Shown piece after piece: positions 1 through 64,000 of a stretch of DNA of 64,000 bases (positions within the stretch are counted from its first letter, which is position 1; every line of letters begins with the position of its first letter). Source of the stretch: Methylophilus sp. 42. GTDB lineage: Bacteria; Pseudomonadota; Gammaproteobacteria; Burkholderiales; Methylophilaceae. The DNA is taken from positions 2,474,961 through 2,538,960 of the forward strand of contig NZ_KB913031.1 of NCBI RefSeq assembly GCF_000384155.1, in the 5' to 3' direction. Below the pieces are notes generated by a model. It saw only the letters and a list, made by a program, of their open reading frames with translations, was not told where the DNA came from and did not search any database. The position numbers were made by a program, and so were the translations under genes.

Positions 1-282
1 CCCCCAAAATTTGCCCTGCCACTGACCACCTTTGCCGAGTATCAAGCCTTGATCAAAGCATCCATCGATTTCTTGTCCGCACTGGAAGCCAGCCAGATTG
101 ATGGCCAGGAAACCAGGGAAATCTCTATCCCGCGTGGCACCGAAGTTCGCGTCGTACAAGGCCAGCCACATCTGCTGAATAACATTTTGCCCAACTTTTA
201 CTTCCACCTGACCACCGCCTACGCCATTTTGCGCAATATCGGTGTGGATGTTGGTAAACAGGATTTCTTAGGCAGAAGCTAA
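1..282 (+). CDS. DUF1993 family protein, C-terminal part
   Basis: The frame is open from the first base, so the 5 prime end lies outside the window; about 93 residues are visible. The sequence matches the C-terminal half of DUF1993 proteins, with a conserved segment NFYFHLTTAYAILR followed by GVDVGKQDFLG at the very end. DUF1993 proteins are small cytoplasmic proteins of about 170 residues, related in fold to DinB-like four-helix bundles, and have no firm function. A good intrinsic terminator follows the stop. The family call is from motif recognition only. Confidence 0.8.
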   Translation, partial: PPKFALPLTTFAEYQALIKASIDFLSALEASQIDGQETREISIPRGTEVRVVQGQPHLLNNILPNFYFHLTTAYAILRNIGVDVGKQDFLGRS

Positions 283-297
283 CCATATATACAAAAA

Positions 298-315
298 AGT
301 GGGCAATTGCCCACT
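298..315 (-). terminator. Palindromic terminator, minus strand
   Basis: AGTGGGCAATTGCCCACT is a perfect 18-base palindrome. Read on the minus strand it is followed by a run of T (complement of the A tract at 293-298). It would end transcription of the dienelactone hydrolase gene. Confidence 0.6.
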
Positions 316-329
316 GTTATTACTTTCCC

Positions 330-358
330 GCCAGCCGCTTACCAGGGCTGGCTTTTTT
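330..358 (+). terminator. Intrinsic terminator after DUF1993 gene
   Basis: GCCAGCC (330-336) pairs with GGCTGGC (346-352) and is followed by six T. It overlaps the stop codon of the opposing dienelactone hydrolase gene, so the two convergent genes are packed end to end. Confidence 0.75.
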
Positions 359-1259
359 ATGCTGATGTTCTCAAGTGCTGGTTAAAAAAGTCTATACTGC
401 GTTGCCAGGCCAGCGTAGCGGCGGCCTCATCATAACGTGGTGTCGTATCATTATTAAACCCATGCTGGGTGCCCGCATATTGATAGGCCTGATATGCTTT
501 ACCCGCAGATTTCAGCGCCTGTTCATAAGGCGGCCAGCTGGCATTAACACGCTCATCCTGCTCGGCAAAATGAATCAGCAATGGTGACTTGATGGCAGGC
601 ACGGCCTCCAATGGCGGCGCACTACCGTAAAAAGGCACGGCTGCGGCCAACGTTGGTAATCGCGTCGCCAAAAGATTGCTCAGGCTGCCGCCATAGCAAA
701 AACCAATCGCCCCCACTCGCCCATTGCTCTCAGGCAATTGTGCCAGCCAGTGAAATGCCGCCACAAAGTCCTCTTGGGTTTTAGGCTGATCCAGCTTTTT
801 AAACAACTCGCGCGCAGCATCCTCATCCCCCGGATAGCCGCCCAGCGGCGTTAACGCATCAGGCGCAAAAGCAATAAAGTTCTCCAGCGCCACGCGGCGG
901 GCAATATCTTCGATATGCGGATTCAGCCCACGATTCTCATGAATCACCAGGACAGCTGGCAATTTACCAGTGATGTTGACCGGCTTGACCAGATAGCCTC
1001 TGACTTTGCCATAGCCCTTGGGCGACTCGACTTCGACATACTGCGCCTGGATACGGCCATCATTACCCGCAATGCGCTGGGCATAGGCAAACTTTGGGGT
1101 CAAGGCCTCCAGCAAGCCGACGGCCGTAAATGCACCGGCAAATCTGCCAGCTTTAGAGATAAATGTACGCCGGTCTATGTCACCGTGTACAAATTGATCA
1201 AACAACCTTAACGCTTCCGGGTGAAAGTCACTTGCAGTGTGTTTGGGAGGATTAGACAT
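357..1259 (-). CDS. Dienelactone hydrolase family protein, Tat-exported
   Basis: An alpha/beta hydrolase of about 300 residues. The nucleophile elbow reads GFCYGGS, giving the cysteine nucleophile typical of dienelactone hydrolases, and a conserved histidine lies in TQHGFNN near the C-terminus. The N-terminus carries a twin-arginine motif (RRTFISKAG) followed by a hydrophobic stretch, so the enzyme is probably exported to the periplasm by Tat. I prefer the ATG at 1259: AGGAG then sits 9 bases upstream, whereas the ATG at 1268 is only 2 bases from it. The natural substrate is unknown; exported family members are not necessarily part of aromatic ring-cleavage pathways. Confidence 0.85.
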   Translation of the reverse strand: MSNPPKHTASDFHPEALRLFDQFVHGDIDRRTFISKAGRFAGAFTAVGLLEALTPKFAYAQRIAGNDGRIQAQYVEVESPKGYGKVRGYLVKPVNITGKLPAVLVIHENRGLNPHIEDIARRVALENFIAFAPDALTPLGGYPGDEDAARELFKKLDQPKTQEDFVAAFHWLAQLPESNGRVGAIGFCYGGSLSNLLATRLPTLAAAVPFYGSAPPLEAVPAIKSPLLIHFAEQDERVNASWPPYEQALKSAGKAYQAYQYAGTQHGFNNDTTPRYDEAAATLAWQRSIDFFNQHLRTSA

Positions 1260-1289
1260 TGGATACATCTCCTAGCAATTTAAATATGT

Positions 1290-1781
1290 TTAGAGCAACA
1301 AGGCCATTGAAATATAGTTTTCATAGTGTTCATTAACTTTCACAGCATTGATGTGAAGTCCTTCTTTTAAGAAGCCAAATTGTTCATAGAGCTTAATGGC
1401 AACGTCGTTATGCTCTCTTACTGTTAATGTAATCCTGGTTAAACCGGACGCGCATGCAGCTTCCAGCGCAGCTTGCATTAAACGTTTGCCAATTCCCTGT
1501 TGCCGATGTCCGCGCACCACGCCTATTCCGAGCACGCCTGCATGTGCATACACCGGCCGATCAAGTGAGGCAATATCACACCAACCCACGACTTGCTGGT
1601 TGTAAAGTGCAATAAAATGCGGCCAATGTCCGGCAATATTTTTCCTCACGAAATTAACGGTCATCTCATGCGGCGGTCCTTCTGTGAAAGACAGGTATTT
1701 AAGCTCTCTGGCAACACTATCTACAGCAGCGGCAAAACCATCAATGTCATGCTCGCTTATAGGTTTAATCTCATATGTCAT
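1290..1781 (-). CDS. GNAT family N-acetyltransferase
   Basis: A 163-residue cytoplasmic GNAT protein. The acetyl-CoA binding motif A is visible as VVRGHRQQGIGKRLM, and motif B as NDVAIKLYEQFGF, which is the usual ending of single-domain GNATs. It would transfer an acetyl group from acetyl-CoA to an amine, but the acceptor cannot be told from sequence. It lies between the hydrolase and the methyltransferase on the same strand with short gaps, without clear functional linkage. Confidence 0.8.
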   Translation of the reverse strand: MTYEIKPISEHDIDGFAAAVDSVARELKYLSFTEGPPHEMTVNFVRKNIAGHWPHFIALYNQQVVGWCDIASLDRPVYAHAGVLGIGVVRGHRQQGIGKRLMQAALEAACASGLTRITLTVREHNDVAIKLYEQFGFLKEGLHINAVKVNEHYENYISMALLL

Positions 1782-1831
1782 TTTTTAATGCTACATGGCC
1801 TGTCAGGTGAAATAGTCAAAAAGCTCGAATA

Positions 1832-2479
1832 CTAAGCCAGCACATATTCAAGTGCCCAAAAGTGTTGCCATGCATGAAAGCGAACCTGGCTGGCCGAAGC
1901 ACTCACCGCGCCTCGCAGCTCCTGCTCGGTAAAAAAATTCTTCAGTATGCGATGTGTAGAACCATCCTCCAAACGACGTAGCTGATAAGTATTGCCTGAA
2001 GCGTCTGGTTCGCTAATCGGCGTGCTACTAGCCTCAACATATCGATTGTCCAGAAACACGACACGTGCCCCCTGTTTTAGCGAGGCATGGAGTTGATGGA
2101 GAAATAAACCAAGCCGTTCACGTGGTACATGAGAAAGCCAGAATCCAGCAAAGGCGGCAGAAAAATCGTCTTCACGCACTGGGGGATGATAGGCATCCCC
2201 AATCACAAACTGTACATGTGATATCTGAACGCGCTCATTAGCAATCGCGAGTGTCTCAGGCGATGCATCAATAGCAAGTAATGCTTGAACAACCGGTGCC
2301 AAGAACTGCGTCCAATAGCCCGTGCCACAAGCAACTTCAAGCAGATAATGGCCCTTAAACACCGATGGCAACCAGTGCTCAATATTTCTCAGGTCTGCCT
2401 GGCGCTCCGGTTTTAAATAAACACGATCATATTCGCGTGCTCTCGCTGAGTAATAGGCCTGTATTGTGTCAATGCTCAT
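1832..2479 (-). CDS. Class I SAM-dependent methyltransferase
   Basis: A 215-residue protein with the Rossmann-type SAM motif I LEVACGTGYWTQFL and a second acidic loop LLAIDASPE. The open frame extends further upstream, but AAGGAA just before the ATG at 2479 and the conserved N-terminus MSIDTIQAYYSARAREYD support this start, which places it 14 bases after the membrane-protein gene in the same direction. It resembles small-molecule methyltransferases of the UbiE/Methyltransf_11 kind. The substrate is unknown. Confidence 0.8.
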   Translation of the reverse strand: MSIDTIQAYYSARAREYDRVYLKPERQADLRNIEHWLPSVFKGHYLLEVACGTGYWTQFLAPVVQALLAIDASPETLAIANERVQISHVQFVIGDAYHPPVREDDFSAAFAGFWLSHVPRERLGLFLHQLHASLKQGARVVFLDNRYVEASSTPISEPDASGNTYQLRRLEDGSTHRILKNFFTEQELRGAVSASASQVRFHAWQHFWALEYVLA

Positions 2480-2493
2480 GCATTCCTTTAGAT

Positions 2494-3045
2494 TCAACCG
2501 GGCCTGTAACGCCAGCGTGGAATCAATAACAATGCCAGCAGTGAACCGATGGCAATCGCTACAGAAAGCCAAACCACGACATGGTGCTCTGCCATGTGTT
2601 CAGGATAAATTTTTAACACGGCGCCCAGGCCAATCGTATTGCCGCCAACCACTAATACTGCCGCAGCGTAATCATGAAACCGTCTGGCCTTATTCGCACC
2701 CATCGCCCATTTTGGATCCGTGTTATAGCTGGGCAATTCAATATGTGCGTTTTGCAGTCGCTCAAGCTCAGACAAAAAGGCCCTCAAATTAGTGATCGCC
2801 CGCTCAGCCTTGTAGTTCAAAAATGCGAGACATGTCGACGAGACAGGGAAACCAAGTACCAGCCACTCAACGGGCAGTTGGCTGGCCCCCTCGCCTGGTT
2901 TCAGTGCTACGAGGGCGGCAAGCAAGCTGACTGTGAGCGTGACATACAATGCCAGCGCTTGCTGACGTTGCGCAATTCTGGCGTTGACCTCCTGGTAGGC
3001 CGCAATAAACCTGTAATTAGCATCTACAATCAGTTTGGCAGTCAT
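2494..3045 (-). CDS. Membrane protein of unknown function
   Basis: 183 residues with about four hydrophobic helices: two near residues 30-80 (around YVTLTVSLLAALVAL and WLVLGFPVSSTCLAFL) and two near 125-175, separated by a soluble middle section rich in charged residues. The arrangement recalls SLATT-type two-plus-two membrane proteins, but I cannot assign it. It is followed directly by the methyltransferase gene on the same strand, so the two may be co-transcribed. Confidence 0.55.
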   Translation of the reverse strand: MTAKLIVDANYRFIAAYQEVNARIAQRQQALALYVTLTVSLLAALVALKPGEGASQLPVEWLVLGFPVSSTCLAFLNYKAERAITNLRAFLSELERLQNAHIELPSYNTDPKWAMGANKARRFHDYAAAVLVVGGNTIGLGAVLKIYPEHMAEHHVVVWLSVAIAIGSLLALLLIPRWRYRPG

Positions 3046-3078
3046 GCCATATACACTTTCTCACTATTCACTCATACC

Positions 3079-3113
3079 AAAAAGCCCCCATGCAAGCTGT
3101 GCATGAGGGCTTT
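3079..3113 (-). terminator. Terminator of the SsuD-like operon
   Basis: AAAGCCCCCATGCA and TGCATGAGGGCTTT form a 14-base stem with one mismatch; on the minus strand it ends in TTTTT. It lies just past the stop of the SsuD-like gene at 3132. Confidence 0.75.
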
Positions 3114-3131
3114 GTTTGCCAGCGTGTTAAC

Positions 3132-4292
3132 TTAAGCCACTGCGCGCAAATTACTCGCGCCTGATTTACCACGTACCAGCGGCAACACTTCTTCACCGAC
3201 ACGATACGCTTCTTCCAGATGCGGCGTACTGGCCAGGATAAAGGCATCTGTACCCAGTTGCACCAACTCATCCAGTCTGGCGGCGACATTCTCATAGCTA
3301 CCGACAATCCCCAAGGTCTGGCCACCGCGCAGCAAGCTGAATCCCGTCCAGATATTGGGCGACAGGATAAAGTCTTTGTAGCTGTTAATGGTTTGCGGTC
3401 TCAGGCCACGCTGGCGGCTGGCACCCACGGAATCCCCGGCGTTTTGTGCTTTGTAACGATCCAGTATCTCTTTCGGAATATTCTCAAAGCCACGGCTGAC
3501 TTCGCGCCATGCTTCTTCCTCGGTTGGACGCGCAACGATATCGACACGAATGGAGCACTTGATCTTGCGACCGAGGTGATCGGTGCGCTCTTTCACCCGC
3601 GCAAATTTGTCTTTGATCAAGTCAAAAGGCTCCAGCCATGACAGGTAGTAATCCGCATGCTTGGAAGCCGAAGCCAGCGCGGCATCAGAAGAGCCTGAGA
3701 AGTAGATTTCCGGGTACTCTTCTTTGGACAGCGGGTCTGGCAGGCCTGCATCTTCGACCTGGTAGAACTGGCCATTATAGGAGAACGGGCCACCTGCCCA
3801 GATGCCTTTAAGCACATCTAGGAACTCAGTGGTACGGCCATAACGGTCATCATGTTTGACCGGGTCTCCCCACCATAATTGTGAAGGACCGCCACCACCG
3901 GTAATAATGTTATATAAGGCGCGGCCACCGGTTGCACGTTGCAGGCTGGCAGTCATGCGCGCAGCCACCACCGGGTTAAGAAACCCAGGCTGGAACGGAA
4001 TCATGAAGCGGAAATTTTTCGTCTCGCGGGCCAGGAATGCAGAAATAACCCAAGGTTCATCCGTATTCGGGAAAGAGGGAATCAAACCGCCCTGGAAGCC
4101 GGAAATTTCAGCGGCACGTGCAATTTCTGCCAGGTAGTCGATGTAGGTGAAGCCATCGTCACCTCCGCCACCCAGACCACTCAAGGTCTTGTTGTCATTG
4201 CCAGGAAACCAGTCTCCACGGAAGGGATCACGCGCCCGGTGTGACCCTGGCTCGCCATGGGTTGGAATTCTCCAAAAAACATCTATGCTCAT
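3132..4292 (-). CDS. SsuD-like FMNH2-dependent monooxygenase (LLM family)
   Basis: A 386-residue luciferase-like monooxygenase of the alkanesulfonate monooxygenase group, expected to cleave a C-S bond with FMNH2 and O2 and release sulfite. The N-terminal VFWRIPTHGEPG keeps the SsuD histidine, the flavin-binding LLRGGQ keeps its arginine, and PHLEEAYRVGE near the end is diagnostic. From memory of E. coli SsuD, the positions of Cys54, His228 and Tyr331 appear to be Thr, Asp and Thr here, so the substrate may not be a plain alkanesulfonate. It is the second gene of a two-gene operon behind a sigma-54 promoter at 5446-5463. Reduced flavin would come from the reductase at 42301. Confidence 0.85.
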   Translation of the reverse strand: MSIDVFWRIPTHGEPGSHRARDPFRGDWFPGNDNKTLSGLGGGGDDGFTYIDYLAEIARAAEISGFQGGLIPSFPNTDEPWVISAFLARETKNFRFMIPFQPGFLNPVVAARMTASLQRATGGRALYNIITGGGGPSQLWWGDPVKHDDRYGRTTEFLDVLKGIWAGGPFSYNGQFYQVEDAGLPDPLSKEEYPEIYFSGSSDAALASASKHADYYLSWLEPFDLIKDKFARVKERTDHLGRKIKCSIRVDIVARPTEEEAWREVSRGFENIPKEILDRYKAQNAGDSVGASRQRGLRPQTINSYKDFILSPNIWTGFSLLRGGQTLGIVGSYENVAARLDELVQLGTDAFILASTPHLEEAYRVGEEVLPLVRGKSGASNLRAVA

Positions 4293-4311
4293 TATTTTCT
4301 CCTTATAAGTC

Positions 4312-5376
4312 CTAAGCGGCTTGCTTTTGCGCAGGATTAGTTAACTGGCGGACCAGCGGCAACACATGCGTGCCTACACGATAAGCCTCTTCAAAATGCG
4401 GCACGGCGGCCAGTACAAATTGCGTCACGCCCAAATGTGCGTAGGCCGCCAAGGCGGCCGCCACTTCGTCATAGCTACCGATCAGTGAAGCTTTGGCGCC
4501 CGTATGTTGCTCAGAGAAGCCTGGCCACAACAATGGAGAGTCATCGGCGGGGATAGCAGCCTCGGTTTGATTCAGGAAACGTTTGGCATCCTCCAGGGCT
4601 TCTTCACGCGTTTCACGGGCCAGCACGTCTATGCGCAAGGCAAAGTCGACTGCCCGGCCTTGTGCAATCTGGCGATACGCGGCAATTTGCTGCGCAATGG
4701 CATCATGTTCCACTGCATCCAGCACATGCACATCTGCATGCTTTGCGGATAGCTCAAGCTGAGCTGTGCTGTTGCCACCCAAATAAATGCTTGGCACTTG
4801 ACGGTCAGACAAAGGCCCTTGAAAACCGCCATCCTGCACTTCAAAAAAGCGTCCGACAAAATTAAACGGGAAGGTCGTTAAGACGCCTTTTGCCACGGTG
4901 ATGAATTCATCAATGCGCGCCAAAATATCCTGTTTGGGGACAAAGTCACCCAATTGCTTGCGGATGCGCTCGTCCTGGCTGCCTTCAGTGATATGCCAGG
5001 CAAACCGGCCACCGGTATAGCGCTGGAAACTGACCGCATTTTTGGCCGCATAGACAGCAGAACCGCGTGAAGCATCAAACTGGGTGAGCAATTTCAAACG
5101 CTGCGTGCTGCGTGCGACATAGCCCGCGACAATCCACGGCTCTTCGCCATCCGGATTATCTGGAATAAAAATGCCATTAAAACCGGAAAGGTCAGCCGCT
5201 TTGGTGACCTGGTGGATGTAATCGAAATAACTGAACGCATTGCGACGCGGGTCAGTCACGCCGTTACCGAATACGGGATAGTTGGGATCAGAGGCTTCGC
5301 CGCGGCGCTGCCTAGTCGCATTGCCATAGCGCGCATCGCCTGAAGTGGGTAATTGCCAATAAAATTGATTAGCCAA
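4312..5376 (-). CDS. Second SsuD-like flavin monooxygenase (LLM family)
   Basis: 354 residues of the same luciferase-like family, beginning ANQFYWQLPTSGD and ending with PHFEEAYRVGTHVLPLVR. I place the start at the TTG of 5376: AAGGAG lies 7 bases upstream and the homologous reading begins here, while the upstream extension looks non-coding. It is more divergent than its neighbour: the PTHG histidine is serine (PTSG) and the RGG arginine is not evident. It probably acts on a different organosulfur compound, or forms part of the same route. It is the first gene of the operon, about 60 bases downstream of the predicted sigma-54 start site. Confidence 0.8.
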   Translation of the reverse strand: MANQFYWQLPTSGDARYGNATRQRRGEASDPNYPVFGNGVTDPRRNAFSYFDYIHQVTKAADLSGFNGIFIPDNPDGEEPWIVAGYVARSTQRLKLLTQFDASRGSAVYAAKNAVSFQRYTGGRFAWHITEGSQDERIRKQLGDFVPKQDILARIDEFITVAKGVLTTFPFNFVGRFFEVQDGGFQGPLSDRQVPSIYLGGNSTAQLELSAKHADVHVLDAVEHDAIAQQIAAYRQIAQGRAVDFALRIDVLARETREEALEDAKRFLNQTEAAIPADDSPLLWPGFSEQHTGAKASLIGSYDEVAAALAAYAHLGVTQFVLAAVPHFEEAYRVGTHVLPLVRQLTNPAQKQAA

Positions 5377-5445
5377 AATGTTTCTCCTTCGTTGTGCAAG
5401 CAGCTTGTGCCTGCCCGTTGCAAATATGCACCTACGAAGATGTAT

Positions 5446-5463
5446 TGGCATGTTCCGTGCCAA
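5446..5463 (-). promoter_or_regulatory. Sigma-54 promoter of the SsuD-like operon
   Basis: On the minus strand TTGGCACGGAACATGCCA has GG and GC separated by exactly 10 bases, the invariant spacing of -24/-12 promoters. It precedes the gene starting at 5376. The rest of the 340-base gap (5377-5716) holds the upstream element at 5582 and nothing else I recognise. Confidence 0.8.
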
Positions 5464-5581
5464 CTGTTTTACGGGTTAGCTTGGAAGTGATAAATAGTGC
5501 TATCTATATGAATATTAAAAACAATTAAACATTCAACAAATGTAGACACACCAGCAAGAAAAGCCGCAAATGCAACAGCAT

Positions 5582-5597
5582 TGTTGCCCTGCAAACA
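5582..5597 (-). promoter_or_regulatory. Putative activator site (TGTTG-N6-CAACA type)
   Basis: TGTTGCCCTGCAAACA differs from the shared element by one base and lies about 120 bases upstream of the -24 box at 5460. An adjacent CAACAGCATTGTTG adds a second inverted pair of half-sites. Confidence 0.55.
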
Positions 5598-5716
5598 TTT
5601 CCCCTACTTTAAGTGTTGTTATTACAACTACAAGATGCCTGTGAAAAACGATACTGCATAAATCGACGTGAGATAGGGAGCGCCATGGCCGTAGCAGCAC
5701 TCAACATCCTAAAGGA

Positions 5717-6175
5717 CTAATCCATACGTTTCTGTTGACTGACAGGCACAGCAAGATATGCCCCAATATCTTTAAGCACGCGTTGCTCAAGTACGCCAAC
5801 AGTCACTTCTACACCTGCCGCCCTGAGAATATCAACACCTGCGCCAGCATTACGAGGGTCAGGATCAAGCGTGGCGATGACTACCCGTTTAATGCCACTG
5901 GCTGCCAGCGTTTTCGCACACGACGGCGTTCTACCATGAAATGCACACGGTTCCAGTGTCACAAAGGCCGTCAACTCAGACAGGTCACCTGACACCTTGG
6001 ACAACGCCATGGCTTCTGCATGCGGCTGCCCAGGTGACTGCGTATAGCCGCTCGCGACCACCCTGCCCTCCTTCACCAGCACACATCCGACCGGAGGATT
6101 GGGGCGACACGCAGGCCATGCCTGGCGGCCTACCCGCAAGGCATGATGCATGAAGTATTCGCAAAACGAAGACAC
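5717..6175 (-). CDS. Stand-alone RibD-type pyrimidine deaminase domain
   Basis: 152 residues of the zinc-dependent cytidine/deoxycytidylate deaminase fold, closest to the N-terminal domain of riboflavin enzyme RibD: PNPPVGCVLV at the start, the catalytic HAEAMAL, and the zinc cysteines in EPCAFHGRTPSC. The C-terminal reductase domain of RibD is absent, so this is deaminase only. In riboflavin synthesis such an enzyme deaminates the diamino-pyrimidinone ribosyl phosphate. Its place beside a nitroreductase and among flavin monooxygenases suggests extra flavin supply, but another deaminated substrate is possible. Confidence 0.8.
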   Translation of the reverse strand: MSSFCEYFMHHALRVGRQAWPACRPNPPVGCVLVKEGRVVASGYTQSPGQPHAEAMALSKVSGDLSELTAFVTLEPCAFHGRTPSCAKTLAASGIKRVVIATLDPDPRNAGAGVDILRAAGVEVTVGVLEQRVLKDIGAYLAVPVSQQKRMD

Positions 6176-6198
6176 ACTATTAACCTTTCACAGGATGA

Positions 6199-6801
6199 TT
6201 ATTCTGCAAAGCTAAACTTGCCTTCGGCAACAAACTTTTCAACCGGTTTTCTTGGCGTGGGCTGCTCGCGCTCATGAAAGTCTTCTGGCAACACAGACTT
6301 ATCCGCCTGTTTACCAACGGCAATCAGGATTTCTACTTGGTAACCTTCTGGCACGCCTAACACTTCTGGCGCAGCATCACGGTTAAAGCCACCAATCGCC
6401 CGTGTGCGCCAGCCCAGTTGATAGGCCTGGAAAGCCAGGCTGGCCCATGCCGCACCTGCGTCTAAAGAATGATTTTTTAATGGCGATGCTGCCGTCTCGC
6501 CCGGGCGCACATGTGTCTTTTTGGAAACCAGTGCAATCAGCACAGCGGCGCGATTGACCCAGCGCTGGTTGTTCTCGTTGAGCAATGCAAACAAATCGTC
6601 CCAGTGTGCAGAGCCATTTTTAGCATAAATAAAGCGCCAGGGTTGCGAGTTATTGGCCGAGGGGGCCCAGCGCGCGGCTTCAAACAGGCTGAGCAAAGTG
6701 GCGTCATCAATCGTCTCGCCGGTGTAGGCGCGTGGTGACCAGCGGTCAATAAAGATTGAAGCCACTTGATGTGGGGCATGTCGATTAGATAGTTGTGTCA
6801 T
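6199..6801 (-). CDS. Nitroreductase family protein
   Basis: A 200-residue FMN-binding nitroreductase fold protein. The FMN contact RWSPRAYTG and the ARWAPSANNSQPW segment are typical, as is the C-terminal GGFNRDAAPEVLGVPEG. These enzymes reduce quinones, nitro compounds, enones or flavins with NAD(P)H. GGAGAG lies 5 bases before the ATG. It is 24 bases upstream of the RibD-like deaminase gene and 95 bases downstream of yejA on the same strand, so it may be reached by read-through from the sigma-54 promoter of the yej operon. Its substrate here is unknown. Confidence 0.85.
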   Translation of the reverse strand: MTQLSNRHAPHQVASIFIDRWSPRAYTGETIDDATLLSLFEAARWAPSANNSQPWRFIYAKNGSAHWDDLFALLNENNQRWVNRAAVLIALVSKKTHVRPGETAASPLKNHSLDAGAAWASLAFQAYQLGWRTRAIGGFNRDAAPEVLGVPEGYQVEILIAVGKQADKSVLPEDFHEREQPTPRKPVEKFVAEGKFSFAE

Positions 6802-6895
6802 ATGACTCTCCGGATGTCATCTCAAAATAGGTCAAATTGCATCACCCTCGCATCCCATGAGAATGTGAGTAATCACACAGAATGCATGTTTGTTT

Positions 6896-8764
6896 TTAAT
6901 GCGAGGACGTTGGTATGGCTGCATGACTATCCCACCAGTAGGCAAGCACCCACTCTTGCGCACCGTAGTACTTGGGCAGCACTTGCGGGCGTTTTAAACG
7001 TTGGTGATAGATCATGTAATGCTTGGTCAGGTAGCGCCACGGAATGACGTAATGGCTATGCACCAGCACGCGGTCCAGTGCATGTGCGGCTATTTCCAGT
7101 TCATGCTGGCTATCGGCATCCAGTAGCTTCTGGATCAGCGCATCCAGCACCGGCGACTTCACACCAATCACGTTTTCCGAGCCCGGGACATCAGCATCCT
7201 TGCTGTTGAACTGACGCCAGAGCTCAGCACCAGGCATTCTGGCCTCGCGTAATGCAATGGTCGTGTAATCATAATCAAACTTACTCATCTGGCTGCGCGC
7301 GGTGGCCGCATCCGCTACCCGTTTGACGACTATCATTCCCAGCTTGGTCATATTCAAGCACACGGGATCCATATAAGGCGTCTGCCCGCGGTTAGCAAAA
7401 GTCACCTCAATCACAAACGGTTCGCCTTTGGCGTTACGCAACACGCCATCACGGTTATGCCAACCAGCCTGGCCTAACAATTCCAGCGCCTTGGTCAGGC
7501 TTTGGCGGATACTGCCAGGTGGTTTTGTATTCGGCTGCTCCAGCATGGGGCCAAACACCTCTTTCGGTAACTGGTCACGGTAGGGCTCCAAAATTGCCAA
7601 CTCTTCCACGCTGGGCACACCCTTGGCCGCCAATGGGCTATAGGCAAAATAGCTATTCACACGCTTGAATTCGTTATCAAAGATCTTCTGGTTCATAAAC
7701 TCGAAGTCCATGGCGTAGTTTAAGGCCAGCCGTACGCGCGGATCCTGGAATTTTTCGCGGCGCAGATTCACAATCCAGCCATTCATGGCAACCGGATTCT
7801 GGTGCGGCACCAGCTCCTTGACCAGTTCGCCTTCATCAAAGCGCTTGCCAATATACTGGCAGCACCAGTAACGCATTTTGTTTTCGTTCAAAAAGTCAAA
7901 GTCCCCCGCACGCAGCGCGGCGACCATGGTGTCAGTGTCTTTATAAATGCGGTAAATCACGCGTTCAAAGTTGTAACTGCCCGCGCGTGACGGCACCTGA
8001 TTACCCCAATAGGCAGGATTGCGTCTATAAGCCACATCTTGCCCGCTGACCGCGCGCTCGATTAAATAAGGCCCGGAGGCCACCGGGATTTCGAGGCCGA
8101 TCTTGTTAAATGGCACACGGCTACCATCCGCTTTCAATCCCCACTTGGGCGAAAATATTGGCAGGCTGCCTGCCACAAACGACAAATCCCTGCCCTTGCG
8201 TTTAAACTCAAAATGCACGGTTTGTGCATCAATCACCGTCAGTGATTTAATCTCTGAGAAATAAGCCTTGAAGCGTGGATTACCTTCTTTATTGGTCAAG
8301 GTATCAAACGAATATTTGACCTCTTTGGCCGTGACCGGGTCACCGTTGGAGAACTTGGCAGACGGATTGATATGAAACGTCACGGCACTGAAATCCGGCG
8401 CCAGCTTGATGTCGTCGGCCAGCAAGCCATATTGGGTATTGATCTCATCCAGGCTGTATACCGTCAGTGTTTCAAACATCTGTTCAATCAGGCCGGGGGC
8501 TGGCTTGCCTTTAAGGCTGAATGGATTGAATTTATCAAAGCCGCTGTTCTGGCTGATCACGGCAAAACGAATCTGGCCGCCTTTGGGGGCGTCAGGATTG
8601 GCATAGTCAAAATGTTTGAAATCGGCTGGATATTTTGGCTCGCCAAACTGAGCCACGGCGTGCGCAGACAAAGCACTATCCATAGGCAGCATGACACCTG
8701 TCACAAAAGACAGCGCCATCAGCAAGGCCCAGGGCAATAAAGAGTGATTGGATCGAATATGCAT
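6896..8764 (-). CDS. yejA: YejA-like periplasmic peptide-binding protein
   Basis: 622 residues, family 5 extracellular solute-binding protein of the YejA type. A signal peptide (MHIRSNHSLLPWALLMALSF region, cleavage near SAHA) is followed by GEPKYPADFKHFDYANPDAPKG, which YejA proteins share, and then by the family 5 fold. YejA feeds the YejBEF importer, which in enterobacteria carries oligopeptides and microcin C. It follows yejF by 16 bases, completing the gene order B-E-F-A. I start it at the ATG of 8764 because the signal peptide begins there; no strong ribosome site is seen. Its sulfur-type promoter suggests import of sulfur-containing peptides. Confidence 0.85.
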   Translation of the reverse strand: MHIRSNHSLLPWALLMALSFVTGVMLPMDSALSAHAVAQFGEPKYPADFKHFDYANPDAPKGGQIRFAVISQNSGFDKFNPFSLKGKPAPGLIEQMFETLTVYSLDEINTQYGLLADDIKLAPDFSAVTFHINPSAKFSNGDPVTAKEVKYSFDTLTNKEGNPRFKAYFSEIKSLTVIDAQTVHFEFKRKGRDLSFVAGSLPIFSPKWGLKADGSRVPFNKIGLEIPVASGPYLIERAVSGQDVAYRRNPAYWGNQVPSRAGSYNFERVIYRIYKDTDTMVAALRAGDFDFLNENKMRYWCCQYIGKRFDEGELVKELVPHQNPVAMNGWIVNLRREKFQDPRVRLALNYAMDFEFMNQKIFDNEFKRVNSYFAYSPLAAKGVPSVEELAILEPYRDQLPKEVFGPMLEQPNTKPPGSIRQSLTKALELLGQAGWHNRDGVLRNAKGEPFVIEVTFANRGQTPYMDPVCLNMTKLGMIVVKRVADAATARSQMSKFDYDYTTIALREARMPGAELWRQFNSKDADVPGSENVIGVKSPVLDALIQKLLDADSQHELEIAAHALDRVLVHSHYVIPWRYLTKHYMIYHQRLKRPQVLPKYYGAQEWVLAYWWDSHAAIPTSSH

Positions 8765-8780
8765 ATTGTTTTTATCTTGA

Positions 8781-10382
8781 TTAAAGCGAGGCTTGCACCA
8801 GTGACTGTGTATAAGGATGCTGTGGCGTGTGTATGATTTGCTCGGTATCGCCGGACTCAATGATTTCGCCATCCTTGAGCACATACACGCGGTGCGCGAG
8901 TGCCTGGATCACGGTCAGGTCATGGCTGATGAGCAAATAACTCAGCCCAAACTTTTTCTGCAGGCTCACTAGCAATTCCAGCACCTGTTTCTGGATCGAC
9001 ACATCCAGCGCTGAAGTCGGCTCATCGAGAATGACGACTTTGGGTGACAGCACAAATGCGCGCGCAATGGCAATACGCTGACGCTGGCCGCCAGAAAACT
9101 CATGTGGGTAAGAATCCAGCACCTGGGCACTGAGGCCTACTTCGGACAGCACCTGCACAATGCGTGTGTAACGCTCTTCGGCAGTCAGCGCTGGAAAATG
9201 CAACTCCAGCCCCTCGCCGACAATCTGGCGGACGGTCTGCCGCGGTGACAATGAGCCGAACGGATCCTGGAACACCACTTGCAACCTGGCGCGCATTTCG
9301 CGCTGCAAACGCTTGCTCAGTTGATACAGCGGTGCGCCATCAACTTCGATGGTGCCCGACTTGACCTTGATCAGGTTGAGCACAGCCTGCGCCAGTGTCG
9401 ACTTGCCTGAGCCTGACTCGCCGACGATGCCCACAGTTTCACCTTCACGCAGCGTCACATCTGCGCCATGCAAGGCAGTAAAGCTGTGCGATTGCAACAA
9501 ACCACGCCAGCCTTTGCGGGGCAATGGATACTCCACGCGCAGTTTGCGTGCCTCCAGCAAGGTTTTAGCATCACTGGCCACCGGTAACACATTGCGCTCG
9601 GGGATGCTGTTAATCAGCTTGATGGTGTAAGGATGTTGCGGCTGCGCAAACAAGGTTTGCGTATCGGCGGTTTCCACCAGGCGGCCACGCTCCATGACCG
9701 CCACCCGGTGTGCAAATTTACGCACCAAGTTGAGGTCATGCGTAATCAGCAGGATCGCCATCCCCTGCGTGCCATTTGCACGCACGTCTTCTTCCTGCAG
9801 TTCAATCAGTAATTTGACAATGCGTGCGCGGATGGTCATATCCAGTGCGGTGGTCGGCTCGTCGGCAATCAGCAGCTTGGGTTTGCAAGACAAGGCCATG
9901 GCAATCATGGCGCGTTGGCGCTGGCCGCCCGATAACTGGTGCGGATAACTGTTGATGTTTTTTTCTGGTTGGCGGATGCCGGTGCGCGTGAGCAATTCCA
10001 GCGTTTTCTGTGTTGCTTCAGCACGTGACAAGGCCTGATGCGCAATAATGGTTTCCACAATCTGTTCGCCAATGGTGAACAAAGGATTGAGTGCCGTCAT
10101 TGGCTCCTGGAAAATCATGGCAATGTCGGCGCCACGTACACGCTGGATGTCACGTGCGGATTTTTGCAGCAGGTTTTCGCCGTTAAACACGATCTTGCCG
10201 CTCAATTGCGCCGCTTCGACCAGCTTTAAAATCGAGAGTGCCGTCACGGTTTTACCCGAGCCAGACTCACCTACCAGTGCCAGCCGCTCGCCGCCTTGTA
10301 TGGTCAGGTTCAGTTGTTCAACTACGGTTTTCTGGTCAAAACGGGCCGAGAAATTCTCTATGGATAATAATGGCTGTGTCAT
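8781..10382 (-). CDS. yejF: YejF-like double ATPase of peptide importer
   Basis: 533 residues with two complete ABC ATPase domains in one chain. The first has Walker A GESGSGKT, signature [15 protein letters not shown] and Walker [13 protein letters not shown]; the second has [23 protein letters not shown] and [11 protein letters not shown]. Both are canonical, as in YejF/DppDF-type proteins, and the C-terminal [12 protein letters not shown] is typical of oligopeptide transport ATPases. It would energise YejB-YejE in the inner membrane. The start overlaps the yejE stop by one base. Confidence 0.92.
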
Positions 10383-11443
10383 TACAACGTCCCGCCTTGT
10401 CTGGCATCAGAAATGCGGGTATCCAGCGCATTACGCAGCGCCTCGCCGGTAAAAGTCAGTAACAGCAACGTCAGTACCAACACACTAAAAGAAGACAGTG
10501 CAATCCACCAGGCATCGAGGTTTTCCTTGCCTTGTAGCAGCAACTGCCCCAGGCTGGGCGCTGGTGCAGTCACGCCCAGGCCGAGAAAATCCAGGCTGGC
10601 CAGCGCCATAATGGCGGCGCTCATACGAAACGGTAAAAAGGTGATCACCGGTGTCAGGCTGTTAGGCAGAATATGGCGCCAGATAATCTGTGTGTTGGAT
10701 AAGCCCAGCGCCCTGGCAGACTTCACATATTCAAGCTGGCGATTGCGCAAAAACTCGGCGCGGACATAGTCAGACAACGTGATCCAGCCGAACAGCGACA
10801 ACAAGCCAAACAGCAACAGCAAACTGTGATCAAAAATCGAGGCAAAAATAATCAGCAGGTATAACTCCGGCATGGAGCCCCAGATATCAATCAGGCGCTG
10901 TATCACCAGGTCGGTCTTGCCAGCAAAATAGCCTTGCACAGCACCAAAAAAGATACCCAGCACCACACCAACCGCAGTCAGGCCCAGCGCAAACGTGACT
11001 GAGACGCGGAAGCCATAAATGAGCCTGGCCAGAATGTCATAACCGGCAATATCGGTACCTAGCAGGTTTTCATCATCCGGCTTGCCAGGATAATGCTCGG
11101 CCTTGGAAAAATAGTTGAGTGTGTCGTAGTAATAAGGGTTGAGCGGATAAATGGCAAAATTGCCCGCTTTGCTCAGTTGTGCCTTGATAAACGGGTCGTG
11201 GTAGTCGGCCTTAATAGGTAAATTGCCGCCGAAGATGGATTCCGGATACTCATTGAGTAAAGGGAAATACCATTGCTGCTCATAACGCACCACCAGCGGC
11301 CGGTCATTGGAAATCACTTCCCCGGCCAGGCTCAGCACATACAGTGCCACAAATACAATCAGGCTCCAGTATCCCAGGCGATTGCGCTTGAAGCGCTGCC
11401 AATTGCGACGGGCAGGAGAAAGATGGGGAATAACTTGACTCAT
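10382..11443 (-). CDS. yejE: YejE-like permease
   Basis: 353 residues, an inner-membrane permease of the oligopeptide (BPD transport) family. It has one N-terminal helix, a long periplasmic insert with NEYPESIFGG as in YejE, and then five helices with the ATPase-coupling loop RALGLSNTQIIWRHILPN. I choose the ATG at 11443 because GGAG lies 6 bases upstream and the sequence from MSQVIPHLSPARRNW matches the family start. It pairs with YejB. Confidence 0.9.
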   Translation of the reverse strand: MSQVIPHLSPARRNWQRFKRNRLGYWSLIVFVALYVLSLAGEVISNDRPLVVRYEQQWYFPLLNEYPESIFGGNLPIKADYHDPFIKAQLSKAGNFAIYPLNPYYYDTLNYFSKAEHYPGKPDDENLLGTDIAGYDILARLIYGFRVSVTFALGLTAVGVVLGIFFGAVQGYFAGKTDLVIQRLIDIWGSMPELYLLIIFASIFDHSLLLLFGLLSLFGWITLSDYVRAEFLRNRQLEYVKSARALGLSNTQIIWRHILPNSLTPVITFLPFRMSAAIMALASLDFLGLGVTAPAPSLGQLLLQGKENLDAWWIALSSFSVLVLTLLLLTFTGEALRNALDTRISDARQGGTL

Positions 11444-11456
11444 GATGACTCCGGCC

Positions 11457-12518
11457 TTACGAATCTTGACTATCAAACTTGATGCGGGGATCCACCAATA
11501 CGTAAGCAAAATCGCCCAGCAACTTGATAAACAACCCCACTAAGGTAAACAGATATAGCGTGCCCAGTACCACCGGGTAATCACGGCTATTAATGGATTC
11601 AAATGAAAGCAGGCCCAGGCCATCTAGGGAGAACAGAGTCTCGATCAGCAGGCTGCCGGTAAAAAAAGCCATGATGAACGTAGCAGGGAAGCCCGTGATC
11701 AAGGGCAATAAAGCATTTCTGAACACATGCTTCCACAAGACCTGGCGCTCGGACAAACCTTTGGCACGCGCCGTCAGCACATACTGGCGGCGGATTTCTT
11801 CAAGAAAGGTGTTTTTCGTCAGCAGTGTTTTGAACGCAAACGTGCTGACGACAGAAGCCGTCACCGGCAAAGTGATATGCCACAAGTAATCGGTGGTTTT
11901 GGCCAACGGGCTGAGTTCAGCCCAGTTATCCGAAGTTAAACCACGCAGCGGAAACACGTCCCAGAACGACCCCCCGCCAAACAGTACAATCAACAGCACA
12001 CCTAATACAAAACCAGGAATAGCATAACCAAACAGCACCAGGAAACTGGTGATAAAGTCAAAACTGCTGCCCGCCCTGACCGCTTTGGCGACGCCTAATG
12101 GCACTGCAATTAGATAGGTCAATGTAAACGTCCAGATGCCCAGTGCCACTGAAACGCCTAATTTATCCTTAATCAGATCCCAGACACTCTGATTGCGGAA
12201 ATAACTTTCTCCCAGATCAAAGTGCGCATAATTCACCAGCATCTGCCAGTAACGTTCCAGCACAGGCTTATCAAACCCATACAAAGCAGTAAGTTGTTCA
12301 ACCTGCTGCGTATCGATGCCCTGCCTGCCACTATAACTCCAGCCACCTGTGCTGGAAGAACCATCAGCACCTGAGCGTGCGTCTTGTGCATCAATTTGCG
12401 CAATGGCACTATCGACCGGCCCGCCGGGCACAAACTGGGTCACCAGAAAAGTGAGTGTCATCACCCCGATCAGGGTGGGTATCATCATCAGCAAGCGTTT
12501 TAACAGGTAATGCCACAT
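11457..12518 (-). CDS. yejB: YejB-like permease
   Basis: 353 residues with the start typical of oligopeptide permeases, MWHYLLKRLLMMIPTLIGV, then FVPGGPVDSAI. About six membrane helices are present, and the coupling loop reads RAKGLSERQVLWKHVFRNA. This is the first gene of the yejBEFA operon. Upstream (12569-12586) is a -24/-12 promoter with an activator-type element at 12694. No strong ribosome site is visible before the ATG. Confidence 0.9.
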   Translation of the reverse strand: MWHYLLKRLLMMIPTLIGVMTLTFLVTQFVPGGPVDSAIAQIDAQDARSGADGSSSTGGWSYSGRQGIDTQQVEQLTALYGFDKPVLERYWQMLVNYAHFDLGESYFRNQSVWDLIKDKLGVSVALGIWTFTLTYLIAVPLGVAKAVRAGSSFDFITSFLVLFGYAIPGFVLGVLLIVLFGGGSFWDVFPLRGLTSDNWAELSPLAKTTDYLWHITLPVTASVVSTFAFKTLLTKNTFLEEIRRQYVLTARAKGLSERQVLWKHVFRNALLPLITGFPATFIMAFFTGSLLIETLFSLDGLGLLSFESINSRDYPVVLGTLYLFTLVGLFIKLLGDFAYVLVDPRIKFDSQDS

Positions 12519-12568
12519 ATTATTTTCTAAGGGATCAAGGTTGATGACTACATCGGGTCGATGAGGTA

Positions 12569-12586
12569 TTGCAGTTTCCGTACCAA
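12569..12586 (-). promoter_or_regulatory. Sigma-54 promoter of yejBEFA
   Basis: Minus-strand TTGGTACGGAAACTGCAA has GG-N10-GC spacing. It lies about 55 bases upstream of the yejB ATG. Confidence 0.75.
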
Positions 12587-12693
12587 CTGTTGATTTCTTT
12601 TTCAGGCGGCAATGAAATTAAACTTATTTATTTAAAATCATCAGCTTATGGATTTTTAAAGACAAAAGCACGAGAGAAGGGGAACAGGGCGTG

Positions 12694-12709
12694 TGATGCG
12701 CTGCCAACA
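12694..12709 (-). promoter_or_regulatory. Putative activator site upstream of yejBEFA
   Basis: TGATGCGCTGCCAACA on the + strand matches TGTTG-N6-CAACA with one change, about 110 bases from the -24 box. The same variant TGATG...CAACA recurs at 29255. Confidence 0.5.
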
Positions 12710-12729
12710 GCTGCGGATGGCAGCTGTTG
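12705..12729. repeat. Inverted repeat after cytochrome b561 gene
   Basis: CAACAGCTGC (12705-12714) and GCAGCTGTTG (12720-12729) form a perfect 10-base stem with a 5-base loop, just past the cytochrome b561 stop on the minus strand. There is no T tract, so it may be a weak terminator. It overlaps the activator-type element and carries CAACA/TGTTG half-sites itself. Confidence 0.6.
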
Positions 12730-12746
12730 CAGGAAACACATTTAAA

Positions 12747-13289
12747 TCAGTGACGGGGAGAGCTAAACCAGAGTCGATTAATCAAACCATTTTTTTGCAC
12801 AAACTGGTGCCAGACAAACGCGGCAACATGCAGGCTCAGCAACCCGGCCAACACATAGGCGGTCACACCATGCCAACCCATGATCTGGTGTGCCAGATCT
12901 TTATCGATAGCAAACAGCGGTTCCCAATGAAACACAAACAGGTTAAAGCCATGATTAAATGCGCTCGCTAACAACCCAGCACCTGGCACAACAAGGATCA
13001 GCGCATAAATAAAAATATGCGCATAATGTGCCAACTGCACTTGCCAGCGGCTGCCCGGCACATGATCCGGCACGGCATGCGTGAGGCGCCAGTAGATTCT
13101 GAACAGTACCAGCGCAAATACAATGAGACCGAATGACTTGTGATAGTTGTAGATGAGTTTGCGCAGCGGCGTTTTAGGCAGGTCAGGCATCAAGAAACCG
13201 ACCACTAACAGGCCAATAATTAACAGTGCCAACAACCAGTGCAGCACAATCGCGGTGTTGTTATAACGTTTGAGGGTACGCGTTTGCAT
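12747..13289 (-). CDS. Cytochrome b561 family protein
   Basis: A 180-residue di-heme cytochrome b561 with four membrane helices. Conserved histidines that could ligate heme occur in AIVLHWLLAL, NYHKSFG and the later helices (QIMGWHGV, LLSLHVAA). Bacterial members such as CybB pass electrons from quinol to partners in the inner membrane. It is the last gene after the aldolase-like and DszA-like genes, so it may serve a redox step linked to that operon; the partner is unknown. Confidence 0.88.
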   Translation of the reverse strand: MQTRTLKRYNNTAIVLHWLLALLIIGLLVVGFLMPDLPKTPLRKLIYNYHKSFGLIVFALVLFRIYWRLTHAVPDHVPGSRWQVQLAHYAHIFIYALILVVPGAGLLASAFNHGFNLFVFHWEPLFAIDKDLAHQIMGWHGVTAYVLAGLLSLHVAAFVWHQFVQKNGLINRLWFSSPRH

Positions 13290-13297
13290 AAAACACC

Positions 13298-14626
13298 TTA
13301 TTTTGTATGAGGATTAACCGGACGATTGAGACCCAGATTCTCACGGTAGGTTTTGCCTTCATACTCTGTGCGGAAGATACCGCGACGTTGTAATTCCGGC
13401 ACCACCAGACGCGTAAAGTCTTCCAGGCCTTTGATCGAATATGGCGGGACCACATTAAAGCCATCTGCTCCTTTTTCCACAAACCATTGCTCTATGGTGT
13501 CAGCCACGCTTTTCGCCGAACCGATCGCTTGCAAATGACCACGCGCCACGCGGAATTTCAGTACCAGTTGACGAATCGTCAGGTTTTCACGGCGGGCTAA
13601 TTCGAGTTGTTGCTGAAAACGGCCACGGCCATTCTCACCCGGATCATAAGCTAGGTCTGGCAATGGGCCATCGAGTGGATACTTGGATAAATCCTGCCCG
13701 CCAAACTCTAAATCCGAAAAATCGACCAATGCCTGCAACTCGCCATATTTGTCCTGTGCTTCCTGATCCGTTTCAGCGACAACGACATTCAGGCCAGGCG
13801 TAATTTTGAGCTGATCTTCAGCACGGCCATATTTTGCCATGCGTGATTTCACGTCAGCATAATAGGCCTTGGCCACTTCTAACGACGTGGCTGAGCTATA
13901 GGTCATCTCGGCTTCGCGTGCAGCAAATTCGCGGCCGGTCTCAGAATTACCTGCTTGCACAAATACCGGGTAACCTTGAATCGGCCGCGGGAAATCCAGC
14001 AGGCCTTCTGACTTGAAATATTGGCCGTTAAAATTGACCGGATGGCCTGAAGCCGGATCATAAAATTGCCCGCTCTGGCGGTTAGGGTGATCAAACGCAT
14101 TGTCATCCCAGCTATCCCACAACGCCTTGGTTAACTGGATAAACTCACTGGCGCGCTCATAGCGCTCCTCATGGGTAATCGGTGCTTCTATGCCAAAGTT
14201 TTTGGCAGTGACAGGATTCAATGACGACACCACGTTCCAGCCGGCGCGGCCACCGCTCAAGTGATCGAGTGAGGTGAACTGGCGCGCCACATTGTATGGG
14301 TCAGAAAAGTTAGTATTCACTGTCGCTACCAGGCCGATATTTTTGGTCTGAGAAGCAATTGCCGACAGCAAAGTGAATGGCTCGAAATGAAAGTTGTTCG
14401 GGTTCTTGACGGACTGTTTGTCTATCACACCCGAACGACCAATAAAGTCAGCCACAAAAAAAGTATCAAACTTGGCTGCCTCGGCAATCTGGGCGGCACG
14501 TATCCACCACTGCAAATCCGGGCGTCCGTTCTCCGTCCATGTCGGGTGCAACCAGCCTGCCGGATGGTGTCCGTAACGTAACAAAAATACATTCAGGGCC
14601 AATCGCCTTTTTTTGCTTTGACTCAT
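13298..14626 (-). CDS. DszA/NtaA-like FMNH2-dependent monooxygenase
   Basis: 442 residues of the NtaA/SnaA/DszA branch of flavin monooxygenases. Visible marks are LRYGHHPAGWLHP near the N-terminus, FVADFIGR, the flavin-binding region SGGRAGWNVVSS and the ERYERASEF motif. DszA oxidises dibenzothiophene sulfone to a sulfinate by cleaving a C-S bond; other members act on dimethyl sulfide, nitrilotriacetate or pristinamycin. With DszB-like proteins nearby, a sulfone-to-sulfinate reaction is plausible, but the substrate is inferred. I start it at the ATG of 14626. It lies between an aldolase-like gene and cytochrome b561 in one operon, and needs FMNH2 from a separate reductase. Confidence 0.85.
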   Translation of the reverse strand: MSQSKKRRLALNVFLLRYGHHPAGWLHPTWTENGRPDLQWWIRAAQIAEAAKFDTFFVADFIGRSGVIDKQSVKNPNNFHFEPFTLLSAIASQTKNIGLVATVNTNFSDPYNVARQFTSLDHLSGGRAGWNVVSSLNPVTAKNFGIEAPITHEERYERASEFIQLTKALWDSWDDNAFDHPNRQSGQFYDPASGHPVNFNGQYFKSEGLLDFPRPIQGYPVFVQAGNSETGREFAAREAEMTYSSATSLEVAKAYYADVKSRMAKYGRAEDQLKITPGLNVVVAETDQEAQDKYGELQALVDFSDLEFGGQDLSKYPLDGPLPDLAYDPGENGRGRFQQQLELARRENLTIRQLVLKFRVARGHLQAIGSAKSVADTIEQWFVEKGADGFNVVPPYSIKGLEDFTRLVVPELQRRGIFRTEYEGKTYRENLGLNRPVNPHTK

Positions 14627-14690
14627 GATCAACACTTTCAATAAAAAGTCGGGACAAGCTGACCTTGCCCCGACTGACAGAAAAATAAAA

Positions 14691-15395
14691 TTAAGCTGCT
14701 TTTTGCTTGAGCAGATCGGCAATAAAACGCCCGGAATATTGCTTGGCTTTTTCTACCAGGCCAGTGCGTTTCCATTGCACTTCGAGTGCACCCGGCGTGT
14801 ATTCTTTAGCGCCACCGACTTGTTCAGCCAGTGACTGGAAGCGTGCAGCCTCTTCAATCAGCAGTACCAGCTGTGAGGTACCGATAATGCCCTTGCCCCA
14901 GATATTGGCGCCACCGTTGGACTCCAGTAAGGCTGGCGGTGGTGCCAGTTCGGGATGGTTATCCAGGCGCTCGGAAATAATCGACAACACGCTGCGGGTG
15001 CGGTCAAGATGGTTAGGAATCTCGCGCGCCAGCAAATAACGCTGCGCCGCCACATACAAAATCGGGAAGTTGATTTGTGCCAGTGACCACGCCGCCAGAT
15101 AAGGCGTATGTGCATGAATCACAGTGTCGGCATCAATGCGCGATTCGTGCAGGATGTGATCTTTCTTTTCAGAGAAAGTATCAATGCTCACGACTGGATC
15201 ACGTGAACGCTCCCATGGCCATGGAAAGCGGATATTGAGCAATTTGTCCTGGCCTGGGATTTTGTGCGTGATGTGATAAGTCCAGGTCGCAGACAAGGTA
15301 CCGGTTTCTTTCAAAAAGTTGAAAGAATGCAAAGCATCGGCCTTGGCCTGCTCTACATATTTGATTAAATCTGAATCTGTCAAGATTTCGCTCAT
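14691..15395 (-). CDS. Class II aldolase/adducin-fold protein 1
   Basis: 234 residues with the class II aldolase fold. The metal-binding HxH is present as VIHAHTPY (residues 94-96). However, the loop that normally carries the third zinc histidine (N/H-H-G) reads LESNGGANIWG, with no histidine. A paralogue at 40093 shares this change, so it looks like a lineage feature rather than an error. Usual family reactions are aldol cleavage of sugar phosphates or 4-epimerisation; this branch may do something else. It is first in an operon with the DszA-like monooxygenase and cytochrome b561, behind a sigma-54 promoter. Confidence 0.8.
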   Translation of the reverse strand: MSEILTDSDLIKYVEQAKADALHSFNFLKETGTLSATWTYHITHKIPGQDKLLNIRFPWPWERSRDPVVSIDTFSEKKDHILHESRIDADTVIHAHTPYLAAWSLAQINFPILYVAAQRYLLAREIPNHLDRTRSVLSIISERLDNHPELAPPPALLESNGGANIWGKGIIGTSQLVLLIEEAARFQSLAEQVGGAKEYTPGALEVQWKRTGLVEKAKQYSGRFIADLLKQKAA

Positions 15396-15561
15396 GGTTT
15401 AAGTCTCCTGTTTAAATAACTTACGCGGCTTGCGCGGCTTCAAAGGTTGTCAATTACGGTTGCTGTTTGACCCATACGGCATGACAAATGAATCGCCTGT
15501 TTTTGCGAAGAGACAAGCGGACTCATGACAACTTCGGTCTTGATGTCAATGACAGGTTGAA

Positions 15562-15579
15562 TGGCAAACAACATGCCAA
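15562..15579 (-). promoter_or_regulatory. Sigma-54 promoter of aldolase-DszA-cytochrome b561 operon
   Basis: Minus-strand TTGGCATGTTGTTTGCCA has GG-N10-GC spacing and a TTTGC -12 box. The leader to the ATG at 15395 would be about 155 bases. Confidence 0.75.
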
Positions 15580-15731
15580 CGTCATCTGCGCCACCGCGTG
15601 ATATCGCTACAGCCCTGTATCTACGAGGCTGCTCAGCCTTTTCACACCCCTGCTCAACGCTAGCGCACATCAAACAAACAGTGCTGCTATCAACATCACA
15701 CTGCTCATCTGGCAACACACCATGCCTGTTT

Positions 15732-15747
15732 TGTTGCTGTTGCAACA
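15732..15747 (-). promoter_or_regulatory. Putative activator site, perfect TGTTG-N6-CAACA
   Basis: TGTTGCTGTTGCAACA is an exact match to the shared element, about 155 bases upstream of the -24 box at 15577. Its centre repeats the half-site, so binding could occur in two registers. Confidence 0.6.
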
Positions 15748-15959
15748 AATATCCATACTTATCGCGGGGATGTCGTTTTCTGGAGGGTGCGACCTGCTTT
15801 TGTGCTAGCCAAGCCAACTATTTTTCTGCTGAATACCTGGCCTTTTTCACGCGCTCTCCCGTCAAGAATGCCGCCCGGGATGATCTGTTGAGAAAGTCAT
15901 CCAGATTGCTTACAAGTGTTCATTCAGCAACATTCTGCCTCTTAACTGTTTGCGAAAAA

Positions 15960-15975
15960 TGTTGCTAACAAAACA
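15960..15975 (+). promoter_or_regulatory. Putative activator site upstream of TonB receptor
   Basis: TGTTGCTAACAAAACA matches the shared element with one change, about 80 bases upstream of the -24 box at 16054. The same variant right half (AAACA) occurs at 5582. Confidence 0.55.
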
Positions 15976-16051
15976 ACTCTTACTACCTCCCGCACCTCTC
16001 ATAAAAATGTTTTTCACTTAAAAATCATACAGTTAAAAACATAACAAGTGA

Positions 16052-16069
16052 TTGGCACGATTCATGCCC
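16052..16069 (+). promoter_or_regulatory. Sigma-54 promoter of TonB receptor gene
   Basis: TTGGCACGATTCATGCCC has GG-N10-GC spacing with a consensus -24 box. The ATG at 16121 lies about 42 bases after the expected start site. Confidence 0.8.
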
Positions 16070-16120
16070 TTGAGCTTTCAACACTTTCTTAAGTGCTTCA
16101 TCTCAACTCAAGGGAACATT

Positions 16121-18538
16121 ATGAAAAGAACTAGAGACACCATCGGCGCGCAACAGCCGAGCAATCTATGGAAACAACGCACCGTCAAAGCTGCCGTGTT
16201 AAGCGCATTTGCCGGTTCATTAGCACTCAATCCCGCCTGGGCGGCCGAAGAAGAAAAAGTCGTTGAAAGCCAGGAAGCAGAAACGGCAGACAACAAAAAG
16301 TCTGATGAAACCCAGGCACAAGAGTCCTCACTGGGTAGCGTGACCGTCACCGCCAACAGACGTAAGGAAAACGCGCAAAAGATCGCTACCCCAATCACTG
16401 TACTGAAAGGCAAAGACCTGCTGGACCAAGGTGTCGGCCGCTCGGCACAAGAAGTATTCAACTATGTACCTAACGCCACAGCAGTGGGTCAGCAACATGG
16501 CCGTCCACGCTGGTGGATTCGCGGGGTCGGCGCAGGCCAGCAACAGCTGGACTTGGCGAGCCCGATTGGTTTTTACCTGGATGAGGTGTATATCAGTAAC
16601 GCTTCTGCCACAGGTTTTCCGCTATTTGACCTTGAGCGTGTAGAGGTGCTGCGCGGCCCACAAGGGACCAAGTACGGTAAAAACACCACGGGCGGTGCCG
16701 TGAATATTATTTCGCAAAAACCTTCACTTAAAGAAGGCAAAAATGATGACTATATCAAAGCAGATTACGGCACATTTAACGATAAAGTGCTACAGGGAGG
16801 TTTTAATGTCCCGCTGATTGAAGACCGTCTGGGGGCACGTATTTCGGTCTATCAGGAAGATATTGATGGCCGTTTTAACAATATTTTCAACGGCACCAAA
16901 GATGGTGGCCTGCAAGACGGCGCGATTCGTGGCCAATTACTAGGCAAGATTTCCGACGATGCGGAAGCCTTGCTGAATGTACACTACCGTAAGTACAAAA
17001 CGGACGGCACCATCCTTAACACCAACAGTTATGCCGCCAATGGGGTATTACGTGGTGGCTATGCACCGAGTACCGGTTATAACGATGTGAGTACCAATGC
17101 CGACAACTGGAGCAACACCTCGCAAACCGGCGCCAATCTGAACTTCAAATGGAATGTCGGCAAACTGGCCCTCACTTCGATCACGGGGTTCGAAGGCTTT
17201 AAAAACGAAGCCCTGACCGATAATGACAACACGCCACTAGAACTTTCCCGTCAACACGTGGACAGTGAAACACGCCAGGTATCCCAAGAGTTCCGCATCA
17301 CCTCGCCACGCGAAGACCAGTGGAACTGGCTGGCTGGCGTACACCTCTTCAGGGAAAATATTGATAGCGCCACACAGACGGGCAAGCTGCCGGCCTCACA
17401 AGTCGCAAACTCCAGTAATGCAGGCTCTGGTGCCAGCGTCACCTACAATGACAGCGTACTCAAACACGAGACCACCAGCTTTTCATTATTTGGCAATACG
17501 ACCTATAACTGGACTGAAGATTTCGCCACGTCTGCAGGGTTGAGCTGGAGTCGCGAGCGCAAGGAATACGATTTAAAACGTAGAGGCTCCACTGGTGTAG
17601 GTTCATACAGCAGCCTCGGCCGCTGGTGGGAATCATATACAGGTGCCTTCTCTCCAGCCGGGACGCTGACCTCCGGGACTTTCAGTGTCAACGATTCTGC
17701 TACCTGGGATCGCTGGAGTTACGACTTCACCCCTGAGCTCAAGTTATCTCCAACAGACCGCGTTTTCTTTAAGTATGCGCACGGCATCAAGTCTGGCGGC
17801 TTTAACACGGCCGCAACCAACCTGGCCGCAGTTAACCAGGTCAAACCTGAGCAACTGGACTCTTACGAGTTAGGCTATAAGTCTGAATGGCTGGCAGGTC
17901 GGTTGAATTTTAATGCCACAGCGTTCTACTACGACTATCAAGATGTCCAGGTGAACGTGGTAGGCTTTAACGCATTGGCAGGCGCAACGGTCTCCTACCT
18001 GCAAAACGTCAATAAAGCCAAGTCTTACGGCCTGGAACTGGAAGTGCAAGCCTTGCCAACCAATGACTGGTTTGTGAGCGGCAGCCTGGGCTTGTTAAGC
18101 ACCAAATATGAAGACGCCCAGATCTTGAACAACGGTGGTAACTTTGATGGCAACCGCCTGGTGCGCGCGCCTAACGTCACCGCCAACCTGCTGACCAATT
18201 ACACATTCCATGTCGATAACGGTGCCAAAGTGGTTGTGGGGGGCGATGCACGTTTCCTGTCCAAACAATACTACTTTGTCACACCTCAGGGAGTTGATAG
18301 CAATGGCGTTTACCGCTCTGCACTTGAGCAAGGGGCCTTTACGATTGTGAATGCGCGCATTTCGTATATCACCCCAGGCAATAAGTACACGGTGACAGCC
18401 TACGCCAACAATCTGTTTGATAAACACTATCTGCAACACTCGACACCATCATACAGCGCCGGACAAGGCGTGTTTGGTGACAACCTTTACCAGGGTGCGG
18501 TCAGAACTGTAGGTGTGTCTTTCGCAGCAGCGTTCTAA
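16121..18538 (+). CDS. TonB-dependent outer membrane receptor
   Basis: 805 residues. A signal peptide ends near NPAWA-AEE, and a likely TonB box (SVTVTANRR) follows. The plug domain includes FNYVPNATAV, RVEVLRGPQGTKYGKNTTGG and NIISQKP, and a long beta-barrel ends in VGVSFAAAF with a terminal phenylalanine, as outer-membrane barrels have. It imports a substrate across the outer membrane using TonB energy. Its sigma-54 promoter and the tonB-exbBD genes in the same regulon point to an organosulfur ligand rather than iron, by analogy with sulfate-ester receptors; this is inference. AAGGGAAC precedes the ATG at 16121. Confidence 0.9.
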   Translation: MKRTRDTIGAQQPSNLWKQRTVKAAVLSAFAGSLALNPAWAAEEEKVVESQEAETADNKKSDETQAQESSLGSVTVTANRRKENAQKIATPITVLKGKDLLDQGVGRSAQEVFNYVPNATAVGQQHGRPRWWIRGVGAGQQQLDLASPIGFYLDEVYISNASATGFPLFDLERVEVLRGPQGTKYGKNTTGGAVNIISQKPSLKEGKNDDYIKADYGTFNDKVLQGGFNVPLIEDRLGARISVYQEDIDGRFNNIFNGTKDGGLQDGAIRGQLLGKISDDAEALLNVHYRKYKTDGTILNTNSYAANGVLRGGYAPSTGYNDVSTNADNWSNTSQTGANLNFKWNVGKLALTSITGFEGFKNEALTDNDNTPLELSRQHVDSETRQVSQEFRITSPREDQWNWLAGVHLFRENIDSATQTGKLPASQVANSSNAGSGASVTYNDSVLKHETTSFSLFGNTTYNWTEDFATSAGLSWSRERKEYDLKRRGSTGVGSYSSLGRWWESYTGAFSPAGTLTSGTFSVNDSATWDRWSYDFTPELKLSPTDRVFFKYAHGIKSGGFNTAATNLAAVNQVKPEQLDSYELGYKSEWLAGRLNFNATAFYYDYQDVQVNVVGFNALAGATVSYLQNVNKAKSYGLELEVQALPTNDWFVSGSLGLLSTKYEDAQILNNGGNFDGNRLVRAPNVTANLLTNYTFHVDNGAKVVVGGDARFLSKQYYFVTPQGVDSNGVYRSALEQGAFTIVNARISYITPGNKYTVTAYANNLFDKHYLQHSTPSYSAGQGVFGDNLYQGAVRTVGVSFAAAF

Positions 18539-18562
18539 CGCCTGTAAAAACACCTTTGTCAG

Positions 18563-18595
18563 CGCCAGGGCACCTCGTGTGTTCTGGCGTTTTTT
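18563..18595 (+). terminator. Intrinsic terminator after TonB receptor gene
   Basis: CGCCAG (18563-18568) pairs with CTGGCG (18584-18589) and is followed by six T. The exporter genes begin 29 bases later, so some read-through may feed them. Confidence 0.65.
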
Positions 18596-18623
18596 GATTG
18601 AGCCTTAAACAAAGGAGGACTGC

Positions 18624-20468
18624 TTGAAGTCCTATATCAATACACAAGAAAATGGGCTGCATGCGCCATCGCCGCGCGCACCTTTCTTTCAATTAAAACA
18701 ACCCTTGCTACGCTGCCTCGCACTCTATGCGTACATGCCGTGGCAATTCAGTTTCACTGCCCTGCTGTTTATCCTGGTCAATGCGGGGATGGCATGGCAA
18801 CTGTGGCTAGTGGGACAGATTGTGCAATCCATCCATATTGGCGAATTTATTACGCGCAATGCGCAGGGTGTGCTTGATGTGAGCAATGCCCGTCACTGGC
18901 TGACACTGCTCATTGGTGTGGCTGTTGGCCGCGCTGTCTTGCAATATATCGGTGGCGTGATGTCACTCATTATTGGCCAGGAGTTGTTATATATCCTGCG
19001 CGAACGCATTTTGCACCAGGTACAACGTTTGGACCTGGCCTATCACTGGCAACATGGCATTGGCGAAATTGTGACGCGCACCACGCGCGATGCTGATAAG
19101 GTGCGTGACGCCCTGATTAACTTCTGGCGACAGGTATTTGAGGCCACCATCTGGGTGCTGATCTCCGTGGCGGTCCTCAGTGCGTATCACCCACTGATTG
19201 GTTTAGGCACACTACTGCTGGTCGTTGCCGGCATGTGGCTGTTCGTCAAACACACCAACACGCTGGTGATTCTCGACCGCGAGGTCGGCAATGCTTATGA
19301 CCAGGTAAACCAGGAGCTGAGTGAAGGCGTCAATGGCATTCGTGTGATTAAAGCGTTCGGGTTGGAGTCCGCCCGTACTAAACACTTTGCCAGCCTGGTC
19401 GATACTTTTGTCGCCCATGCGCATACCGCCCTGGCATTTGCCGCCAAAAGAATTCCTTTACCGCAGATTGTGATTGGCTTTAGCCAGGTTTGGATTCTGG
19501 CGTTTGGTGCGTATCTGGTCAGCAAAGGTAGCTTGAATATTGGCCAACTGGTGGCGGCCTTGCTCATTGCCAATGCCCTGGTGTTCCGCGTCGAAGGTAT
19601 CGGCCGCGTGATGCAGGTGTTTGCTGATGCCCGCTCATCAGCCACCCGCATCTGGGAGCTGCTGGATGAAGAACCACATATTCTGCCTGGCCCGCACACG
19701 CTGGCGACGCAGGCACTGGGGTTTCGTTTAACTAACGTAACAACCCAGGCACCGAATAGTGACCAGGCCATTTTGCATCATTGCAGCCTGGAAGTCAGCC
19801 CGGGTGAAACCGTGGCTATCGTCGGTGCAACCGGCGCAGGCAAGAGCTCACTGGCCGGACTACTGCCACGGTTGCTGGATGCCAAACACGGCAGTGTAGA
19901 AGTCGGCTCAGCCTGGGCAGGCTGGCACGATGTCAAAACCTTAAATCTGCAACAGCTACGTAAATCTGTACACGTTGTGCCACAGGAAAGCTTCCTGTTT
20001 TCTGACACGCTGGCGGCCAACTTACGCCTGGCTAAACCGGATGCCACCGACGAAGAGCTGTTACAGGCGCTGCATCTCGCCGCCGCCGATGAAGTACTGG
20101 AAAAGCTCAGCGATGGCCTGCAGACAAAAATCGGCGACAGAGGCATCACGCTGTCTGGCGGTCAACGCCAACGCATCAGCCTGGCACGCGCTTTTTTATC
20201 GGCGCCATCGATACTGGTGCTGGATGATTCCACCAGCGCACTGGATGCCATTACCGAACGCAAGGTGCTGGATAACATCCGCAACCTGCGCCACAGCAGC
20301 GGCAAGAACACCACGGTGCTGATTATCGCCAGCAAGCTTTCAACCATTTTACTGGCAGATCGCGTCGCAATGCTGGCTGAAGGACGCATCATCGCCGAAG
20401 GTACGCATGAGGACCTGATACAAACCCATTTCGCTTACCGCGATTTAGTTGGAGTGCAACATGGCTGA
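18624..20468 (+). CDS. ABC exporter half-transporter, degenerate-site subunit A1
   Basis: 614 residues: six membrane helices (about residues 45-330) followed by one ATPase domain. Walker A is GATGAGKSS and the signature [10 protein letters not shown] is intact. Walker B reads LVLDDSTSALD, with Asp in place of the catalytic Glu, and the switch histidine is replaced (IASKLST instead of AHRLST). Such subunits form heterodimeric exporters with one weak ATP site, as in TM287/288. The start is a TTG at 18624 with AGGAGG 5 bases upstream. The next gene overlaps by 8 bases and supplies the canonical Walker B and switch. The cargo is unknown. A paralogue lies at 31132. Confidence 0.88.
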   Translation: MKSYINTQENGLHAPSPRAPFFQLKQPLLRCLALYAYMPWQFSFTALLFILVNAGMAWQLWLVGQIVQSIHIGEFITRNAQGVLDVSNARHWLTLLIGVAVGRAVLQYIGGVMSLIIGQELLYILRERILHQVQRLDLAYHWQHGIGEIVTRTTRDADKVRDALINFWRQVFEATIWVLISVAVLSAYHPLIGLGTLLLVVAGMWLFVKHTNTLVILDREVGNAYDQVNQELSEGVNGIRVIKAFGLESARTKHFASLVDTFVAHAHTALAFAAKRIPLPQIVIGFSQVWILAFGAYLVSKGSLNIGQLVAALLIANALVFRVEGIGRVMQVFADARSSATRIWELLDEEPHILPGPHTLATQALGFRLTNVTTQAPNSDQAILHHCSLEVSPGETVAIVGATGAGKSSLAGLLPRLLDAKHGSVEVGSAWAGWHDVKTLNLQQLRKSVHVVPQESFLFSDTLAANLRLAKPDATDEELLQALHLAAADEVLEKLSDGLQTKIGDRGITLSGGQRQRISLARAFLSAPSILVLDDSTSALDAITERKVLDNIRNLRHSSGKNTTVLIIASKLSTILLADRVAMLAEGRIIAEGTHEDLIQTHFAYRDLVGVQHG

Positions 20469-22302
20469 AAAATTAAGACAAGAACGCGCGCTGAATGACA
20501 TCGAGCTTGAGCAGGCGTTAGCGAAAAAAAGCCTGGACCGTAATATGTTCTGGCGCTTGCTGCCATTATTGAAACAGGTCTCAGGCAAAGTGACGGCGGT
20601 TATTTTGCTTGAAGCCTTACTAGTCGGCGTGATTTTTATCCGGCCATGGTTTTTACGTGAAGTCATTGATCACGGCTTTATCCAGACCGCCCAAGGCATA
20701 GCCCTCAACACGCCCTTGCTGGTCTGGATGAGCGCAGGCATGGGCCTCAGTTGGATCGTGCGCTTCGGTGTGTCCGGCTTATCGCAATATCTTTCCGGCA
20801 GTGCGGCCGTGCATATTCTCAACAGTTTGCGCGTGCAGGTGTTCGCACACCTGCAACAGCTGAGCATGCGCTACTTTGACCAGACCAAAGCCGGGCGCAT
20901 TATCTCGCGTGCTGACCGTGATATTGATGCACTGGAGCCGCTACTGATTCAAGGCCCGCCAGAGCTTCTGTCAGCGTTGTTACGCTTTGTGGTTGCCAGT
21001 GTTGCCTTGTGGGTGATTTCCCCCAAGCTGTTACTCGCCCTGGCCAGCATCGTGCCGGTGCTGTTTGCCGCGACCTGGTTATTTAAACGTATCTCGGAAA
21101 AAAACTGGGCCAAAGTGGCCGAGGCCAGGGCGCGCTTTACCGCCCACCTGGTAGAAACCGTGTCTGGCGTACGCATTATCAAACAAACGGTCGTTGAGGA
21201 AGATAACGCGACCCGTTACCGCGCGTTATTGCACGACTTTAATACCATCCTGATCAAAGGCAATCTCAGATCGAGCTGGTTTTTACCGCTGACACAAGTA
21301 CTGAGCACCGTAGGCATGGCCTTTTTACTCGCTACCGGCAGTTTGGGCATTGTCGAACATGAAATGACCGTCGGCCAGATCGCGCAGAGCCTGTTTTACG
21401 TGCAGCTATTTCTAGGCCCGCTACAAGAGTTGAATGACCTGTTTGAACGTTATTCTACGGGTGCCTCTTCAGCACAACGCATCTTCCTGCTGCTGGATAC
21501 CGAGCCGGAAATTGTGGACCCGGCAACGCCACAACTGCCGACGGTGCGTGGCCATGTTGCTTTTAATAATGTGCATTTCAAATACAACCCGCAAGCCTCT
21601 CACTACGTGATTCAGGACCTGAGCCTGGAAATCCCGGCCGGCCAAGTGCTGGCGATTGTCGGGCCAACCGGCCACGGCAAAAGCACGATTGTGCAGCTGC
21701 TGACCCGTTTTTATGAAGTGAATGCAGGCGAAGTGCTGGTTGATGGCATCAATGTCAAAGACTACGCACAAACCAGCTTGCGACGTAAAGTGGGCCTGGT
21801 GTTACAGGATAATGTGTTGTTCAGCGGTAGCGTGCTGGAGAATTTGCGCCTGGCCGCGCCCGAAGCCAGTGACGCTGAACTGATACACGCGGTCAAAGAA
21901 CTGGGCGCCGATGAAATTCTGGAGCGATTGCCGCAAGGGTATGCGACGCAAGTCGGGCCGTTGGGCGCGTTTCTGAGCCACGGTCAGCGGCAGTTGGTGT
22001 GTATTGTCAGGGCCTATCTGGCGAACCCGGCCATCCTGGTGCTGGACGAAGCCACCTCTGCCGTCGATCTGCAAACGGAGCGCAAAATCCAGACTGCCTT
22101 CAGGCACTTATGTGAAGGTCGTACCGCCATCATCATCGCGCACCGTTTATCGACTATCCGTGATGCCGATGCCATTGCCGTGATTCGTGATGGCCAAGTG
22201 GTAGAGAAAGGCTCGCATAGCCAGCTGATTGCACTAGATGGCCATTATTCGGGCTTATACAAAGCCTATCAGGAAGCCTCTGAGGCCTCGCTGGCCGCTT
22301 GA
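20461..22302 (+). CDS. ABC exporter half-transporter, catalytic subunit B1
   Basis: 613 residues with six membrane helices and one ATPase domain. Walker A is GPTGHGKST, Walker B LVLDEATSAVD with the catalytic Glu, and the switch is IIAHRLST. The signature motif is altered to LSHGQRQLV. Paired with subunit A1, this gives one competent and one degenerate ATP site, the usual heterodimeric exporter design. I use the ATG at 20461 (GGAG 7 bases upstream), which overlaps the previous gene by 8 bases and suggests coupled translation. It is paralogous to the gene at 29286. Confidence 0.88.
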   Translation: MAEKLRQERALNDIELEQALAKKSLDRNMFWRLLPLLKQVSGKVTAVILLEALLVGVIFIRPWFLREVIDHGFIQTAQGIALNTPLLVWMSAGMGLSWIVRFGVSGLSQYLSGSAAVHILNSLRVQVFAHLQQLSMRYFDQTKAGRIISRADRDIDALEPLLIQGPPELLSALLRFVVASVALWVISPKLLLALASIVPVLFAATWLFKRISEKNWAKVAEARARFTAHLVETVSGVRIIKQTVVEEDNATRYRALLHDFNTILIKGNLRSSWFLPLTQVLSTVGMAFLLATGSLGIVEHEMTVGQIAQSLFYVQLFLGPLQELNDLFERYSTGASSAQRIFLLLDTEPEIVDPATPQLPTVRGHVAFNNVHFKYNPQASHYVIQDLSLEIPAGQVLAIVGPTGHGKSTIVQLLTRFYEVNAGEVLVDGINVKDYAQTSLRRKVGLVLQDNVLFSGSVLENLRLAAPEASDAELIHAVKELGADEILERLPQGYATQVGPLGAFLSHGQRQLVCIVRAYLANPAILVLDEATSAVDLQTERKIQTAFRHLCEGRTAIIIAHRLSTIRDADAIAVIRDGQVVEKGSHSQLIALDGHYSGLYKAYQEASEASLAA

Positions 22303-22324
22303 TGCTGTCAAACCAACAGTTAGC

Positions 22325-22365
22325 CGGGAGCGGATGTTGCACAGGCAACAAAGTGTCCGCTCCCG
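22325..22365. repeat. Inverted repeat enclosing an activator site
   Basis: CGGGAGCGGA (22325-22334) and TCCGCTCCCG (22356-22365) are a perfect 10-base inverted repeat. The 16-base TGTTG-N6-CAACA element sits exactly inside the left part of the loop. There is no T tract. It could end the exporter transcript, shape the activator site, or both. Confidence 0.65.
22335..22350 (+). promoter_or_regulatory. Putative activator site upstream of DszB1
   Basis: TGTTGCACAGGCAACA is an exact match to the shared element, about 65 bases upstream of the -24 box at 22415. Confidence 0.6.
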
Positions 22366-22412
22366 TGCAATACCAAAACAGCTATCTTTTTGATTATTAA
22401 TAGAATTAATCG

Positions 22413-22430
22413 CTGGCACGCTTCCTGCAA
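22413..22430 (+). promoter_or_regulatory. Sigma-54 promoter of DszB1 operon
   Basis: CTGGCACGCTTCCTGCAA has GG-N10-GC spacing and a consensus TGGCACG -24 box; the expected start site is about 37 bases before the ATG at 22477. Confidence 0.8.
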
Positions 22431-22476
22431 TTGATTGAGTTCCCAAGTCGTATTCACTCACAATCAGGAGACAAGC

Positions 22477-23505
22477 ATGTCCGCAGATAACAAAATTGAT
22501 AGCATTTGGTACACCCGCTGCCCGGTGCCCACCCCACTTGGCCTCGCCGCACGCGAAGGCTGGATCAGCAGCGAATTTGTGCAAGATGGCATCGCCATCA
22601 ATACCTTGCAGGAAACCCAGGATCCAGAGTTGCTGGAGTCACACTACGACCACCGCCTGCCGCACTCTTTCCGCCAGGGCGGCAACGTGCCAGCGATCTG
22701 GGCCAAAGCCAGAGGCACAGACACCAAAGTCATCGGCCTCAACTGGGTAGACGAAGCACAATTGATCGTGACGCTGCCAAATTCAGGCATTACAAAAGTT
22801 GAACAACTCAAGGGCAAACGTATCGCGTTGCCTGTACATGACATCAGCATTGATCACCAGCGTGCCAGCGCTTTACGCGGCATTGTGGTGAGCCTGGAAG
22901 CCGCTGGGTTGACACCGAAAGACGTAGAGCTGGTTGATATTCCAGTTGAGAAACAACCGCCAAGCATCAGCTGGGCAGCAGGCACGCGTGCTGCCTATGC
23001 CGCGGAGTACAAGGCATTAGAGAGCGGCCTCGTCGATGCCATTTATGTGAAAGGTGCCCGCGGTTATGAAAGCGCCAATGCCCATGGCGTCACCATTATC
23101 TACGATGTTCGTCAGCATCCCGATCCTATCGTGCGATCAAACAACAGCGCACCGCGTCCAATTACTGTCGACGCAGCGTTGCTGCGCGACCGTCCTGACC
23201 TGGTAGTCCGTTTTTTGAGCCGCATTGTAGATGTGGCTGAATGGGCAGCCAAACACGAAGCTGAAACTGTGGCCTATATCGCCAAAGAATCTGGTTCAAC
23301 TGACGAGTGGGTACGCAAAGCCTACGGTGACGACGTGCATCTGCATCAAGGCACCAACCTGGATGCACAAGCGATCGCCGGGCTGGAGGCCTACAAAAAC
23401 TTCCTGCTGGAGTGGGGCTTCCTCAAGGGCGACTTTGACGTCAATGCCTGGATCGACCCGGCACCACTGGCAGAAGTGTTCCGCCTGAAGAAAAAAGCCG
23501 CTTAA
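22477..23505 (+). CDS. DszB-like putative sulfinate desulfinase 1
   Basis: 342 residues with the NMT1/SsuA-like binding-protein fold but no signal peptide, so it is expected in the cytoplasm. It resembles DszB, the sulfinate desulfinase that releases sulfite from hydroxybiphenyl sulfinate. DszB uses Cys27, His60 and Arg70; here Cys15 lies in WYTRCPVP and the motif HYDHRLPHSFRQGGN supplies His56 and Arg66, with the same 10-residue spacing. AGGAG lies 6 bases before the ATG at 22477. It would normally be annotated as a sulfonate-binding protein. The substrate is unknown; sulfite release is inferred. It is first in an operon with a methyltransferase and a peroxiredoxin. Confidence 0.75.
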   Translation: MSADNKIDSIWYTRCPVPTPLGLAAREGWISSEFVQDGIAINTLQETQDPELLESHYDHRLPHSFRQGGNVPAIWAKARGTDTKVIGLNWVDEAQLIVTLPNSGITKVEQLKGKRIALPVHDISIDHQRASALRGIVVSLEAAGLTPKDVELVDIPVEKQPPSISWAAGTRAAYAAEYKALESGLVDAIYVKGARGYESANAHGVTIIYDVRQHPDPIVRSNNSAPRPITVDAALLRDRPDLVVRFLSRIVDVAEWAAKHEAETVAYIAKESGSTDEWVRKAYGDDVHLHQGTNLDAQAIAGLEAYKNFLLEWGFLKGDFDVNAWIDPAPLAEVFRLKKKAA

Positions 23506-23522
23506 TCCACCAGCGCATATCG

Positions 23523-23550
23523 ACAGGTATTGCCGACCGGGAATACCTGT
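23523..23550 (+). terminator. Hairpin between DszB1 and methyltransferase
   Basis: ACAGGTATT pairs with AATACCTGT, followed by a short TGTTT. It is probably a partial terminator that reduces expression of downstream genes. Confidence 0.45.
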
Positions 23551-23582
23551 TGTTTCACCCACACCAATAATTGACATGACAC

Positions 23583-24218
23583 ATGGTTGCCGAGATTCCC
23601 AGCCCGATCGACTTAAAGCAAACGGCAGATGCCGAGGAGTGGGCACGCACGGCATTGATCAAGCGCCCGGCGCGAACTGAATTTATTGCAGCGTTTGCCG
23701 ACATCGCACGACAACATGCATCACAGAAAAGCATACGTATCCTGGAGCTAGGCTCCGGCCCTGGTTTCCTGGCCGAACACCTGCTACGTACATTTCCCCA
23801 GTGCCAATATATTGCGCTGGACTTTTCACCAGCCATGCACACGTTAGCCAAGCAACGGCTGGGTGTGTCTCTGGACCCAACAAAGAAACCGATTCAGTTT
23901 TTAGAGCGAGACTTTCTTGACCCGAACTGGGTGCAAGGCCTAGGCCAGTTTGACTTGGTAGTCACCATGCAAGCTGTGCATGAACTACGCCACAAATCAC
24001 GCACCAGTACCCTGCACACCCAAGTGAGAGGCCTGCTCAATAGTCACGGCCACTACCTGGTTTGTGACCATCACACGGATACAGGCGGCATGCACAACAC
24101 CGAGCTATACATGTCCATCTTGGAGCAACAATCATCTTTGGCAGAAGCTGGCTTTAACCATATAGAACTGATTCTGGAGAAAGCAGGCATGGCACTGCAC
24201 CGTGCGCACTGTCATTAG
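23583..24218 (+). CDS. Class I SAM-dependent methyltransferase
   Basis: 211 residues. SAM motif I reads ILELGSGPGFLAEHLL, the acidic loop is IALDFSPAM, and LVVTMQAVHEL marks motif IV. It lies 77 bases after DszB1 and 68 bases before the peroxiredoxin on the same strand, so it probably belongs to the same sulfur-responsive operon. It may methylate a thiol or another product of organosulfur breakdown, but nothing in the sequence fixes the substrate. Confidence 0.75.
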   Translation: MVAEIPSPIDLKQTADAEEWARTALIKRPARTEFIAAFADIARQHASQKSIRILELGSGPGFLAEHLLRTFPQCQYIALDFSPAMHTLAKQRLGVSLDPTKKPIQFLERDFLDPNWVQGLGQFDLVVTMQAVHELRHKSRTSTLHTQVRGLLNSHGHYLVCDHHTDTGGMHNTELYMSILEQQSSLAEAGFNHIELILEKAGMALHRAHCH

Positions 24219-24286
24219 GGCTGTGCGTTGATGCCAACACCAGCCCTCACAACCGAACAACCATATCAAGCAAAAGGAGTTTTATC

Positions 24287-24925
24287 ATGACCCTCAGACT
24301 AGGTGACATCGCCCCGGACTTTACACAGCAATCCAGCCAAGGCCCGATTTCTTTCCACGAATGGCTGGGCGACAGCTGGGCCATCCTGTTTTCACATCCG
24401 GCTGACTACACGCCAGTGTGCACCACCGAGCTCGGTGCCACCGCTAAACTGGCGCAGGCATTCAAACAGCGCAATGTCAAAGCCATTGCACTGTCGGTAG
24501 ACCCAGTAGAGTCACATCATGGCTGGATCAAGGACATCAATGAAACACAATCCACGGATGTGCAGTTCCCCATCATTGCCGATGCTGACCGCAAGGTGTC
24601 GACCTTGTATGACCTGATCCACCCCAATGCCAGCACCACGGCCACCGTGCGCTCAGTATTTATCATCGACCCGCACAAAAAAATCCGCCTGACGCTGACT
24701 TACCCGGCCAGCACCGGGCGTAATTTTAATGAGCTATTACGCGTCATCGACTCATTGCAACTGACTGAATACCACAGCGTCGCCACCCCGGCCAACTGGG
24801 AAGACGGCCAGGATGTCGTGATTTTGCCGTCAATCACCGACCCGGTGGTGCTTGAAACCAAATTCCCCAAAGGCTACAAAACCGTCAAGCCCTACCTGCG
24901 CCTGACACCACAACCGAATAAATAA
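24287..24925 (+). CDS. 1-Cys peroxiredoxin, LsfA-like
   Basis: 212 residues of the Prx6 subfamily. The peroxidatic cysteine is Cys45 in HPADYTPVCTTELG, and the long C-terminal domain typical of 1-Cys enzymes is present (TPANWEDGQDVVILPSI). AAAAGGAG gives a strong ribosome site. In Pseudomonas the homologue LsfA is induced by sulfate starvation and lies next to the ssu genes, which fits its place here. It would reduce peroxides formed by flavin monooxygenases. It is the third gene after DszB1. Confidence 0.88.
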   Translation: MTLRLGDIAPDFTQQSSQGPISFHEWLGDSWAILFSHPADYTPVCTTELGATAKLAQAFKQRNVKAIALSVDPVESHHGWIKDINETQSTDVQFPIIADADRKVSTLYDLIHPNASTTATVRSVFIIDPHKKIRLTLTYPASTGRNFNELLRVIDSLQLTEYHSVATPANWEDGQDVVILPSITDPVVLETKFPKGYKTVKPYLRLTPQPNK

Positions 24926-24994
24926 GCGGTGGATACAACGGGCCGGTGTTACCTCCGGTCCGCCCCACCCGCACGTATTGCCGAGAACCTATTC

Positions 24995-25711
24995 ATGACA
25001 CGATTAACACAATTATTGATGACCGCTTTATGCTTACTCAGCCTACCGGTGCAAGCAGTCGATGCAGTGAACGTCGATACCCCGCGTGGCTCACCAATCA
25101 GTGTGGTTGCGAATTTCCCTGAAGGTAAAGGGCCTTTTCAAACGGTGATTCTGGGGCCAGGCACCGGCACCATGAAGCAAAAAATCAATGAAGTGGTGGA
25201 ACGCGAACTGCTAAAGCACAACATTGCCGTGTTCCGTTTCGAGTGGGCATTCTATGTGAAAGACAAAAACGGCAAACCGCCAGATACTGACCGCTCACCA
25301 GAGATTGAAGACTTTACGACCGTCGTCGCGCTCGCCAAAGCCGACAAACGCGTGGATCCCAACGCCATCATTGTCGGCGGGAAATCCCGTGGAACGGTCG
25401 TCGCCTGGCAGGTTCTGCGCAACGACCCAACGCTTAAAGGCATCTTGCAACTGACACCAGTTTGCAGCAAAGAAGGCTTTACCGCCGACCAACTATACCC
25501 AGACATTGCCAACGAGCGCAGACCCTCGCTTTGGATCGCTGGCGATGCAGATTCCGCATGCAACCCGAAAACACTTTATAGCTTTCTCTCGCGCGCCGGA
25601 GGCCCTGCCAGGGCAGCGATTGTGATTGGCGATCATGGTCTGGCAACAGAGCTGACCAGCCACCTGTCGGCAGAGTTGTCAGCTGACTTTGTGGCGGCCG
25701 TCGTCAAATAG
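24995..25711 (+). CDS. Exported alpha/beta hydrolase-like protein
   Basis: 238 residues starting at the ATG of 24995, with a signal peptide ending near LPVQA. The rest resembles the KANL3/Tex30 type of alpha/beta hydrolase: TVILGPGTGT near the start, a nucleophile elbow GGKSRGTVVAW with the serine, SLWIAGDADSACN as the acid loop, and a histidine in GDHGLATEL. The role is unknown. It is 69 bases downstream of the peroxiredoxin on the same strand and converges on the siderophore-interacting protein gene. Confidence 0.7.
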   Translation: MTRLTQLLMTALCLLSLPVQAVDAVNVDTPRGSPISVVANFPEGKGPFQTVILGPGTGTMKQKINEVVERELLKHNIAVFRFEWAFYVKDKNGKPPDTDRSPEIEDFTTVVALAKADKRVDPNAIIVGGKSRGTVVAWQVLRNDPTLKGILQLTPVCSKEGFTADQLYPDIANERRPSLWIAGDADSACNPKTLYSFLSRAGGPARAAIVIGDHGLATELTSHLSAELSADFVAAVVK

Positions 25712-25735
25712 TGAAACTGTCTAACTACAAATTAA

Positions 25736-26461
25736 CTAGATTTTCTCGTGGAAATTAGTCGTTCCTTTTTTCCAATAAGCAGCCGCTTTCATCAGTTCTG
25801 TTGCTTGGCCGCGTTCAATCAGCAACTCCCTCACCTGCAAAGCAAAACCATGCTCTCCGGCGACCCAACTGAAGCCATCTCCATCGGGTAATGGTATGGC
25901 ACTGACCATATCGATCAACGCTTGGTGAGAATTAGCCCAGCCTATGTCTCTTGTGGACACATGGCCGAAGTCACGGCGGTCACTGTCGTGTTCCACCTGA
26001 ATCAACGCAATCACCCGGGTATCTGCGGGCAACTCTTCCAAGCGGCGAGCCACTGCAGGCAAACTTGAAGAATCTGCAATCAATAAATGCCAATCAAAGT
26101 CCTTGGGAATAATTCTGGAGCCTTTAGGCCCGGCAATGATGGCCTGGTCTCCCGGCTTAGCATTCCTGGCCCAGTCCGAAGCATCACCATGTGCATGCAG
26201 CGCAAACTCAATGGCTAACTCTCGCGAGGCGGTGTCAAAACTACGTGGCGTGTAATCGCGCCTGACCGTTTCGCCTTGGCTATTGGTAAAAATAAACTTG
26301 ATATGGTCATCAAACGACAGGCTGTTGAATTGCGCCAGCAATGACCCGGTAAAAGTCACCGTGACAAACCCTTCGCTTGTATGATCTACTTTCAACACTT
26401 CAACAGGTCTTTGTTGCAATTCAAAGCGGACTCTCTCAAACTGATGCTCTTTGATAAACAT
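25736..26461 (-). CDS. Siderophore-interacting protein (YqjH/ViuB-like FAD reductase)
   Basis: 241 residues of the siderophore-interacting protein family, which use FAD and NAD(P)H to reduce ferric siderophores in the cytoplasm. The FAD-binding part includes RRDYTPRSFD and ELAIEFALHAHGDASDWA, and the segments LLIADSSSLPAVARRLEELP and WVAGEHGFALQVRELL are diagnostic. I use the ATG at 26461. It is transcribed divergently from a MarR-family gene, and a perfect palindrome lies between them, so that regulator is the likely controller. There is no visible sulfur-type promoter. Confidence 0.88.
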   Translation of the reverse strand: MFIKEHQFERVRFELQQRPVEVLKVDHTSEGFVTVTFTGSLLAQFNSLSFDDHIKFIFTNSQGETVRRDYTPRSFDTASRELAIEFALHAHGDASDWARNAKPGDQAIIAGPKGSRIIPKDFDWHLLIADSSSLPAVARRLEELPADTRVIALIQVEHDSDRRDFGHVSTRDIGWANSHQALIDMVSAIPLPDGDGFSWVAGEHGFALQVRELLIERGQATELMKAAAYWKKGTTNFHEKI

Positions 26462-26480
26462 TTCCACCACACCTTATTTA

Positions 26481-26495
26481 GTTGATAATATCAAC
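26481..26495. promoter_or_regulatory. Palindromic operator between SIP and MarR genes
   Basis: GTTGATAATATCAAC is a perfect 15-base palindrome one base before the MarR ATG and 20 bases before the SIP ATG. A further half-site GTCAAC lies at 26520. It probably binds the MarR protein. Confidence 0.6.
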
Positions 26496-26496
26496 C

Positions 26497-26970
26497 ATGA
26501 TGATCAATAAAGTAGACATTGTCAACCATAATCCGGATGATACGCATCAGGTTTTTGAAACCATCCACCGGCTGATGCACATATTCCGCGCGCGCCAGTA
26601 CCGCCTGATACAAGACAGTGGTGTCGACCTGACCCATATGCAGCATAAAGTATTAGGTTACTTTGCACGGCACCCAGACGCGACGCTGAGTGATTTGGTA
26701 GCGGATTCTGGTAAAGATAAAGCGCAGCTTGCACGGCTGATTACCGAGGTGCGCGCGAAGGGTTTATTGGATGCTAAACCCGACAGCACAGACAAAAGGG
26801 TGACGAGGCTGAACCTGACTCAAGCAGGCAAGGATATATTTGAAAGCCTGAAAAAAGCCGAAAGAGAACTATCTGATCTGGCAGTGCAAGGTCTCACGCA
26901 GGAAGAACGCAAAGTACTGCTCAAGCTTTTAGGCCATATTAAAAACAACTTATCAGACCCAACGTCTTAA
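26497..26970 (+). CDS. MarR family transcriptional regulator
   Basis: 157 residues with the MarR winged helix: MQHKVLGYFARHPDATLSDL, recognition region KDKAQLARLITEVRAKGLL, and the wing DSTDKRVTRLNLTQAG. It is divergent from the siderophore-interacting protein gene with a palindrome at the start codons, which implies it represses both genes. The start is uncertain: ATGs at 26497 and 26500 are equally possible, no ribosome site is seen, and the message may be nearly leaderless. The ligand is unknown. Confidence 0.82.
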   Translation: MMINKVDIVNHNPDDTHQVFETIHRLMHIFRARQYRLIQDSGVDLTHMQHKVLGYFARHPDATLSDLVADSGKDKAQLARLITEVRAKGLLDAKPDSTDKRVTRLNLTQAGKDIFESLKKAERELSDLAVQGLTQEERKVLLKLLGHIKNNLSDPTS

Positions 26971-26998
26971 ACAAGGTCTACACTTTCAAATACCCCAC

Positions 26999-27030
26999 AA
27001 AAAACGGCCCGAGGATCAAACCCGGGCCGT
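26999..27030 (-). terminator. Terminator of the DszB2-cupin-dodecin operon
   Basis: ACGGCCCG (27004-27011) pairs with CGGGCCGT (27023-27030); on the minus strand it is followed by six T. Confidence 0.8.
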
Positions 27031-27055
27031 GATCAAGACACTACACTGGGTATTA

Positions 27056-27265
27056 TTATTCTTCGATTCTGAAGCCGACTTTAATCGTGACCTGAAAATG
27101 TGCGACTTTGCCATCCGCAATATGCCCGCGCGTTTCCACGACCTCAAACCAGTTAAGGTGATGTAAGGTTTTTGCCGCACGTTCAATGGCATTCTTAATG
27201 GCATCATCACTGCTGATGGGGGAAGACCCGACCAGCTCAACAACTTTATAAATATGCTCTGACAT
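27056..27265 (-). CDS. Dodecin family flavin-binding protein
   Basis: 69 residues, the normal dodecin length. The family pattern is clear: [18 protein letters not shown], then [20 protein letters not shown] with the flavin-stacking tryptophan, then [11 protein letters not shown]. Dodecins form hollow dodecamers that store FMN or riboflavin in the cytoplasm. It is the last gene after DszB2 and the cupin protein, ending at a strong terminator, and it fits a regulon with heavy flavin demand. Confidence 0.92.
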
Positions 27266-27312
27266 GGTTCTATCCTTGATATGGTTGAAGGATTTGTTTG
27301 ACTGCCAGTTGA

Positions 27313-27816
27313 TTATACTGGCTGCCAGACACGTCCAGGCGCATTCTGGTTAGGATTTCCCTCAATGCGGATCAGCTTGGCCGGGCCATCGCGGCGTGGC
27401 GAGTGAATCTCATTTTCGTTATAGACGCGGACATTGCCTGGCCTCAATTCAATCGAATCACGTAATTTGACCGTACCGGGCTTGCCGCCTGGTTCAGCCG
27501 GGTCGATCACATCCCAGCCATCCATGGTCGTCACGCCGGCGACCTGGCCATAAATGGCCCAGGAGACACCGTGATCATGCGGTTGTGTTTTTCTGGCTTC
27601 TTTAAACACGTGGCCCAGAATGGCAAAGCCTAAATCGGTATCTTCGTACAGTACGCGACGTTGTGGTTGGGCGTCATCCAGGTATTGCTGTGCGAATGCC
27701 TGATCGGATACCACATCTTGCAGATACACGCGTACACGCTCACGACCAGCCGGACCTTTGTCCTCCAGCAAAAAGGTGCGTACCTGCTGCGCGACCGAAT
27801 CAATTGTAAAAGCCAT
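27313..27816 (-). CDS. Cupin protein, cysteine-dioxygenase-like
   Basis: 167 residues from the ATG at 27816 (AGGAG upstream). It has a single cupin fold with a likely three-histidine iron site: His80 and His82 in [10 protein letters not shown], and His138 in NENEIHSP. This is the facial triad of thiol dioxygenases such as cysteine dioxygenase and mercaptopropionate dioxygenase, which convert a thiol to a sulfinate. It lies 53 bases after DszB2, a putative sulfinate desulfinase, so the two could act in sequence. The substrate is unknown; the assignment rests on the His pattern and the context. Confidence 0.7.
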
Positions 27817-27869
27817 GCTTGCTCCTGAAAAAAAAAGATGGCACGTGCAAGACACGCGCCACCATGGTG

Positions 27870-28964
27870 TTAAGCAGCCAGTTTGCCGCCCTGTTCGTTA
27901 GCCAACAGTTGTTCTAATGCCTGCTGTGCATCGGCCAATGGTCTGGTATCAATCCAGGCATCAAAGTCAAAGTCGCGGTCCAGAATGCCGTAGGTGAGCA
28001 GGAAGTTTTTCTGCTGACGGAACAACTCAATGCGCTCTGCAGACAAATCAGGTGCCAGTGACAGGTGGAAGCCATTGCGATAAGCCGCAGCCACCCCTTC
28101 TGCCGTGCCGCCAGTTTCACTTTGCAGGATTTCATGCACGCCGGCCAGATTGGTTTTGGCCCATTCTGCGGCGCGCAAGGTTTGGGTTAAAAAGCGAACC
28201 ACGTAATCGTAGTGATTTTCTAACAGGTAACGATGGACGGTGATCGGGCGTGGCGTACCGTTATTCACACGGAAACGTTTTTCCGGCAGCGCATCGAGGT
28301 CAATCCCCACTACCAAACCTTGGTCACGGGCACCGTCTTGTGCTGCCGCACCTTTAACATACACAGCATCGACTTTACCTTCGAGCAGGGCGTTGAAACT
28401 GGATTGCCAGCCACCATAACGACGACCAGACGCGGTCACTTCGTTTTGACCGACCTCGACCAGCTGGATGTCATCCAGTGTCAGGCCAACGGAATCCAGT
28501 GCGCCTTTATAACCATGCAGGCTGCTATGACGCGTGATGGTCCGGCCACGCTTGTTCTCAATCACATCTTTGGGGTTATACGCAGGCAACCCCAGGCGCT
28601 TGCCCTTGAGGTCTTCCGGGCGGCGGATATTGGAATCCGGGCGCACAATAATGGATTGTGATTCTTCGATCCAGGTCAGGCCGATCAAACGGGTTTCTGC
28701 GCCCTGCGCTTTGGCCGGGATCGCAAACAGGTTACCGCCTTCGCGAATCAATGTTTGCAGACCGTGGTCGTAATGGTGATGCCTGAAATCAGCACTGTCA
28801 TCATCCTGCAAGGCACGCAGGCGAATATTGTCCGCAGCAAACTCTTCTTGCAGCCAGCCCAGCTTAAACGCAATACCGGAAGCCGTCGGTACACCACCTT
28901 GACCATTACCCGCGCAACGCGTAAACCAAAGCGTATTGTCAGGAAGTTGTTGTTGATTACTCAT
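27870..28964 (-). CDS. DszB-like putative sulfinate desulfinase 2
   Basis: 364 residues, no signal peptide. It is the second copy of the DszB-like family: Cys17 in LWFTRCAGNG, and HYDHGLQTLIREGGN with His and Arg 10 residues apart, as in DszB. After the cysteine it has AGNGQGG instead of the PVP of the other two copies, which may change the pocket. The C-terminal half keeps VDAVYVKGAAA and RVNNGTPRPITVHR. It heads an operon with a thiol-dioxygenase-like cupin and dodecin, behind a sigma-54 promoter with a long leader. Substrate and activity are inferred. Confidence 0.75.
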   Translation of the reverse strand: MSNQQQLPDNTLWFTRCAGNGQGGVPTASGIAFKLGWLQEEFAADNIRLRALQDDDSADFRHHHYDHGLQTLIREGGNLFAIPAKAQGAETRLIGLTWIEESQSIIVRPDSNIRRPEDLKGKRLGLPAYNPKDVIENKRGRTITRHSSLHGYKGALDSVGLTLDDIQLVEVGQNEVTASGRRYGGWQSSFNALLEGKVDAVYVKGAAAQDGARDQGLVVGIDLDALPEKRFRVNNGTPRPITVHRYLLENHYDYVVRFLTQTLRAAEWAKTNLAGVHEILQSETGGTAEGVAAAYRNGFHLSLAPDLSAERIELFRQQKNFLLTYGILDRDFDFDAWIDTRPLADAQQALEQLLANEQGGKLAA

Positions 28965-29141
28965 AAATACATTCCTTTAGTGAATTAAATTGTTTTCATG
29001 GCGGCTCAAACGCGTTGTATTCGCCATGTCTGTTGGTCCATGTGATTGCCACTGCTAACGTACGCAAGCCACCTCCAGAAGCACGGTTCCCGAGGGATTC
29101 ACCATCAAACGTTGCGTTTGTTTAACAGTTCATGCAGTTAT

Positions 29142-29159
29142 CTGCACAAAATATGCCAA
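29142..29159 (-). promoter_or_regulatory. Sigma-54 promoter of DszB2 operon
   Basis: Minus-strand TTGGCATATTTTGTGCAG has GG-N10-GC spacing. The leader to the ATG at 28964 would be about 168 bases. Confidence 0.7.
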
Positions 29160-29254
29160 ATGCAAAGAAACTTAAATATCCAATATAATTCAATGAGTTG
29201 CGAGTAATCAACAACAGCATCCCAAATGCGTGTGTACGCTATTAAACAGCCGGG

Positions 29255-29270
29255 TGATGTAATTTCAACA
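29255..29270 (-). promoter_or_regulatory. Putative activator site upstream of DszB2
   Basis: TGATGTAATTTCAACA on the + strand matches the shared element with one change, about 98 bases from the -24 box; same variant as at 12694. Confidence 0.5.
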
Positions 29271-29285
29271 GTTGATTGCTTCTTA

Positions 29286-31145
29286 TTAAAGCTGCTCGCC
29301 TGCCTCATAGGCGTGATACAACTCGGCATATTTACCCTGCTGCTGGATCAGTTGCGCATGCGGACCAAGTTCAGCCAATTCACCGTGATGTATCACGGCA
29401 ATCAGGTCAGCATCGCGGATGGTGGCCAGGCGGTGCGCAATAATAATGGCAGTGCGGCCTTCGCATAAACGCCGTAACGCGTGCTGGATACGGCGTTCGG
29501 TTTGTATGTCGACGGCCGACGTGGCTTCATCGAGAATGAGAATAGTGGGGTTGGCCAGATAAGCGCGCAGCAAACACACCAGTTGGCGCTGGCCGTGGCT
29601 GAGGTGTGAGCCCATGGCACCCACTTCGGTATAGTATCCATGTGGCAGACGGCTAATCAGGTCATCAATGCCTAACTCGGCCGCGGCTTGTTCAAAGTCA
29701 GCCAAGGTAGCTTCAGGTTTTGCGAGGTGCAGGTTATCAATAATGCTGCCGCTAAACAGCACGTTGTCTTGCAACACGACCCCTACATGCTGACGCAAAT
29801 TACGCTGGCTCAGCTGGCGGATATCGACCTGGTCAATAAGCACTTGCCCTTGCTGTACATCATAAAAACGCGTCAGCAATTGAATTAAGGTACTTTTACC
29901 GTGGCCGGTTGGGCCGACAATCGCCAATACCTGCCCGGCCGGAACCGTTAAATCCAGGTTTCGAATAACAGGCTTGGACTGATCTGGCACATAGGAAAAA
30001 CCGACATTTTTAAAGCTCACTTCGCCTTTAATCGAGGCAAGTGTCTGCGCGTTAGGAGCATCCACAATTTCCGGCCTGGTATCCAGTAATAAAAACACAC
30101 GCTGGGCCGAAGCCACACCATTGGTATAACGCTCTACAAGGTCACCAAGCTCCTGTAGCGGCCCCAGAAACATATAGACATAAAACAGGCTGGCCGCAAA
30201 TTGCCCCAGGGTTAAATGGCCCAGAGTGACTTCCTCACCGCCTGCCACTAAAAGCAACATCAGGCCCAGTATCGTCAGCACGCCCGTGAAGTGCGTGAAC
30301 CAGCCGGAGGCAATATTGCTACGGACCAGTGAATGAATAAAGGCATTGACCAGCGCACGGTAGCGCTGCAAGTTGCTGTCTTCCTGCACGGTTTGTTTGA
30401 TAATGCGCACGCCTGCCACGGTCTCGACCAGATGCGCGGTAAAACGGGTACGGTTTTCAGCCACACGCGCAAAATGCTGGCTGGATAATTTCCGGAATAG
30501 CGTGCTGGAAAGGATAAGCAAGGGAATCACCAGCGCCAGGTGATAAAACAGCGTCGGCGACACCCACAACAATATGCCAGCGGCCATGACGAACCTGAGC
30601 AAGGCAGAAAATATCTCCGGCGGCCCTTGAATCAGCAGGGGTTCCAGGGCATCAATATCCCGATCGACCCTGGAAATGATGCGGCCAGATTTGGTGCGGT
30701 CAAAGTAAGCCACGCTTAGTTGCTGTACGTGGCTAAACAGGTCTATGCGCAACTGGTTCAAAATGCGGATAGCCGCCGTACCGGAAAAATATTGCGACAA
30801 GCCAGCCAGCACAAAACGCGCGGCCCACATACCGGCAAGGCCAAGCATGGCGACATTAATCACATGCCAGTTCAAGCCAACCACGGTGCCACGGTCAGCC
30901 GCAACCTGTGACTCATACAGCAAACCGAAATCAATGGCCTGCTGAATAAAATAAGGGCGCAAGAATACAAAGCAAACCAGGGCCAGTTCGAGCAGCATGG
31001 CACTCACAATATACTTGCGAACGGGTTTCAACAGTGGCAGCAGGCGCCAGAACATATTGCGGTTCAGTTGCTGCTTGGCCAGGGTTTCTTCGAGCTCGAT
31101 ATCAGACAAGGCCTTAATATTCGGGTTACGTTCAGCGGCCATCAT
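29286..31145 (-). CDS. ABC exporter half-transporter, catalytic subunit B2
   Basis: 619 residues: six membrane helices and one ATPase domain with Walker A GPTGHGKST, altered signature LSHGQRQLV, catalytic LILDEATSAVD and switch IIAHRLAT. It is clearly paralogous to the gene at 20461, sharing the unusual GHGKST and LSHGQ and a similar N-terminus (ALSDIELEETLAKQQLNRN). It overlaps the 3 prime end of its partner at 31132 by 14 bases. Together they form a second heterodimeric exporter of unknown cargo. Confidence 0.88.
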   Translation of the reverse strand: MMAAERNPNIKALSDIELEETLAKQQLNRNMFWRLLPLLKPVRKYIVSAMLLELALVCFVFLRPYFIQQAIDFGLLYESQVAADRGTVVGLNWHVINVAMLGLAGMWAARFVLAGLSQYFSGTAAIRILNQLRIDLFSHVQQLSVAYFDRTKSGRIISRVDRDIDALEPLLIQGPPEIFSALLRFVMAAGILLWVSPTLFYHLALVIPLLILSSTLFRKLSSQHFARVAENRTRFTAHLVETVAGVRIIKQTVQEDSNLQRYRALVNAFIHSLVRSNIASGWFTHFTGVLTILGLMLLLVAGGEEVTLGHLTLGQFAASLFYVYMFLGPLQELGDLVERYTNGVASAQRVFLLLDTRPEIVDAPNAQTLASIKGEVSFKNVGFSYVPDQSKPVIRNLDLTVPAGQVLAIVGPTGHGKSTLIQLLTRFYDVQQGQVLIDQVDIRQLSQRNLRQHVGVVLQDNVLFSGSIIDNLHLAKPEATLADFEQAAAELGIDDLISRLPHGYYTEVGAMGSHLSHGQRQLVCLLRAYLANPTILILDEATSAVDIQTERRIQHALRRLCEGRTAIIIAHRLATIRDADLIAVIHHGELAELGPHAQLIQQQGKYAELYHAYEAGEQL

Positions 31146-33000
31146 CCAACCCCATCAGTGCACGATAACGTGCATTATTCTTCACCAGCGCCTGATGTGT
31201 ATCAGCAGCGATAATGCTGCCACCTGCCAGGAATAGCACCTTATCTGCCAGCAAAATGGTAGATAACTTGCTGGCAATCACCAGTACCGTCGTTGCACGC
31301 CCTTGTGTTTTCAGGGCGCGGATATTGTTTAATACATTGCGTTCAGTCACCGCATCCAGCGCACTGGTGGCGTCATCCAGCACCAGGATACGCGGCTGTC
31401 CGAGCAAGGCGCGCGCCAGACAGACACGTTGCCGCTGGCCACCAGACAAAGTCACGCCACGGTCACCAATGCGGGTTTCCAGGCCGTCACTCAGACTCAC
31501 CAGCAGCTCTGATGCACTCGCCATTTGCAGCGCCCATTCCAGGTCGTCGTCAGTGGCTTCAGGCGCCGCCAGCCGCATATTGGCCGCTAGCGTATCGGAG
31601 AACAAAAAAGCCTCCTGCGGTACGGTATGTACCTGTTTGCGCAATTCGGCCAGTTGCAGGTCTTTGACGTCCAGCCATTGGCCATCACTTCCCGCAATTC
31701 CGACCCGGCCATGGCTGACTTCTGCCAGTCTGGGCACCAGGCCTGCCAGTGTACTTTTTCCCGATCCGGTGGTACCCACCAGCGCCACAATTTCACCGGC
31801 CTCGATATCAAATGTGCAATCACTGAGTACCGGATTACCCCCTTCTGGCGGTAACACCGACACCTGTTCAAAGCGTAGTGATAATGGCCCGGCCGGTAAG
31901 GCCTGCGTGCCAGATGTGATCTCTGGCTCGGCATCCAGCAGGTCCCAGATGCGAGCCGCCGAAGAGCGTGCATCAGCGAACACCTGCATGACCCGCCCCA
32001 CGCCCTCTACCCTAAACACCAGGGTATTCACCATGAGTAAAGCAGCAATCAACTGACCAAGATTGAGCGCGTGCGTATAAACCAGGTGGCAGCCAAACCC
32101 CAGCACCCAGACTTGCCCCAGCGCGACCACAAATTGCGGCAAGGGAATACGTGAGGTATAAAACGACAGGGCGGCAAACGCCTGTGTCATAAAGCCCTGC
32201 ACCTGTTGCTCAAAACGTTTGATACGGCTGGCTTCCAGCGCAAAGGCCTTGATCACGCGTACGCCATTGACGCCTTCGGTCAGGTCCTGGTTCACGGCAT
32301 CGTAAGCTTCGCTCACTGCCCGATCGAGTTTAACCAGGTGTTCGGTTTGCAACAGTAAAATACCAAACCCAATCAGGCACAACAGCAGCGGCACCAGGCC
32401 CAGCCAGAAGTCATACCAGAATAAAAATCCCATGGCGGCGCTGACCACCAATGCCGTATCTACCACCTGGCGCCAGAAGCTGATCAACGCATCTCGCAAC
32501 TTGTCAGAGTCGCGCGTGGTGCGCGTCACCAGTTCGCCTGCGCCATGTTGCCAGTGATAGCTCTGATCCAGTCGCTGTACCTGAATCAAAATGCGCTCAC
32601 GCAAATGTCCAATCAGGTTCTGCTGGATTATCAATGATAACCAGCCGACAAAATACAAGATCGCGGCACGTGCCAGCGCAATGCCGACAATGATCAGTAA
32701 CCAGTGCCAGGCCACCTCGCTATTCAAAGCGCCAGTAACCGTGCGCACAATGGCTTTGCCATGCTGCACCTCATCAATGGCACGCGCAATCAGGCCTTGC
32801 TGCAATGCCAGCAGCACATTGGCCGCCGCAAACAACCCGGTACAGAGCCAGAACCGGACCGGGGTTCGGCTATACAGCAGCAGACAGCGGATCAGCGGGT
32901 AATGATGGAGGTTAAAGGCAAAAAATGCAGGCCATGGTTGCTGGCCTGACTGCGGTAATACAGGTTTGTTTTCAAGAGAGTGTTCAGTCAAAGGATTCAA
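31132..33000 (-). CDS. ABC exporter half-transporter, degenerate-site subunit A2
   Basis: 622 residues, paralogue of the gene at 18624. Walker A is GTTGSGKST and the signature LSGGQRQRV is intact, but Walker B is LVLDDATSALD with Asp in place of Glu and the switch is IASKLST without the histidine. These are the same degenerate positions as in A1, so the asymmetry is conserved. The start is probably a TTG at 33000 (or the in-frame TTG at 32991); no ATG fits. A strong hairpin lies 17 bases upstream. Confidence 0.85.
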   Translation of the reverse strand: MNPLTEHSLENKPVLPQSGQQPWPAFFAFNLHHYPLIRCLLLYSRTPVRFWLCTGLFAAANVLLALQQGLIARAIDEVQHGKAIVRTVTGALNSEVAWHWLLIIVGIALARAAILYFVGWLSLIIQQNLIGHLRERILIQVQRLDQSYHWQHGAGELVTRTTRDSDKLRDALISFWRQVVDTALVVSAAMGFLFWYDFWLGLVPLLLCLIGFGILLLQTEHLVKLDRAVSEAYDAVNQDLTEGVNGVRVIKAFALEASRIKRFEQQVQGFMTQAFAALSFYTSRIPLPQFVVALGQVWVLGFGCHLVYTHALNLGQLIAALLMVNTLVFRVEGVGRVMQVFADARSSAARIWDLLDAEPEITSGTQALPAGPLSLRFEQVSVLPPEGGNPVLSDCTFDIEAGEIVALVGTTGSGKSTLAGLVPRLAEVSHGRVGIAGSDGQWLDVKDLQLAELRKQVHTVPQEAFLFSDTLAANMRLAAPEATDDDLEWALQMASASELLVSLSDGLETRIGDRGVTLSGGQRQRVCLARALLGQPRILVLDDATSALDAVTERNVLNNIRALKTQGRATTVLVIASKLSTILLADKVLFLAGGSIIAADTHQALVKNNARYRALMGLDDGR

Positions 33001-33016
33001 CTTCTATCTAAATCTT

Positions 33017-33060
33017 GATCTTGGCGCACAGCATCGCGTTGCGATGTCTGCGCCAAGATC
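33017..33060. terminator. Long hairpin between ssuC-like gene and exporter operon
   Basis: GATCTTGGCGCA...CATCGC pairs with GCGATG...TGCGCCAAGATC over about 20 bases with a three-base loop and one small mismatch. No T tract follows on either strand. It lies 54 bases past the permease stop and 16 bases before the exporter start, so it may partly terminate the ssu operon or protect a processed RNA end. Confidence 0.6.
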
Positions 33061-33114
33061 TATATATTGAGTGCGGCGATGGCTTATGGTGATGGTTGGC
33101 GGTTGCGGACGGCG

Positions 33115-33888
33115 CTAGCCGACCTGACGCCATTTGAACAGGTGATTACTCGCCAGCTTAATCAGCAGAGACATCCCATAACCGAGTACGCCAATCACAA
33201 AAGTCACAATAATCAGGACATCCATCCTGGAAGCTTCCTGTGCATTCATCATTAAATTACCCAGGCCAGCACCGGCAGTGAACAATAGCTCGCTACCGAT
33301 GGTGGATAACCAGGCAAACGCCAGTGCCAGTGAAAAGCCAGTGAATATCTGCGGCAAGGCAGCGGGCAAGGTGATGCGGCGATAGATCTGCCAGCGGCTC
33401 AAGCGATACACCTGGCCGACCTCCTGAAATTTGTGGTCCACCTGCAACATGCCTTCAAAGGTGGATAACACCACCGGGTAAAACGCCGACAGGCTGACGA
33501 CGATCAGCTTTGAGGTATCGCCATTGCCAAACCATAATGCGAACAATGGCACCAGGCCCAGCAAAGGCACTTGGCGGATCGCATGGTAAATCGGCGTAAT
33601 CAGGATGTTGGCTGTACGCGACACGGCCACCAATGAGCCGACCAGGAAACCGGCACTGGCGCCCAGTAACAGGCCGGTAAGTGCACGCTGTACACTGGCC
33701 TGCACATTCACCAGCAACTCGCCACTGCGGCTGAGCTCGACCACACCCGCCCAAATCTGGCCCAATGAAGCAAAGGCATAAGCATGATTGGCATCCAGGC
33801 GCGACATCGCATCCCAGGCCAGAATGACCACTATCGGCAATATCCAGCCACGCCAGTCGGGAATCCATTTATAAAAAGAATTTTGCAT
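33115..33888 (-). CDS. SsuC-like sulfonate permease 1
   Basis: 257 residues, inner-membrane permease of the SsuC/TauC/NitT family with about six helices. The ATPase-coupling loop is YRLSRWQIYRRITLPAALPQIFTG and is preceded by YHAIRQVPLLGLVPLFALWFG. It is the last gene of the ssuB-tonB-exbB-exbD-ssuC-ssuC series. A second, different permease lies just upstream, so the channel may be a heterodimer; SsuC-type channels are normally homodimers. Confidence 0.87.
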   Translation of the reverse strand: MQNSFYKWIPDWRGWILPIVVILAWDAMSRLDANHAYAFASLGQIWAGVVELSRSGELLVNVQASVQRALTGLLLGASAGFLVGSLVAVSRTANILITPIYHAIRQVPLLGLVPLFALWFGNGDTSKLIVVSLSAFYPVVLSTFEGMLQVDHKFQEVGQVYRLSRWQIYRRITLPAALPQIFTGFSLALAFAWLSTIGSELLFTAGAGLGNLMMNAQEASRMDVLIIVTFVIGVLGYGMSLLIKLASNHLFKWRQVG

Positions 33889-33926
33889 GCGGATGTCTAT
33901 CTACTTATTTGCTGTTGATGAATGAC

Positions 33927-34694
33927 TTATGCTTTGACCGCGGGTTGCCAGGGAATCAGGCGAATCTCGGCCCACTTAAAGAGTTTGTCTATGCTAAAGC
34001 CGACCAGGCCGGTGATGACGACGCCGACCATGACAACATCAAGGCGAAACATTTCGCGCCCTAATTGCATCATTTGGCCGATACCGCTATCCGCTGCGAG
34101 AAGTTCCGCCGCGACTAGGATGGTCCAGGAGCGTGAAAAAGCGATCCTGAGCCCAGTGAATACAGGCGGTGTAATGGCCGGAATAATCAGTTTGCGATAC
34201 AGCGTGGTTTTGGGTAGCTGATAAATGCGCGCCACTTCAAAATAGTTTTTGGACACCCCTTTGGTCGCATCATAGGCTGCCAATGCAACGGTCAAAAAAG
34301 CGGCCTTGGTCACAATAATGACCTTGAAAATCTCATCCACTCCCAGTAACAGGATCAGGATGGGAATCAAGGCGATCGTAGGCACCTGACGCAAGCCTTG
34401 AAACAAGGGCAACGCAAACGCTTCTACCCGCGGTGAAATCGCCATCCAGATACCGAACAGCACACCAGTGAGTGCACCGAGGCCAAAGCCGGTAAGCAGG
34501 CGGAAGAAGCTGGCTTTGAGGTGCAAGGCCAGTTCGCCGTTAGCCGTGAGCTCTTCCAGCGTGGCCACCACCGCACCGGGCGAAACCAGCACATCGTCAG
34601 CGTACCAGCCCGCCGCTGCCACCCACCACCATACAAGCAGCAGCAGGATGGGCGAAATCAGGAAAGGGAAGAATTGTTTCCAATCACGTGTCAT
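33927..34694 (-). CDS. SsuC-like sulfonate permease 2
   Basis: 255 residues of the same permease family, distinct from its neighbour. It has FQGLRQVPTIALIPILILLLG and the coupling loop YQLPKTTLYRKLIIPAITPPVFTG. I start it at the ATG of 34694, though the TTG just before it is possible. It sits between exbD and the other permease gene, 38 bases apart. Together with SsuB and the SsuA-like protein at 37901 it would make an importer for organosulfur compounds. Confidence 0.87.
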   Translation of the reverse strand: MTRDWKQFFPFLISPILLLLVWWWVAAAGWYADDVLVSPGAVVATLEELTANGELALHLKASFFRLLTGFGLGALTGVLFGIWMAISPRVEAFALPLFQGLRQVPTIALIPILILLLGVDEIFKVIIVTKAAFLTVALAAYDATKGVSKNYFEVARIYQLPKTTLYRKLIIPAITPPVFTGLRIAFSRSWTILVAAELLAADSGIGQMMQLGREMFRLDVVMVGVVITGLVGFSIDKLFKWAEIRLIPWQPAVKA

Positions 34695-34755
34695 CAACTT
34701 GCTACCTCATCCAGTTTCACTCTAGTCACTTTGTTTCACTATTCGCCTTGTTTCG

Positions 34756-35160
34756 CTACTCGCCTTGCGTCAATACGGCCACGCGCGTGATACCAGCACG
34801 CTCAATCGCCGCCATCACTTTGGCGACTTTGCCGTAATTCACGGCCTCGTCAGAACTCAAATGCAAGGTCACATCCGGGTTGTTATCATGCAATTTTTTC
34901 AGCTCAGGCTCTATCGTTTCCAGCGGATACTCCTGGCGATCGATAAACAGCTTGCCAGCGGCATCCACCGATACCGTCACTGGCTTTTTCTGCTCAGGCG
35001 CTTTGGTGGCTGCTGTTTTCGGCAGGTTGACCTGGATCGCGTTGTTCATCAAGGGCGCGGTCACAATAAAAGCCACCAGCAATACCAGCATGACATCGAC
35101 CAATGGCGTGACGTTGATTTCACTCAATACGTCATCATCAGCATTTGTGGAAATAGCCAT
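34756..35160 (-). CDS. exbD: ExbD, TonB-system proton channel subunit
   Basis: 134 residues with the ExbD layout: a short cytoplasmic N-terminus, one membrane helix beginning EINVTPLVDVMLVLLVAFIV that carries the essential aspartate, and a periplasmic domain ending in ITRVAVLTQGE. With ExbB and TonB it turns the proton gradient into work for outer-membrane receptors. Its ATG overlaps the exbB stop by one base, showing translational coupling. The likely client is the receptor at 16121. Confidence 0.92.
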   Translation of the reverse strand: MAISTNADDDVLSEINVTPLVDVMLVLLVAFIVTAPLMNNAIQVNLPKTAATKAPEQKKPVTVSVDAAGKLFIDRQEYPLETIEPELKKLHDNNPDVTLHLSSDEAVNYGKVAKVMAAIERAGITRVAVLTQGE

Positions 35161-35906
35161 TATGCAGTTGCTCCTTTAAGGTTACGCACCACCGCAGAAG
35201 CTGCTGAAGAGGATGCAACAAACTCACCGGCCTTGGAGCCATCTGCCTTTTTAAAGGTGACGCGACGCGATACTTTGATTAAATCTTCAGCAAAATCATC
35301 CAGATTGGTGCTGCTGGTTTTTAAGCGACGCAGGAAAAAGTTATAAGCCAGCACCGCAGGCACCGCCACGGCAATACCAATGGCTGTCGCCACCAGCGCT
35401 TCACCAATCGGGCCCGCGACCACTTCCAGGCTGGCGGTGCCCAGCTTGCTGATGTCGGTCAGCGCGTGCATGATGCCCCAGACCGTACCCAGCAAACCAA
35501 CAAACGGCGCGGTACTACCGATACTGGCCAATACAACCAGGCCTGCTTCACGTAATACGCGCTCTTTTTGAATCTGCTGGCGCAGTGCGCGCTCAAGTAC
35601 TTCCTGGCGGTCACCGCTATGACGCAGATCATCGGCAGACTCCACATCCAGGTCTTTCAGGGTTTCAAAACCCACTTGGGCGACACGATAGGCGGGGCCG
35701 TTATGGCCTTCCAGCGTAGCAGCTTCCTGCAGGCTTTTTGCACCCCAGAAGGCGGCCCTGAATTTAACGTTTTGCTTGCGGATCAGCCACACCTGGAAAG
35801 ACTTGGCCAGGATAATGGTCCAGGTCACGCCAGAGGCCACCAGCAAGGTAATCAATACACCAAGCACCACTGGGGATGCGCTTTGATAGGTTTCTAAACT
35901 AAACAT
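35160..35906 (-). CDS. exbB: ExbB, TonB-system proton channel subunit
   Basis: 248 residues of the MotA/TolQ/ExbB family with three membrane helices. The hallmarks are LVVLASIGSTAPFVGLLGTVWG and GPIGEALVATAIGIAVAVPAVLAYN. The first helix lies near residues 13-33. It forms the pentameric part of the proton channel with ExbD. It sits between tonB and exbD with very short gaps, inside the sulfonate-importer gene set. Confidence 0.93.
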   Translation of the reverse strand: MFSLETYQSASPVVLGVLITLLVASGVTWTIILAKSFQVWLIRKQNVKFRAAFWGAKSLQEAATLEGHNGPAYRVAQVGFETLKDLDVESADDLRHSGDRQEVLERALRQQIQKERVLREAGLVVLASIGSTAPFVGLLGTVWGIMHALTDISKLGTASLEVVAGPIGEALVATAIGIAVAVPAVLAYNFFLRRLKTSSTNLDDFAEDLIKVSRRVTFKKADGSKAGEFVASSSAASAVVRNLKGATA

Positions 35907-35932
35907 AATATTTCCTTTTCAAATTAAAAAAA

Positions 35933-36772
35933 TTACTGCAGCTTGAACTCAACTGGGAATGTTGCCCAACCTTCGACCGGGGTATTCCCTCGTTTTGCCG
36001 GGGTAAATGCCCAGCGCTTCGCTGCAGCAACCGCAGCATCATCCAGTACACCGTGTCCACTGGACTTCTTAACCTTCACATCGGCAGGCTTGCCGTTAGG
36101 CAACACTTTCACCCGCAATACCACCGTGCCTTCCCAGCCCTGGTCCGCAGCAAAATCGGGATATTCAGGATCAGGATTATTCAAATGACCGACACCACCT
36201 TTGGCTTCTACCAGTGGCTCCTCTTTCACCACCACCGGCGGAGGTGGCGCTGGTTCTGGCGCCGGGTCAGCGACCACCGGGCCGCTGGTTTTTGCCGCGG
36301 TGGTGTTTTCCTGTACCACAATGTCGTTCGGCGCAATATGCTGGTCAGCGGGGGCGGTCCTTAATGCCGTTGGCTTGGCGGCCTGTGGCGGTGGGTCAGC
36401 GCGCTTGACCTGCGGTGGTGGTGGCGGAGGTGGTTTTGGCGGCTCAATGACGGGTGGCGGAATCACCTCTGGCTTCACAAACTCCACAATCACTTCGTTT
36501 TTCTTTGGCTTGACGATGCTGGGTTGATGCAAGGCATTAATAAACCCAGTCACGCCCAGAATATGGGCCAGAATGACCACACCGATCAGCGCCAGCAATT
36601 TATTACGCGGAATAATCTGCTCTACGCGATTAAACTTGCTGACCAGACGCTCGGATAACTTGCCAAAATCTTCGCCAGTGGCGACCAGGTTCTTTCTGGC
36701 TTTGCTTTTATCTGTGAGTGAATCCCAAATCGTAGAATGCTCAGCGGGCGTTTTCAGTGCCGTTGTTGACAT
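35933..36772 (-). CDS. tonB: TonB, energy transducer
   Basis: 279 residues. An unusually long cytoplasmic N-terminus (about 60 residues) precedes a single membrane helix LLALIGVVILAHILGVTGF. A proline-rich spacer with a run of Pro and PEPAPPPP follows, then the C-terminal TonB domain with YPDFAADQGWEGTVVLRVKV and a final WATFPVEFKLQ. It links the ExbB-ExbD channel to outer-membrane receptors. The gene lies 26 bases before exbB. A TonB inside a sulfur-importer operon suggests a system dedicated to organosulfur uptake. Confidence 0.92.
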   Translation of the reverse strand: MSTTALKTPAEHSTIWDSLTDKSKARKNLVATGEDFGKLSERLVSKFNRVEQIIPRNKLLALIGVVILAHILGVTGFINALHQPSIVKPKKNEVIVEFVKPEVIPPPVIEPPKPPPPPPPQVKRADPPPQAAKPTALRTAPADQHIAPNDIVVQENTTAAKTSGPVVADPAPEPAPPPPVVVKEEPLVEAKGGVGHLNNPDPEYPDFAADQGWEGTVVLRVKVLPNGKPADVKVKKSSGHGVLDDAAVAAAKRWAFTPAKRGNTPVEGWATFPVEFKLQ

Positions 36773-36789
36773 ACAAACTCCTAATAAAT

Positions 36790-37665
36790 CTAACTAATCT
36801 CGATGAAGTCGCTTAACACATCATCTTTAATGCGCTGAAACTCCGGTGAAGTACGATGGCGCGGTCTGGGTAAATCCACAGCCACCACGCGTTTGATACG
36901 CCCTGGATTGGCTTCCATGACCACCACGCGATCTCCCAGGAACACTGCTTCTTCGACGTCATGCGTAACCAGGATGGAAGTCGTGCCTTCGGTTTCCCAA
37001 AGACGTTGCAATTCTTGCTGCATCTTGAGGCGAGTCAATGCATCCAGTGCGCCAAACGGTTCATCCAGTAATAACAATCTTGGTTTTAGCACCAAGGCCC
37101 TGGCAATCGCGACACGCTGCGACATACCGCCTGAAATCTGATGAGGGAACGCCTGGGCAAATCCAGACAGGCCAACCAGCTCAATTTGGTGTTTCACGCG
37201 CGCATCCACCTCCTGCTGTGTCAGGCCAGAAGATTCCAGTGCCAACGCCACATTCTGCTCAACGGTCAGCCACGGGAACAAACGATGCTCCTGAAACACC
37301 AGGCCCCGGTCCAGTGAGGTCCCTGAGACTTTGTCACCCAGCCAGACAATGCTGCCGTCGTAAGCGCTATCCAGTCCTGCAATCAGCCTGAGTAAGGTCG
37401 ACTTGCCGCAGCCACTACTACCGACAATGGAAATAAATTCGCCTTTAGTCACTGCCAGTGAAAAGTCTGACAGCACGGTCAACGCTTTACCGTTGAGCTG
37501 GAAAGTCTTGGAAACGCCCTCTACCGCCAGCACGGCCGCCGAGCTCGCCAGTGACAGATGTTGCGAACCACGCAGGCCTAACGGTCTCACCGACGCATTG
37601 TCTTCGCCGAGGCTATCTACGTGCGCTTCATTGATCACACTTAAAGCGGTTTTAGGGCGACTCAT
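36790..37665 (-). CDS. ssuB: SsuB-like ABC transporter ATPase
   Basis: 291 residues of the SsuB/TauB/NrtD ATPase type. Walker A is GSSGCGKST, the Q-loop region is LVFQEHRLFPWLTVEQNV, the signature ISGGMSQRVAIARAL and Walker B LLLLDEPFGALDALTR. An N-terminal extension of about 45 residues precedes the domain. It is the first gene of the operon and starts about 24 bases after the predicted sigma-54 start site. It would power the two SsuC-like permeases. Confidence 0.9.
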   Translation of the reverse strand: MSRPKTALSVINEAHVDSLGEDNASVRPLGLRGSQHLSLASSAAVLAVEGVSKTFQLNGKALTVLSDFSLAVTKGEFISIVGSSGCGKSTLLRLIAGLDSAYDGSIVWLGDKVSGTSLDRGLVFQEHRLFPWLTVEQNVALALESSGLTQQEVDARVKHQIELVGLSGFAQAFPHQISGGMSQRVAIARALVLKPRLLLLDEPFGALDALTRLKMQQELQRLWETEGTTSILVTHDVEEAVFLGDRVVVMEANPGRIKRVVAVDLPRPRHRTSPEFQRIKDDVLSDFIEIS

Positions 37666-37698
37666 GTTTCTTCCTGTGCAAAATAACTAGAGTGCTAT

Positions 37699-37716
37699 AC
37701 GCAATCCCTGTGCCAA
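37699..37716 (-). promoter_or_regulatory. Sigma-54 promoter of ssuB-tonB-exbBD-ssuCC
   Basis: Minus-strand TTGGCACAGGGATTGCGT has GG-N10-GC spacing and close to consensus -24 and -12 boxes. Confidence 0.8.
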
Positions 37717-37821
37717 GTTAAAAATTAATATTTATTACTTAATAATCATAAGGTTATATACATTCCAGCGAATACCCTGTATTGGGCAATGTTGTATATC
37801 CATCATCTGACGGCAGGCATG

Positions 37822-37837
37822 TGCTGGTATAGCAACA
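37822..37837 (-). promoter_or_regulatory. Putative activator site upstream of ssuB
   Basis: TGCTGGTATAGCAACA on the + strand matches the shared element with one change, about 108 bases from the -24 box. Confidence 0.5.
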
Positions 37838-37842
37838 GACAT

Positions 37843-37872
37843 AAAAAAACAGATGGCGGGAGACCATCTGTT
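37843..37872 (-). terminator. Intrinsic terminator after ssuA-like gene
   Basis: ACAGATGG (37849-37856) pairs with CCATCTGT (37864-37871); on the minus strand seven T follow. It separates the aldolase-DszB3-ssuA unit from the ssuB unit, which has its own promoter. Confidence 0.8.
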
Positions 37873-37900
37873 GGAAGGGATTGCCGGGAAGCAATAAAGG

Positions 37901-38971
37901 TTATTGTTGTGATGCAATCCGGGACGGTGCCCAGAAAGTCTCCAGGTTCAACTCCTTTAAAGCTTTGTCGACAAAGCTTGCGTTAAGCAGTTGCTGAATA
38001 TCAATATCGTTTCGAATCAGGCCAGACTCACGCGCATAAGAGGCTGCACGTTTGTAATGATCCACCAGCGCCTGGTCATAAAGCGGTGACCAGCGGTCAC
38101 GCCAGCTCACGCTATCATCTTCATAGTCGCGCCTGACCACACTCTCAGGCTGCACCAGGCTAGCATAATCCTTGAGGTAGGTTTCCTTGTGCGCCTCTTG
38201 CGCTGCCCAATGGTTGGCTTTAATGAATGAGGTGACGATGGCTTGAGTGAGCTCTGGATGCTCTTTGACAAAGTCATTACGCGCCCACAAGCCACCCATC
38301 AGTTTCCAGTCCGGTGGGGCATTTTTGGTCGACCAGATGATTTTACCCACGCCTTTATCCACCAGGTTATAGGCATCACTTAAAGAGAAGAACGCATCTA
38401 CCGAGCCACTGGCCAATGCCGCAGCACCGACTTGCGGATTCACGTTCACAATCTTGAAGTCGGTCAGCTTGAAGCCATTTTTCTGCACCAGGTTGGCAAA
38501 CGGAATCTCCCACGGACGGCCACGGTGCAAGGCAATGCGCTTGCCTTTGAGGTCAGCAATCGTTTTTGCTGTTGAATTGGCGGGCACCACCAAATAAGAG
38601 TTACCGCTACGTCCCCACGGCGCGACTAATTGCACGCGTGGCTTGGAGCCGTTCAAAATAATCGGTGGTAAATCGCCATAGGCCGCGAAGTCTATGCTCT
38701 TGTTGGCAAAGGCTTCGTTGACGATGGGGCCGACCATCGCCGTGGCAGCAGGCACCCACTCCAGCTTGACGCCGCGCTTAGCCAAGGTTTCATCCAAGCC
38801 GGTTTCACTGGCCAACTCGGTGCTACCCAGATAGTGCGTCTTGCCATTGAGGTTATAAGCCACAGTGGCAATTCTCACCACTTTCGGGTCAGTTTCAGCA
38901 CTGTGGGCGCCTGACATAGTGAATGCAGTCACCGCCAATGCCGAAAATACATAGTTTAAAAATCTGCTCAC
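37901..38971 (-). CDS. SsuA-like periplasmic sulfonate-binding protein
   Basis: 356 residues with a clear signal peptide (MSRFLNYVFSALAVTAFTMS, cleavage near AHSA-ET), which the three DszB-like proteins lack. The NMT1/SsuA fold is marked by IDFAAYGDLPPIILNG, LKGKRIALHRGRPWEIPFA and ALASGSVDAFFSLSDAYN. The start is a GTG with AAGGAG upstream. It should deliver an organosulfur ligand to the SsuB/SsuC-like importer, which is encoded in the next transcription unit. It is third in the unit after the aldolase-like gene and DszB3. Confidence 0.88.
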   Translation of the reverse strand: MSRFLNYVFSALAVTAFTMSGAHSAETDPKVVRIATVAYNLNGKTHYLGSTELASETGLDETLAKRGVKLEWVPAATAMVGPIVNEAFANKSIDFAAYGDLPPIILNGSKPRVQLVAPWGRSGNSYLVVPANSTAKTIADLKGKRIALHRGRPWEIPFANLVQKNGFKLTDFKIVNVNPQVGAAALASGSVDAFFSLSDAYNLVDKGVGKIIWSTKNAPPDWKLMGGLWARNDFVKEHPELTQAIVTSFIKANHWAAQEAHKETYLKDYASLVQPESVVRRDYEDDSVSWRDRWSPLYDQALVDHYKRAASYARESGLIRNDIDIQQLLNASFVDKALKELNLETFWAPSRIASQQ

Positions 38972-39017
38972 ACTTACTCCTTATTTACGCTTAAGCCGCG
39001 AGGCTTACTTACTTGCT

Positions 39018-40076
39018 TCAGGCAACCGCCGCATATTGATGCAACTGCTGTTCTGCATCACGCAACGGCCTGAAATCAATCCACGCATCCAGGTCAAAAT
39101 CCTTGTCCAACAGGCCATGCACCAGCATAAAGTTCTTTTGCTGGCGGAACAGCTCTACGCGCTCCGGGGACAAATCAGGCGCCAGTTGCAAATGGAAGTT
39201 CTCACCATAAGCCGTCGCCACGCCGTCTTCGCCCGAGCGGGTTTCGGATTCGAGGATTTCGCGTACGCCTTTGAGGTTGCTTTTGGCCCAATCTGCCGCA
39301 CGCAAGGTCTGGTAGAGGAAACGCACCACCAGGTCATAATGATTGTCCAACAATGACTGATGTACGGTGATCGGACGCGGTGTGCCGTTATTGACGCGGC
39401 TGGACAGCTCAGGATAGCTATCAAGATCGATCCCCACCACAGCCCCCACACGCTTAGCGGCATCCACCGCAGATGCGCCTTTTACATATACCGCATCGAC
39501 CTTGCCTTCGATAAGTGCATCAAGGCCAGACCACAACTCACCTAGACCATTGGGGTTATCACGGCCATTACGATTACCACGACCAGAAGGCACCTCTACC
39601 AAAGTCACATCATCCAGCGTCAAGCCAGCGATATTCAAGGCGCCTTTATAACCATGCAGGCTCATGCCACGAGCAATACTGCTGCCGCGTACATGGCTGG
39701 CAATCGGATGCTCGATAAACGCCGGCAAAGCCAGGCGCAATCCCTTCAATTGTTCAGGCGTGGTAATGCCACTATCCGGCCTCACCAGGATCGCTTGCCA
39801 TTCATCAATCCAGGTCAAGCCAATCAGCTTGGTCGGTGCACCTTGTGCCTTGGCAGCCAGCGCCAGCAAGTTGCCACCCTCACGAATCAACGAAGGTAAC
39901 TCATGATCGTAATGATGCTTGGATAACTCTTTGGGCGCTTCTTGCAACGTGGCAATGTTAATGTTGTCACGCGCAAACTCTTCATTAAGCCAGCCTAATT
40001 TATAAGCCAGGCCCGTGGCAGTCGGCACCGGGCAACGGGTAAACCAGATTTGATCGATATGTTGTGCTGTGGTCAC
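39018..40076 (-). CDS. DszB-like putative sulfinate desulfinase 3
   Basis: 352 residues, no signal peptide, third member of the DszB-like set. Cys15 lies in IWFTRCPVPTATG, and HYDHELPSLIREGGN gives His and Arg 10 residues apart, as DszB needs for catalysis. It shares VDAVYVKGASA and RVNNGTPRPITVHQ with copy 2 and is closer to that copy than to copy 1. It sits between an aldolase-like gene and the periplasmic binding protein gene. Cytoplasmic sulfinate cleavage is the inferred role; a degenerate ligand-binding protein is the alternative. Confidence 0.75.
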   Translation of the reverse strand: MTTAQHIDQIWFTRCPVPTATGLAYKLGWLNEEFARDNINIATLQEAPKELSKHHYDHELPSLIREGGNLLALAAKAQGAPTKLIGLTWIDEWQAILVRPDSGITTPEQLKGLRLALPAFIEHPIASHVRGSSIARGMSLHGYKGALNIAGLTLDDVTLVEVPSGRGNRNGRDNPNGLGELWSGLDALIEGKVDAVYVKGASAVDAAKRVGAVVGIDLDSYPELSSRVNNGTPRPITVHQSLLDNHYDLVVRFLYQTLRAADWAKSNLKGVREILESETRSGEDGVATAYGENFHLQLAPDLSPERVELFRQQKNFMLVHGLLDKDFDLDAWIDFRPLRDAEQQLHQYAAVA

Positions 40077-40092
40077 TTGGTAGCTCCTGTGA

Positions 40093-40815
40093 TTACAAGT
40101 CGGAAGGACGCAACAAGCCTTCTTCTTTAGCCTGGTCGTAAAGCTTGGACATTTTCCATTGTTGCTTCAACACGCCTGGGCCATACTCACGGGAGCCACC
40201 CAGGGCCTCTGCCAGGGTTTGCAACTTGGCGCCTTCCTCCAGCAACAGAATAAACTCTGCCAGTTTGCGCAGACCTTGTTTACCCCATACCGTGGCACCA
40301 CCATTGGCTTCAAGAATCGCCGTGTGATGTGGATTAATCGCAATCTGGTCGAGGATAAAATCGACTTCCTGCTGGCGGCGGTCAATATAAATCGGTAACT
40401 CTTTAATCAGGTTAAAGCGCTGCACCGGCACATAACGGATAGGCAATGTGCGGTGTGTTTGTGCCCAGGCACCCAGGTAGGTGGAATGTATATGCGAAAT
40501 CGTGGTGACTTCCGGGCGCACCTGGAACAATTTGGTATAACGGCCAGCGCCTGCGCCACTGCCTTTGCCGGCATAGACCGTACCATCAAAGCCAACCACG
40601 GTTGCCTCAATTGGCTTGCCCTTGTTAAACGGGCCCGGGTCATTCACGATGATCAATTTGTCCTGGCCTGGCACGCGATGCACAAAGCCCACGGTGCCAT
40701 TGGCAGTAATGCTATCCGTCTCGCGAAAGACCTCAAAAGCCAGTTTGGCTTCCGCCACAGTTTCGTTTACGTAATGATCCAGATCCAGTTCAGTATTAAC
40801 AGTCACGACAGTCAT
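40093..40815 (-). CDS. Class II aldolase/adducin-fold protein 2
   Basis: 240 residues, paralogue of the gene at 14691. It keeps HxH (ISHIHSTY, residues 108-110), but the third-histidine loop is LEANGGATVWG, and the usual catalytic glutamate ahead of HxH is not evident (a glycine/arginine stretch, GAGAGRYTKL, is there). I use the ATG at 40815 because AAAGGA lies 6 bases upstream. It is first in the operon with DszB3 and the SsuA-like gene, about 34 bases after the predicted sigma-54 start. The reaction is unknown; canonical aldolase chemistry is doubtful. Confidence 0.78.
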   Translation of the reverse strand: MTVVTVNTELDLDHYVNETVAEAKLAFEVFRETDSITANGTVGFVHRVPGQDKLIIVNDPGPFNKGKPIEATVVGFDGTVYAGKGSGAGAGRYTKLFQVRPEVTTISHIHSTYLGAWAQTHRTLPIRYVPVQRFNLIKELPIYIDRRQQEVDFILDQIAINPHHTAILEANGGATVWGKQGLRKLAEFILLLEEGAKLQTLAEALGGSREYGPGVLKQQWKMSKLYDQAKEEGLLRPSDL

Positions 40816-40858
40816 TGTCAGTCCTTTCAAAATTCATGCGAAAACAACACGGACTACT

Positions 40859-40876
40859 TGGCAAAGACTGTGCCAC
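40859..40876 (-). promoter_or_regulatory. Sigma-54 promoter of aldolase2-DszB3-ssuA operon
   Basis: Minus-strand GTGGCACAGTCTTTGCCA has GG-N10-GC spacing and a near-perfect TGGCAC/TTTGC pair. Confidence 0.82.
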
Positions 40877-40940
40877 TTGCAACAGGTAAAATTTATCTAT
40901 AATAATTAGACACTTAGAAAAAACACCGATGCCGAGCACC

Positions 40941-40956
40941 TGTTGCCCCGGCAACA
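40941..40956. promoter_or_regulatory. Putative activator site, perfect palindrome arms
   Basis: TGTTGCCCCGGCAACA has seven-base arms TGTTGCC/GGCAACA, the most symmetric copy of the shared element. It lies about 67 bases from the -24 box of the aldolase2 operon and about 155 bases before the activator gene, so it could serve both. A half-site TGTTG follows at 40959. Confidence 0.65.
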
Positions 40957-41108
40957 AGTGTTGCGATTAACACAGCAAAATGTTGAATTCCCGCCCATGA
41001 TCTGGCTTACCTTCAATATAACCAATATGAATATTGTTATAATTTATAGAACTTTGACTTATTAATGATCAATGTAATATAGTGACTCGCCTGTTAAATA
41101 AGGAGTCA

Positions 41109-42245
41109 ATGATGAGCGCACAACGATGGGATATCCGTGATTCGTACACCGAACGTACTGACCATGTGATCACACACCCCAATCCGTCTGCCGTCAGCTT
41201 GTCCGTGCGGGCAAGTGCACTGGTATTCAGCGATCCCAAATCGCAAAATCTGCTGTCTTTGATCGAAAGAATCGCTTCCAGCAATGCGACCGCGCTGATC
41301 ATTGGCGAAACAGGAACGGGTAAAGAACTCATTGCCCGCCATATCCACTCACTGAGCAACCGCAGAAACGGCCCGTTCCAGGCCATTAATTGCGGCGCTT
41401 TCTCAGAAACCCTGGTTGAGAGCGAGTTGTTTGGCTACGAAAAAGGCGCGTTTACCGGCGCCAACACCTCCAAAGTTGGCTGGTTTGAAACCGCCAATGG
41501 CGGCACACTGTTCCTGGATGAAATCGGTGACTTGCCACAGTCGACACAGGTCAAATTATTGCGCGTGCTGCAAGAGCGTGAAGTCGTGCGCGTAGGCTCA
41601 AGAAAGCCCATCCCGATTGATGTGCGCCTGATTGCGGCGACCAATGTGAACCTGGAAGAAGCCGTCAAAGCGGGACGTTTCCGCGAAGACTTGTATTACC
41701 GGATTAAAGTGGTGCCAGTTGAATTACTGCCATTGCGCGAGCGCCGTGGCGATATCCTGCCGCTGGTTGAGCATTTCCTGGCCGTATATCGCAATAAGCT
41801 GAACACTTCGGACCACAAACTGGCCCCCGAAACCACTTCGCTACTGATGGAATATCCGTGGCCGGGCAATATTCGTGAACTGGAAAACGTCATTCACCGT
41901 GCGGTACTGGTGAGTACCTCCGATACGCTTTATCCAAAAGATCTGAATTTACCCAAAATCAGCTTTAACCGGCCAGAGTTTACGTCTGATGAAGACAGCG
42001 GCATCACGGCACCACTGCCAAGCCGGGTCAGCTATGAGCGCCAAAGTGCGCTCTATAAATTGGAAAATATTCTCGAAGAGCTGTTTGAACAAGCCCCGGA
42101 AAACCTGTATGAGCTGATCAATGGCACCACGGTCAGCAAGGCTTATGAGCACAGTAAAAACAATCAGGTGCATACCGCCAAACTGCTGGGCATCAGCCGC
42201 AATATCCTGCGCGCCAGGTTAAAAGAACTCAACCTGATCGCATAA
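41109..42245 (+). CDS. SfnR-like sigma-54-dependent transcriptional activator
   Basis: 378 residues: a short N-terminus without any sensor domain, then the AAA+ domain with Walker A GETGTGKE (66-73), the sigma-54 contact loop GAFTGA (113-118) and Walker B GGTLFLDE (131-138), then a C-terminal Fis-type helix-turn-helix around NNQVHTAKLLGISRNILRARL. SfnR of Pseudomonas, a sensor-less activator for dimethyl sulfone use, has this layout. AAGGAG precedes adjacent ATGs at 41109 and 41112; the second is better spaced. I see no sigma-54 promoter of its own, so its expression is probably set by a sulfur regulator such as CysB. It is the likely activator of the nine promoters listed here. Confidence 0.88.
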   Translation: MMSAQRWDIRDSYTERTDHVITHPNPSAVSLSVRASALVFSDPKSQNLLSLIERIASSNATALIIGETGTGKELIARHIHSLSNRRNGPFQAINCGAFSETLVESELFGYEKGAFTGANTSKVGWFETANGGTLFLDEIGDLPQSTQVKLLRVLQEREVVRVGSRKPIPIDVRLIAATNVNLEEAVKAGRFREDLYYRIKVVPVELLPLRERRGDILPLVEHFLAVYRNKLNTSDHKLAPETTSLLMEYPWPGNIRELENVIHRAVLVSTSDTLYPKDLNLPKISFNRPEFTSDEDSGITAPLPSRVSYERQSALYKLENILEELFEQAPENLYELINGTTVSKAYEHSKNNQVHTAKLLGISRNILRARLKELNLIA

Positions 42246-42277
42246 AAAAAGAGGGGAATATATCCCCTCTTTTTTTA
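42243..42277. terminator. Bidirectional terminator
   Basis: An A tract plus GAGGGGA pairs with TCCCCTC plus a T tract. It serves the activator gene on + and the reductase gene on -. Confidence 0.9.
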
Positions 42278-42300
42278 TGCCGAATCTTGCAAACAACCTG

Positions 42301-42852
42301 CTAGGCAACCAGCGTTTCCGGCAAATTCTGCTTAATCAACACCGCGGCCTGTTCTAGCGCCTGGTCGATACGCTGTTCAATCACGGCACTGTCCAATTGG
42401 TAATTCGTGAACTCTGCATCCCGGGCATAAATGGTGGTCGGGATGGTGTAAATACCAAAAAAGCTGGCCAGACTTCTTAAGTGCGACTCCAGCACCAGCG
42501 CATGATGATCGCTGCCTCCTGTTGCCACCAAAATAGCAACTTTACCAGTGAGTTTCTTCGGGTCGACCAGATCAAAAAAGTGCTTGAGCAAGCCGGTATA
42601 AGAAGCTTTATACACCGGCGTGCCAATGACGATAATATCGGCCTGGTGCAGCTTATCGTAGGCTTGTGTTAATGCCGGTGGAAACTGGTTAAAGGACACA
42701 GTAGGCCCCAGATCTGCCGTCAGTTTGGAAATATCGATCACCTCACCCGGACTATGAAACTTCTGGCTGGCCTTGGTCACCACAGACTCCACCAGCGACA
42801 AGGTTCTTGAGGGTGCAGTAATATTTCCGGAGACTCCAATAATTCGTGGCAT
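42301..42852 (-). CDS. NADPH-dependent FMN reductase (SsuE/MsuE-like)
   Basis: 183 residues, flavodoxin-like. RIIGVSGNITAPSRTLSLVE matches the start of SsuE/MsuE proteins, and VIGTPVYKASYTGLLKHFFDLV and VATGGSDHHAL mark the flavin site. It supplies FMNH2 to the two-component monooxygenases, of which the window has three but no other SsuE-type reductase. I start it at the ATG of 42852, with AGGA upstream. It is a single-gene unit behind a sigma-54 promoter and activator element, ending at the shared terminator. Confidence 0.9.
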   Translation of the reverse strand: MPRIIGVSGNITAPSRTLSLVESVVTKASQKFHSPGEVIDISKLTADLGPTVSFNQFPPALTQAYDKLHQADIIVIGTPVYKASYTGLLKHFFDLVDPKKLTGKVAILVATGGSDHHALVLESHLRSLASFFGIYTIPTTIYARDAEFTNYQLDSAVIEQRIDQALEQAAVLIKQNLPETLVA

Positions 42853-42887
42853 TTCGATTTTCCTGATTAAACAATGTCTTGATTTAA

Positions 42888-42905
42888 CAGCAAATAAAAT
42901 GCCAG
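42888..42905 (-). promoter_or_regulatory. Sigma-54 promoter of FMN reductase gene
   Basis: Minus-strand CTGGCATTTTATTTGCTG has GG-N10-GC spacing with a TTTGC -12 box. Confidence 0.75.
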
Positions 42906-42974
42906 ATTTAAACCCTTCATAATCAATCACTTGAAAAACAGATGCTGCCAATTCAACAACAAACGTCGCCAAAA

Positions 42975-42990
42975 TGTTGGCTAGGCAACA
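42975..42990 (-). promoter_or_regulatory. Putative activator site upstream of FMN reductase gene
   Basis: TGTTGGCTAGGCAACA is an exact match to the shared element, about 72 bases upstream of the -24 box. Confidence 0.6.
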
Positions 42991-43005
42991 CCTCTGACTA
43001 TGCCT

Positions 43006-43506
43006 CTAGGTTTTAATTTTGCGCACAGGGCGCGCAGGCGTCATTTGTTCGGCGTACATATTAATCAGGCTACGCTGAACGCCGCCATCACCGCAGAGCT
43101 GAAAATGAATCAGGTAACGCTTGCCGACCTTGATAAACTGGTTAGCCGCCTGGATTTCTTCCAGCGATAGCACCGGGTTTTCACCGACATTGGTCGCAAT
43201 ATCCAGTTTGCTCCCCAGCCAGTCAACGCCAATTTTCTCCGGCGTGATACCACTCTCGCTATAAGCGACTGTTTTGACTTTTGTCACCGTGACTTGCTGC
43301 TGGCAATCAGGCAACACTTCATCCATGCTGACGAGCGCAATCACTGCTGGCCTTGCCTCGGCTTTACTGCCGGTTTTATGCGACGGCCCAAGAATCACTT
43401 TGGCGCTATCACTGGCGGCAAAGGCGAAAGCGGGCAGCAGGCATTGCACGATCATGAGCAAACATGCGAGGCGAGCGGTCGCTGGTATGGTGTGAATCGA
43501 ACGCAT
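43006..43506 (-). CDS. Secreted protein of unknown function
   Basis: 166 residues with a signal peptide (hydrophobic LACLLMIVQCLLPAFAFA, cleavage near AFA-ASD). The mature part has two cysteines (in PDCQQQV and QLCGDG) that could form a disulfide, and ends in a basic tail. GGGAG lies 6 bases before the ATG. I recognise no family. It lies upstream of the reductase on the same strand, but that gene has its own promoter in between. Confidence 0.6.
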   Translation of the reverse strand: MRSIHTIPATARLACLLMIVQCLLPAFAFAASDSAKVILGPSHKTGSKAEARPAVIALVSMDEVLPDCQQQVTVTKVKTVAYSESGITPEKIGVDWLGSKLDIATNVGENPVLSLEEIQAANQFIKVGKRYLIHFQLCGDGGVQRSLINMYAEQMTPARPVRKIKT

Positions 43507-43807
43507 GGCGCGCTCCCTTCATAAGGATTTTTTTATTTAAATGGGCAGACTCACGATGGCGCGTATTCATTGCTTATTGTCATAGTGAGTCAACACTCAC
43601 TTATGCGCACAAAGCTGTTGCAGGCCACAACATCAAGTCCCACATAATATAGCGCATTTGATGAGTAAGCGAAGCTGATTAACGCTTGTAAACCATCACC
43701 ACGTAGGCTGATTCTGACCAATTATTTAGCAAATTACCGATAGAGCAAGCTGGCCCGGTCTTTTAAGATGCCATCATCTTCACTGCCTAAAATGAAAGGC
43801 CAGACCT
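43507..43807. other. Intergenic region without a credible gene
   Basis: The only structure I see is an inverted repeat AGTGAGT-CAAC-ACTCACT at 43584-43601, possibly an operator for the secreted-protein gene. Nothing else is recognisable. Confidence 0.5.
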
Positions 43808-43981
43808 ATGCTTTATTATGCATTACTGTTTCTTGTGATCTCTTTTATTGCCGGTTTACTGGGCTTCAGAGGCATCGAGTCTGGTGCCGCAACGATCTCC
43901 AAAGTGTTCTTCTTTATCTTCCTGCTGCTGGCGATTGGGATTGCCCTGGCGGCGGTGCTGGGGATCAGCCTGTTCGCATAA
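43808..43981 (+). CDS. DUF1328 small membrane protein (YtjA family)
   Basis: A 57-residue protein, the normal size of this family. It begins [20 protein letters not shown] and continues with [18 protein letters not shown] and a second hydrophobic stretch ending ISLFA, so it is two membrane helices around a short loop. AAAGG lies 9 bases before the ATG and a terminator follows the stop. Its function is not known. Confidence 0.88.
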
Positions 43982-44003
43982 AAGCAGCAAGAATCCCCCT
44001 CAT

Positions 44004-44036
44004 CGCGCGCCCTGACAAATTGTCCGGGCGCGTTTT
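44004..44036 (+). terminator. Intrinsic terminator after DUF1328 gene
   Basis: CGCGCCC (44006-44012) pairs with GGGCGCG (44026-44032), followed by TTTT. Confidence 0.7.
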
Positions 44037-44074
44037 AGCTTTACGCTCATGCGCAATCGCGGCGATAATACTTT

Positions 44075-46297
44075 ATGGTTTCAGCACGTCGCCCTGCACA
44101 CACACCAACGTCTAACGATCCTCAAGCGCTCGCTGGATGGATTACGTCTTTACCACAACGTTTCACCACGCATGAATTAGCGCAGATTCGCCAGGCTGGC
44201 GAACTGGCAACCACCCTGTATAGCGGAAAATATGCTATCAACGACAGCCCCTTACTGCAACACGCCCTGGGGACTGCCGCCATTGTGGCTGAAATGAATA
44301 TGGATGCAGATAGCCTGATAGCCGCCATCTTACAGGCCGCGCCTGACTTGTTAAGCGACTGGTCTGATAACCTATCCAGCCAGTTCGGGCAAACGGTGGT
44401 GAGCTTGATAGAGGGCATCGCACGTATGTCACATATCCAGGCCTTAAGTGAAGTCGACGGGGCGCAGCCTGAGGACAACAAACACAATGACAGGGCGCAG
44501 CAGTTGGAAGCATTACGTAAAATGCTGCTGGCCATGGTGCAGGATATCCGCGTGGTACTGATCAAACTGGCGGAGCGCACGCAATTGCTGCGGCACCTCT
44601 CGGGCGCTAGCCCGGCGTGCCAGGCGCAGGTTGCGCGCGAAAACCAGAGCATCTTTGCCCCACTGGCCAATCGGCTGGGCGTGTGGCAGTTAAAATGGGA
44701 GCTAGAAGATTTATCGTTGCGTTACCTGGAGCCGCAGCTTTACAAAGAAGTGGCGAAGATGCTCGACGAGCGGCGTGTGGATCGCGAGCAATACATCACG
44801 GATGTTGTCGCACAGTTACAGCACGAGCTGACTCAAGCTGGCGTGAAGGCCGATGTCAGCGGGCGACCCAAACATATCTCCAGCATCGTCAAAAAAATGA
44901 AGAGCAAGCATTTGCAGTTTAACCAGCTGTATGACGTGCGTGCCGTGCGCATCATGGTCGATGACATCAAGGACTGCTATACCGCGCTGGGCCTGGTGCA
45001 TCATCTATGGCAGCCGATTCCTGGCGAGTTTGACGACTATATCGCGCGCCCGAAAAGCAACAATTATCGCTCGCTGCACACGGCGGTGAGTGGCCCGCGC
45101 GGCCTCGCGCTGGAAGTACAAATCCGTACCTTTGAAATGCACCAGCATTCAGAGTTAGGCGTGGCGGCGCACTGGCGTTATAAAGAAGGTGCCAAATCTG
45201 ATGCCAAATTCGACGAAAAAATTGCCTGGTTACGCCAGATTCTTTCATGGAAAGATGAGGTGGCCGACCATGGCGACTTGCTGGAACAATTTAATAGTGA
45301 ACTGTTTCAGGACAAGGTATATGTGCTGACACCGCAAGGCAAGGTCATTGATTTGCCGCACGGCGCCACGCCGATCGATTTTGCTTATGCCTTGCACACC
45401 GACCTCGGGCATAGAACCAAAGGCGCAAAAATCAATGGCCAGATTGTGCCACTGCACACGCGGCTGGAGAATGGGCAGCGCGTAGAAATCCTCACCGCCA
45501 AACAAGGTGCGCCCAGCCGCGACTGGCTGAATGCGTCGCTGGGCTTTTTACAAAGCCCGAGCGCACGTGCCAAGGTCAGGCACTGGTTCAAGTACCAGCA
45601 CTTTGAAGAGAATGTCGCCCAGGGCCGCGCCAAGCTGGATAAAGAACTGCATAGGGCCGGGGCAGGCAGCCTGCCACTTGAACGTATCGCACAAAAACTG
45701 CAATTTCAGAAACTGGAAGACTGCCTGGCCGCGATTGGTCGCGGTGACATTAGCGAGCACCAGATTGCGATTACCATCCAGGGTGAAATAGCGCCTGCCG
45801 AAACAACGCCAGCACCGCCACTGGTCAAGCGCCCGACCGCCTCGCAGGTCAACCATGCCGGGGTCACCATTGAAGGCATAGGCAATGTGCAAACCACCAT
45901 GGCTAGGTGCTGCAAACCCGTATCGCCCGAGCCTATTGTCGGCTACCTGACGCGCAACCATAGCGTCACCATCCATCGCCAGGCTTGCACCTTTATCACA
46001 CGCTTGGCAGATGTACGCCAGAACCGCCTGCTGGCGGCGCAATGGGGCGACCGTCAACCAGGATTATCAGAGGTGGATATTGTGCTGGAAGCCAATGACA
46101 GGCAGGGCTTGCTGCGCGATATCAGCGAACTGTTTGCACGTGAAAAGATCAACACCACCAAGGCCAACACGCTGAGTCGCAATCATGTGGCATTGATGCA
46201 ATTTACGGTAGAACTCACTGATATTGACCAGTTACAGCACTTGCTGCTGCGCTTGCAACAGGTGCCAGGTGTGATCTCGGCACAACGAAAAACCTGA
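44075..46297 (+). CDS. relA: RelA-type (p)ppGpp synthetase
   Basis: 740 residues with the RelA/SpoT layout: an N-terminal pseudo-hydrolase domain, a synthetase domain, a TGS domain (VYVLTPQGKVIDLPHGATPIDFAY), a zinc-finger-like region with MARCCKP, and a C-terminal ACT domain. In the N-terminal domain the His-Asp motif expected near LIAAILQ is replaced by AAPDLL, so hydrolysis is unlikely. The synthetase keeps YRSLHTAV and has EFDDYIA, the acidic EXDD form of RelA rather than the RFKD form of SpoT. It makes the alarmone from ATP and GTP or GDP on starved ribosomes. The ribosome site is weak. Confidence 0.9.
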   Translation: MVSARRPAHTPTSNDPQALAGWITSLPQRFTTHELAQIRQAGELATTLYSGKYAINDSPLLQHALGTAAIVAEMNMDADSLIAAILQAAPDLLSDWSDNLSSQFGQTVVSLIEGIARMSHIQALSEVDGAQPEDNKHNDRAQQLEALRKMLLAMVQDIRVVLIKLAERTQLLRHLSGASPACQAQVARENQSIFAPLANRLGVWQLKWELEDLSLRYLEPQLYKEVAKMLDERRVDREQYITDVVAQLQHELTQAGVKADVSGRPKHISSIVKKMKSKHLQFNQLYDVRAVRIMVDDIKDCYTALGLVHHLWQPIPGEFDDYIARPKSNNYRSLHTAVSGPRGLALEVQIRTFEMHQHSELGVAAHWRYKEGAKSDAKFDEKIAWLRQILSWKDEVADHGDLLEQFNSELFQDKVYVLTPQGKVIDLPHGATPIDFAYALHTDLGHRTKGAKINGQIVPLHTRLENGQRVEILTAKQGAPSRDWLNASLGFLQSPSARAKVRHWFKYQHFEENVAQGRAKLDKELHRAGAGSLPLERIAQKLQFQKLEDCLAAIGRGDISEHQIAITIQGEIAPAETTPAPPLVKRPTASQVNHAGVTIEGIGNVQTTMARCCKPVSPEPIVGYLTRNHSVTIHRQACTFITRLADVRQNRLLAAQWGDRQPGLSEVDIVLEANDRQGLLRDISELFAREKINTTKANTLSRNHVALMQFTVELTDIDQLQHLLLRLQQVPGVISAQRKT

Positions 46298-46307
46298 AAG
46301 AGGCCCT

Positions 46308-46679
46308 ATGTCTTACCTTGACGACCCACGTGTATATTTTGCCGCCGAACGCACCTTGCTGGCCTGGCAACGCTCGGCGATTGCCCTGATGGGGCTAGGC
46401 TTTGTGATTGAGCGTTTTGGCCTGTTTATGCAACTAGTGGCTCACGATCACCCGCTGCCACATGCACAAAGCGCGTTGTCACTGTATATCGGGGTGGGAT
46501 TTATTCTCATCGGTGCCTGTACGGCCTTATTGTCTGCTGTACAGTTCCTGGTATTTTGCCAGTCGCTAAATATCCAGGAAAAACCGCGCGGCCATGTGCT
46601 GTGGTTACCGCCTGCAGTGAATCTGTTTTTGGCGGCGACAGCGATCGCCTTAAGCGGCTGGCTGATACTCACGCGCTAA
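46308..46679 (+). CDS. DUF202 family membrane protein
   Basis: 123 residues. The N-terminal YFAAERTLLAWQRSAIALMGLGFVIERFG is the signature of DUF202 proteins, and three membrane helices are visible. It begins 10 bases after relA and is probably co-transcribed. Related domains occur in the SPX-VTC proteins of yeast, but the bacterial function is not known. Confidence 0.88.
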   Translation: MSYLDDPRVYFAAERTLLAWQRSAIALMGLGFVIERFGLFMQLVAHDHPLPHAQSALSLYIGVGFILIGACTALLSAVQFLVFCQSLNIQEKPRGHVLWLPPAVNLFLAATAIALSGWLILTR

Positions 46680-46705
46680 CAAGGCCTGCAGCTTCAGCCG
46701 CTCCC

Positions 46706-47869
46706 TTATTTGGGTACGTCTGTGCCTGCAGCAATATTCACCAGCACACCATCAGTGACACCATCTGGCGGGTTTTCAATCACCTGATCCTGGCTGGTCA
46801 GGCCAGACTGCACTTCCAGGGTTTTGCCAAGGTCACGTGCAATCGTAATCGTCTTTAATATCACTTTGTGATCTTGGCCCACCGTCGCTACTTTAAGCCC
46901 GTTCTGATCAAAAATCAGGGCACTGGCCGGAATACTTAAGCGGCCAGCGGCATCATTCAATGCCAGGTTCACGTTAGCAAAGCCGCCTGGCAGGAAACGG
47001 CCCGCCGCATTATCCACCAGCAACTGTACCAATGTCGTTCCAGACGACGCATTAATAGCACCCGAAGTCGACTGTATGGTCGCCTCAAACACGGCGTCCG
47101 GCGAATCTGGCACCGTAAACTGCGCTTTGCCGCCTGGCTTGATCTGGCTGACATAGTTTTGCGGCACATTGATGTATAAACGCAACTTGCGGGTATTGGA
47201 CACTTCAAACAATGGCTGTGCCGTCGTACCGCTATTGCCCGCATTAATCAGGGCCCCGGTATCGGTATTACGCGCCGTGACCGAACCGTCAAAAGGCGCC
47301 AGAATTTTCGCAAAGCTCTTGAGCGCAAGCAGGCGGTTCACATTGGCTTCAGCCGCTTTCACAATTGCCTGCTTGCTTTGATAGTCACCCAGCTTTTCAT
47401 CGACTTCCTGCCGCGCGATCGACTGCGTTTTCAGCATATCCTGCCAGCGTTTGGCCGTGGTTTCCGCCAGCGCAACATTGGCCTGGGCACTAGCCAGGTC
47501 AGCTTTGGCCTGTAATAGCTCCTGATCTAGGTCCGGGGTTTCGATTTCGGCCAACAGTTGTCCACTTTTGACACTGCCGCCGATATCGACCTTCCAGTTT
47601 TTCAGATACCCGCTCACACGCGCATAAATAGGCGCACGGGCATAGGCCTCAAAGCGGCCAGGCAGGTTCAGGCTGCCCGCTTCTGCACCATGATCAGGCT
47701 GGCTGACACTCACGGTCGCCACGGCCTGTTTGTCTGTCCAGGCCTTGAGTTTTTCGTGGTTACCCGCGCGACTGGTCACACCAATCACCACAATCCCAAT
47801 CGCAGCCAGGGCCAACAGCAGGCCACCCAGTTTAAGTCCACGGGAAGTCCCCGTCGTCGCATTACGCAT
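46706..47869 (-). CDS. RND efflux periplasmic adaptor
   Basis: 387 residues of the AcrA/MdtA adaptor family. One N-terminal membrane anchor (GGLLLALAAIGIVVIGV) is followed by a lipoyl half-motif (YARVSGYLKNWKVDIGGSVK), a coiled-coil hairpin around residues 100-180, and the second lipoyl half and barrel (KILAPFDGSVTARNTDTGALI). I start it at 47869, where GGAG lies 6 bases upstream. It overlaps the pump gene by 8 bases. No outer-membrane factor is adjacent, so a shared one, perhaps that at 56459, would be used. Confidence 0.9.
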   Translation of the reverse strand: MRNATTGTSRGLKLGGLLLALAAIGIVVIGVTSRAGNHEKLKAWTDKQAVATVSVSQPDHGAEAGSLNLPGRFEAYARAPIYARVSGYLKNWKVDIGGSVKSGQLLAEIETPDLDQELLQAKADLASAQANVALAETTAKRWQDMLKTQSIARQEVDEKLGDYQSKQAIVKAAEANVNRLLALKSFAKILAPFDGSVTARNTDTGALINAGNSGTTAQPLFEVSNTRKLRLYINVPQNYVSQIKPGGKAQFTVPDSPDAVFEATIQSTSGAINASSGTTLVQLLVDNAAGRFLPGGFANVNLALNDAAGRLSIPASALIFDQNGLKVATVGQDHKVILKTITIARDLGKTLEVQSGLTSQDQVIENPPDGVTDGVLVNIAAGTDVPK

Positions 47870-50800
47870 GTACATCTCCGGTAGAAACACTGACAGGGCG
47901 CGGGTAGTGCTTTTTGTGGATGGCGTTAAACACCACCGGCACAAACAGCAGCGTGGCCACCGTCGCAAATAACAAGCCGCCAATCACGGCACGGCCCAAT
48001 GGGGCATTCTGCTCGCCGCCTTCGCCCAGGCCCAGGGCCATCGGCGTCATGCCGATCACCATTGCGAGTGCTGTCATTAACACCGGACGGAAGCGCACAA
48101 ACCCTGCATCAATCGCCGCCGCAGTGGCATCTTGCAGCTCAGCCAGGCGCTCGCGGGCAAAGCTGATCACCAGCACACTGTTGGCCGTCGCCACGCCCAT
48201 ACACATAATGGCGCCAGTCAGGGCGGGCACCGATAAGGGGGTGTAGGTCACAAACAGCATCCAGACAATACCCGCCAATGCCGCCGGCAAGGCAGAAATA
48301 ATGACAAACGGGTCACTCCAGGATTGCAGGTTAACCACAATCAGCAGGTAAATCAGCACAATCGCCCCCAGCAGGCCAAAAAACAGGCCGGTGAAGGCAT
48401 GGTCCATGGTATAGGCCTGCCCCAGCATGACCACACTGGCTGCCTTGGGCACCTGGTCTTTGGTCTCATCCAGAATCTTGCGGATATCGGCCGCCACGGC
48501 ACCGAGATCGCGATCTTGCGTGCTGGCATGCACTTGCACCATAGGCTGGATATCGTACTGGCTTACCACGGCATTGCCGACACTACGTTTAAAGGTCGCC
48601 AGGCCGCCCAAAGTCTGCAACGGGCCATCGCTACCGCTAATCGGCAAATTAGCCAGCGCATTCAGGCTATCCAGTTGATATTGCGGTGTTTGCAACACAA
48701 TAGGATAGGTCACGCCATTGGCCGGGTTGAGCCAGTAAGTAGGTGAGACTTGCGAACTGCCCGCCATATTGATCACCATGCTATTGGTCACATCGCGCGT
48801 ACTGATGCCGATTTCCTGCGCGCGGGTTTTATCAATGGTGATATCAAATGAAGGCCGGCTGCGTGATTGCTGGATACGTGCATCGACCACGCCAGGCACC
48901 TGACGCACCTTGGCCAATAACTGGTTGGCATAAGTAAAATCGTCGGCCAGTTTGCCACCGCGTATCTGGATATCAATTGGCGCAGGCGAACCGAAGTTCA
49001 GGATCTGGCTGACAATATCGGCAGGCGGAAACGAAAAAGTGGTATCCGGAAACTGCTTGGGTAACACTTCGCGCAAGGTGCGGATATAGTCGGCCGTCGG
49101 TGCATGATGTTCCTTGAGCGCAATCTGAATATCGCCATCATGCGCGCCGGTCAGGCCGGTATTGTTATAGGTCATGTTGATACTACTGATCGGCATGCCA
49201 ATGTTGTCAACAATGGTCAGGATTTCATCTGCAGGAATGACCTTTTTAATCGCCGCCTGAATATTGGCAAAGCGGTTGGCGGTGTCTTCAATCCGCGTCC
49301 CGACCGGCACGCGCGCATGCATGAGAATTTGCCCGCTATCGACACTGGGGAAGAAATTGCTGCCCAGCATGGGGAGCAATAAAAACGACAGCATGACCAC
49401 CGCCATAAAGCCAGCCATAAACAAACGACTATGGTCGACAGCCAATATCAGGATGGCTTTATAGCCATGACGGATGCGCTCAAACCGGGCTTCAAACCAT
49501 TGTTGAAAACGCACCAGCGGGTTACGGCTGACTGGTCTCTGCTCTTCATGCAGATGTGGCTTAAGCAGGTAATTCGCCATGGTCGGCACCAGCGTCCGCG
49601 ACAAAATAAATGAGCTGACCATGGCAAACATCACCGCTTCAGCCATGGGCACAAACAGGTAGCGCGACACGCCCTCGAGGAAAAACATAGGCACAAATAC
49701 GATACAGATACACAGCAGCGACACAAAGGCTGGCGTGACGATTTGTGCTGCGCCATCGAGGATAGACTGCTCGACCGGCTTGCCCTGCTCCAGGTGCCAG
49801 TTGATGTTTTCGATGGTGACTGTCGCCTCATCCACCAGTAAACCTACCGCCAGTGCCAGGCCACCCAGGGTCATGATATTCAGCGTTTCGCCGATGGCGG
49901 ACAAGCCAATAATCGCCCCCAGGATAGACAGCGGAATGGAGGTGGCGATAATCAGCGACGAACGCCAGCTGCCCAAAAACAGCAGAATCATGAGGCTGGT
50001 TAAAATCGCCGCCAGCACGCCTTCAAATACCACGCCATCAATCGCGGCACGCACAAAAATAGACTGGTCATTGATCGGCGTCGCGATCAGCGTCTCTGGC
50101 AAGCCCGGTTTGATTTCCTCCAGTTTGGCTTTAATGCCATCGACAATGGCCAGCGTCGAAATTGCACCATTCTTGAGGATGGTCATCAGCACCGAGCGGT
50201 TACCATCCACATGCACGATATTGGTTTGCGGCGGGTTACCGTCACGCACCTGGCCGATATCACGCATATACACGGTGGCACCATTGACTACTTTCACCGG
50301 GATATTGGCCAGGTCTTCAATCGCCGCGGCGGCATTATTGAGGTTTAAGGTGTATTCAATGCTGCCGATTTTCTGCGTACCGATCGGTACCACCATATTA
50401 TGGGCAGCCAGTGCATTGGAAATATCCTGCGCCGACAGGCCGCGGGCCTGCAATGCAGCCGGATTAAGGTCGATCTGGATTTGTCGGCTCTTGCCGCCAT
50501 AAGGGAAAGGCACGCCCGCGCCGGGCACAGTCACCAGGCGGATACGCACGGCGTTCAAGCCGAGGTCAGCCAGGTTTTGCTCGGTCAGGCCTTTGCCAGA
50601 CAAGGCAATCTGCAAAATTGGCACCGTAGATGCGTTGTAATTCAGGATCAGCGGCGGTGTGGTGCCAGTCGGCATTTGCCGCGTCACCGTTTGCGAAATC
50701 GCCGATACCTGCGCATTGGCCGTGGCGATATTCACCCCGGCATGGAAAAAGATTTTAACGATGGCGAAGCCGTTATAGGAGTTGGCCTCGATATGTTCAA

Positions 50801-51035
50801 TATCATTGACGGTCGTCGTCAGCGTGCGCTGGTAAAGCGTGGTAATTCGGCCAGCCATATCATCGGGCGGTAAGCCGGTATATTGCCAGGCAACTGCCAC
50901 CACCGGGATGCGGATTTCAGGAAAAATATCGACCGGGCTACGCATGGCAGACAGCGTGCCAAAAATCAAAATCAGCAGCGCCATGACCACAAAAGTATAC
51001 GGGCGCTTGAGCGCAATCCCCACTACGTTAAACAT
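47862..51035 (-). CDS. RND family efflux pump permease
   Basis: 1057 residues with the 12-helix RND design and two large periplasmic loops. The helix 4 proton-relay pair reads GLLVDEATVTIENI (Asp-Glu where AcrB has Asp-Asp). At the helix 10 site, where AcrB has a lysine (GLSAKNAI), this protein has GVATANSV, so the relay lysine is missing and its proton coupling may differ. The N-terminal ALKRPYTFVVMALLILIFG and SPVDIFPEIRIPVV are typical. Gene overlaps with both neighbours imply an operon. Confidence 0.9.
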   Translation of the reverse strand: MFNVVGIALKRPYTFVVMALLILIFGTLSAMRSPVDIFPEIRIPVVAVAWQYTGLPPDDMAGRITTLYQRTLTTTVNDIEHIEANSYNGFAIVKIFFHAGVNIATANAQVSAISQTVTRQMPTGTTPPLILNYNASTVPILQIALSGKGLTEQNLADLGLNAVRIRLVTVPGAGVPFPYGGKSRQIQIDLNPAALQARGLSAQDISNALAAHNMVVPIGTQKIGSIEYTLNLNNAAAAIEDLANIPVKVVNGATVYMRDIGQVRDGNPPQTNIVHVDGNRSVLMTILKNGAISTLAIVDGIKAKLEEIKPGLPETLIATPINDQSIFVRAAIDGVVFEGVLAAILTSLMILLFLGSWRSSLIIATSIPLSILGAIIGLSAIGETLNIMTLGGLALAVGLLVDEATVTIENINWHLEQGKPVEQSILDGAAQIVTPAFVSLLCICIVFVPMFFLEGVSRYLFVPMAEAVMFAMVSSFILSRTLVPTMANYLLKPHLHEEQRPVSRNPLVRFQQWFEARFERIRHGYKAILILAVDHSRLFMAGFMAVVMLSFLLLPMLGSNFFPSVDSGQILMHARVPVGTRIEDTANRFANIQAAIKKVIPADEILTIVDNIGMPISSINMTYNNTGLTGAHDGDIQIALKEHHAPTADYIRTLREVLPKQFPDTTFSFPPADIVSQILNFGSPAPIDIQIRGGKLADDFTYANQLLAKVRQVPGVVDARIQQSRSRPSFDITIDKTRAQEIGISTRDVTNSMVINMAGSSQVSPTYWLNPANGVTYPIVLQTPQYQLDSLNALANLPISGSDGPLQTLGGLATFKRSVGNAVVSQYDIQPMVQVHASTQDRDLGAVAADIRKILDETKDQVPKAASVVMLGQAYTMDHAFTGLFFGLLGAIVLIYLLIVVNLQSWSDPFVIISALPAALAGIVWMLFVTYTPLSVPALTGAIMCMGVATANSVLVISFARERLAELQDATAAAIDAGFVRFRPVLMTALAMVIGMTPMALGLGEGGEQNAPLGRAVIGGLLFATVATLLFVPVVFNAIHKKHYPRPVSVSTGDVHA

Positions 51036-51987
51036 GCATGTCCTTCATCATGGCTTCTTTTTCTGGCGTGGTGATCTCAAAACCAGCATCGCGCCAGGCA
51101 TCTATGCCACCCGTAAGTGGGCGAATATTGCGGTAACCTCTGCCGATGAGTTTTTTGGCCACCTTGGCCGCCGTCACCTCATTGGGGCAAGAGCAATAAA
51201 GCACGACTGGCGCATCTTCATCAATCTCCAGCACCAGTTGATCTACGTCTTCTAGCGTCACAAACTGCGCGCCTGAAATCCAGCCGTCCTCTACCAGGTG
51301 TTTGGCCCGCGTATCGAGAATCACCGGCGCCGCGCCGCTATTCAACAGCGTATTTAATTCGTCGACGCTGATACGCGCCATGCGCAAACTCTTGATAAAC
51401 CGTTGCCTGTCCCACCATTTGGCGGCGATAAAAGCCGTAATCAGCACCAGCACCAGCAAGGTGCCCCACTTACCCATCTCGACCAGCGTGAGCATCAGCT
51501 CATCAATGGCAGAGCTGAACAAATGCCCCAACCACAATGCGGAGCCCGCCCATAGCACGGCACCCAGGCCGTCCATCAATACGAATAACCAGTAGCGTGT
51601 GCCGGAGGAGCCTGCCAGTGCACTGGAGATAGACGCAAAGCCGGGCACGAACTTGCAGACCAGCAAGGCAGGCGGACCGAATTTCAGGTAAAGCGCTTCA
51701 GTTTGCCGGACACAGGTATCCGGCGATAAAGAGATTTTGCACAGCTTGCCCATCACGCGTTTGCCATATTTGCGGCCCGCGCGATACCAGATGGAGTCGG
51801 CCATCAGCGCGGCAACCACTGCCACCAACAACATTGCCGCAAACGAATATTGCCCATTGCCAATCAGCACGCCTGCCAGCAACAAGGTCGGGTAGGCTGG
51901 TAAAGGCAGGCCCATTTGCTCAAGAAAGACGCTGGCAAACACGATCAGCAAGCCATATTGCTGTATCAACTCAAGAACGGTATTCAT
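51028..51987 (-). CDS. DedA-rhodanese fusion protein
   Basis: 319 residues. The first 200 are a DedA family membrane domain (FLEQMGLPLPAYPTLLLAG, then FVPGFASISSALAGSS), a group linked to lipid carrier handling and membrane homeostasis. The last 100 are a rhodanese domain (APVILDTRAKHLVEDG) with an active-site loop YCSCPNEVTAAKVA whose cysteine could carry sulfur, ending in GGIDAWRDAGFEI. It overlaps the RND pump gene by 8 bases and so belongs to the same operon. The role of the fusion is unknown. Confidence 0.9.
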   Translation of the reverse strand: MNTVLELIQQYGLLIVFASVFLEQMGLPLPAYPTLLLAGVLIGNGQYSFAAMLLVAVVAALMADSIWYRAGRKYGKRVMGKLCKISLSPDTCVRQTEALYLKFGPPALLVCKFVPGFASISSALAGSSGTRYWLFVLMDGLGAVLWAGSALWLGHLFSSAIDELMLTLVEMGKWGTLLVLVLITAFIAAKWWDRQRFIKSLRMARISVDELNTLLNSGAAPVILDTRAKHLVEDGWISGAQFVTLEDVDQLVLEIDEDAPVVLYCSCPNEVTAAKVAKKLIGRGYRNIRPLTGGIDAWRDAGFEITTPEKEAMMKDMHV

Positions 51988-52027
51988 AAAGGATGATTAA
52001 TTCGCGACAAACATTATAAAAACAACA

Positions 52028-53116
52028 CTACATACCCAAAGCGGCCAGCATGGCAAAGGCCATAAATAATACAAAATGCGTCATGCCTTCAATCGCATTG
52101 GTTTCACCATCATGCAAATTGATGGTCGCGACAATCAGGGTCAGGAACGTCATCACCATCTGCGTCGGCGACAAACCGACAATCAGCGGTCTGTCTTCGA
52201 TCAGGGCAATGGCCTCAATCACCGGCACAGTCAGAATCACCGTCGACAAGGTGGCACCCAGTGAAATATTCACCACCGTTTGCATGCGATCATTGACCGC
52301 AGCCTTCAACGCCGTCAGTACTTCCGGGCTGGCCGCGATGATGGCGACCACAATCGCAGCCACAATAGGTGGCACGCCACTGCCGGTTAAACCGGCATCC
52401 ATATGCATGCTCATTTCCTCAGACAGGAAACCGATGGTAATGATGCCAGCCAACATGTAAAGAATGGAAAATCTGACATCCGCGCTCATCGCGCCAGCCG
52501 ACTGCCCGGTTTGTGCCTGATGTTGGTCGCGGTAACTGAAATAGTTACGATGGCGCCCGGTTTGCATTTTCAGGAACAATGCATAAAACACGCTCATGGT
52601 GACGATGGTAAACATCGAATACAAACGCCAGTGTTCGGGCGGCAAAAAAGCTGGCAGTGCCATGGAGATGCCCAGTGCCGTCATGATCATGACGATGTAG
52701 GTGTTGCCGGAGTTGACGTTGTACTCCACCTCGCCGTATTTAATACCACCAACAATCGCACACAAACCCAAAATACCGTTGATATCGAGCATCACCGCAG
52801 AATAAATCGCATCCCTGGCCAGCGTGGTTGACGAGGTATGGCTGAGCATCATGACAATAATCACCACTTCAATGATGACCGCGCTGATGGTCAGGATCAT
52901 GGTGCCATAAGGCTCTTTGAGCCGTTCGGCCACATATTCCACCTGGAACGACAGCTGGAAAGCCAGGTTGATAATCAGCAGCACAAACAGGATGGAAATG
53001 GTCAGCGACTCGGGCTGGCCGATATGCATGACTTTGTCAGCTTGCGCCAATGCCAGGTAGGCGACGATGGAAATAATCAGGGACAGCAGCCCCGCGGGCG
53101 GTTTTTCGGTAAGCAT
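52028..53116 (-). CDS. Calcium/sodium:proton antiporter (ChaA-like)
   Basis: 362 residues, about eleven membrane helices, of the Ca2+:cation antiporter superfamily. Both signature repeats are present: EPYGTMILTISAVIIEVVII in the first half and AIIAASPEVLTALKAAVND in the second, each with the ion-binding glutamate. A histidine- and glutamine-rich cytoplasmic loop (around YRDQHQAQTGQ) lies between the halves. It would export Ca2+ or Na+/K+ in exchange for protons. It is 40 bases upstream of the DedA-rhodanese gene on the same strand. Confidence 0.85.
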   Translation of the reverse strand: MLTEKPPAGLLSLIISIVAYLALAQADKVMHIGQPESLTISILFVLLIINLAFQLSFQVEYVAERLKEPYGTMILTISAVIIEVVIIVMMLSHTSSTTLARDAIYSAVMLDINGILGLCAIVGGIKYGEVEYNVNSGNTYIVMIMTALGISMALPAFLPPEHWRLYSMFTIVTMSVFYALFLKMQTGRHRNYFSYRDQHQAQTGQSAGAMSADVRFSILYMLAGIITIGFLSEEMSMHMDAGLTGSGVPPIVAAIVVAIIAASPEVLTALKAAVNDRMQTVVNISLGATLSTVILTVPVIEAIALIEDRPLIVGLSPTQMVMTFLTLIVATINLHDGETNAIEGMTHFVLFMAFAMLAALGM

Positions 53117-53186
53117 GCGCTTAGATTGTGATCAATGAATGTCCATCTTAACAGAGACTGTCGGGTTCTGTTGCATGTGGCCCCGC

Positions 53187-54074
53187 TTATCCATGCCTGA
53201 TTACCACCGAACATGTCATCCCGGCGACCAGTGGCATCGCGGCTGGAATCTGGTCGAGATGGATACGCACCGGGATGCGCTGTGCCAGTCGCACCCAGTT
53301 AAAGGTCGGGTTCACATTGGCCAGCAAACGGATATCGGTCGGGTTATCGCGGTCGGTAATGCCATGGGCGATGCTTTCGACATGGCCTTTGAGCGTGGCA
53401 TGGCTACCCAGCAGCTGCACTTCGGCCGCGTCCCCCACCTGGATCATATTTAATTTATGCTCTTCAAAATAGCCATAGACCCAGAATGAGTGCTGGTCAA
53501 TCACCGCCAGCTTGGCCGCGCCTACCTGGGCAAAATCACCCGGGCGTACCAGCAGGTTAGACACCCAGCCATCGACCGGCGAACGCACCACGCTACGCTC
53601 GAGATCGAGTTTAATTTTTTCCACCTGGGCCACGGCGGCCTCATATTCGGCTTTGGCAGCGAGTGCTCCCAGATCGGTATCCTCACGGTTTTCGCGTGAA
53701 ATCACTTCATCATCCAGATGCGCACGGCGGGCAGATTGCTGTTTCTTCATCTCCCACAGGGACTTTCTCTGCTGGGTCAATGCAGTCGCCTCCGCCAATG
53801 CATGCTGATAATGCATGGTGTCTATGCGGAACAGCACGTCGCCTTTGTGTACATACTGGTTATCACGCACCGGCACGGCGGTCACCAGCCCGGCCACATC
53901 CGGCGCAATATTCACCACATCGGCGCGCACACGGCCATCGCGCGTCCACGGGTAATCGGTATAACACACCCACAACTTATAGGCTAACAGCCCCGCGGCA
54001 ATAGCAATCGCTAGCGTGATACCTATACGAAAAATGCCTTTTGTTGCCTGAAACCAGAAACGCTGTGACTGCAT
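53187..54074 (-). CDS. HlyD/EmrA-type adaptor of aromatic-acid efflux (AaeA-like)
   Basis: 295 residues with an N-terminal membrane anchor and the EmrA/AaeA pattern: YTDYPWTRDGRVRADVVNIAPDV is reduced in these proteins to a WTRDGRVRA core, visible here, followed by VRDNQYVHKGDVLFRID and VVRSPVDGWVSNLLVRPGD. I start it at the ATG of 54074 with AAAGG upstream. It is the last gene of the OMF-FUSC-DUF1656-adaptor operon and would bridge the inner-membrane FUSC protein to the outer-membrane factor. Confidence 0.88.
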   Translation of the reverse strand: MQSQRFWFQATKGIFRIGITLAIAIAAGLLAYKLWVCYTDYPWTRDGRVRADVVNIAPDVAGLVTAVPVRDNQYVHKGDVLFRIDTMHYQHALAEATALTQQRKSLWEMKKQQSARRAHLDDEVISRENREDTDLGALAAKAEYEAAVAQVEKIKLDLERSVVRSPVDGWVSNLLVRPGDFAQVGAAKLAVIDQHSFWVYGYFEEHKLNMIQVGDAAEVQLLGSHATLKGHVESIAHGITDRDNPTDIRLLANVNPTFNWVRLAQRIPVRIHLDQIPAAMPLVAGMTCSVVIRHG

Positions 54075-54085
54075 AGACGAGCCTT

Positions 54086-54298
54086 TCAATACACCATTAA
54101 ACCAAACACGGAAAACAAGCCAAAAAACAAGGAAACCCTTAACAAGGCCGGATACCACACCAGGTCGTAAATCCCCCAGGCGGCCAATACTTTATCAATC
54201 AGCCAGATCGCCGCAGCGGCGAGCAAAAACGCCACAAACAAGGTGGGCACATGTGCATCCAGAAAAGCAAACTCACGCGGAATCCATTCATGCATCAT
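54086..54298 (-). CDS. DUF1656 small membrane protein (AaeX-like)
   Basis: 70 residues with two hydrophobic helices, the normal DUF1656 form. EFAFLDAHVPTLFVAFLLA and YPALLRVSLFFGLFSVFGL are typical. It always accompanies FUSC/AaeB-type pumps. Its start overlaps the FUSC gene stop by four bases (ATGA), implying coupled translation. Confidence 0.87.
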   Translation of the reverse strand: MMHEWIPREFAFLDAHVPTLFVAFLLAAAAIWLIDKVLAAWGIYDLVWYPALLRVSLFFGLFSVFGLMVY

Positions 54299-56481
54299 GA
54301 GTCAGCTCCGGTTGACGTTGAAGCCTGGTCCTGCGGCATTTCTGCCGCGATGACCAACCTGATAAAATGCAATTGCGTGGTGAGCTTTCGCACTTGTGAA
54401 GGCAGGAGTGCATCGGCATACTCCCCGCCTTGCAACCATGCCAGAAAATGATCCAACCATTGCAACACTGCTTGCTGCTGCGCCAACCCTGGCTGTTTGT
54501 AATAACTGGCGACCAACGTCAGTGTGCGTTGCACCAATTGATAAGGCTGCGCCAATACCCCCCTGGCAACCGCACGTAACGCCAACACGGCATGCCCCAC
54601 CTCTAGCGCAGCACACAAGGCTTCTACCACACGCACACTTTCAGCCTCTTGTGGGCGGTGCACACTGCCGGAACGCTGGATCAAATCGCGCGTCCGCATT
54701 TCAAAAATGGGCGCAGTCATGCTCGCATGCAGACAGGCATCGACCACTAATTTGCGTAATTGGGTAAACACACGAGCCTTGGCCCAGGGACTCGCCGCAT
54801 AATCCGTCAGGCTGAACATGATGCCGGACACCACCAGTGCCACCATGAGTGCAATAGAGTCGTTAAAATATTTGACTGGGTTATCGCCCAGCGCCTGGTT
54901 GAATCCCACCATCAAAAAGTAAGCAATGCCCAATCCTGCGCCCACCAAGGTGGTGGCTGGTCGTGCACTTAGCCAGGCGGTGAGCAAAACTGCAGGCGTA
55001 ATCGCGATACAGAGCATGACATAATCATGTACCGCGGTGAGCCAGAATACATTGCTGATGTACACCAGCACGATGCCCAGCAACACCCCTACTGAGAATT
55101 GACGGATAGTGGCCATTGGCGCCGGACTAGCCGCAAACAAGGTACTTGTAATCACCCCCAGCGTCATGGCCAGGATCCCGGAGGGCCAGTCTATGGTCAT
55201 CCAGATGGCCGCCAGGATCAGCAAGGTGAGTGCGCCACGGGTCGCCGCAATCGACACCGGCAACCAGTCAATGTGCATATGCAACTGGTCAGCGGTGAAT
55301 TCACGGCTCGCCACTTTGCGCGCACGTGGCTGTGCCACTAACAATGCATAGGTGTCCAGGTAGGCAGTCAACTCTTTTGCCAGGCGCGACAGCAATTCTC
55401 CACCGGTTTCCACCTCCAGCTGATTGACCTCCGGATGCATCAGCAAGTGTTGTAACTGCACCGCCAGGCGCGTATCAAAATCATGTTGAAACGCTGCGAC
55501 AGCTTGCTGCACCCGGGTGATGGCTTCAGCATGACTAGCAGGCTGCCCGTCTATGAGCACCGCGGCAGATAAGGGCTGCATCAAGACCTGCAAAGCGTCT
55601 GCTTCCTTTGACGCCACACGGGTTTGTAAACGCTGGATCAGCCTCTGCAAGACGACATAGGTCGTAGAAACTGCCATAAACTGCACATTGAGCCGGTTGA
55701 TGGTTGCACTGTGTACCCGCGCATCATCCGTTTCAAACTGCGCAGACGAACGAAATGCCTCCAACTGATAAATATCTTGCATGAACTTTAAAAACGGCTG
55801 ATTGAGCCCAGCAGGTGCGCCGGTGCCCAGTAATACGCTGAAATCGCGAAACTTGCTGCGTACGACTGCCTGAATGTTCTCCCACAGGCGTTGCGGCAGC
55901 ACCAGCTCACTGACCAAGGTCGCACTTAATAAACCAACGCCAATTTCAGACATGCGGGTTGAGGCGATTTGGAAGGTATGCCAAGGTGTCAGCGTCGCAG
56001 GCAAGCCGACAATACACAAAGTATAGCCAGCCAAGACAAATCCATAAGACTGGAAGTTACGATACACCAGCGAGCCTGCCGTACACATGCCTATCCAGAG
56101 CGCTGCCGCAATAAAAAATGGAAAGCGGTCTTGCGCAAACCAGGCCACCAGCAACATGGAAAACAAAATACCAATCACGGTACCGATCAGGCGGTAATAG
56201 CTTTTGGTGATCACCATGCCGGAGCGGAAATGCATGACAATCACCACCGTCAGCAAGGCAGTTGCCGGTTGATCCATCTCCATTTTCAAGGCTACCCAGA
56301 GCGCCAGAAAAGCGGCCAACAGGTATTTGAACAAATAGCCAATCAGGGGGAAATCCTGCCGGTACCAGTCTGTGCCTGCCTGTTGCAGGCACACGGCCAC
56401 CAGTCGCGCTCCCTGCCTGAGCAAAGCCATACCAGCGAGTAACCGCTGTATGCAATGATTAATGTGCTGCGTGCTCAGCAT
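54295..56481 (-). CDS. FUSC/AaeB-like efflux membrane protein
   Basis: About 728 residues with two clusters of membrane helices (near residues 45-180 and 410-540) and cytoplasmic domains after each, the layout of the AaeB aromatic-acid exporters. Visible family segments include FKYLLAAFLALWVALKMEMDQPATALLTV cut to its core KMEMDQPATALLTV, and IDWPSGILAMTLGVITS. The start at 56481 has GGAGG 8 bases upstream and overlaps the 3 prime end of the outer-membrane factor gene. It would export aromatic carboxylates or related toxic acids. Confidence 0.87.
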   Translation of the reverse strand: MLSTQHINHCIQRLLAGMALLRQGARLVAVCLQQAGTDWYRQDFPLIGYLFKYLLAAFLALWVALKMEMDQPATALLTVVIVMHFRSGMVITKSYYRLIGTVIGILFSMLLVAWFAQDRFPFFIAAALWIGMCTAGSLVYRNFQSYGFVLAGYTLCIVGLPATLTPWHTFQIASTRMSEIGVGLLSATLVSELVLPQRLWENIQAVVRSKFRDFSVLLGTGAPAGLNQPFLKFMQDIYQLEAFRSSAQFETDDARVHSATINRLNVQFMAVSTTYVVLQRLIQRLQTRVASKEADALQVLMQPLSAAVLIDGQPASHAEAITRVQQAVAAFQHDFDTRLAVQLQHLLMHPEVNQLEVETGGELLSRLAKELTAYLDTYALLVAQPRARKVASREFTADQLHMHIDWLPVSIAATRGALTLLILAAIWMTIDWPSGILAMTLGVITSTLFAASPAPMATIRQFSVGVLLGIVLVYISNVFWLTAVHDYVMLCIAITPAVLLTAWLSARPATTLVGAGLGIAYFLMVGFNQALGDNPVKYFNDSIALMVALVVSGIMFSLTDYAASPWAKARVFTQLRKLVVDACLHASMTAPIFEMRTRDLIQRSGSVHRPQEAESVRVVEALCAALEVGHAVLALRAVARGVLAQPYQLVQRTLTLVASYYKQPGLAQQQAVLQWLDHFLAWLQGGEYADALLPSQVRKLTTQLHFIRLVIAAEMPQDQASTSTGADS

Positions 56482-57931
56482 CAATCACCCCTCCACCCAG
56501 CGCCAGCATCAATGCCGCATACGTTTCCAGTCGCACCGCCTCCTGCTCCACCAGAATGCCTTTTTGTTGCAATACCAGTGCGTTGGTTTGCAGGCTCTCT
56601 ACTAGGTTGCTTAACCCGGCGCGGTAATTCTTCATCGCCAACCTGTGCGCCTGCTCGGTTTTTGCCAGCGCCTGCTGCGTATTGTCAGTTTCGGTCGCCA
56701 CCGTATTCAAGATGGAAAGCTGATTTGAAATGCTTTCCAGTGCCTTGAGTATGGTGGCGTTGTAATCCTCTACCGCCATGTCATACAGCGCCGTTTCTGC
56801 CGACAGGTTAGCCCGGCGCTTACCGCCATCAAAAATAGGCAAGGACATGGCCGGGCCTAAATTGCCGACTAAACCGGCACTGGAAAACAGGCCGGAAAAC
56901 GCCAGTGCCTGAAAGCCGATATAGCCCAACAAATTGATATTTGGGTAAAACGCTGCCTTGGCACTTTGAATATGTTTTTGCGACGCTTCAACCCGCCATC
57001 TGGCAGCGACAATATCCGGGCGGCGGCCAACCAGGTTGGCAGGCAAATGATCAGGCAAACCGATACTGGCGGACAAACGCAATGTTGGGCGCTGTAGACT
57101 GTCACCCGCACCCGGCCCTTCACCACTGAGTGCTGCAATCTGATTTTTTAATAATGTCAGGTGCAACTCAATTTGCACCAGCTTGTTTTGTGCCGCAGGC
57201 AATTTCGCCTCCAGGCGGCTCAGGTTTAATTGCGTATTCAGCCCGGCAGCCAGCGCTTTTTTAGCAATGGCAATCTCATGGCGCACATCATCCAGTTCCT
57301 CTTCTGCCAGGTCGCGCCACTGATACTCTGCCGCCAGCCGGATGTAGCTTTTCACCATGGCCGCCGTCAACTCAATCTTCACTTGCTGCATTTCAGCTTC
57401 ACTGACATGGGTCTCATCCAGCGCCGCCAGCCAGGCTGACTTCTGCTGTTTCCATAAGTCCAGGTTGTAAGACATGTCTACCGTCGCCTGGTTGTTCCAG
57501 TTAAAGCGGCCCGCCCACGGCTTGGGGATAAAACTCAACTCGGTAAAACGTTCGCGTGACGAGCTCACTTTACCGCCAACATTCGGCAAGGTCGCCGCAT
57601 GCGCCTGCTCGGCCATCGCCGTCGTCAAGGCAATGCGCGCCGTGGCTTTTTTCAGGTCAGGATGATCGCGCAGGCTTTTCTCTACCAGGCGGTCCAACTG
57701 CGCATCCTGATACGCCTGCCACCAATGCTCGGTCGGCCAGGCAATGGCGGAGGCATCCTCTATCGTTTTGCCCAGTGCCAGTTTATCTTGCGCCAGCGGC
57801 TGCGACGCGGGGATGATGCCTTTGGAGCTGATGCATCCATTTAATAACAGGGCCAATAACCAGACACCCCAGCGAAACACTCTCAGGGGTTGGCGCGGCA
57901 ATATGGCAATGATAGTCAATGGCATAAACAT
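56459..57931 (-). CDS. NodT-type outer-membrane efflux lipoprotein
   Basis: 490 residues of the TolC/NodT outer-membrane factor family. A lipoprotein signal peptide ends in the lipobox LLNGC, so the mature protein starts at a lipidated cysteine. NRADE-like family segments are visible: WPTEHWWQAYQDAQLDRLV near the start, NLVGRRPDIVAARWRVEA in the middle and YRAGLSNLVESLQ in the last quarter. It heads the efflux operon and completes a tripartite pump with the FUSC and adaptor proteins. A MarR-type operator lies 17 bases upstream of its start. Confidence 0.9.
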   Translation of the reverse strand: MFMPLTIIAILPRQPLRVFRWGVWLLALLLNGCISSKGIIPASQPLAQDKLALGKTIEDASAIAWPTEHWWQAYQDAQLDRLVEKSLRDHPDLKKATARIALTTAMAEQAHAATLPNVGGKVSSSRERFTELSFIPKPWAGRFNWNNQATVDMSYNLDLWKQQKSAWLAALDETHVSEAEMQQVKIELTAAMVKSYIRLAAEYQWRDLAEEELDDVRHEIAIAKKALAAGLNTQLNLSRLEAKLPAAQNKLVQIELHLTLLKNQIAALSGEGPGAGDSLQRPTLRLSASIGLPDHLPANLVGRRPDIVAARWRVEASQKHIQSAKAAFYPNINLLGYIGFQALAFSGLFSSAGLVGNLGPAMSLPIFDGGKRRANLSAETALYDMAVEDYNATILKALESISNQLSILNTVATETDNTQQALAKTEQAHRLAMKNYRAGLSNLVESLQTNALVLQQKGILVEQEAVRLETYAALMLALGGGVIDAEHAAH

Positions 57932-57947
57932 AAAGTATGGTTATTGA

Positions 57948-57965
57948 TAGTATGGAATCAAACTA
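57948..57965. promoter_or_regulatory. MarR-type operator before the efflux operon
   Basis: TAGTATGGAATCAAACTA, an imperfect palindrome, is repeated base for base at 58512-58529 upstream of the MarR gene. Its position overlaps the expected promoter of the outer-membrane factor gene. Confidence 0.7.
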
Positions 57966-57993
57966 AATAACTAAAAAATTTTACTCAATCAAT

Positions 57994-58497
57994 TTACTTG
58001 ATTAAATCGACCCGGCTGGCCAAGGTGGCGAGGTCAGTAGTCAAGGCATTTCTTTCCGGCTTACCCAACACATTCATAAACTGCGTGACGCATTGCACAT
58101 ACACCGGCATCACTTCGTCCAGTTTTTGCTGCCCGGCCACCGATAAGCGGATAAGGAATTTGCGTCTGTCATTGGTATCCATAAAACGGGACACCAGCCC
58201 TTCGCGCTCCAGGCCGTCAATAAAGCCCGTCATTGTCGCCTTGGTCACACCGGCCTTGTCAGCCAGCTCTGAAGGGGAAGAGGTCAGGTCGTCCTGGCGC
58301 ATAAGCAATACCAGCACCCACCAGCGACCTTGCAACAGCCCATGTTGAGCCAACAACGCATCCAGTGCAGACGAAATATCCGACGCTGCACGCAAGATAC
58401 TGACGAAATCAGAAATGGCCGAAATGTCTGTGCCGGGATAACGTGTCACAAACTTTTCCAGGCTTTTGGAGGTAGGTAATTCTTTAAGCAGCAACAT
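57994..58497 (-). CDS. MarR family regulator of the efflux operon
   Basis: 167 residues with the MarR winged helix: LLQGRWWVLVLLMRQ, the recognition helix region LADKAGVTKATMTGFIDGLEREGLV and the wing DTNDRRKFLIRLSVAG. I place the start at the ATG of 58497. It lies directly upstream of the efflux operon on the same strand, and identical 18-base operators precede both it and the operon, so it probably represses both until an aromatic acid or similar ligand binds. Confidence 0.87.
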   Translation of the reverse strand: MLLLKELPTSKSLEKFVTRYPGTDISAISDFVSILRAASDISSALDALLAQHGLLQGRWWVLVLLMRQDDLTSSPSELADKAGVTKATMTGFIDGLEREGLVSRFMDTNDRRKFLIRLSVAGQQKLDEVMPVYVQCVTQFMNVLGKPERNALTTDLATLASRVDLIK

Positions 58498-58511
58498 AAT
58501 ACGGATCAATA

Positions 58512-58529
58512 TAGTATGGAATCAAACTA
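58512..58529. promoter_or_regulatory. MarR-type operator before the marR gene
   Basis: TAGTATGGAATCAAACTA is identical to the site at 57948-57965. The similarity continues downstream (ACTAAAAAAT follows each copy). Confidence 0.7.
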
Positions 58530-58624
58530 ATTGCAACTAAAAAATATACTTTGCCAAGAAAATGATCAGGTCATTGTTATGATTTTTCTGGTTTAATTAA
58601 ACGTATCTTCAGCTTCTTCAATAC

Positions 58625-60439
58625 TTGGCATCCTATTCATCCGTGAACCTGACAAATCATCCTCTCCCGCATAGAGCGGTTCCTTTTCTGTTTTTGTATA
58701 TCACGCGCCGCCCCTGGTTGTTTGGCTCAGTGTTCCTCATCATCATCGGCGCCGCCAGTTCAGCGGTTGGTGTGCAATATGCCATGAAGCTGCTGGTGGA
58801 TGCCATGGACAGCTCGGTACGATCCACCGCCCATGTCTGGGCACCTTTATTCCTTTTCCTGGTATTGATCACCGTCGAGAATCTGTTGTGGCGGTTGGGT
58901 GGCTGGCAAGGCTCCCGCGCCATCGTCGCCAGCGGGGTCGATATCCGGCTAGACCTGTTCGAGCATCTGACCGGCCATTCGATGCGCTACTTCAACCAGC
59001 ACTTTTCAGGCGCACTGGGCAACCGCATCACGTCTACCGCTGCGGCTACCGGTGAGATATTTGCCACGATGTTCTGGCGTATCCTGCCGCCGATCACCGA
59101 CTTCCTCGGCGCCATTCTCGTACTAACGACCATACGCTGGCAAATGAGTTTGGGCTTGCTGTTCTCAGTGTTATTTGTCGCCGGCCTGCTCATCCTCTTC
59201 GGCATCCGCGGTCGCAGGATACATGACAATTACGCCAGGCGATCCTCCGATGCCAGCGGCAAGATGATCGATGTAGTGAGCAATGTGTGGACAGTGAAAG
59301 CGTTTTCCGCCCGCTATCGCGAAAAACACAGGCTGTCACGCGAATTGAACCGAGAAGCCAAAGCGCACCGGCGCAGCTGGATGTATGTAGAACTGGCCCG
59401 TGTGATGCATGACATGTGCCTGGTCGTGACCGGCGCAGGCATGCTAGTCTGGTCCATATTACTCTGGCGCGCCGGTAGCATCAGTACCGGCGACGTGGTC
59501 ATCGTCAGCACCCTCACCTTCAGGATATTGCATGGTTCGCGAGACCTTGCCCTTGCCTTGGTGGGCACTGCCCAACAATTCGGCATCATCAATGAAACAC
59601 TCAAAGTGATTGCGCTGCCACACTCGGTCAAAGACCCGGATGAACCCTCACCACTTAAAGTCGAAAGCGGTAATATCCTGTTTGACAACGTGTCTTATAC
59701 CTATCCAGATGGTCACAAGGTATTTGATAACCTGTCATTTGAGATCAAAGCTGGTGAGAGAGTCGGCCTGGTGGGGGCTTCCGGTGCCGGGAAATCGACC
59801 TTGATCAGCCTGATTCAGCGCCTGGATGATATTCAGGACGGTCAGATCCTGATTGACGGCCAGCGTATCGACCAAGTCTCACAAGACAGTTTACGGGCAA
59901 ACATCTCCGTCGTCCCGCAAGACATTGCCCTGTTCCACCGCTCGGTGTTCGAGAATATCCGCTATGGCCGCCCAGAAGCCTCAAACGAAGAAGTATATAG
60001 CGCGGCACGCAATGCCTATTGTGACGCCTTCATTCGCCGCTTGCCCAAAGGCTATCGCACGATTGTGGGTGAAAAAGGCATCCGCCTGTCGGGGGGACAA
60101 AGGCAACGTCTGGGCATCGCCAGGGCTTTTGTGAAAGACGCCCCAATTTTGATATTGGATGAAGCGACTTCTGCGCTGGACTCCCAGTCTGAAAAAGAAA
60201 TCCAGTCAGCGTTAGTCTCGCTGATGCAAGGGCGGACCGTGTTAGCCATCGCACACCGGCTTTCTACACTGGCCTCATTCGATAGAATCATCGTGTTGAA
60301 AAATGGGGTGATTATTGAAGATGGCCCGCCAGACGTGTTGCGCGCGAATGGCGGCCCATTTGCTGAGGCATGGCAACTACAGGCTAACAGTCTTGACCCG
60401 CAGGCAACCGATAAATTGGCAACCACGGATCCTAGTTGA
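58625..60439 (+). CDS. ABC exporter (fused membrane and ATPase domains)
   Basis: Up to 604 residues: six membrane helices in the first 320, then an ATPase domain with Walker A GASGAGKST, signature [15 protein letters not shown], Walker B LILDEATSALD and switch AHRLST. All motifs are canonical, unlike the paired exporters at 18624 and 31132, so it probably works as a homodimer. The start is uncertain: a TTG at 58625 without a ribosome site opens the frame, and a GTG at about 58643 is an alternative. It is divergent from the MarR gene. The cargo is unknown. Confidence 0.85.
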   Translation: MASYSSVNLTNHPLPHRAVPFLFLYITRRPWLFGSVFLIIIGAASSAVGVQYAMKLLVDAMDSSVRSTAHVWAPLFLFLVLITVENLLWRLGGWQGSRAIVASGVDIRLDLFEHLTGHSMRYFNQHFSGALGNRITSTAAATGEIFATMFWRILPPITDFLGAILVLTTIRWQMSLGLLFSVLFVAGLLILFGIRGRRIHDNYARRSSDASGKMIDVVSNVWTVKAFSARYREKHRLSRELNREAKAHRRSWMYVELARVMHDMCLVVTGAGMLVWSILLWRAGSISTGDVVIVSTLTFRILHGSRDLALALVGTAQQFGIINETLKVIALPHSVKDPDEPSPLKVESGNILFDNVSYTYPDGHKVFDNLSFEIKAGERVGLVGASGAGKSTLISLIQRLDDIQDGQILIDGQRIDQVSQDSLRANISVVPQDIALFHRSVFENIRYGRPEASNEEVYSAARNAYCDAFIRRLPKGYRTIVGEKGIRLSGGQRQRLGIARAFVKDAPILILDEATSALDSQSEKEIQSALVSLMQGRTVLAIAHRLSTLASFDRIIVLKNGVIIEDGPPDVLRANGGPFAEAWQLQANSLDPQATDKLATTDPS

Positions 60440-60458
60440 AAGTAAGCTGTTGCATCCA

Positions 60459-60491
60459 TAAAAAAGCCCTGCTCAACCGAACAGGGCTTTT
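60459..60491. terminator. Bidirectional terminator
   Basis: AAAAAGCCCTG and CAGGGCTTTT form a strong stem with a 10-base loop between the convergent exporter and alcohol dehydrogenase genes. Confidence 0.88.
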
Positions 60492-60504
60492 GGTACGCGT
60501 TTGC

Positions 60505-61548
60505 TTAAGCTTTCATTGAGTTGATATCAATCACAAAGCGGTATTTCACATCACTCTTGAGCATGCGCTCGTAAGCATCATTAATGTAGTTGGCATCAAT
60601 CATCTCTACATCGCTGACAATATTATGCTTGCCACAGAAATCGAGCATTTCCTGGGTCTCGGCGATGCCACCAATCAGTGAACCGGCGACATGGCGGCGC
60701 TTGGTAATCAGGTTGGCGCCATGCACTTCGACCGGATCCAGCGGTCCGACCAGCACGATGGTCTTATCGCGCTTGAGCAGGCCGATATAAGGATTGAGGT
60801 CATGTGCGACTGGCACAGTATCAATAATCAGATCAAAACTGGCCGCATGTTTGGCCATGTCATCCGCATTTTTAGAGATCAGCACTTCATGTGCGCCCAA
60901 CTTTGTGGCATCCCCGGCTTTACTGGCTGAGGTGGTAATCATGACCACGTGCGCGCCCATGGCGGCGGCCAATTTCACGCCCATATGACCCAGGCCACCG
61001 AGGCCGATAATGCCCACTTTCTGGCCGGGCTGTACATCCCAGTGTTTGAGTGGTGAATACAAGGTAATACCGGCACACAACAGCGGTGCAACAGCCTTGG
61101 TGTCCAGGTTTTCCGGCACGCTGACGACGAAATTTTCATCAACGGTAATACGCTCGGCATAGCCACCAAAGGTCAGGCCACCATGCTTGGTGTCTTTGGC
61201 ATTGTAGGTAAACACAGAGCCATTGCAATATTGTTCTTCACCAGCGTCACAGTCTTCGCAGTGGCGGCAGGAGTCGACCATACAGCCGACCCCAACCAGT
61301 TGCCCCAGCTTGAATTTGGTAACATGACTGCCGATACTTTTCACACGGCCGACAATTTCGTGGCCGGGCACCATGGGATACAAAGAACCACCACCCCATT
61401 CATTCCTGGCTTGGTGGATATCCGAGTGGCAAATGCCACAGTACTCGATGTCGATCAGGACGTCGTGCGGGCCCGTCTCGCGGCGATCAATATTCATGGG
61501 TGCGACCGGTGAGGTCGCATTTTGTACACCATAGGCGGCTGTTTTCAT
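60505..61548 (-). CDS. Zinc-dependent alcohol/aldehyde dehydrogenase (YahK-like)
   Basis: 347 residues of the cinnamyl-alcohol-dehydrogenase branch. The catalytic zinc ligands are in EYCGICHSD and VPGHEIVG, the structural zinc cysteines in DSCRHCEDCDAGEEQYC, and the Rossmann motif is GLGGLGHMGVKLA. YahK-type enzymes reduce many aldehydes with NADPH. The gene lies downstream of an AraC-family gene related to YqhC, an aldehyde-responsive activator, and a direct repeat suited to such a regulator precedes it. It is therefore likely an aldehyde detoxification enzyme. Confidence 0.9.
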   Translation of the reverse strand: MKTAAYGVQNATSPVAPMNIDRRETGPHDVLIDIEYCGICHSDIHQARNEWGGGSLYPMVPGHEIVGRVKSIGSHVTKFKLGQLVGVGCMVDSCRHCEDCDAGEEQYCNGSVFTYNAKDTKHGGLTFGGYAERITVDENFVVSVPENLDTKAVAPLLCAGITLYSPLKHWDVQPGQKVGIIGLGGLGHMGVKLAAAMGAHVVMITTSASKAGDATKLGAHEVLISKNADDMAKHAASFDLIIDTVPVAHDLNPYIGLLKRDKTIVLVGPLDPVEVHGANLITKRRHVAGSLIGGIAETQEMLDFCGKHNIVSDVEMIDANYINDAYERMLKSDVKYRFVIDINSMKA

Positions 61549-61639
61549 AGCATCTCCATCATCTATTGTTACGTGTTAACCAATGGCAAAGCATCACCAC
61601 TGTATCGCTAAACAGTCTAAACAAGGTAGCCTAAAAGTG

Positions 61640-61667
61640 CTTGCCTGCTCTTATCAAATACTTGCCT
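61640..61667 (-). promoter_or_regulatory. Direct repeat, probable AraC-family site
   Basis: CTTGCCT occurs at 61640-61646 and 61661-61667, exactly 21 bases (two helical turns) apart and about 90-120 bases upstream of the dehydrogenase ATG. This is the usual arrangement of AraC-type half-sites. Confidence 0.5.
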
Positions 61668-61731
61668 AATCCTCTGCGATGTTGGCATATTTGACTCAAG
61701 AAACCGTGGCTTCATTGTCACAATGATCGTT

Positions 61732-62730
61732 TTACTGTTGAACAGTCACATATTGGTCGACCATCTGATTGGCCACAAATTCGCCGGGCGATGTGATCAA
61801 TGCGCTGCGTACGGCACTCACCTCCTCCATCGGGCTTTTGCCAAACATGCGCTTGAACTCGCGGCTGAACTGTGAGGCACTCTCGTAGCCGACTTTAGTC
61901 GCAGCCAAGGTTGCATTAATACCGTCCTGCACCATCAGCAAACGGGCTTTATGCAAGCGTGTCTTTTTCAAATATTGAATCGGCGAGGTAGCCGTCACAT
62001 CCCTGAATGCGGCATGAAAAGACGGCACGCTCATGGCAGACACCGCCGCCAGCGTATCGACATTGAGTTCATTGGCATACTCGGCGTGAATCAACCTAAG
62101 CGCCTTGCTGATTTTGCCCATATTGTTGTGGGTGCTATGCGCTGCCAAAATGGCCGACGCTTGCGAAGACTGCAGGATACGATAATGAATCTCGCGGATA
62201 ATCGCCTGTCCGAGTACGGCGGCTTCATTTTTAGATTGCAAGCACTCAAGCAATCGCACCACGGCATTCGACAGTTGCTTATCCAGCGGTGTCGAACTGA
62301 TGCCACTTCTGCCGTTAATATTCATTGGCGTCGCATGCTCTACACTCAACAACAGCTCGGAAACCATAGACAGATTGATGCGGATGGAAATAGCGAGTAA
62401 TGGCTCCTCGGCGGAGGCGATGGTTTCACTTTCAAATGGCAACGGCACCGACAGGATCAGGAACTGTTGCGGATTATATTGATAAACCTCACCGCCCAGG
62501 TAGCCCACTTTGCGCCCTTGGCAGACAAACACAATACTCGGCTCATAAAATACCGGGCTACGCGGAATCGCCCGGTTCCAGCGCATGAGCTTGACGCCAT
62601 CCAGCGCAGTCAGGGTAAATCCCTCTGTCGGTGTCAGTGCCGAAAGCAGCGTAATCGTGCGGTCTTTGTCGTGCGCATGCCAGCATTCGTTACCATTCAT
62701 AATATAAGTGCGATTAAAATAAATAGGCAT
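61732..62730 (-). CDS. AraC family regulator, YqhC-like
   Basis: 332 residues. The N-terminal ligand domain has SPVFYEPSIVFVCQGRKVGY and LILSVPLPFESETIAS, closely like YqhC of E. coli. The C-terminal double helix-turn-helix includes AAVSAMSVPSFHAAFRDVT and ATKVGYESASQFSREFKRMFG. YqhC activates aldehyde reductase genes in response to aldehydes, which fits the dehydrogenase gene downstream. AGGAG lies 5 bases before the ATG at 62730. Confidence 0.9.
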   Translation of the reverse strand: MPIYFNRTYIMNGNECWHAHDKDRTITLLSALTPTEGFTLTALDGVKLMRWNRAIPRSPVFYEPSIVFVCQGRKVGYLGGEVYQYNPQQFLILSVPLPFESETIASAEEPLLAISIRINLSMVSELLLSVEHATPMNINGRSGISSTPLDKQLSNAVVRLLECLQSKNEAAVLGQAIIREIHYRILQSSQASAILAAHSTHNNMGKISKALRLIHAEYANELNVDTLAAVSAMSVPSFHAAFRDVTATSPIQYLKKTRLHKARLLMVQDGINATLAATKVGYESASQFSREFKRMFGKSPMEEVSAVRSALITSPGEFVANQMVDQYVTVQQ

Positions 62731-62882
62731 TCATATTACTCCTAATTAGCAATAACCATCACTACTGACATAGAATTAGGCAATCATTTCATATCTTTTA
62801 ACTTTTCACGGCAGATACAACTGCTTACACTGGCCCTATTGCAGTTGGATTGATTGCAATACTTTTGGAGAAAGGGATACAA

Positions 62883-64000
62883 ATGAAAAAGAATCCACTG
62901 ATCACAGGCCTGGTCAGCGCCATGTTCGCCACACTGGCCACCTCTGCCTGGGCAGATATTAACGATGTGCGCGCAAATTTGAGCAAACTGCATGTGCCGG
63001 AAGGCTTTCATGTTGAAGTCTACGCAGAAGTACCCGGTGCGCGCCAAATGGCGCTGGGCACCAACGGCAATGTCTACGTCGGCACACGCGGCAGCAAAGT
63101 ATACGCCGTGGTCGATAAAAACAAGGACCATAAAGCCGACCAGGTCGTCACTATTCTGGATGACCTGAGTGTAGGCAATGGCGTGGCCATGGTTGATGGC
63201 CATTTATATGTCGCTGAGCAACATCGCATCACGCGTTATGCCGCACCCGATTTCGATTTAACCCTGCCATTCAAGGCCATGCGTGAAGTCATTTACGACA
63301 AGTTGCCAGACAAGGCACACCACGGCTGGCGCTACCTGGCGGCAGGCCCGGACAACAAGTTATATGTCACCTTGGGTGCACCATGCAATATTTGTGACCC
63401 GGTCGGCATTGAAGCCTCGATTATTCGCATGAATCCGGATGGCAGCCAGGTAGAAACCTTTGCCAAAGGTGTGCGTAACTCGGTAGGCATGGACTTTCAG
63501 CCAGGCACCAACACCCTGTTTTTCACCGACAATGGTGTCGACCTGTTAGGTGCCGATGTGCCACACGACGAACTTAACGCGGCCCCTAAAGCCGGTTTGC
63601 ATTTTGGCTTTCCTTACTACGCCGGTGGCGATGCGCGTGACCCGAACTGGAAAAACAAAACGCCGCCAGCTGACGTGACCAAACCAGTAGCCGAATTCCA
63701 GGCACACACCGCCAACCTGGGCTTTAAGTTTTATACCGGCAAACAGTTTCCAGCCGAATATCAGGGCAATGCCGTGATTGCGCAGCATGGTTCCTGGAAC
63801 CGTAAAGTACCCGTCGGCTACCAGTTGGTACGCGTGACATTTGACGCCCAGCAGCAGGTCAAGGAAACCAAGCCATTTATCGACGGCTGGCTGAGTGCTG
63901 AAGGCGAAGTATGGGGCCGCCCGAATGATGTGCTGCAACTACCGGATGGCTCTTTACTGGTATCGGATGACTACAATGGCGTGATTTACCGTGTCAGCTA
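62883..64000 (+). CDS. Periplasmic sorbosone/glucose dehydrogenase-like protein, 3 prime end cut
   Basis: 372 complete codons are visible; the frame is open to the last base, but the final VIYRVS is near the usual C-terminus, so little is missing. A signal peptide ends at SAWA-DIN. The protein is of the glucose/sorbosone dehydrogenase (GSDH) beta-propeller group, with HHGWRYLAAGPDNKLYVTLG, GVRNSVGMDFQPG, FTDNGVDLLG and AQHGSWNRK. Soluble members use PQQ to oxidise sugars in the periplasm. It is divergent from the AraC gene. Cofactor and substrate are inferred from the family. Confidence 0.87.
   Translation, partial: MKKNPLITGLVSAMFATLATSAWADINDVRANLSKLHVPEGFHVEVYAEVPGARQMALGTNGNVYVGTRGSKVYAVVDKNKDHKADQVVTILDDLSVGNGVAMVDGHLYVAEQHRITRYAAPDFDLTLPFKAMREVIYDKLPDKAHHGWRYLAAGPDNKLYVTLGAPCNICDPVGIEASIIRMNPDGSQVETFAKGVRNSVGMDFQPGTNTLFFTDNGVDLLGADVPHDELNAAPKAGLHFGFPYYAGGDARDPNWKNKTPPADVTKPVAEFQAHTANLGFKFYTGKQFPAEYQGNAVIAQHGSWNRKVPVGYQLVRVTFDAQQQVKETKPFIDGWLSAEGEVWGRPNDVLQLPDGSLLVSDDYNGVIYRVS

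Follow-up and report, generated by a model that had tools for sequence, protein, structure and literature searches.

Nine sigma-54-type promoters lie among genes of predicted sulfur scavenging in the genome of Methylophilus sp. 42, which raises the question of whether they make up a single regulon and, if so, which activator reads them and what signal it conveys. The window, that is, the whole stretch of DNA analyzed here, spans 64,000 nucleotides (assembly GCF_000384155.1, contig NZ_KB913031.1, positions 2,474,961 to 2,538,960, forward strand), with the region under study at window positions 5,446 to 42,990. Very probably, these promoters belong to one sigma-54 organosulfur-scavenging regulon that is driven by a sensor-less activator (hereafter A), itself controlled through its expression.

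Sigma-54-type units and their shared element

The original prediction named nine GG-N10-GC promoters, all of which were found at most one or two bases from the predicted positions:

5448–5462, minus strand: unit 1 promoter TGGCACGGAACATGC; downstream, two SsuD-like LLM monooxygenases (ORFs 3132–4292 and 4312–5463)
12571–12585, minus strand: unit 2 promoter TGGTACGGAAACTGC; Yej/Dpp-type ABC importer, nitroreductase-like and RibD-like proteins (5717–12518)
15564–15578, minus strand: unit 3 promoter TGGCATGTTGTTTGC; class II aldolase-like protein, NtaA/DmoA-type LLM monooxygenase, cytochrome b561-like protein (12747–15395)
16053–16067, plus strand: unit 4 promoter TGGCACGATTCATGC; TonB-dependent receptor, pair of MsbA-like ABC half-transporters (to 22302)
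22414–22428, plus strand: unit 5 promoter TGGCACGCTTCCTGC; SsuA-like binding protein, methyltransferase-like protein, peroxiredoxin, hydrolase-like protein (22435–25711)
29144–29158, minus strand: unit 6 promoter TGGCATATTTTGTGC; SsuA-like binding protein (27870–28964)
37701–37715, minus strand: unit 7 promoter TGGCACAGGGATTGC; SsuB-like ATPase, TonB, ExbB, ExbD, two SsuC-like permeases, second MsbA-like pair (29286–37665)
40861–40875, minus strand: unit 8 promoter TGGCACAGTCTTTGC, divergent from activator A; class II aldolase-like protein, two SsuA-like binding proteins (37901–40830)
42890–42904, minus strand: unit 9 promoter TGGCATTTTATTTGC; MsuE-like FMN reductase (ORF 42301–42972)

The listed starts of ORFs 4312–5463 and 42301–42972 overlap the promoters of units 1 and 9, respectively.

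Upstream of each promoter, the predicted TGTTG-N6-CAACA element lies exactly where it had been placed, in four cases as an exact copy and in five with one mismatch, and the element–promoter gap, given as 65–155 bases, came to a closely similar 63–153 upon recomputation. A second element was detected in seven of the nine units, about three helical turns from the first (four in one unit), with an eighth, weak copy in unit 8.

5582–5597: unit 1, first element, one mismatch
5614–5629: unit 1, second element, 32 bp away, one mismatch
12694–12709: unit 2, first element, one mismatch
12725–12740: unit 2, second element, 31 bp away, two mismatches
15732–15747: unit 3, first element, exact
15702–15717: unit 3, second element, 30 bp away, two mismatches
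15960–15975: unit 4, first element, one mismatch
15917–15932: unit 4, second element, 43 bp away, one mismatch
22335–22350: unit 5, first element, exact
22303–22318: unit 5, second element, 32 bp away, one mismatch
29255–29270: unit 6, element, one mismatch; a clear second copy was not found
37822–37837: unit 7, first element, one mismatch
37790–37805: unit 7, second element, 32 bp away, one mismatch
40941–40956: unit 8, first element, exact
40959–40974: unit 8, weak second element, 18 bp away, two mismatches
42975–42990: unit 9, first element, exact
42943–42958: unit 9, second element, 32 bp away, one mismatch

A tenth unit, with an element pair of its own, was found in the left flank, 2 kb outside the window.

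Activator A and its paralogue

Two features upstream of and within the activator gene bear on how the units might be controlled:

41018–41040, plus strand: dyad ATAACCAATATGAATATTGTTAT upstream of activator A, candidate LysR-type (CysB-like) regulator site
41109–42245, plus strand: activator A, sensor-less sigma-54 enhancer-binding protein (AAA+ domain with GAFTGA, Fis-type HTH)

Read from the ATG at 41109, which is preceded by AAGGAG (the longest ORF begins at 41082), activator A comprises 378 amino acids and consists of an AAA+ sigma-54 interaction domain (PF00158, E=7.5e-72) containing the GAFTGA loop and a C-terminal Fis-type HTH (PF02954, 25.8 bits, cut-off 22). In the 387-aa frame, the PF00158 match begins at residue 48, and the Pfam matches include no sensor domain. 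The genome encodes RpoN (TIGR02395, 456 bits, cut-off 277). The predicted lack of a sensor was confirmed, whereas the predicted likeness to SfnR has to be qualified: in an outgroup-free tree, for which the tool warned of long branches, A, together with Janthinobacterium, is split at 96/94 from a clade that unites paralogue B with proteins of P. aeruginosa, Burkholderia, Paraburkholderia and Variovorax. Judging by these sequences, A is a sister (paralogue) of SfnR and not the SfnR orthologue. Paralogue B, the other sensor-less activator of this genome (genome positions 25039–26088), groups with the SfnR-type proteins of Pseudomonas and Burkholderia and is surrounded by sfnG, msuE, sfnB and ssuD, with TGCTG-N6-CAGCA elements. 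It is at these B-type elements that the sfnG, msuE and sfnB genes scoring above the cut-off are located; the MsuE-like gene that adjoins A reaches 190.9 bits against a cut-off of 212.5.

The existence of B suggests an alternative, albeit an unlikely one, namely, that the elements are read mainly by B or by A and B jointly, within a single SfnR regulon served by two interchangeable activators. The two proteins share 58% identity and have recognition helices that are nearly the same (SRN-I/V-L/V-R), and each half-site of their elements differs at a single base; a residue adjoining the recognition helix, however, is K in all 27 rows of A (26 of them different) and I in all 15 rows of B. The TGCTG-N6-CAGCA form is the only one among the 39 promoter-linked sites of the B regions (13 of 15 regions), and no promoter-linked CAGCA-type site was found in the window or its left flank; nevertheless, this form accounts for 6 of the 27 promoter-linked sites in the A regions of some genera (14 regions, one duplicate locus dropped), and the msuE promoter of P. 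aeruginosa, next to SfnR-type genes, carries the TGTTG form. An exact TGYTG-N6-CARCA site was not detected in the A regions of G048 and G050. Across 150 genomes of the family (raw counts, kinship ignored), TGTTG-form pairs with at most two mismatches follow A: they were present in 14 of the 31 genomes with A and absent in the other 17, compared to 0 of the 119 without A, so that all 14 genomes with pairs have A. Such pairs are missing in the same-genus genomes that encode B and lack A (G087, G099 and G105). A class-wide search for the activator at E≤1e-95 was passed by only 2 of 368 sampled genomes, own genome aside.

In the scenario in which A drives the regulon, the elements, the promoters, their pairing, conservation and co-occurrence with A are computed, and we infer binding, activation, a sulfur signal and CysB control. 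Dimers of A would bind TGTTG-N6-CAACA (more broadly, TGYTG-N6-CARCA) upstream of every unit; two sites separated by whole helical turns (usually about three, sometimes four) would bring two dimers to one face of the DNA, where they could seed an AAA+ ring that contacts the RpoN-RNA polymerase at GG-N10-GC, resulting in promoter opening. The sulfur signal would set the amount of A, most likely via a CysB-family regulator.

Gene content and the likely signal

In agreement with the original prediction, which assigned sulfur or flavin genes or importers to all nine units, such genes dominate the unit content: together, the units encode an MsuE-like FMN reductase, four SsuA-like binding proteins, SsuB/C-like ABC proteins and three LLM monooxygenases. 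The family assignments are loose. ORFs 3132–4292 and 4312–5463 score 278.5 and 174.8 with the SsuD model, far below its cut-off of 510, and 139.5 and 91.4 with the SfnG model, the cut-off of which (383) lies above the scores of all three LLM genes of the units; the SsuA-, SsuB- and SsuC-like proteins also score below the curated family cut-offs. The TonB receptor has a siderophore-receptor model as its top match, below the cut-off, and the matches listed for one of the MsbA-like proteins in PDB (60 of 237) are ABC transporters, most of them named multidrug, bile-salt or lipid transporters, which lends a putative import function of the MsbA-like pairs no support.

The siderophore-type receptor match and the MsbA-like pairs, unusual for a plain sulfonate regulon, would fit a genuine A regulon that responds not to sulfur limitation but to some other signal, such as iron or a particular substrate. 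We consider this quite improbable given the set of FMN reductase, Ssu-like proteins and monooxygenases, and given that many of these gene types recur around A in Janthinobacterium and other genera. As A lacks a sensor domain, the signal, which we take to be sulfur limitation, most likely acts via the amount of A. In Pseudomonas putida, CysB controls SfnR, which in turn controls the targets. Among the loci compared, matches to the dyad upstream of A, a possible CysB-like site, were confined to G000, G115 and G081, with the same position in G115 and G081, and the genome encodes a CysB-family regulator with a score above the cut-off. Since the dyad is kept in the nearest relatives and such a regulator is present, a CysB-type hierarchy appears to be the likeliest input.

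Conservation and spacing of the elements

A comparison of the window genome with three near relatives covered 35 of the 36 orthologous promoters in the four genomes (for unit 2 of G115, no such promoter was found). The half-sites of the first elements are invariant in 83 of 90 columns, against 516 of 1,348 flank columns, and the second copies, which the original prediction did not name and among which the weak eighth was counted, are similarly conserved (68 of 80 half-site columns); among the central N6 columns, 21 of 54 and 23 of 48, respectively, are invariant. The tenth unit was excluded from this count, as its comparison covered just two genomes; including it yields a similar result (87 of 100 second-site columns, 581 of 1,496 flank columns). 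Decayed orthologous sites were found for unit 6 in G115 (two mismatches) and unit 9 in G110 (two to three mismatches). The core of the prediction is supported: the nine sigma-54-type units share a conserved element, and the gene of a sensor-less activator lies in their midst.

Palindromes can serve many regulator families, and the dyads could be bound by another protein, CysB-like or some other repressor, their closeness to sigma-54 promoters being a coincidence of where the cluster lies. This possibility is very remote: in 20 of 24 comparisons between orthologous units, the element–promoter distance changes by no more than 3 bases (9–16 in the other four), msuE in Pseudomonas, adjoining SfnR-type genes, is preceded by the same element, and the spacing of the elements tracks helical turns. 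Spacings of 29–33 bp were observed in 16 of 25 cases in 14 regions picked by the activator, with the motif not used, and element pairs 32 bp apart (at most 3 of 20 mismatches) occur in 5 places genome-wide, all within the 45 kb of the cluster (reversed control, 0).

Occurrence of the elements in the genome

At up to one mismatch, the window contains 20 elements, whereas 100 shuffles averaged 3.4 and never exceeded 10; 20 control stretches from the same genome (400 kb) contain 21, none exact, and these stretches include both window flanks, such that 2 of the 21 are the pair of the tenth unit. A promoter-like site is located 45–220 bp downstream of 15 of the 20 window elements and of 2 of the 19 in 19 control stretches. 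The joint pattern of TGTTG-N6-CARCA, 50–110 bases and TGGYA-N8-GC, which takes in one element orientation and this range of gaps only, has 4 matches in the 2.97 Mb genome, all within the window (the units with promoters at 22414, 37701, 40861 and 42890; reversed control, 0). The search bias that the original prediction had flagged, its elements having been sought upstream of promoters already picked, is therefore ruled out, and the probability that chance or such bias explains the elements is negligible in view of the shuffles, the control stretches, the joint pattern and the conservation of copies never named there.

The proposed genome-wide count of the single element proved to be a poor discriminator. 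Ten exact copies are present in the genome, 4 of them in the window; the six others were rejected as further units for want of a sound promoter partner, with no GG-N10-GC site scoring at least 4 of 7 at 36–320 bases downstream in four cases and a weak site at 185 and 262 bases in two. In whole genomes of the same genus, the exact element is hardly more common with A (mean 9.1, n=9) than without (7.8, n=13), so this count fails as a regulon marker. A promoter-like site at 27847–27861, which has an element at 27892 and is present in four genomes, was likewise set aside as a unit: its conservation is uninformative because the element lies inside ORF 27870–28964.

Comparison with known systems

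The closest parallel is the SfnR/msu-sfn regulon of Pseudomonas, reportedly described by Endoh (2003 and 2005), Habe (2007), Kouzuma (2008) and Lundgren (2019), which shares with the window a sensor-less sigma-54 activator, MsuE and LLM monooxygenases. In P. aeruginosa, an exact TGTTG-N6-CAACA lies 99 bp before the sigma-54-type promoter TGGTACGGCCCTTGC of msuE, in a record that encodes two activator relatives. The differences are that A falls outside the clade of the Pseudomonas and Burkholderia proteins and that the predicted regulon comprises ten units, among whose products are TonB-ExbB-ExbD and MsbA-like pairs. According to one report, the msu operon proteins and SfnR1 of P. aeruginosa rise upon sulfur starvation (PMC12581299). 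SsuABCD/TauABC sulfonate uptake has counterparts in the SsuA-, SsuB- and SsuC-like proteins, which differ in scoring below the curated cut-offs and in standing alongside a TonB receptor, TonB, ExbB and ExbD. The NtrC sites at glnA are 32 bp apart. The tandem arrangement of activator sites before a sigma-54 promoter is common to both systems (for glnA, PMC7408454), but NtrC is gated by phosphorylation whereas A has no receiver domain. In the open-access literature listed by our searches, no description of this regulon was found.

The analysis names an operator and a regulator, both open to testing, for a large sigma-54 regulon predicted in a family of methylotrophs, and it links an outer- and inner-membrane uptake system to predicted sulfur scavenging. 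Tentatively, and with considerable doubt, Methylophilaceae might possess two insulated sigma-54 sulfur circuits, one of B with TGCTG-N6-CAGCA for sulfones and sulfonates and the ten-unit one of A with TGTTG-N6-CAACA, which would import a larger organosulfur compound via a TonB-ExbB-ExbD set and a receptor of its own together with exporter-fold ABC pairs. The B regulon (sfnG-msuE/sfnB and ssuD/DszC-like) resembles the predicted one of A in its sensor-less activator, its divergent sigma-54-type promoters and the spacing of its neighboring dyads (29–32 bp for 7 of the 9 distances), and differs in its element and in the diagnostic HTH residue. Their coexistence in a single genome amounts to a natural experiment on the divergence of duplicated enhancer-binding proteins, here the paralogues A and B, in which the spacing rule is similar, one base per half-site has changed and one diagnostic residue by the recognition helix differs.

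Regulatory elements of the cluster

Promoter-linked elements, their conservation and their co-occurrence with one activator gene strongly support a real, although predicted, regulon, the regulator of which would be a paralogue of SfnR and not SfnR itself. The features concerned are as follows.

Features of the cluster and of the paralogue locus (window positions unless marked as genome)
genome 23444-26088 and 17753-18029, outside the window (L113, L220): locus of paralogue B, a second sensor-less activator (gene at genome 25039-26088), with divergent sigma-54-type promoters, TGCTG-N6-CAGCA, and sfnG, msuE, sfnB and ssuD
genome 2472770 and 2472802: elements of the tenth unit
genome 2472868: promoter of the tenth unit, TGGCACGAAGTTTGA
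genome 2472770-2474700: whole tenth unit, with an MsbA-like ABC gene
18624-22302 and 29286-33000: MsbA-type ABC pairs, heterodimer-like, inside the uptake regulon
41018-41040: dyad ATAACCAATATGAATATTGTTAT, 23 bp, just upstream of A; same place in two other genomes, G115 and G081
41109-42245 (+): activator A
44075-46297: relA-type GTP pyrophosphokinase gene, right border of the cluster

All nine GG-N10-GC promoters and all nine upstream elements of the original prediction were found where it had placed them (9/9 and 9/9), and the enrichment of the elements holds when search bias is tested in four ways, namely, by shuffles and control stretches, promoter linkage, a joint pattern, and 32-bp pairs. 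The window, at genome positions 2474961-2538960, contains 20 elements that deviate from the consensus by no more than one base, compared with 3.4 expected from shuffles; control stretches comprising 400 kb of the source genome (a single contig of 2,968,340 bases) contain 21, none of them exact and two belonging to the tenth unit. When a promoter-like site must match the sigma-54 core at 5 or more of its 7 bases, GG and GC not counted, an upstream element accompanies 11 of the 74 such sites in the window (two of these, at 22507 and 27847, are shadows, not units) versus 4 of 250 in 19 control stretches, and a promoter partner was identified for 15 of the 20 window elements versus 2 of 19 control elements. 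A whole-genome scan with the joint element-plus-promoter pattern produced four matches, all of them units of the cluster, and pairs of elements spaced by 32 bp (up to 3 mismatches in 20) occur at five places genome-wide, all within 2472770-2517950; the reversed pair pattern produced 0 matches across the whole genome. At 27847-27907, four genomes share a promoter-like site whose element lies within the end of a coding region; the conservation is probably that of the coding sequence.

The nine units predicted are present, but a tenth, located 2 kb left of the window, had been missed; its -12 box is GA instead of GC, identically and at an equal distance in G081. Likewise, the single element assigned to each promoter is real in all nine cases, but second copies had been overlooked: these are present in seven of the nine units, 30-32 bp from the first element in six and 43 bp in one, and an eighth unit carries a weak copy at 18 bp, with no second element detected in U6, the sixth unit. 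Because the second copies were never used for the prediction, their conservation is an independent test. Across the nine units in four genomes (G000, the source, and G081, G115 and G110; 35 of 36 promoters, including two orthologues that no longer have a good element), 68 of the 80 half-site columns of the second copies are invariant, as are 83/90 in the previously named elements, compared with 516 of 1,348 flank columns; the respective counts are 21/54 and 23/48 for the central columns of the named and second elements, and 120/135 for the promoters.

Spacing recurs beyond this genome. In eight A regions from seven genera, most of them picked up via the 32-bp pattern, 17 of the 26 distances between neighbouring elements (16-60 bp) are 29-33 bp and five are 41-43 bp; in 14 A regions selected by the activator, without the motif, 16 of 25 are 29-33 bp. 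Eighteen control stretches yielded only three distances, 36, 43 and 52 bp.

The activator and its paralogue

A combines a GAFTGA-bearing sigma-54 AAA+ domain with a Fis-type HTH; as predicted, a sensor domain was not detected in it. The tree and the neighbours of B indicate that A is a paralogue rather than SfnR itself. Of the seven strong matches to sigma-54 activators in the source genome, the two that lie in short frames are A and B. In an unrooted tree of 50 rows (49 different; several outside rows carry a long-branch warning), A forms a single group (91/92) and B another (99/99), and a branch (96/94) sets A and Janthinobacterium apart from B, two P. aeruginosa proteins, Burkholderia, Paraburkholderia, Variovorax and two further genomes. 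B adjoins genes for SsuD (604 bits, cut-off 510) and DszC/SfnB-like proteins, and about 6 kb away are genes for SfnG (624, cut-off 383), MsuE (250, cut-off 212.5) and SfnB (646, cut-off 431), with two TGCTG-N6-CAGCA elements between their divergent sigma-54-like promoters. Judging from the tree and this neighbourhood, the SfnR-type regulator looks to be B rather than A.

A is encoded in 31 of 150 family genomes (E ≤ 2e-143, 65-100% identity), the next-best matches, at 56-60% identity, being B. Fourteen genomes, every one of them among these 31, contain pairs with two mismatches or fewer (Fisher test, 1.5e-11 over the 150 genomes, kinship ignored). Another nine genomes with A, and seven without it, contain pairs at the three-mismatch level only; such pairs are near the chance level, given that the reversed control matches 9 of the 150 genomes. 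Counts of single exact elements do not track A between genomes with and without it.

Predicted operator code

The elements near the two paralogues differ in the third base of the half-sites of TGYTG-N6-CARCA (TT, mixed or CC). In 15 B regions, several of them close relatives, the promoter-linked sites, some overlapping, are TGCTG-N6-CAGCA in 39/39 cases; the B regions of G030 and G053 have no exact site. Twelve A regions, most of them found through the TT pattern, contain 61 sites (25 TT, 32 mixed, 4 CC), and 14 chosen without it (L001 was dropped, its locus being identical to that of G084) contain 27 (6 TT, 15 mixed, 6 CC). Thus, B is strict, whereas the elements of A carry T in most but not all cases. 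The recognition helices of A and B are nearly identical; the residue directly following is K in 27/27 A rows and I in 15/15 B rows.

Outside the family, the P. aeruginosa plasmid NZ_CP137515 carries msuE and ssuD together with a gene of the acyl-CoA dehydrogenase family and genes for two sigma-54 regulators, with an exact TGTTGCCCGGGCAACA 99 bp upstream of the TGGTACGGCCCTTGC of msuE; according to PMC8234197, the P. aeruginosa msu operon groups with sfnR1 and sfnR2, names that do not appear in the plasmid record. In Janthinobacterium lividum (L002), mixed and CC elements adjoin relatives of the LLM, TonB receptor, binding-protein and permease genes of the window. Among the sites listed for G285, another genome compared, none is TGYTG-N6-CARCA.

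Gene content and proposed mechanism

The units encode LLM monooxygenases, an FMN reductase, SsuA/B/C-like transport, a Yej/Dpp-type importer, and TonB-ExbB-ExbD with a receptor. The two MsbA-like pairs, which might be exporter-fold importers, are mutually related (18624 versus 31132, 54%; 20449 versus 29286, 57%). Much of the gene set is again found around A in other genera, and little of it in the stretches examined in G021 and the Methylotenera locus.

Enhancer-binding proteins bind as paired dimers on one DNA face, assemble a ring, loop to the RpoN polymerase and drive ATP-dependent opening. By the same route, A dimers paired on one face would assemble a ring that contacts the RpoN polymerase by looping and opens the promoter at the expense of ATP. 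The input of the regulon would probably be the amount of A. The genome encodes a CysB-family regulator (477.5, cut-off 402), which may bind the dyad upstream of A; a CysB-SfnR hierarchy operates in P. putida.
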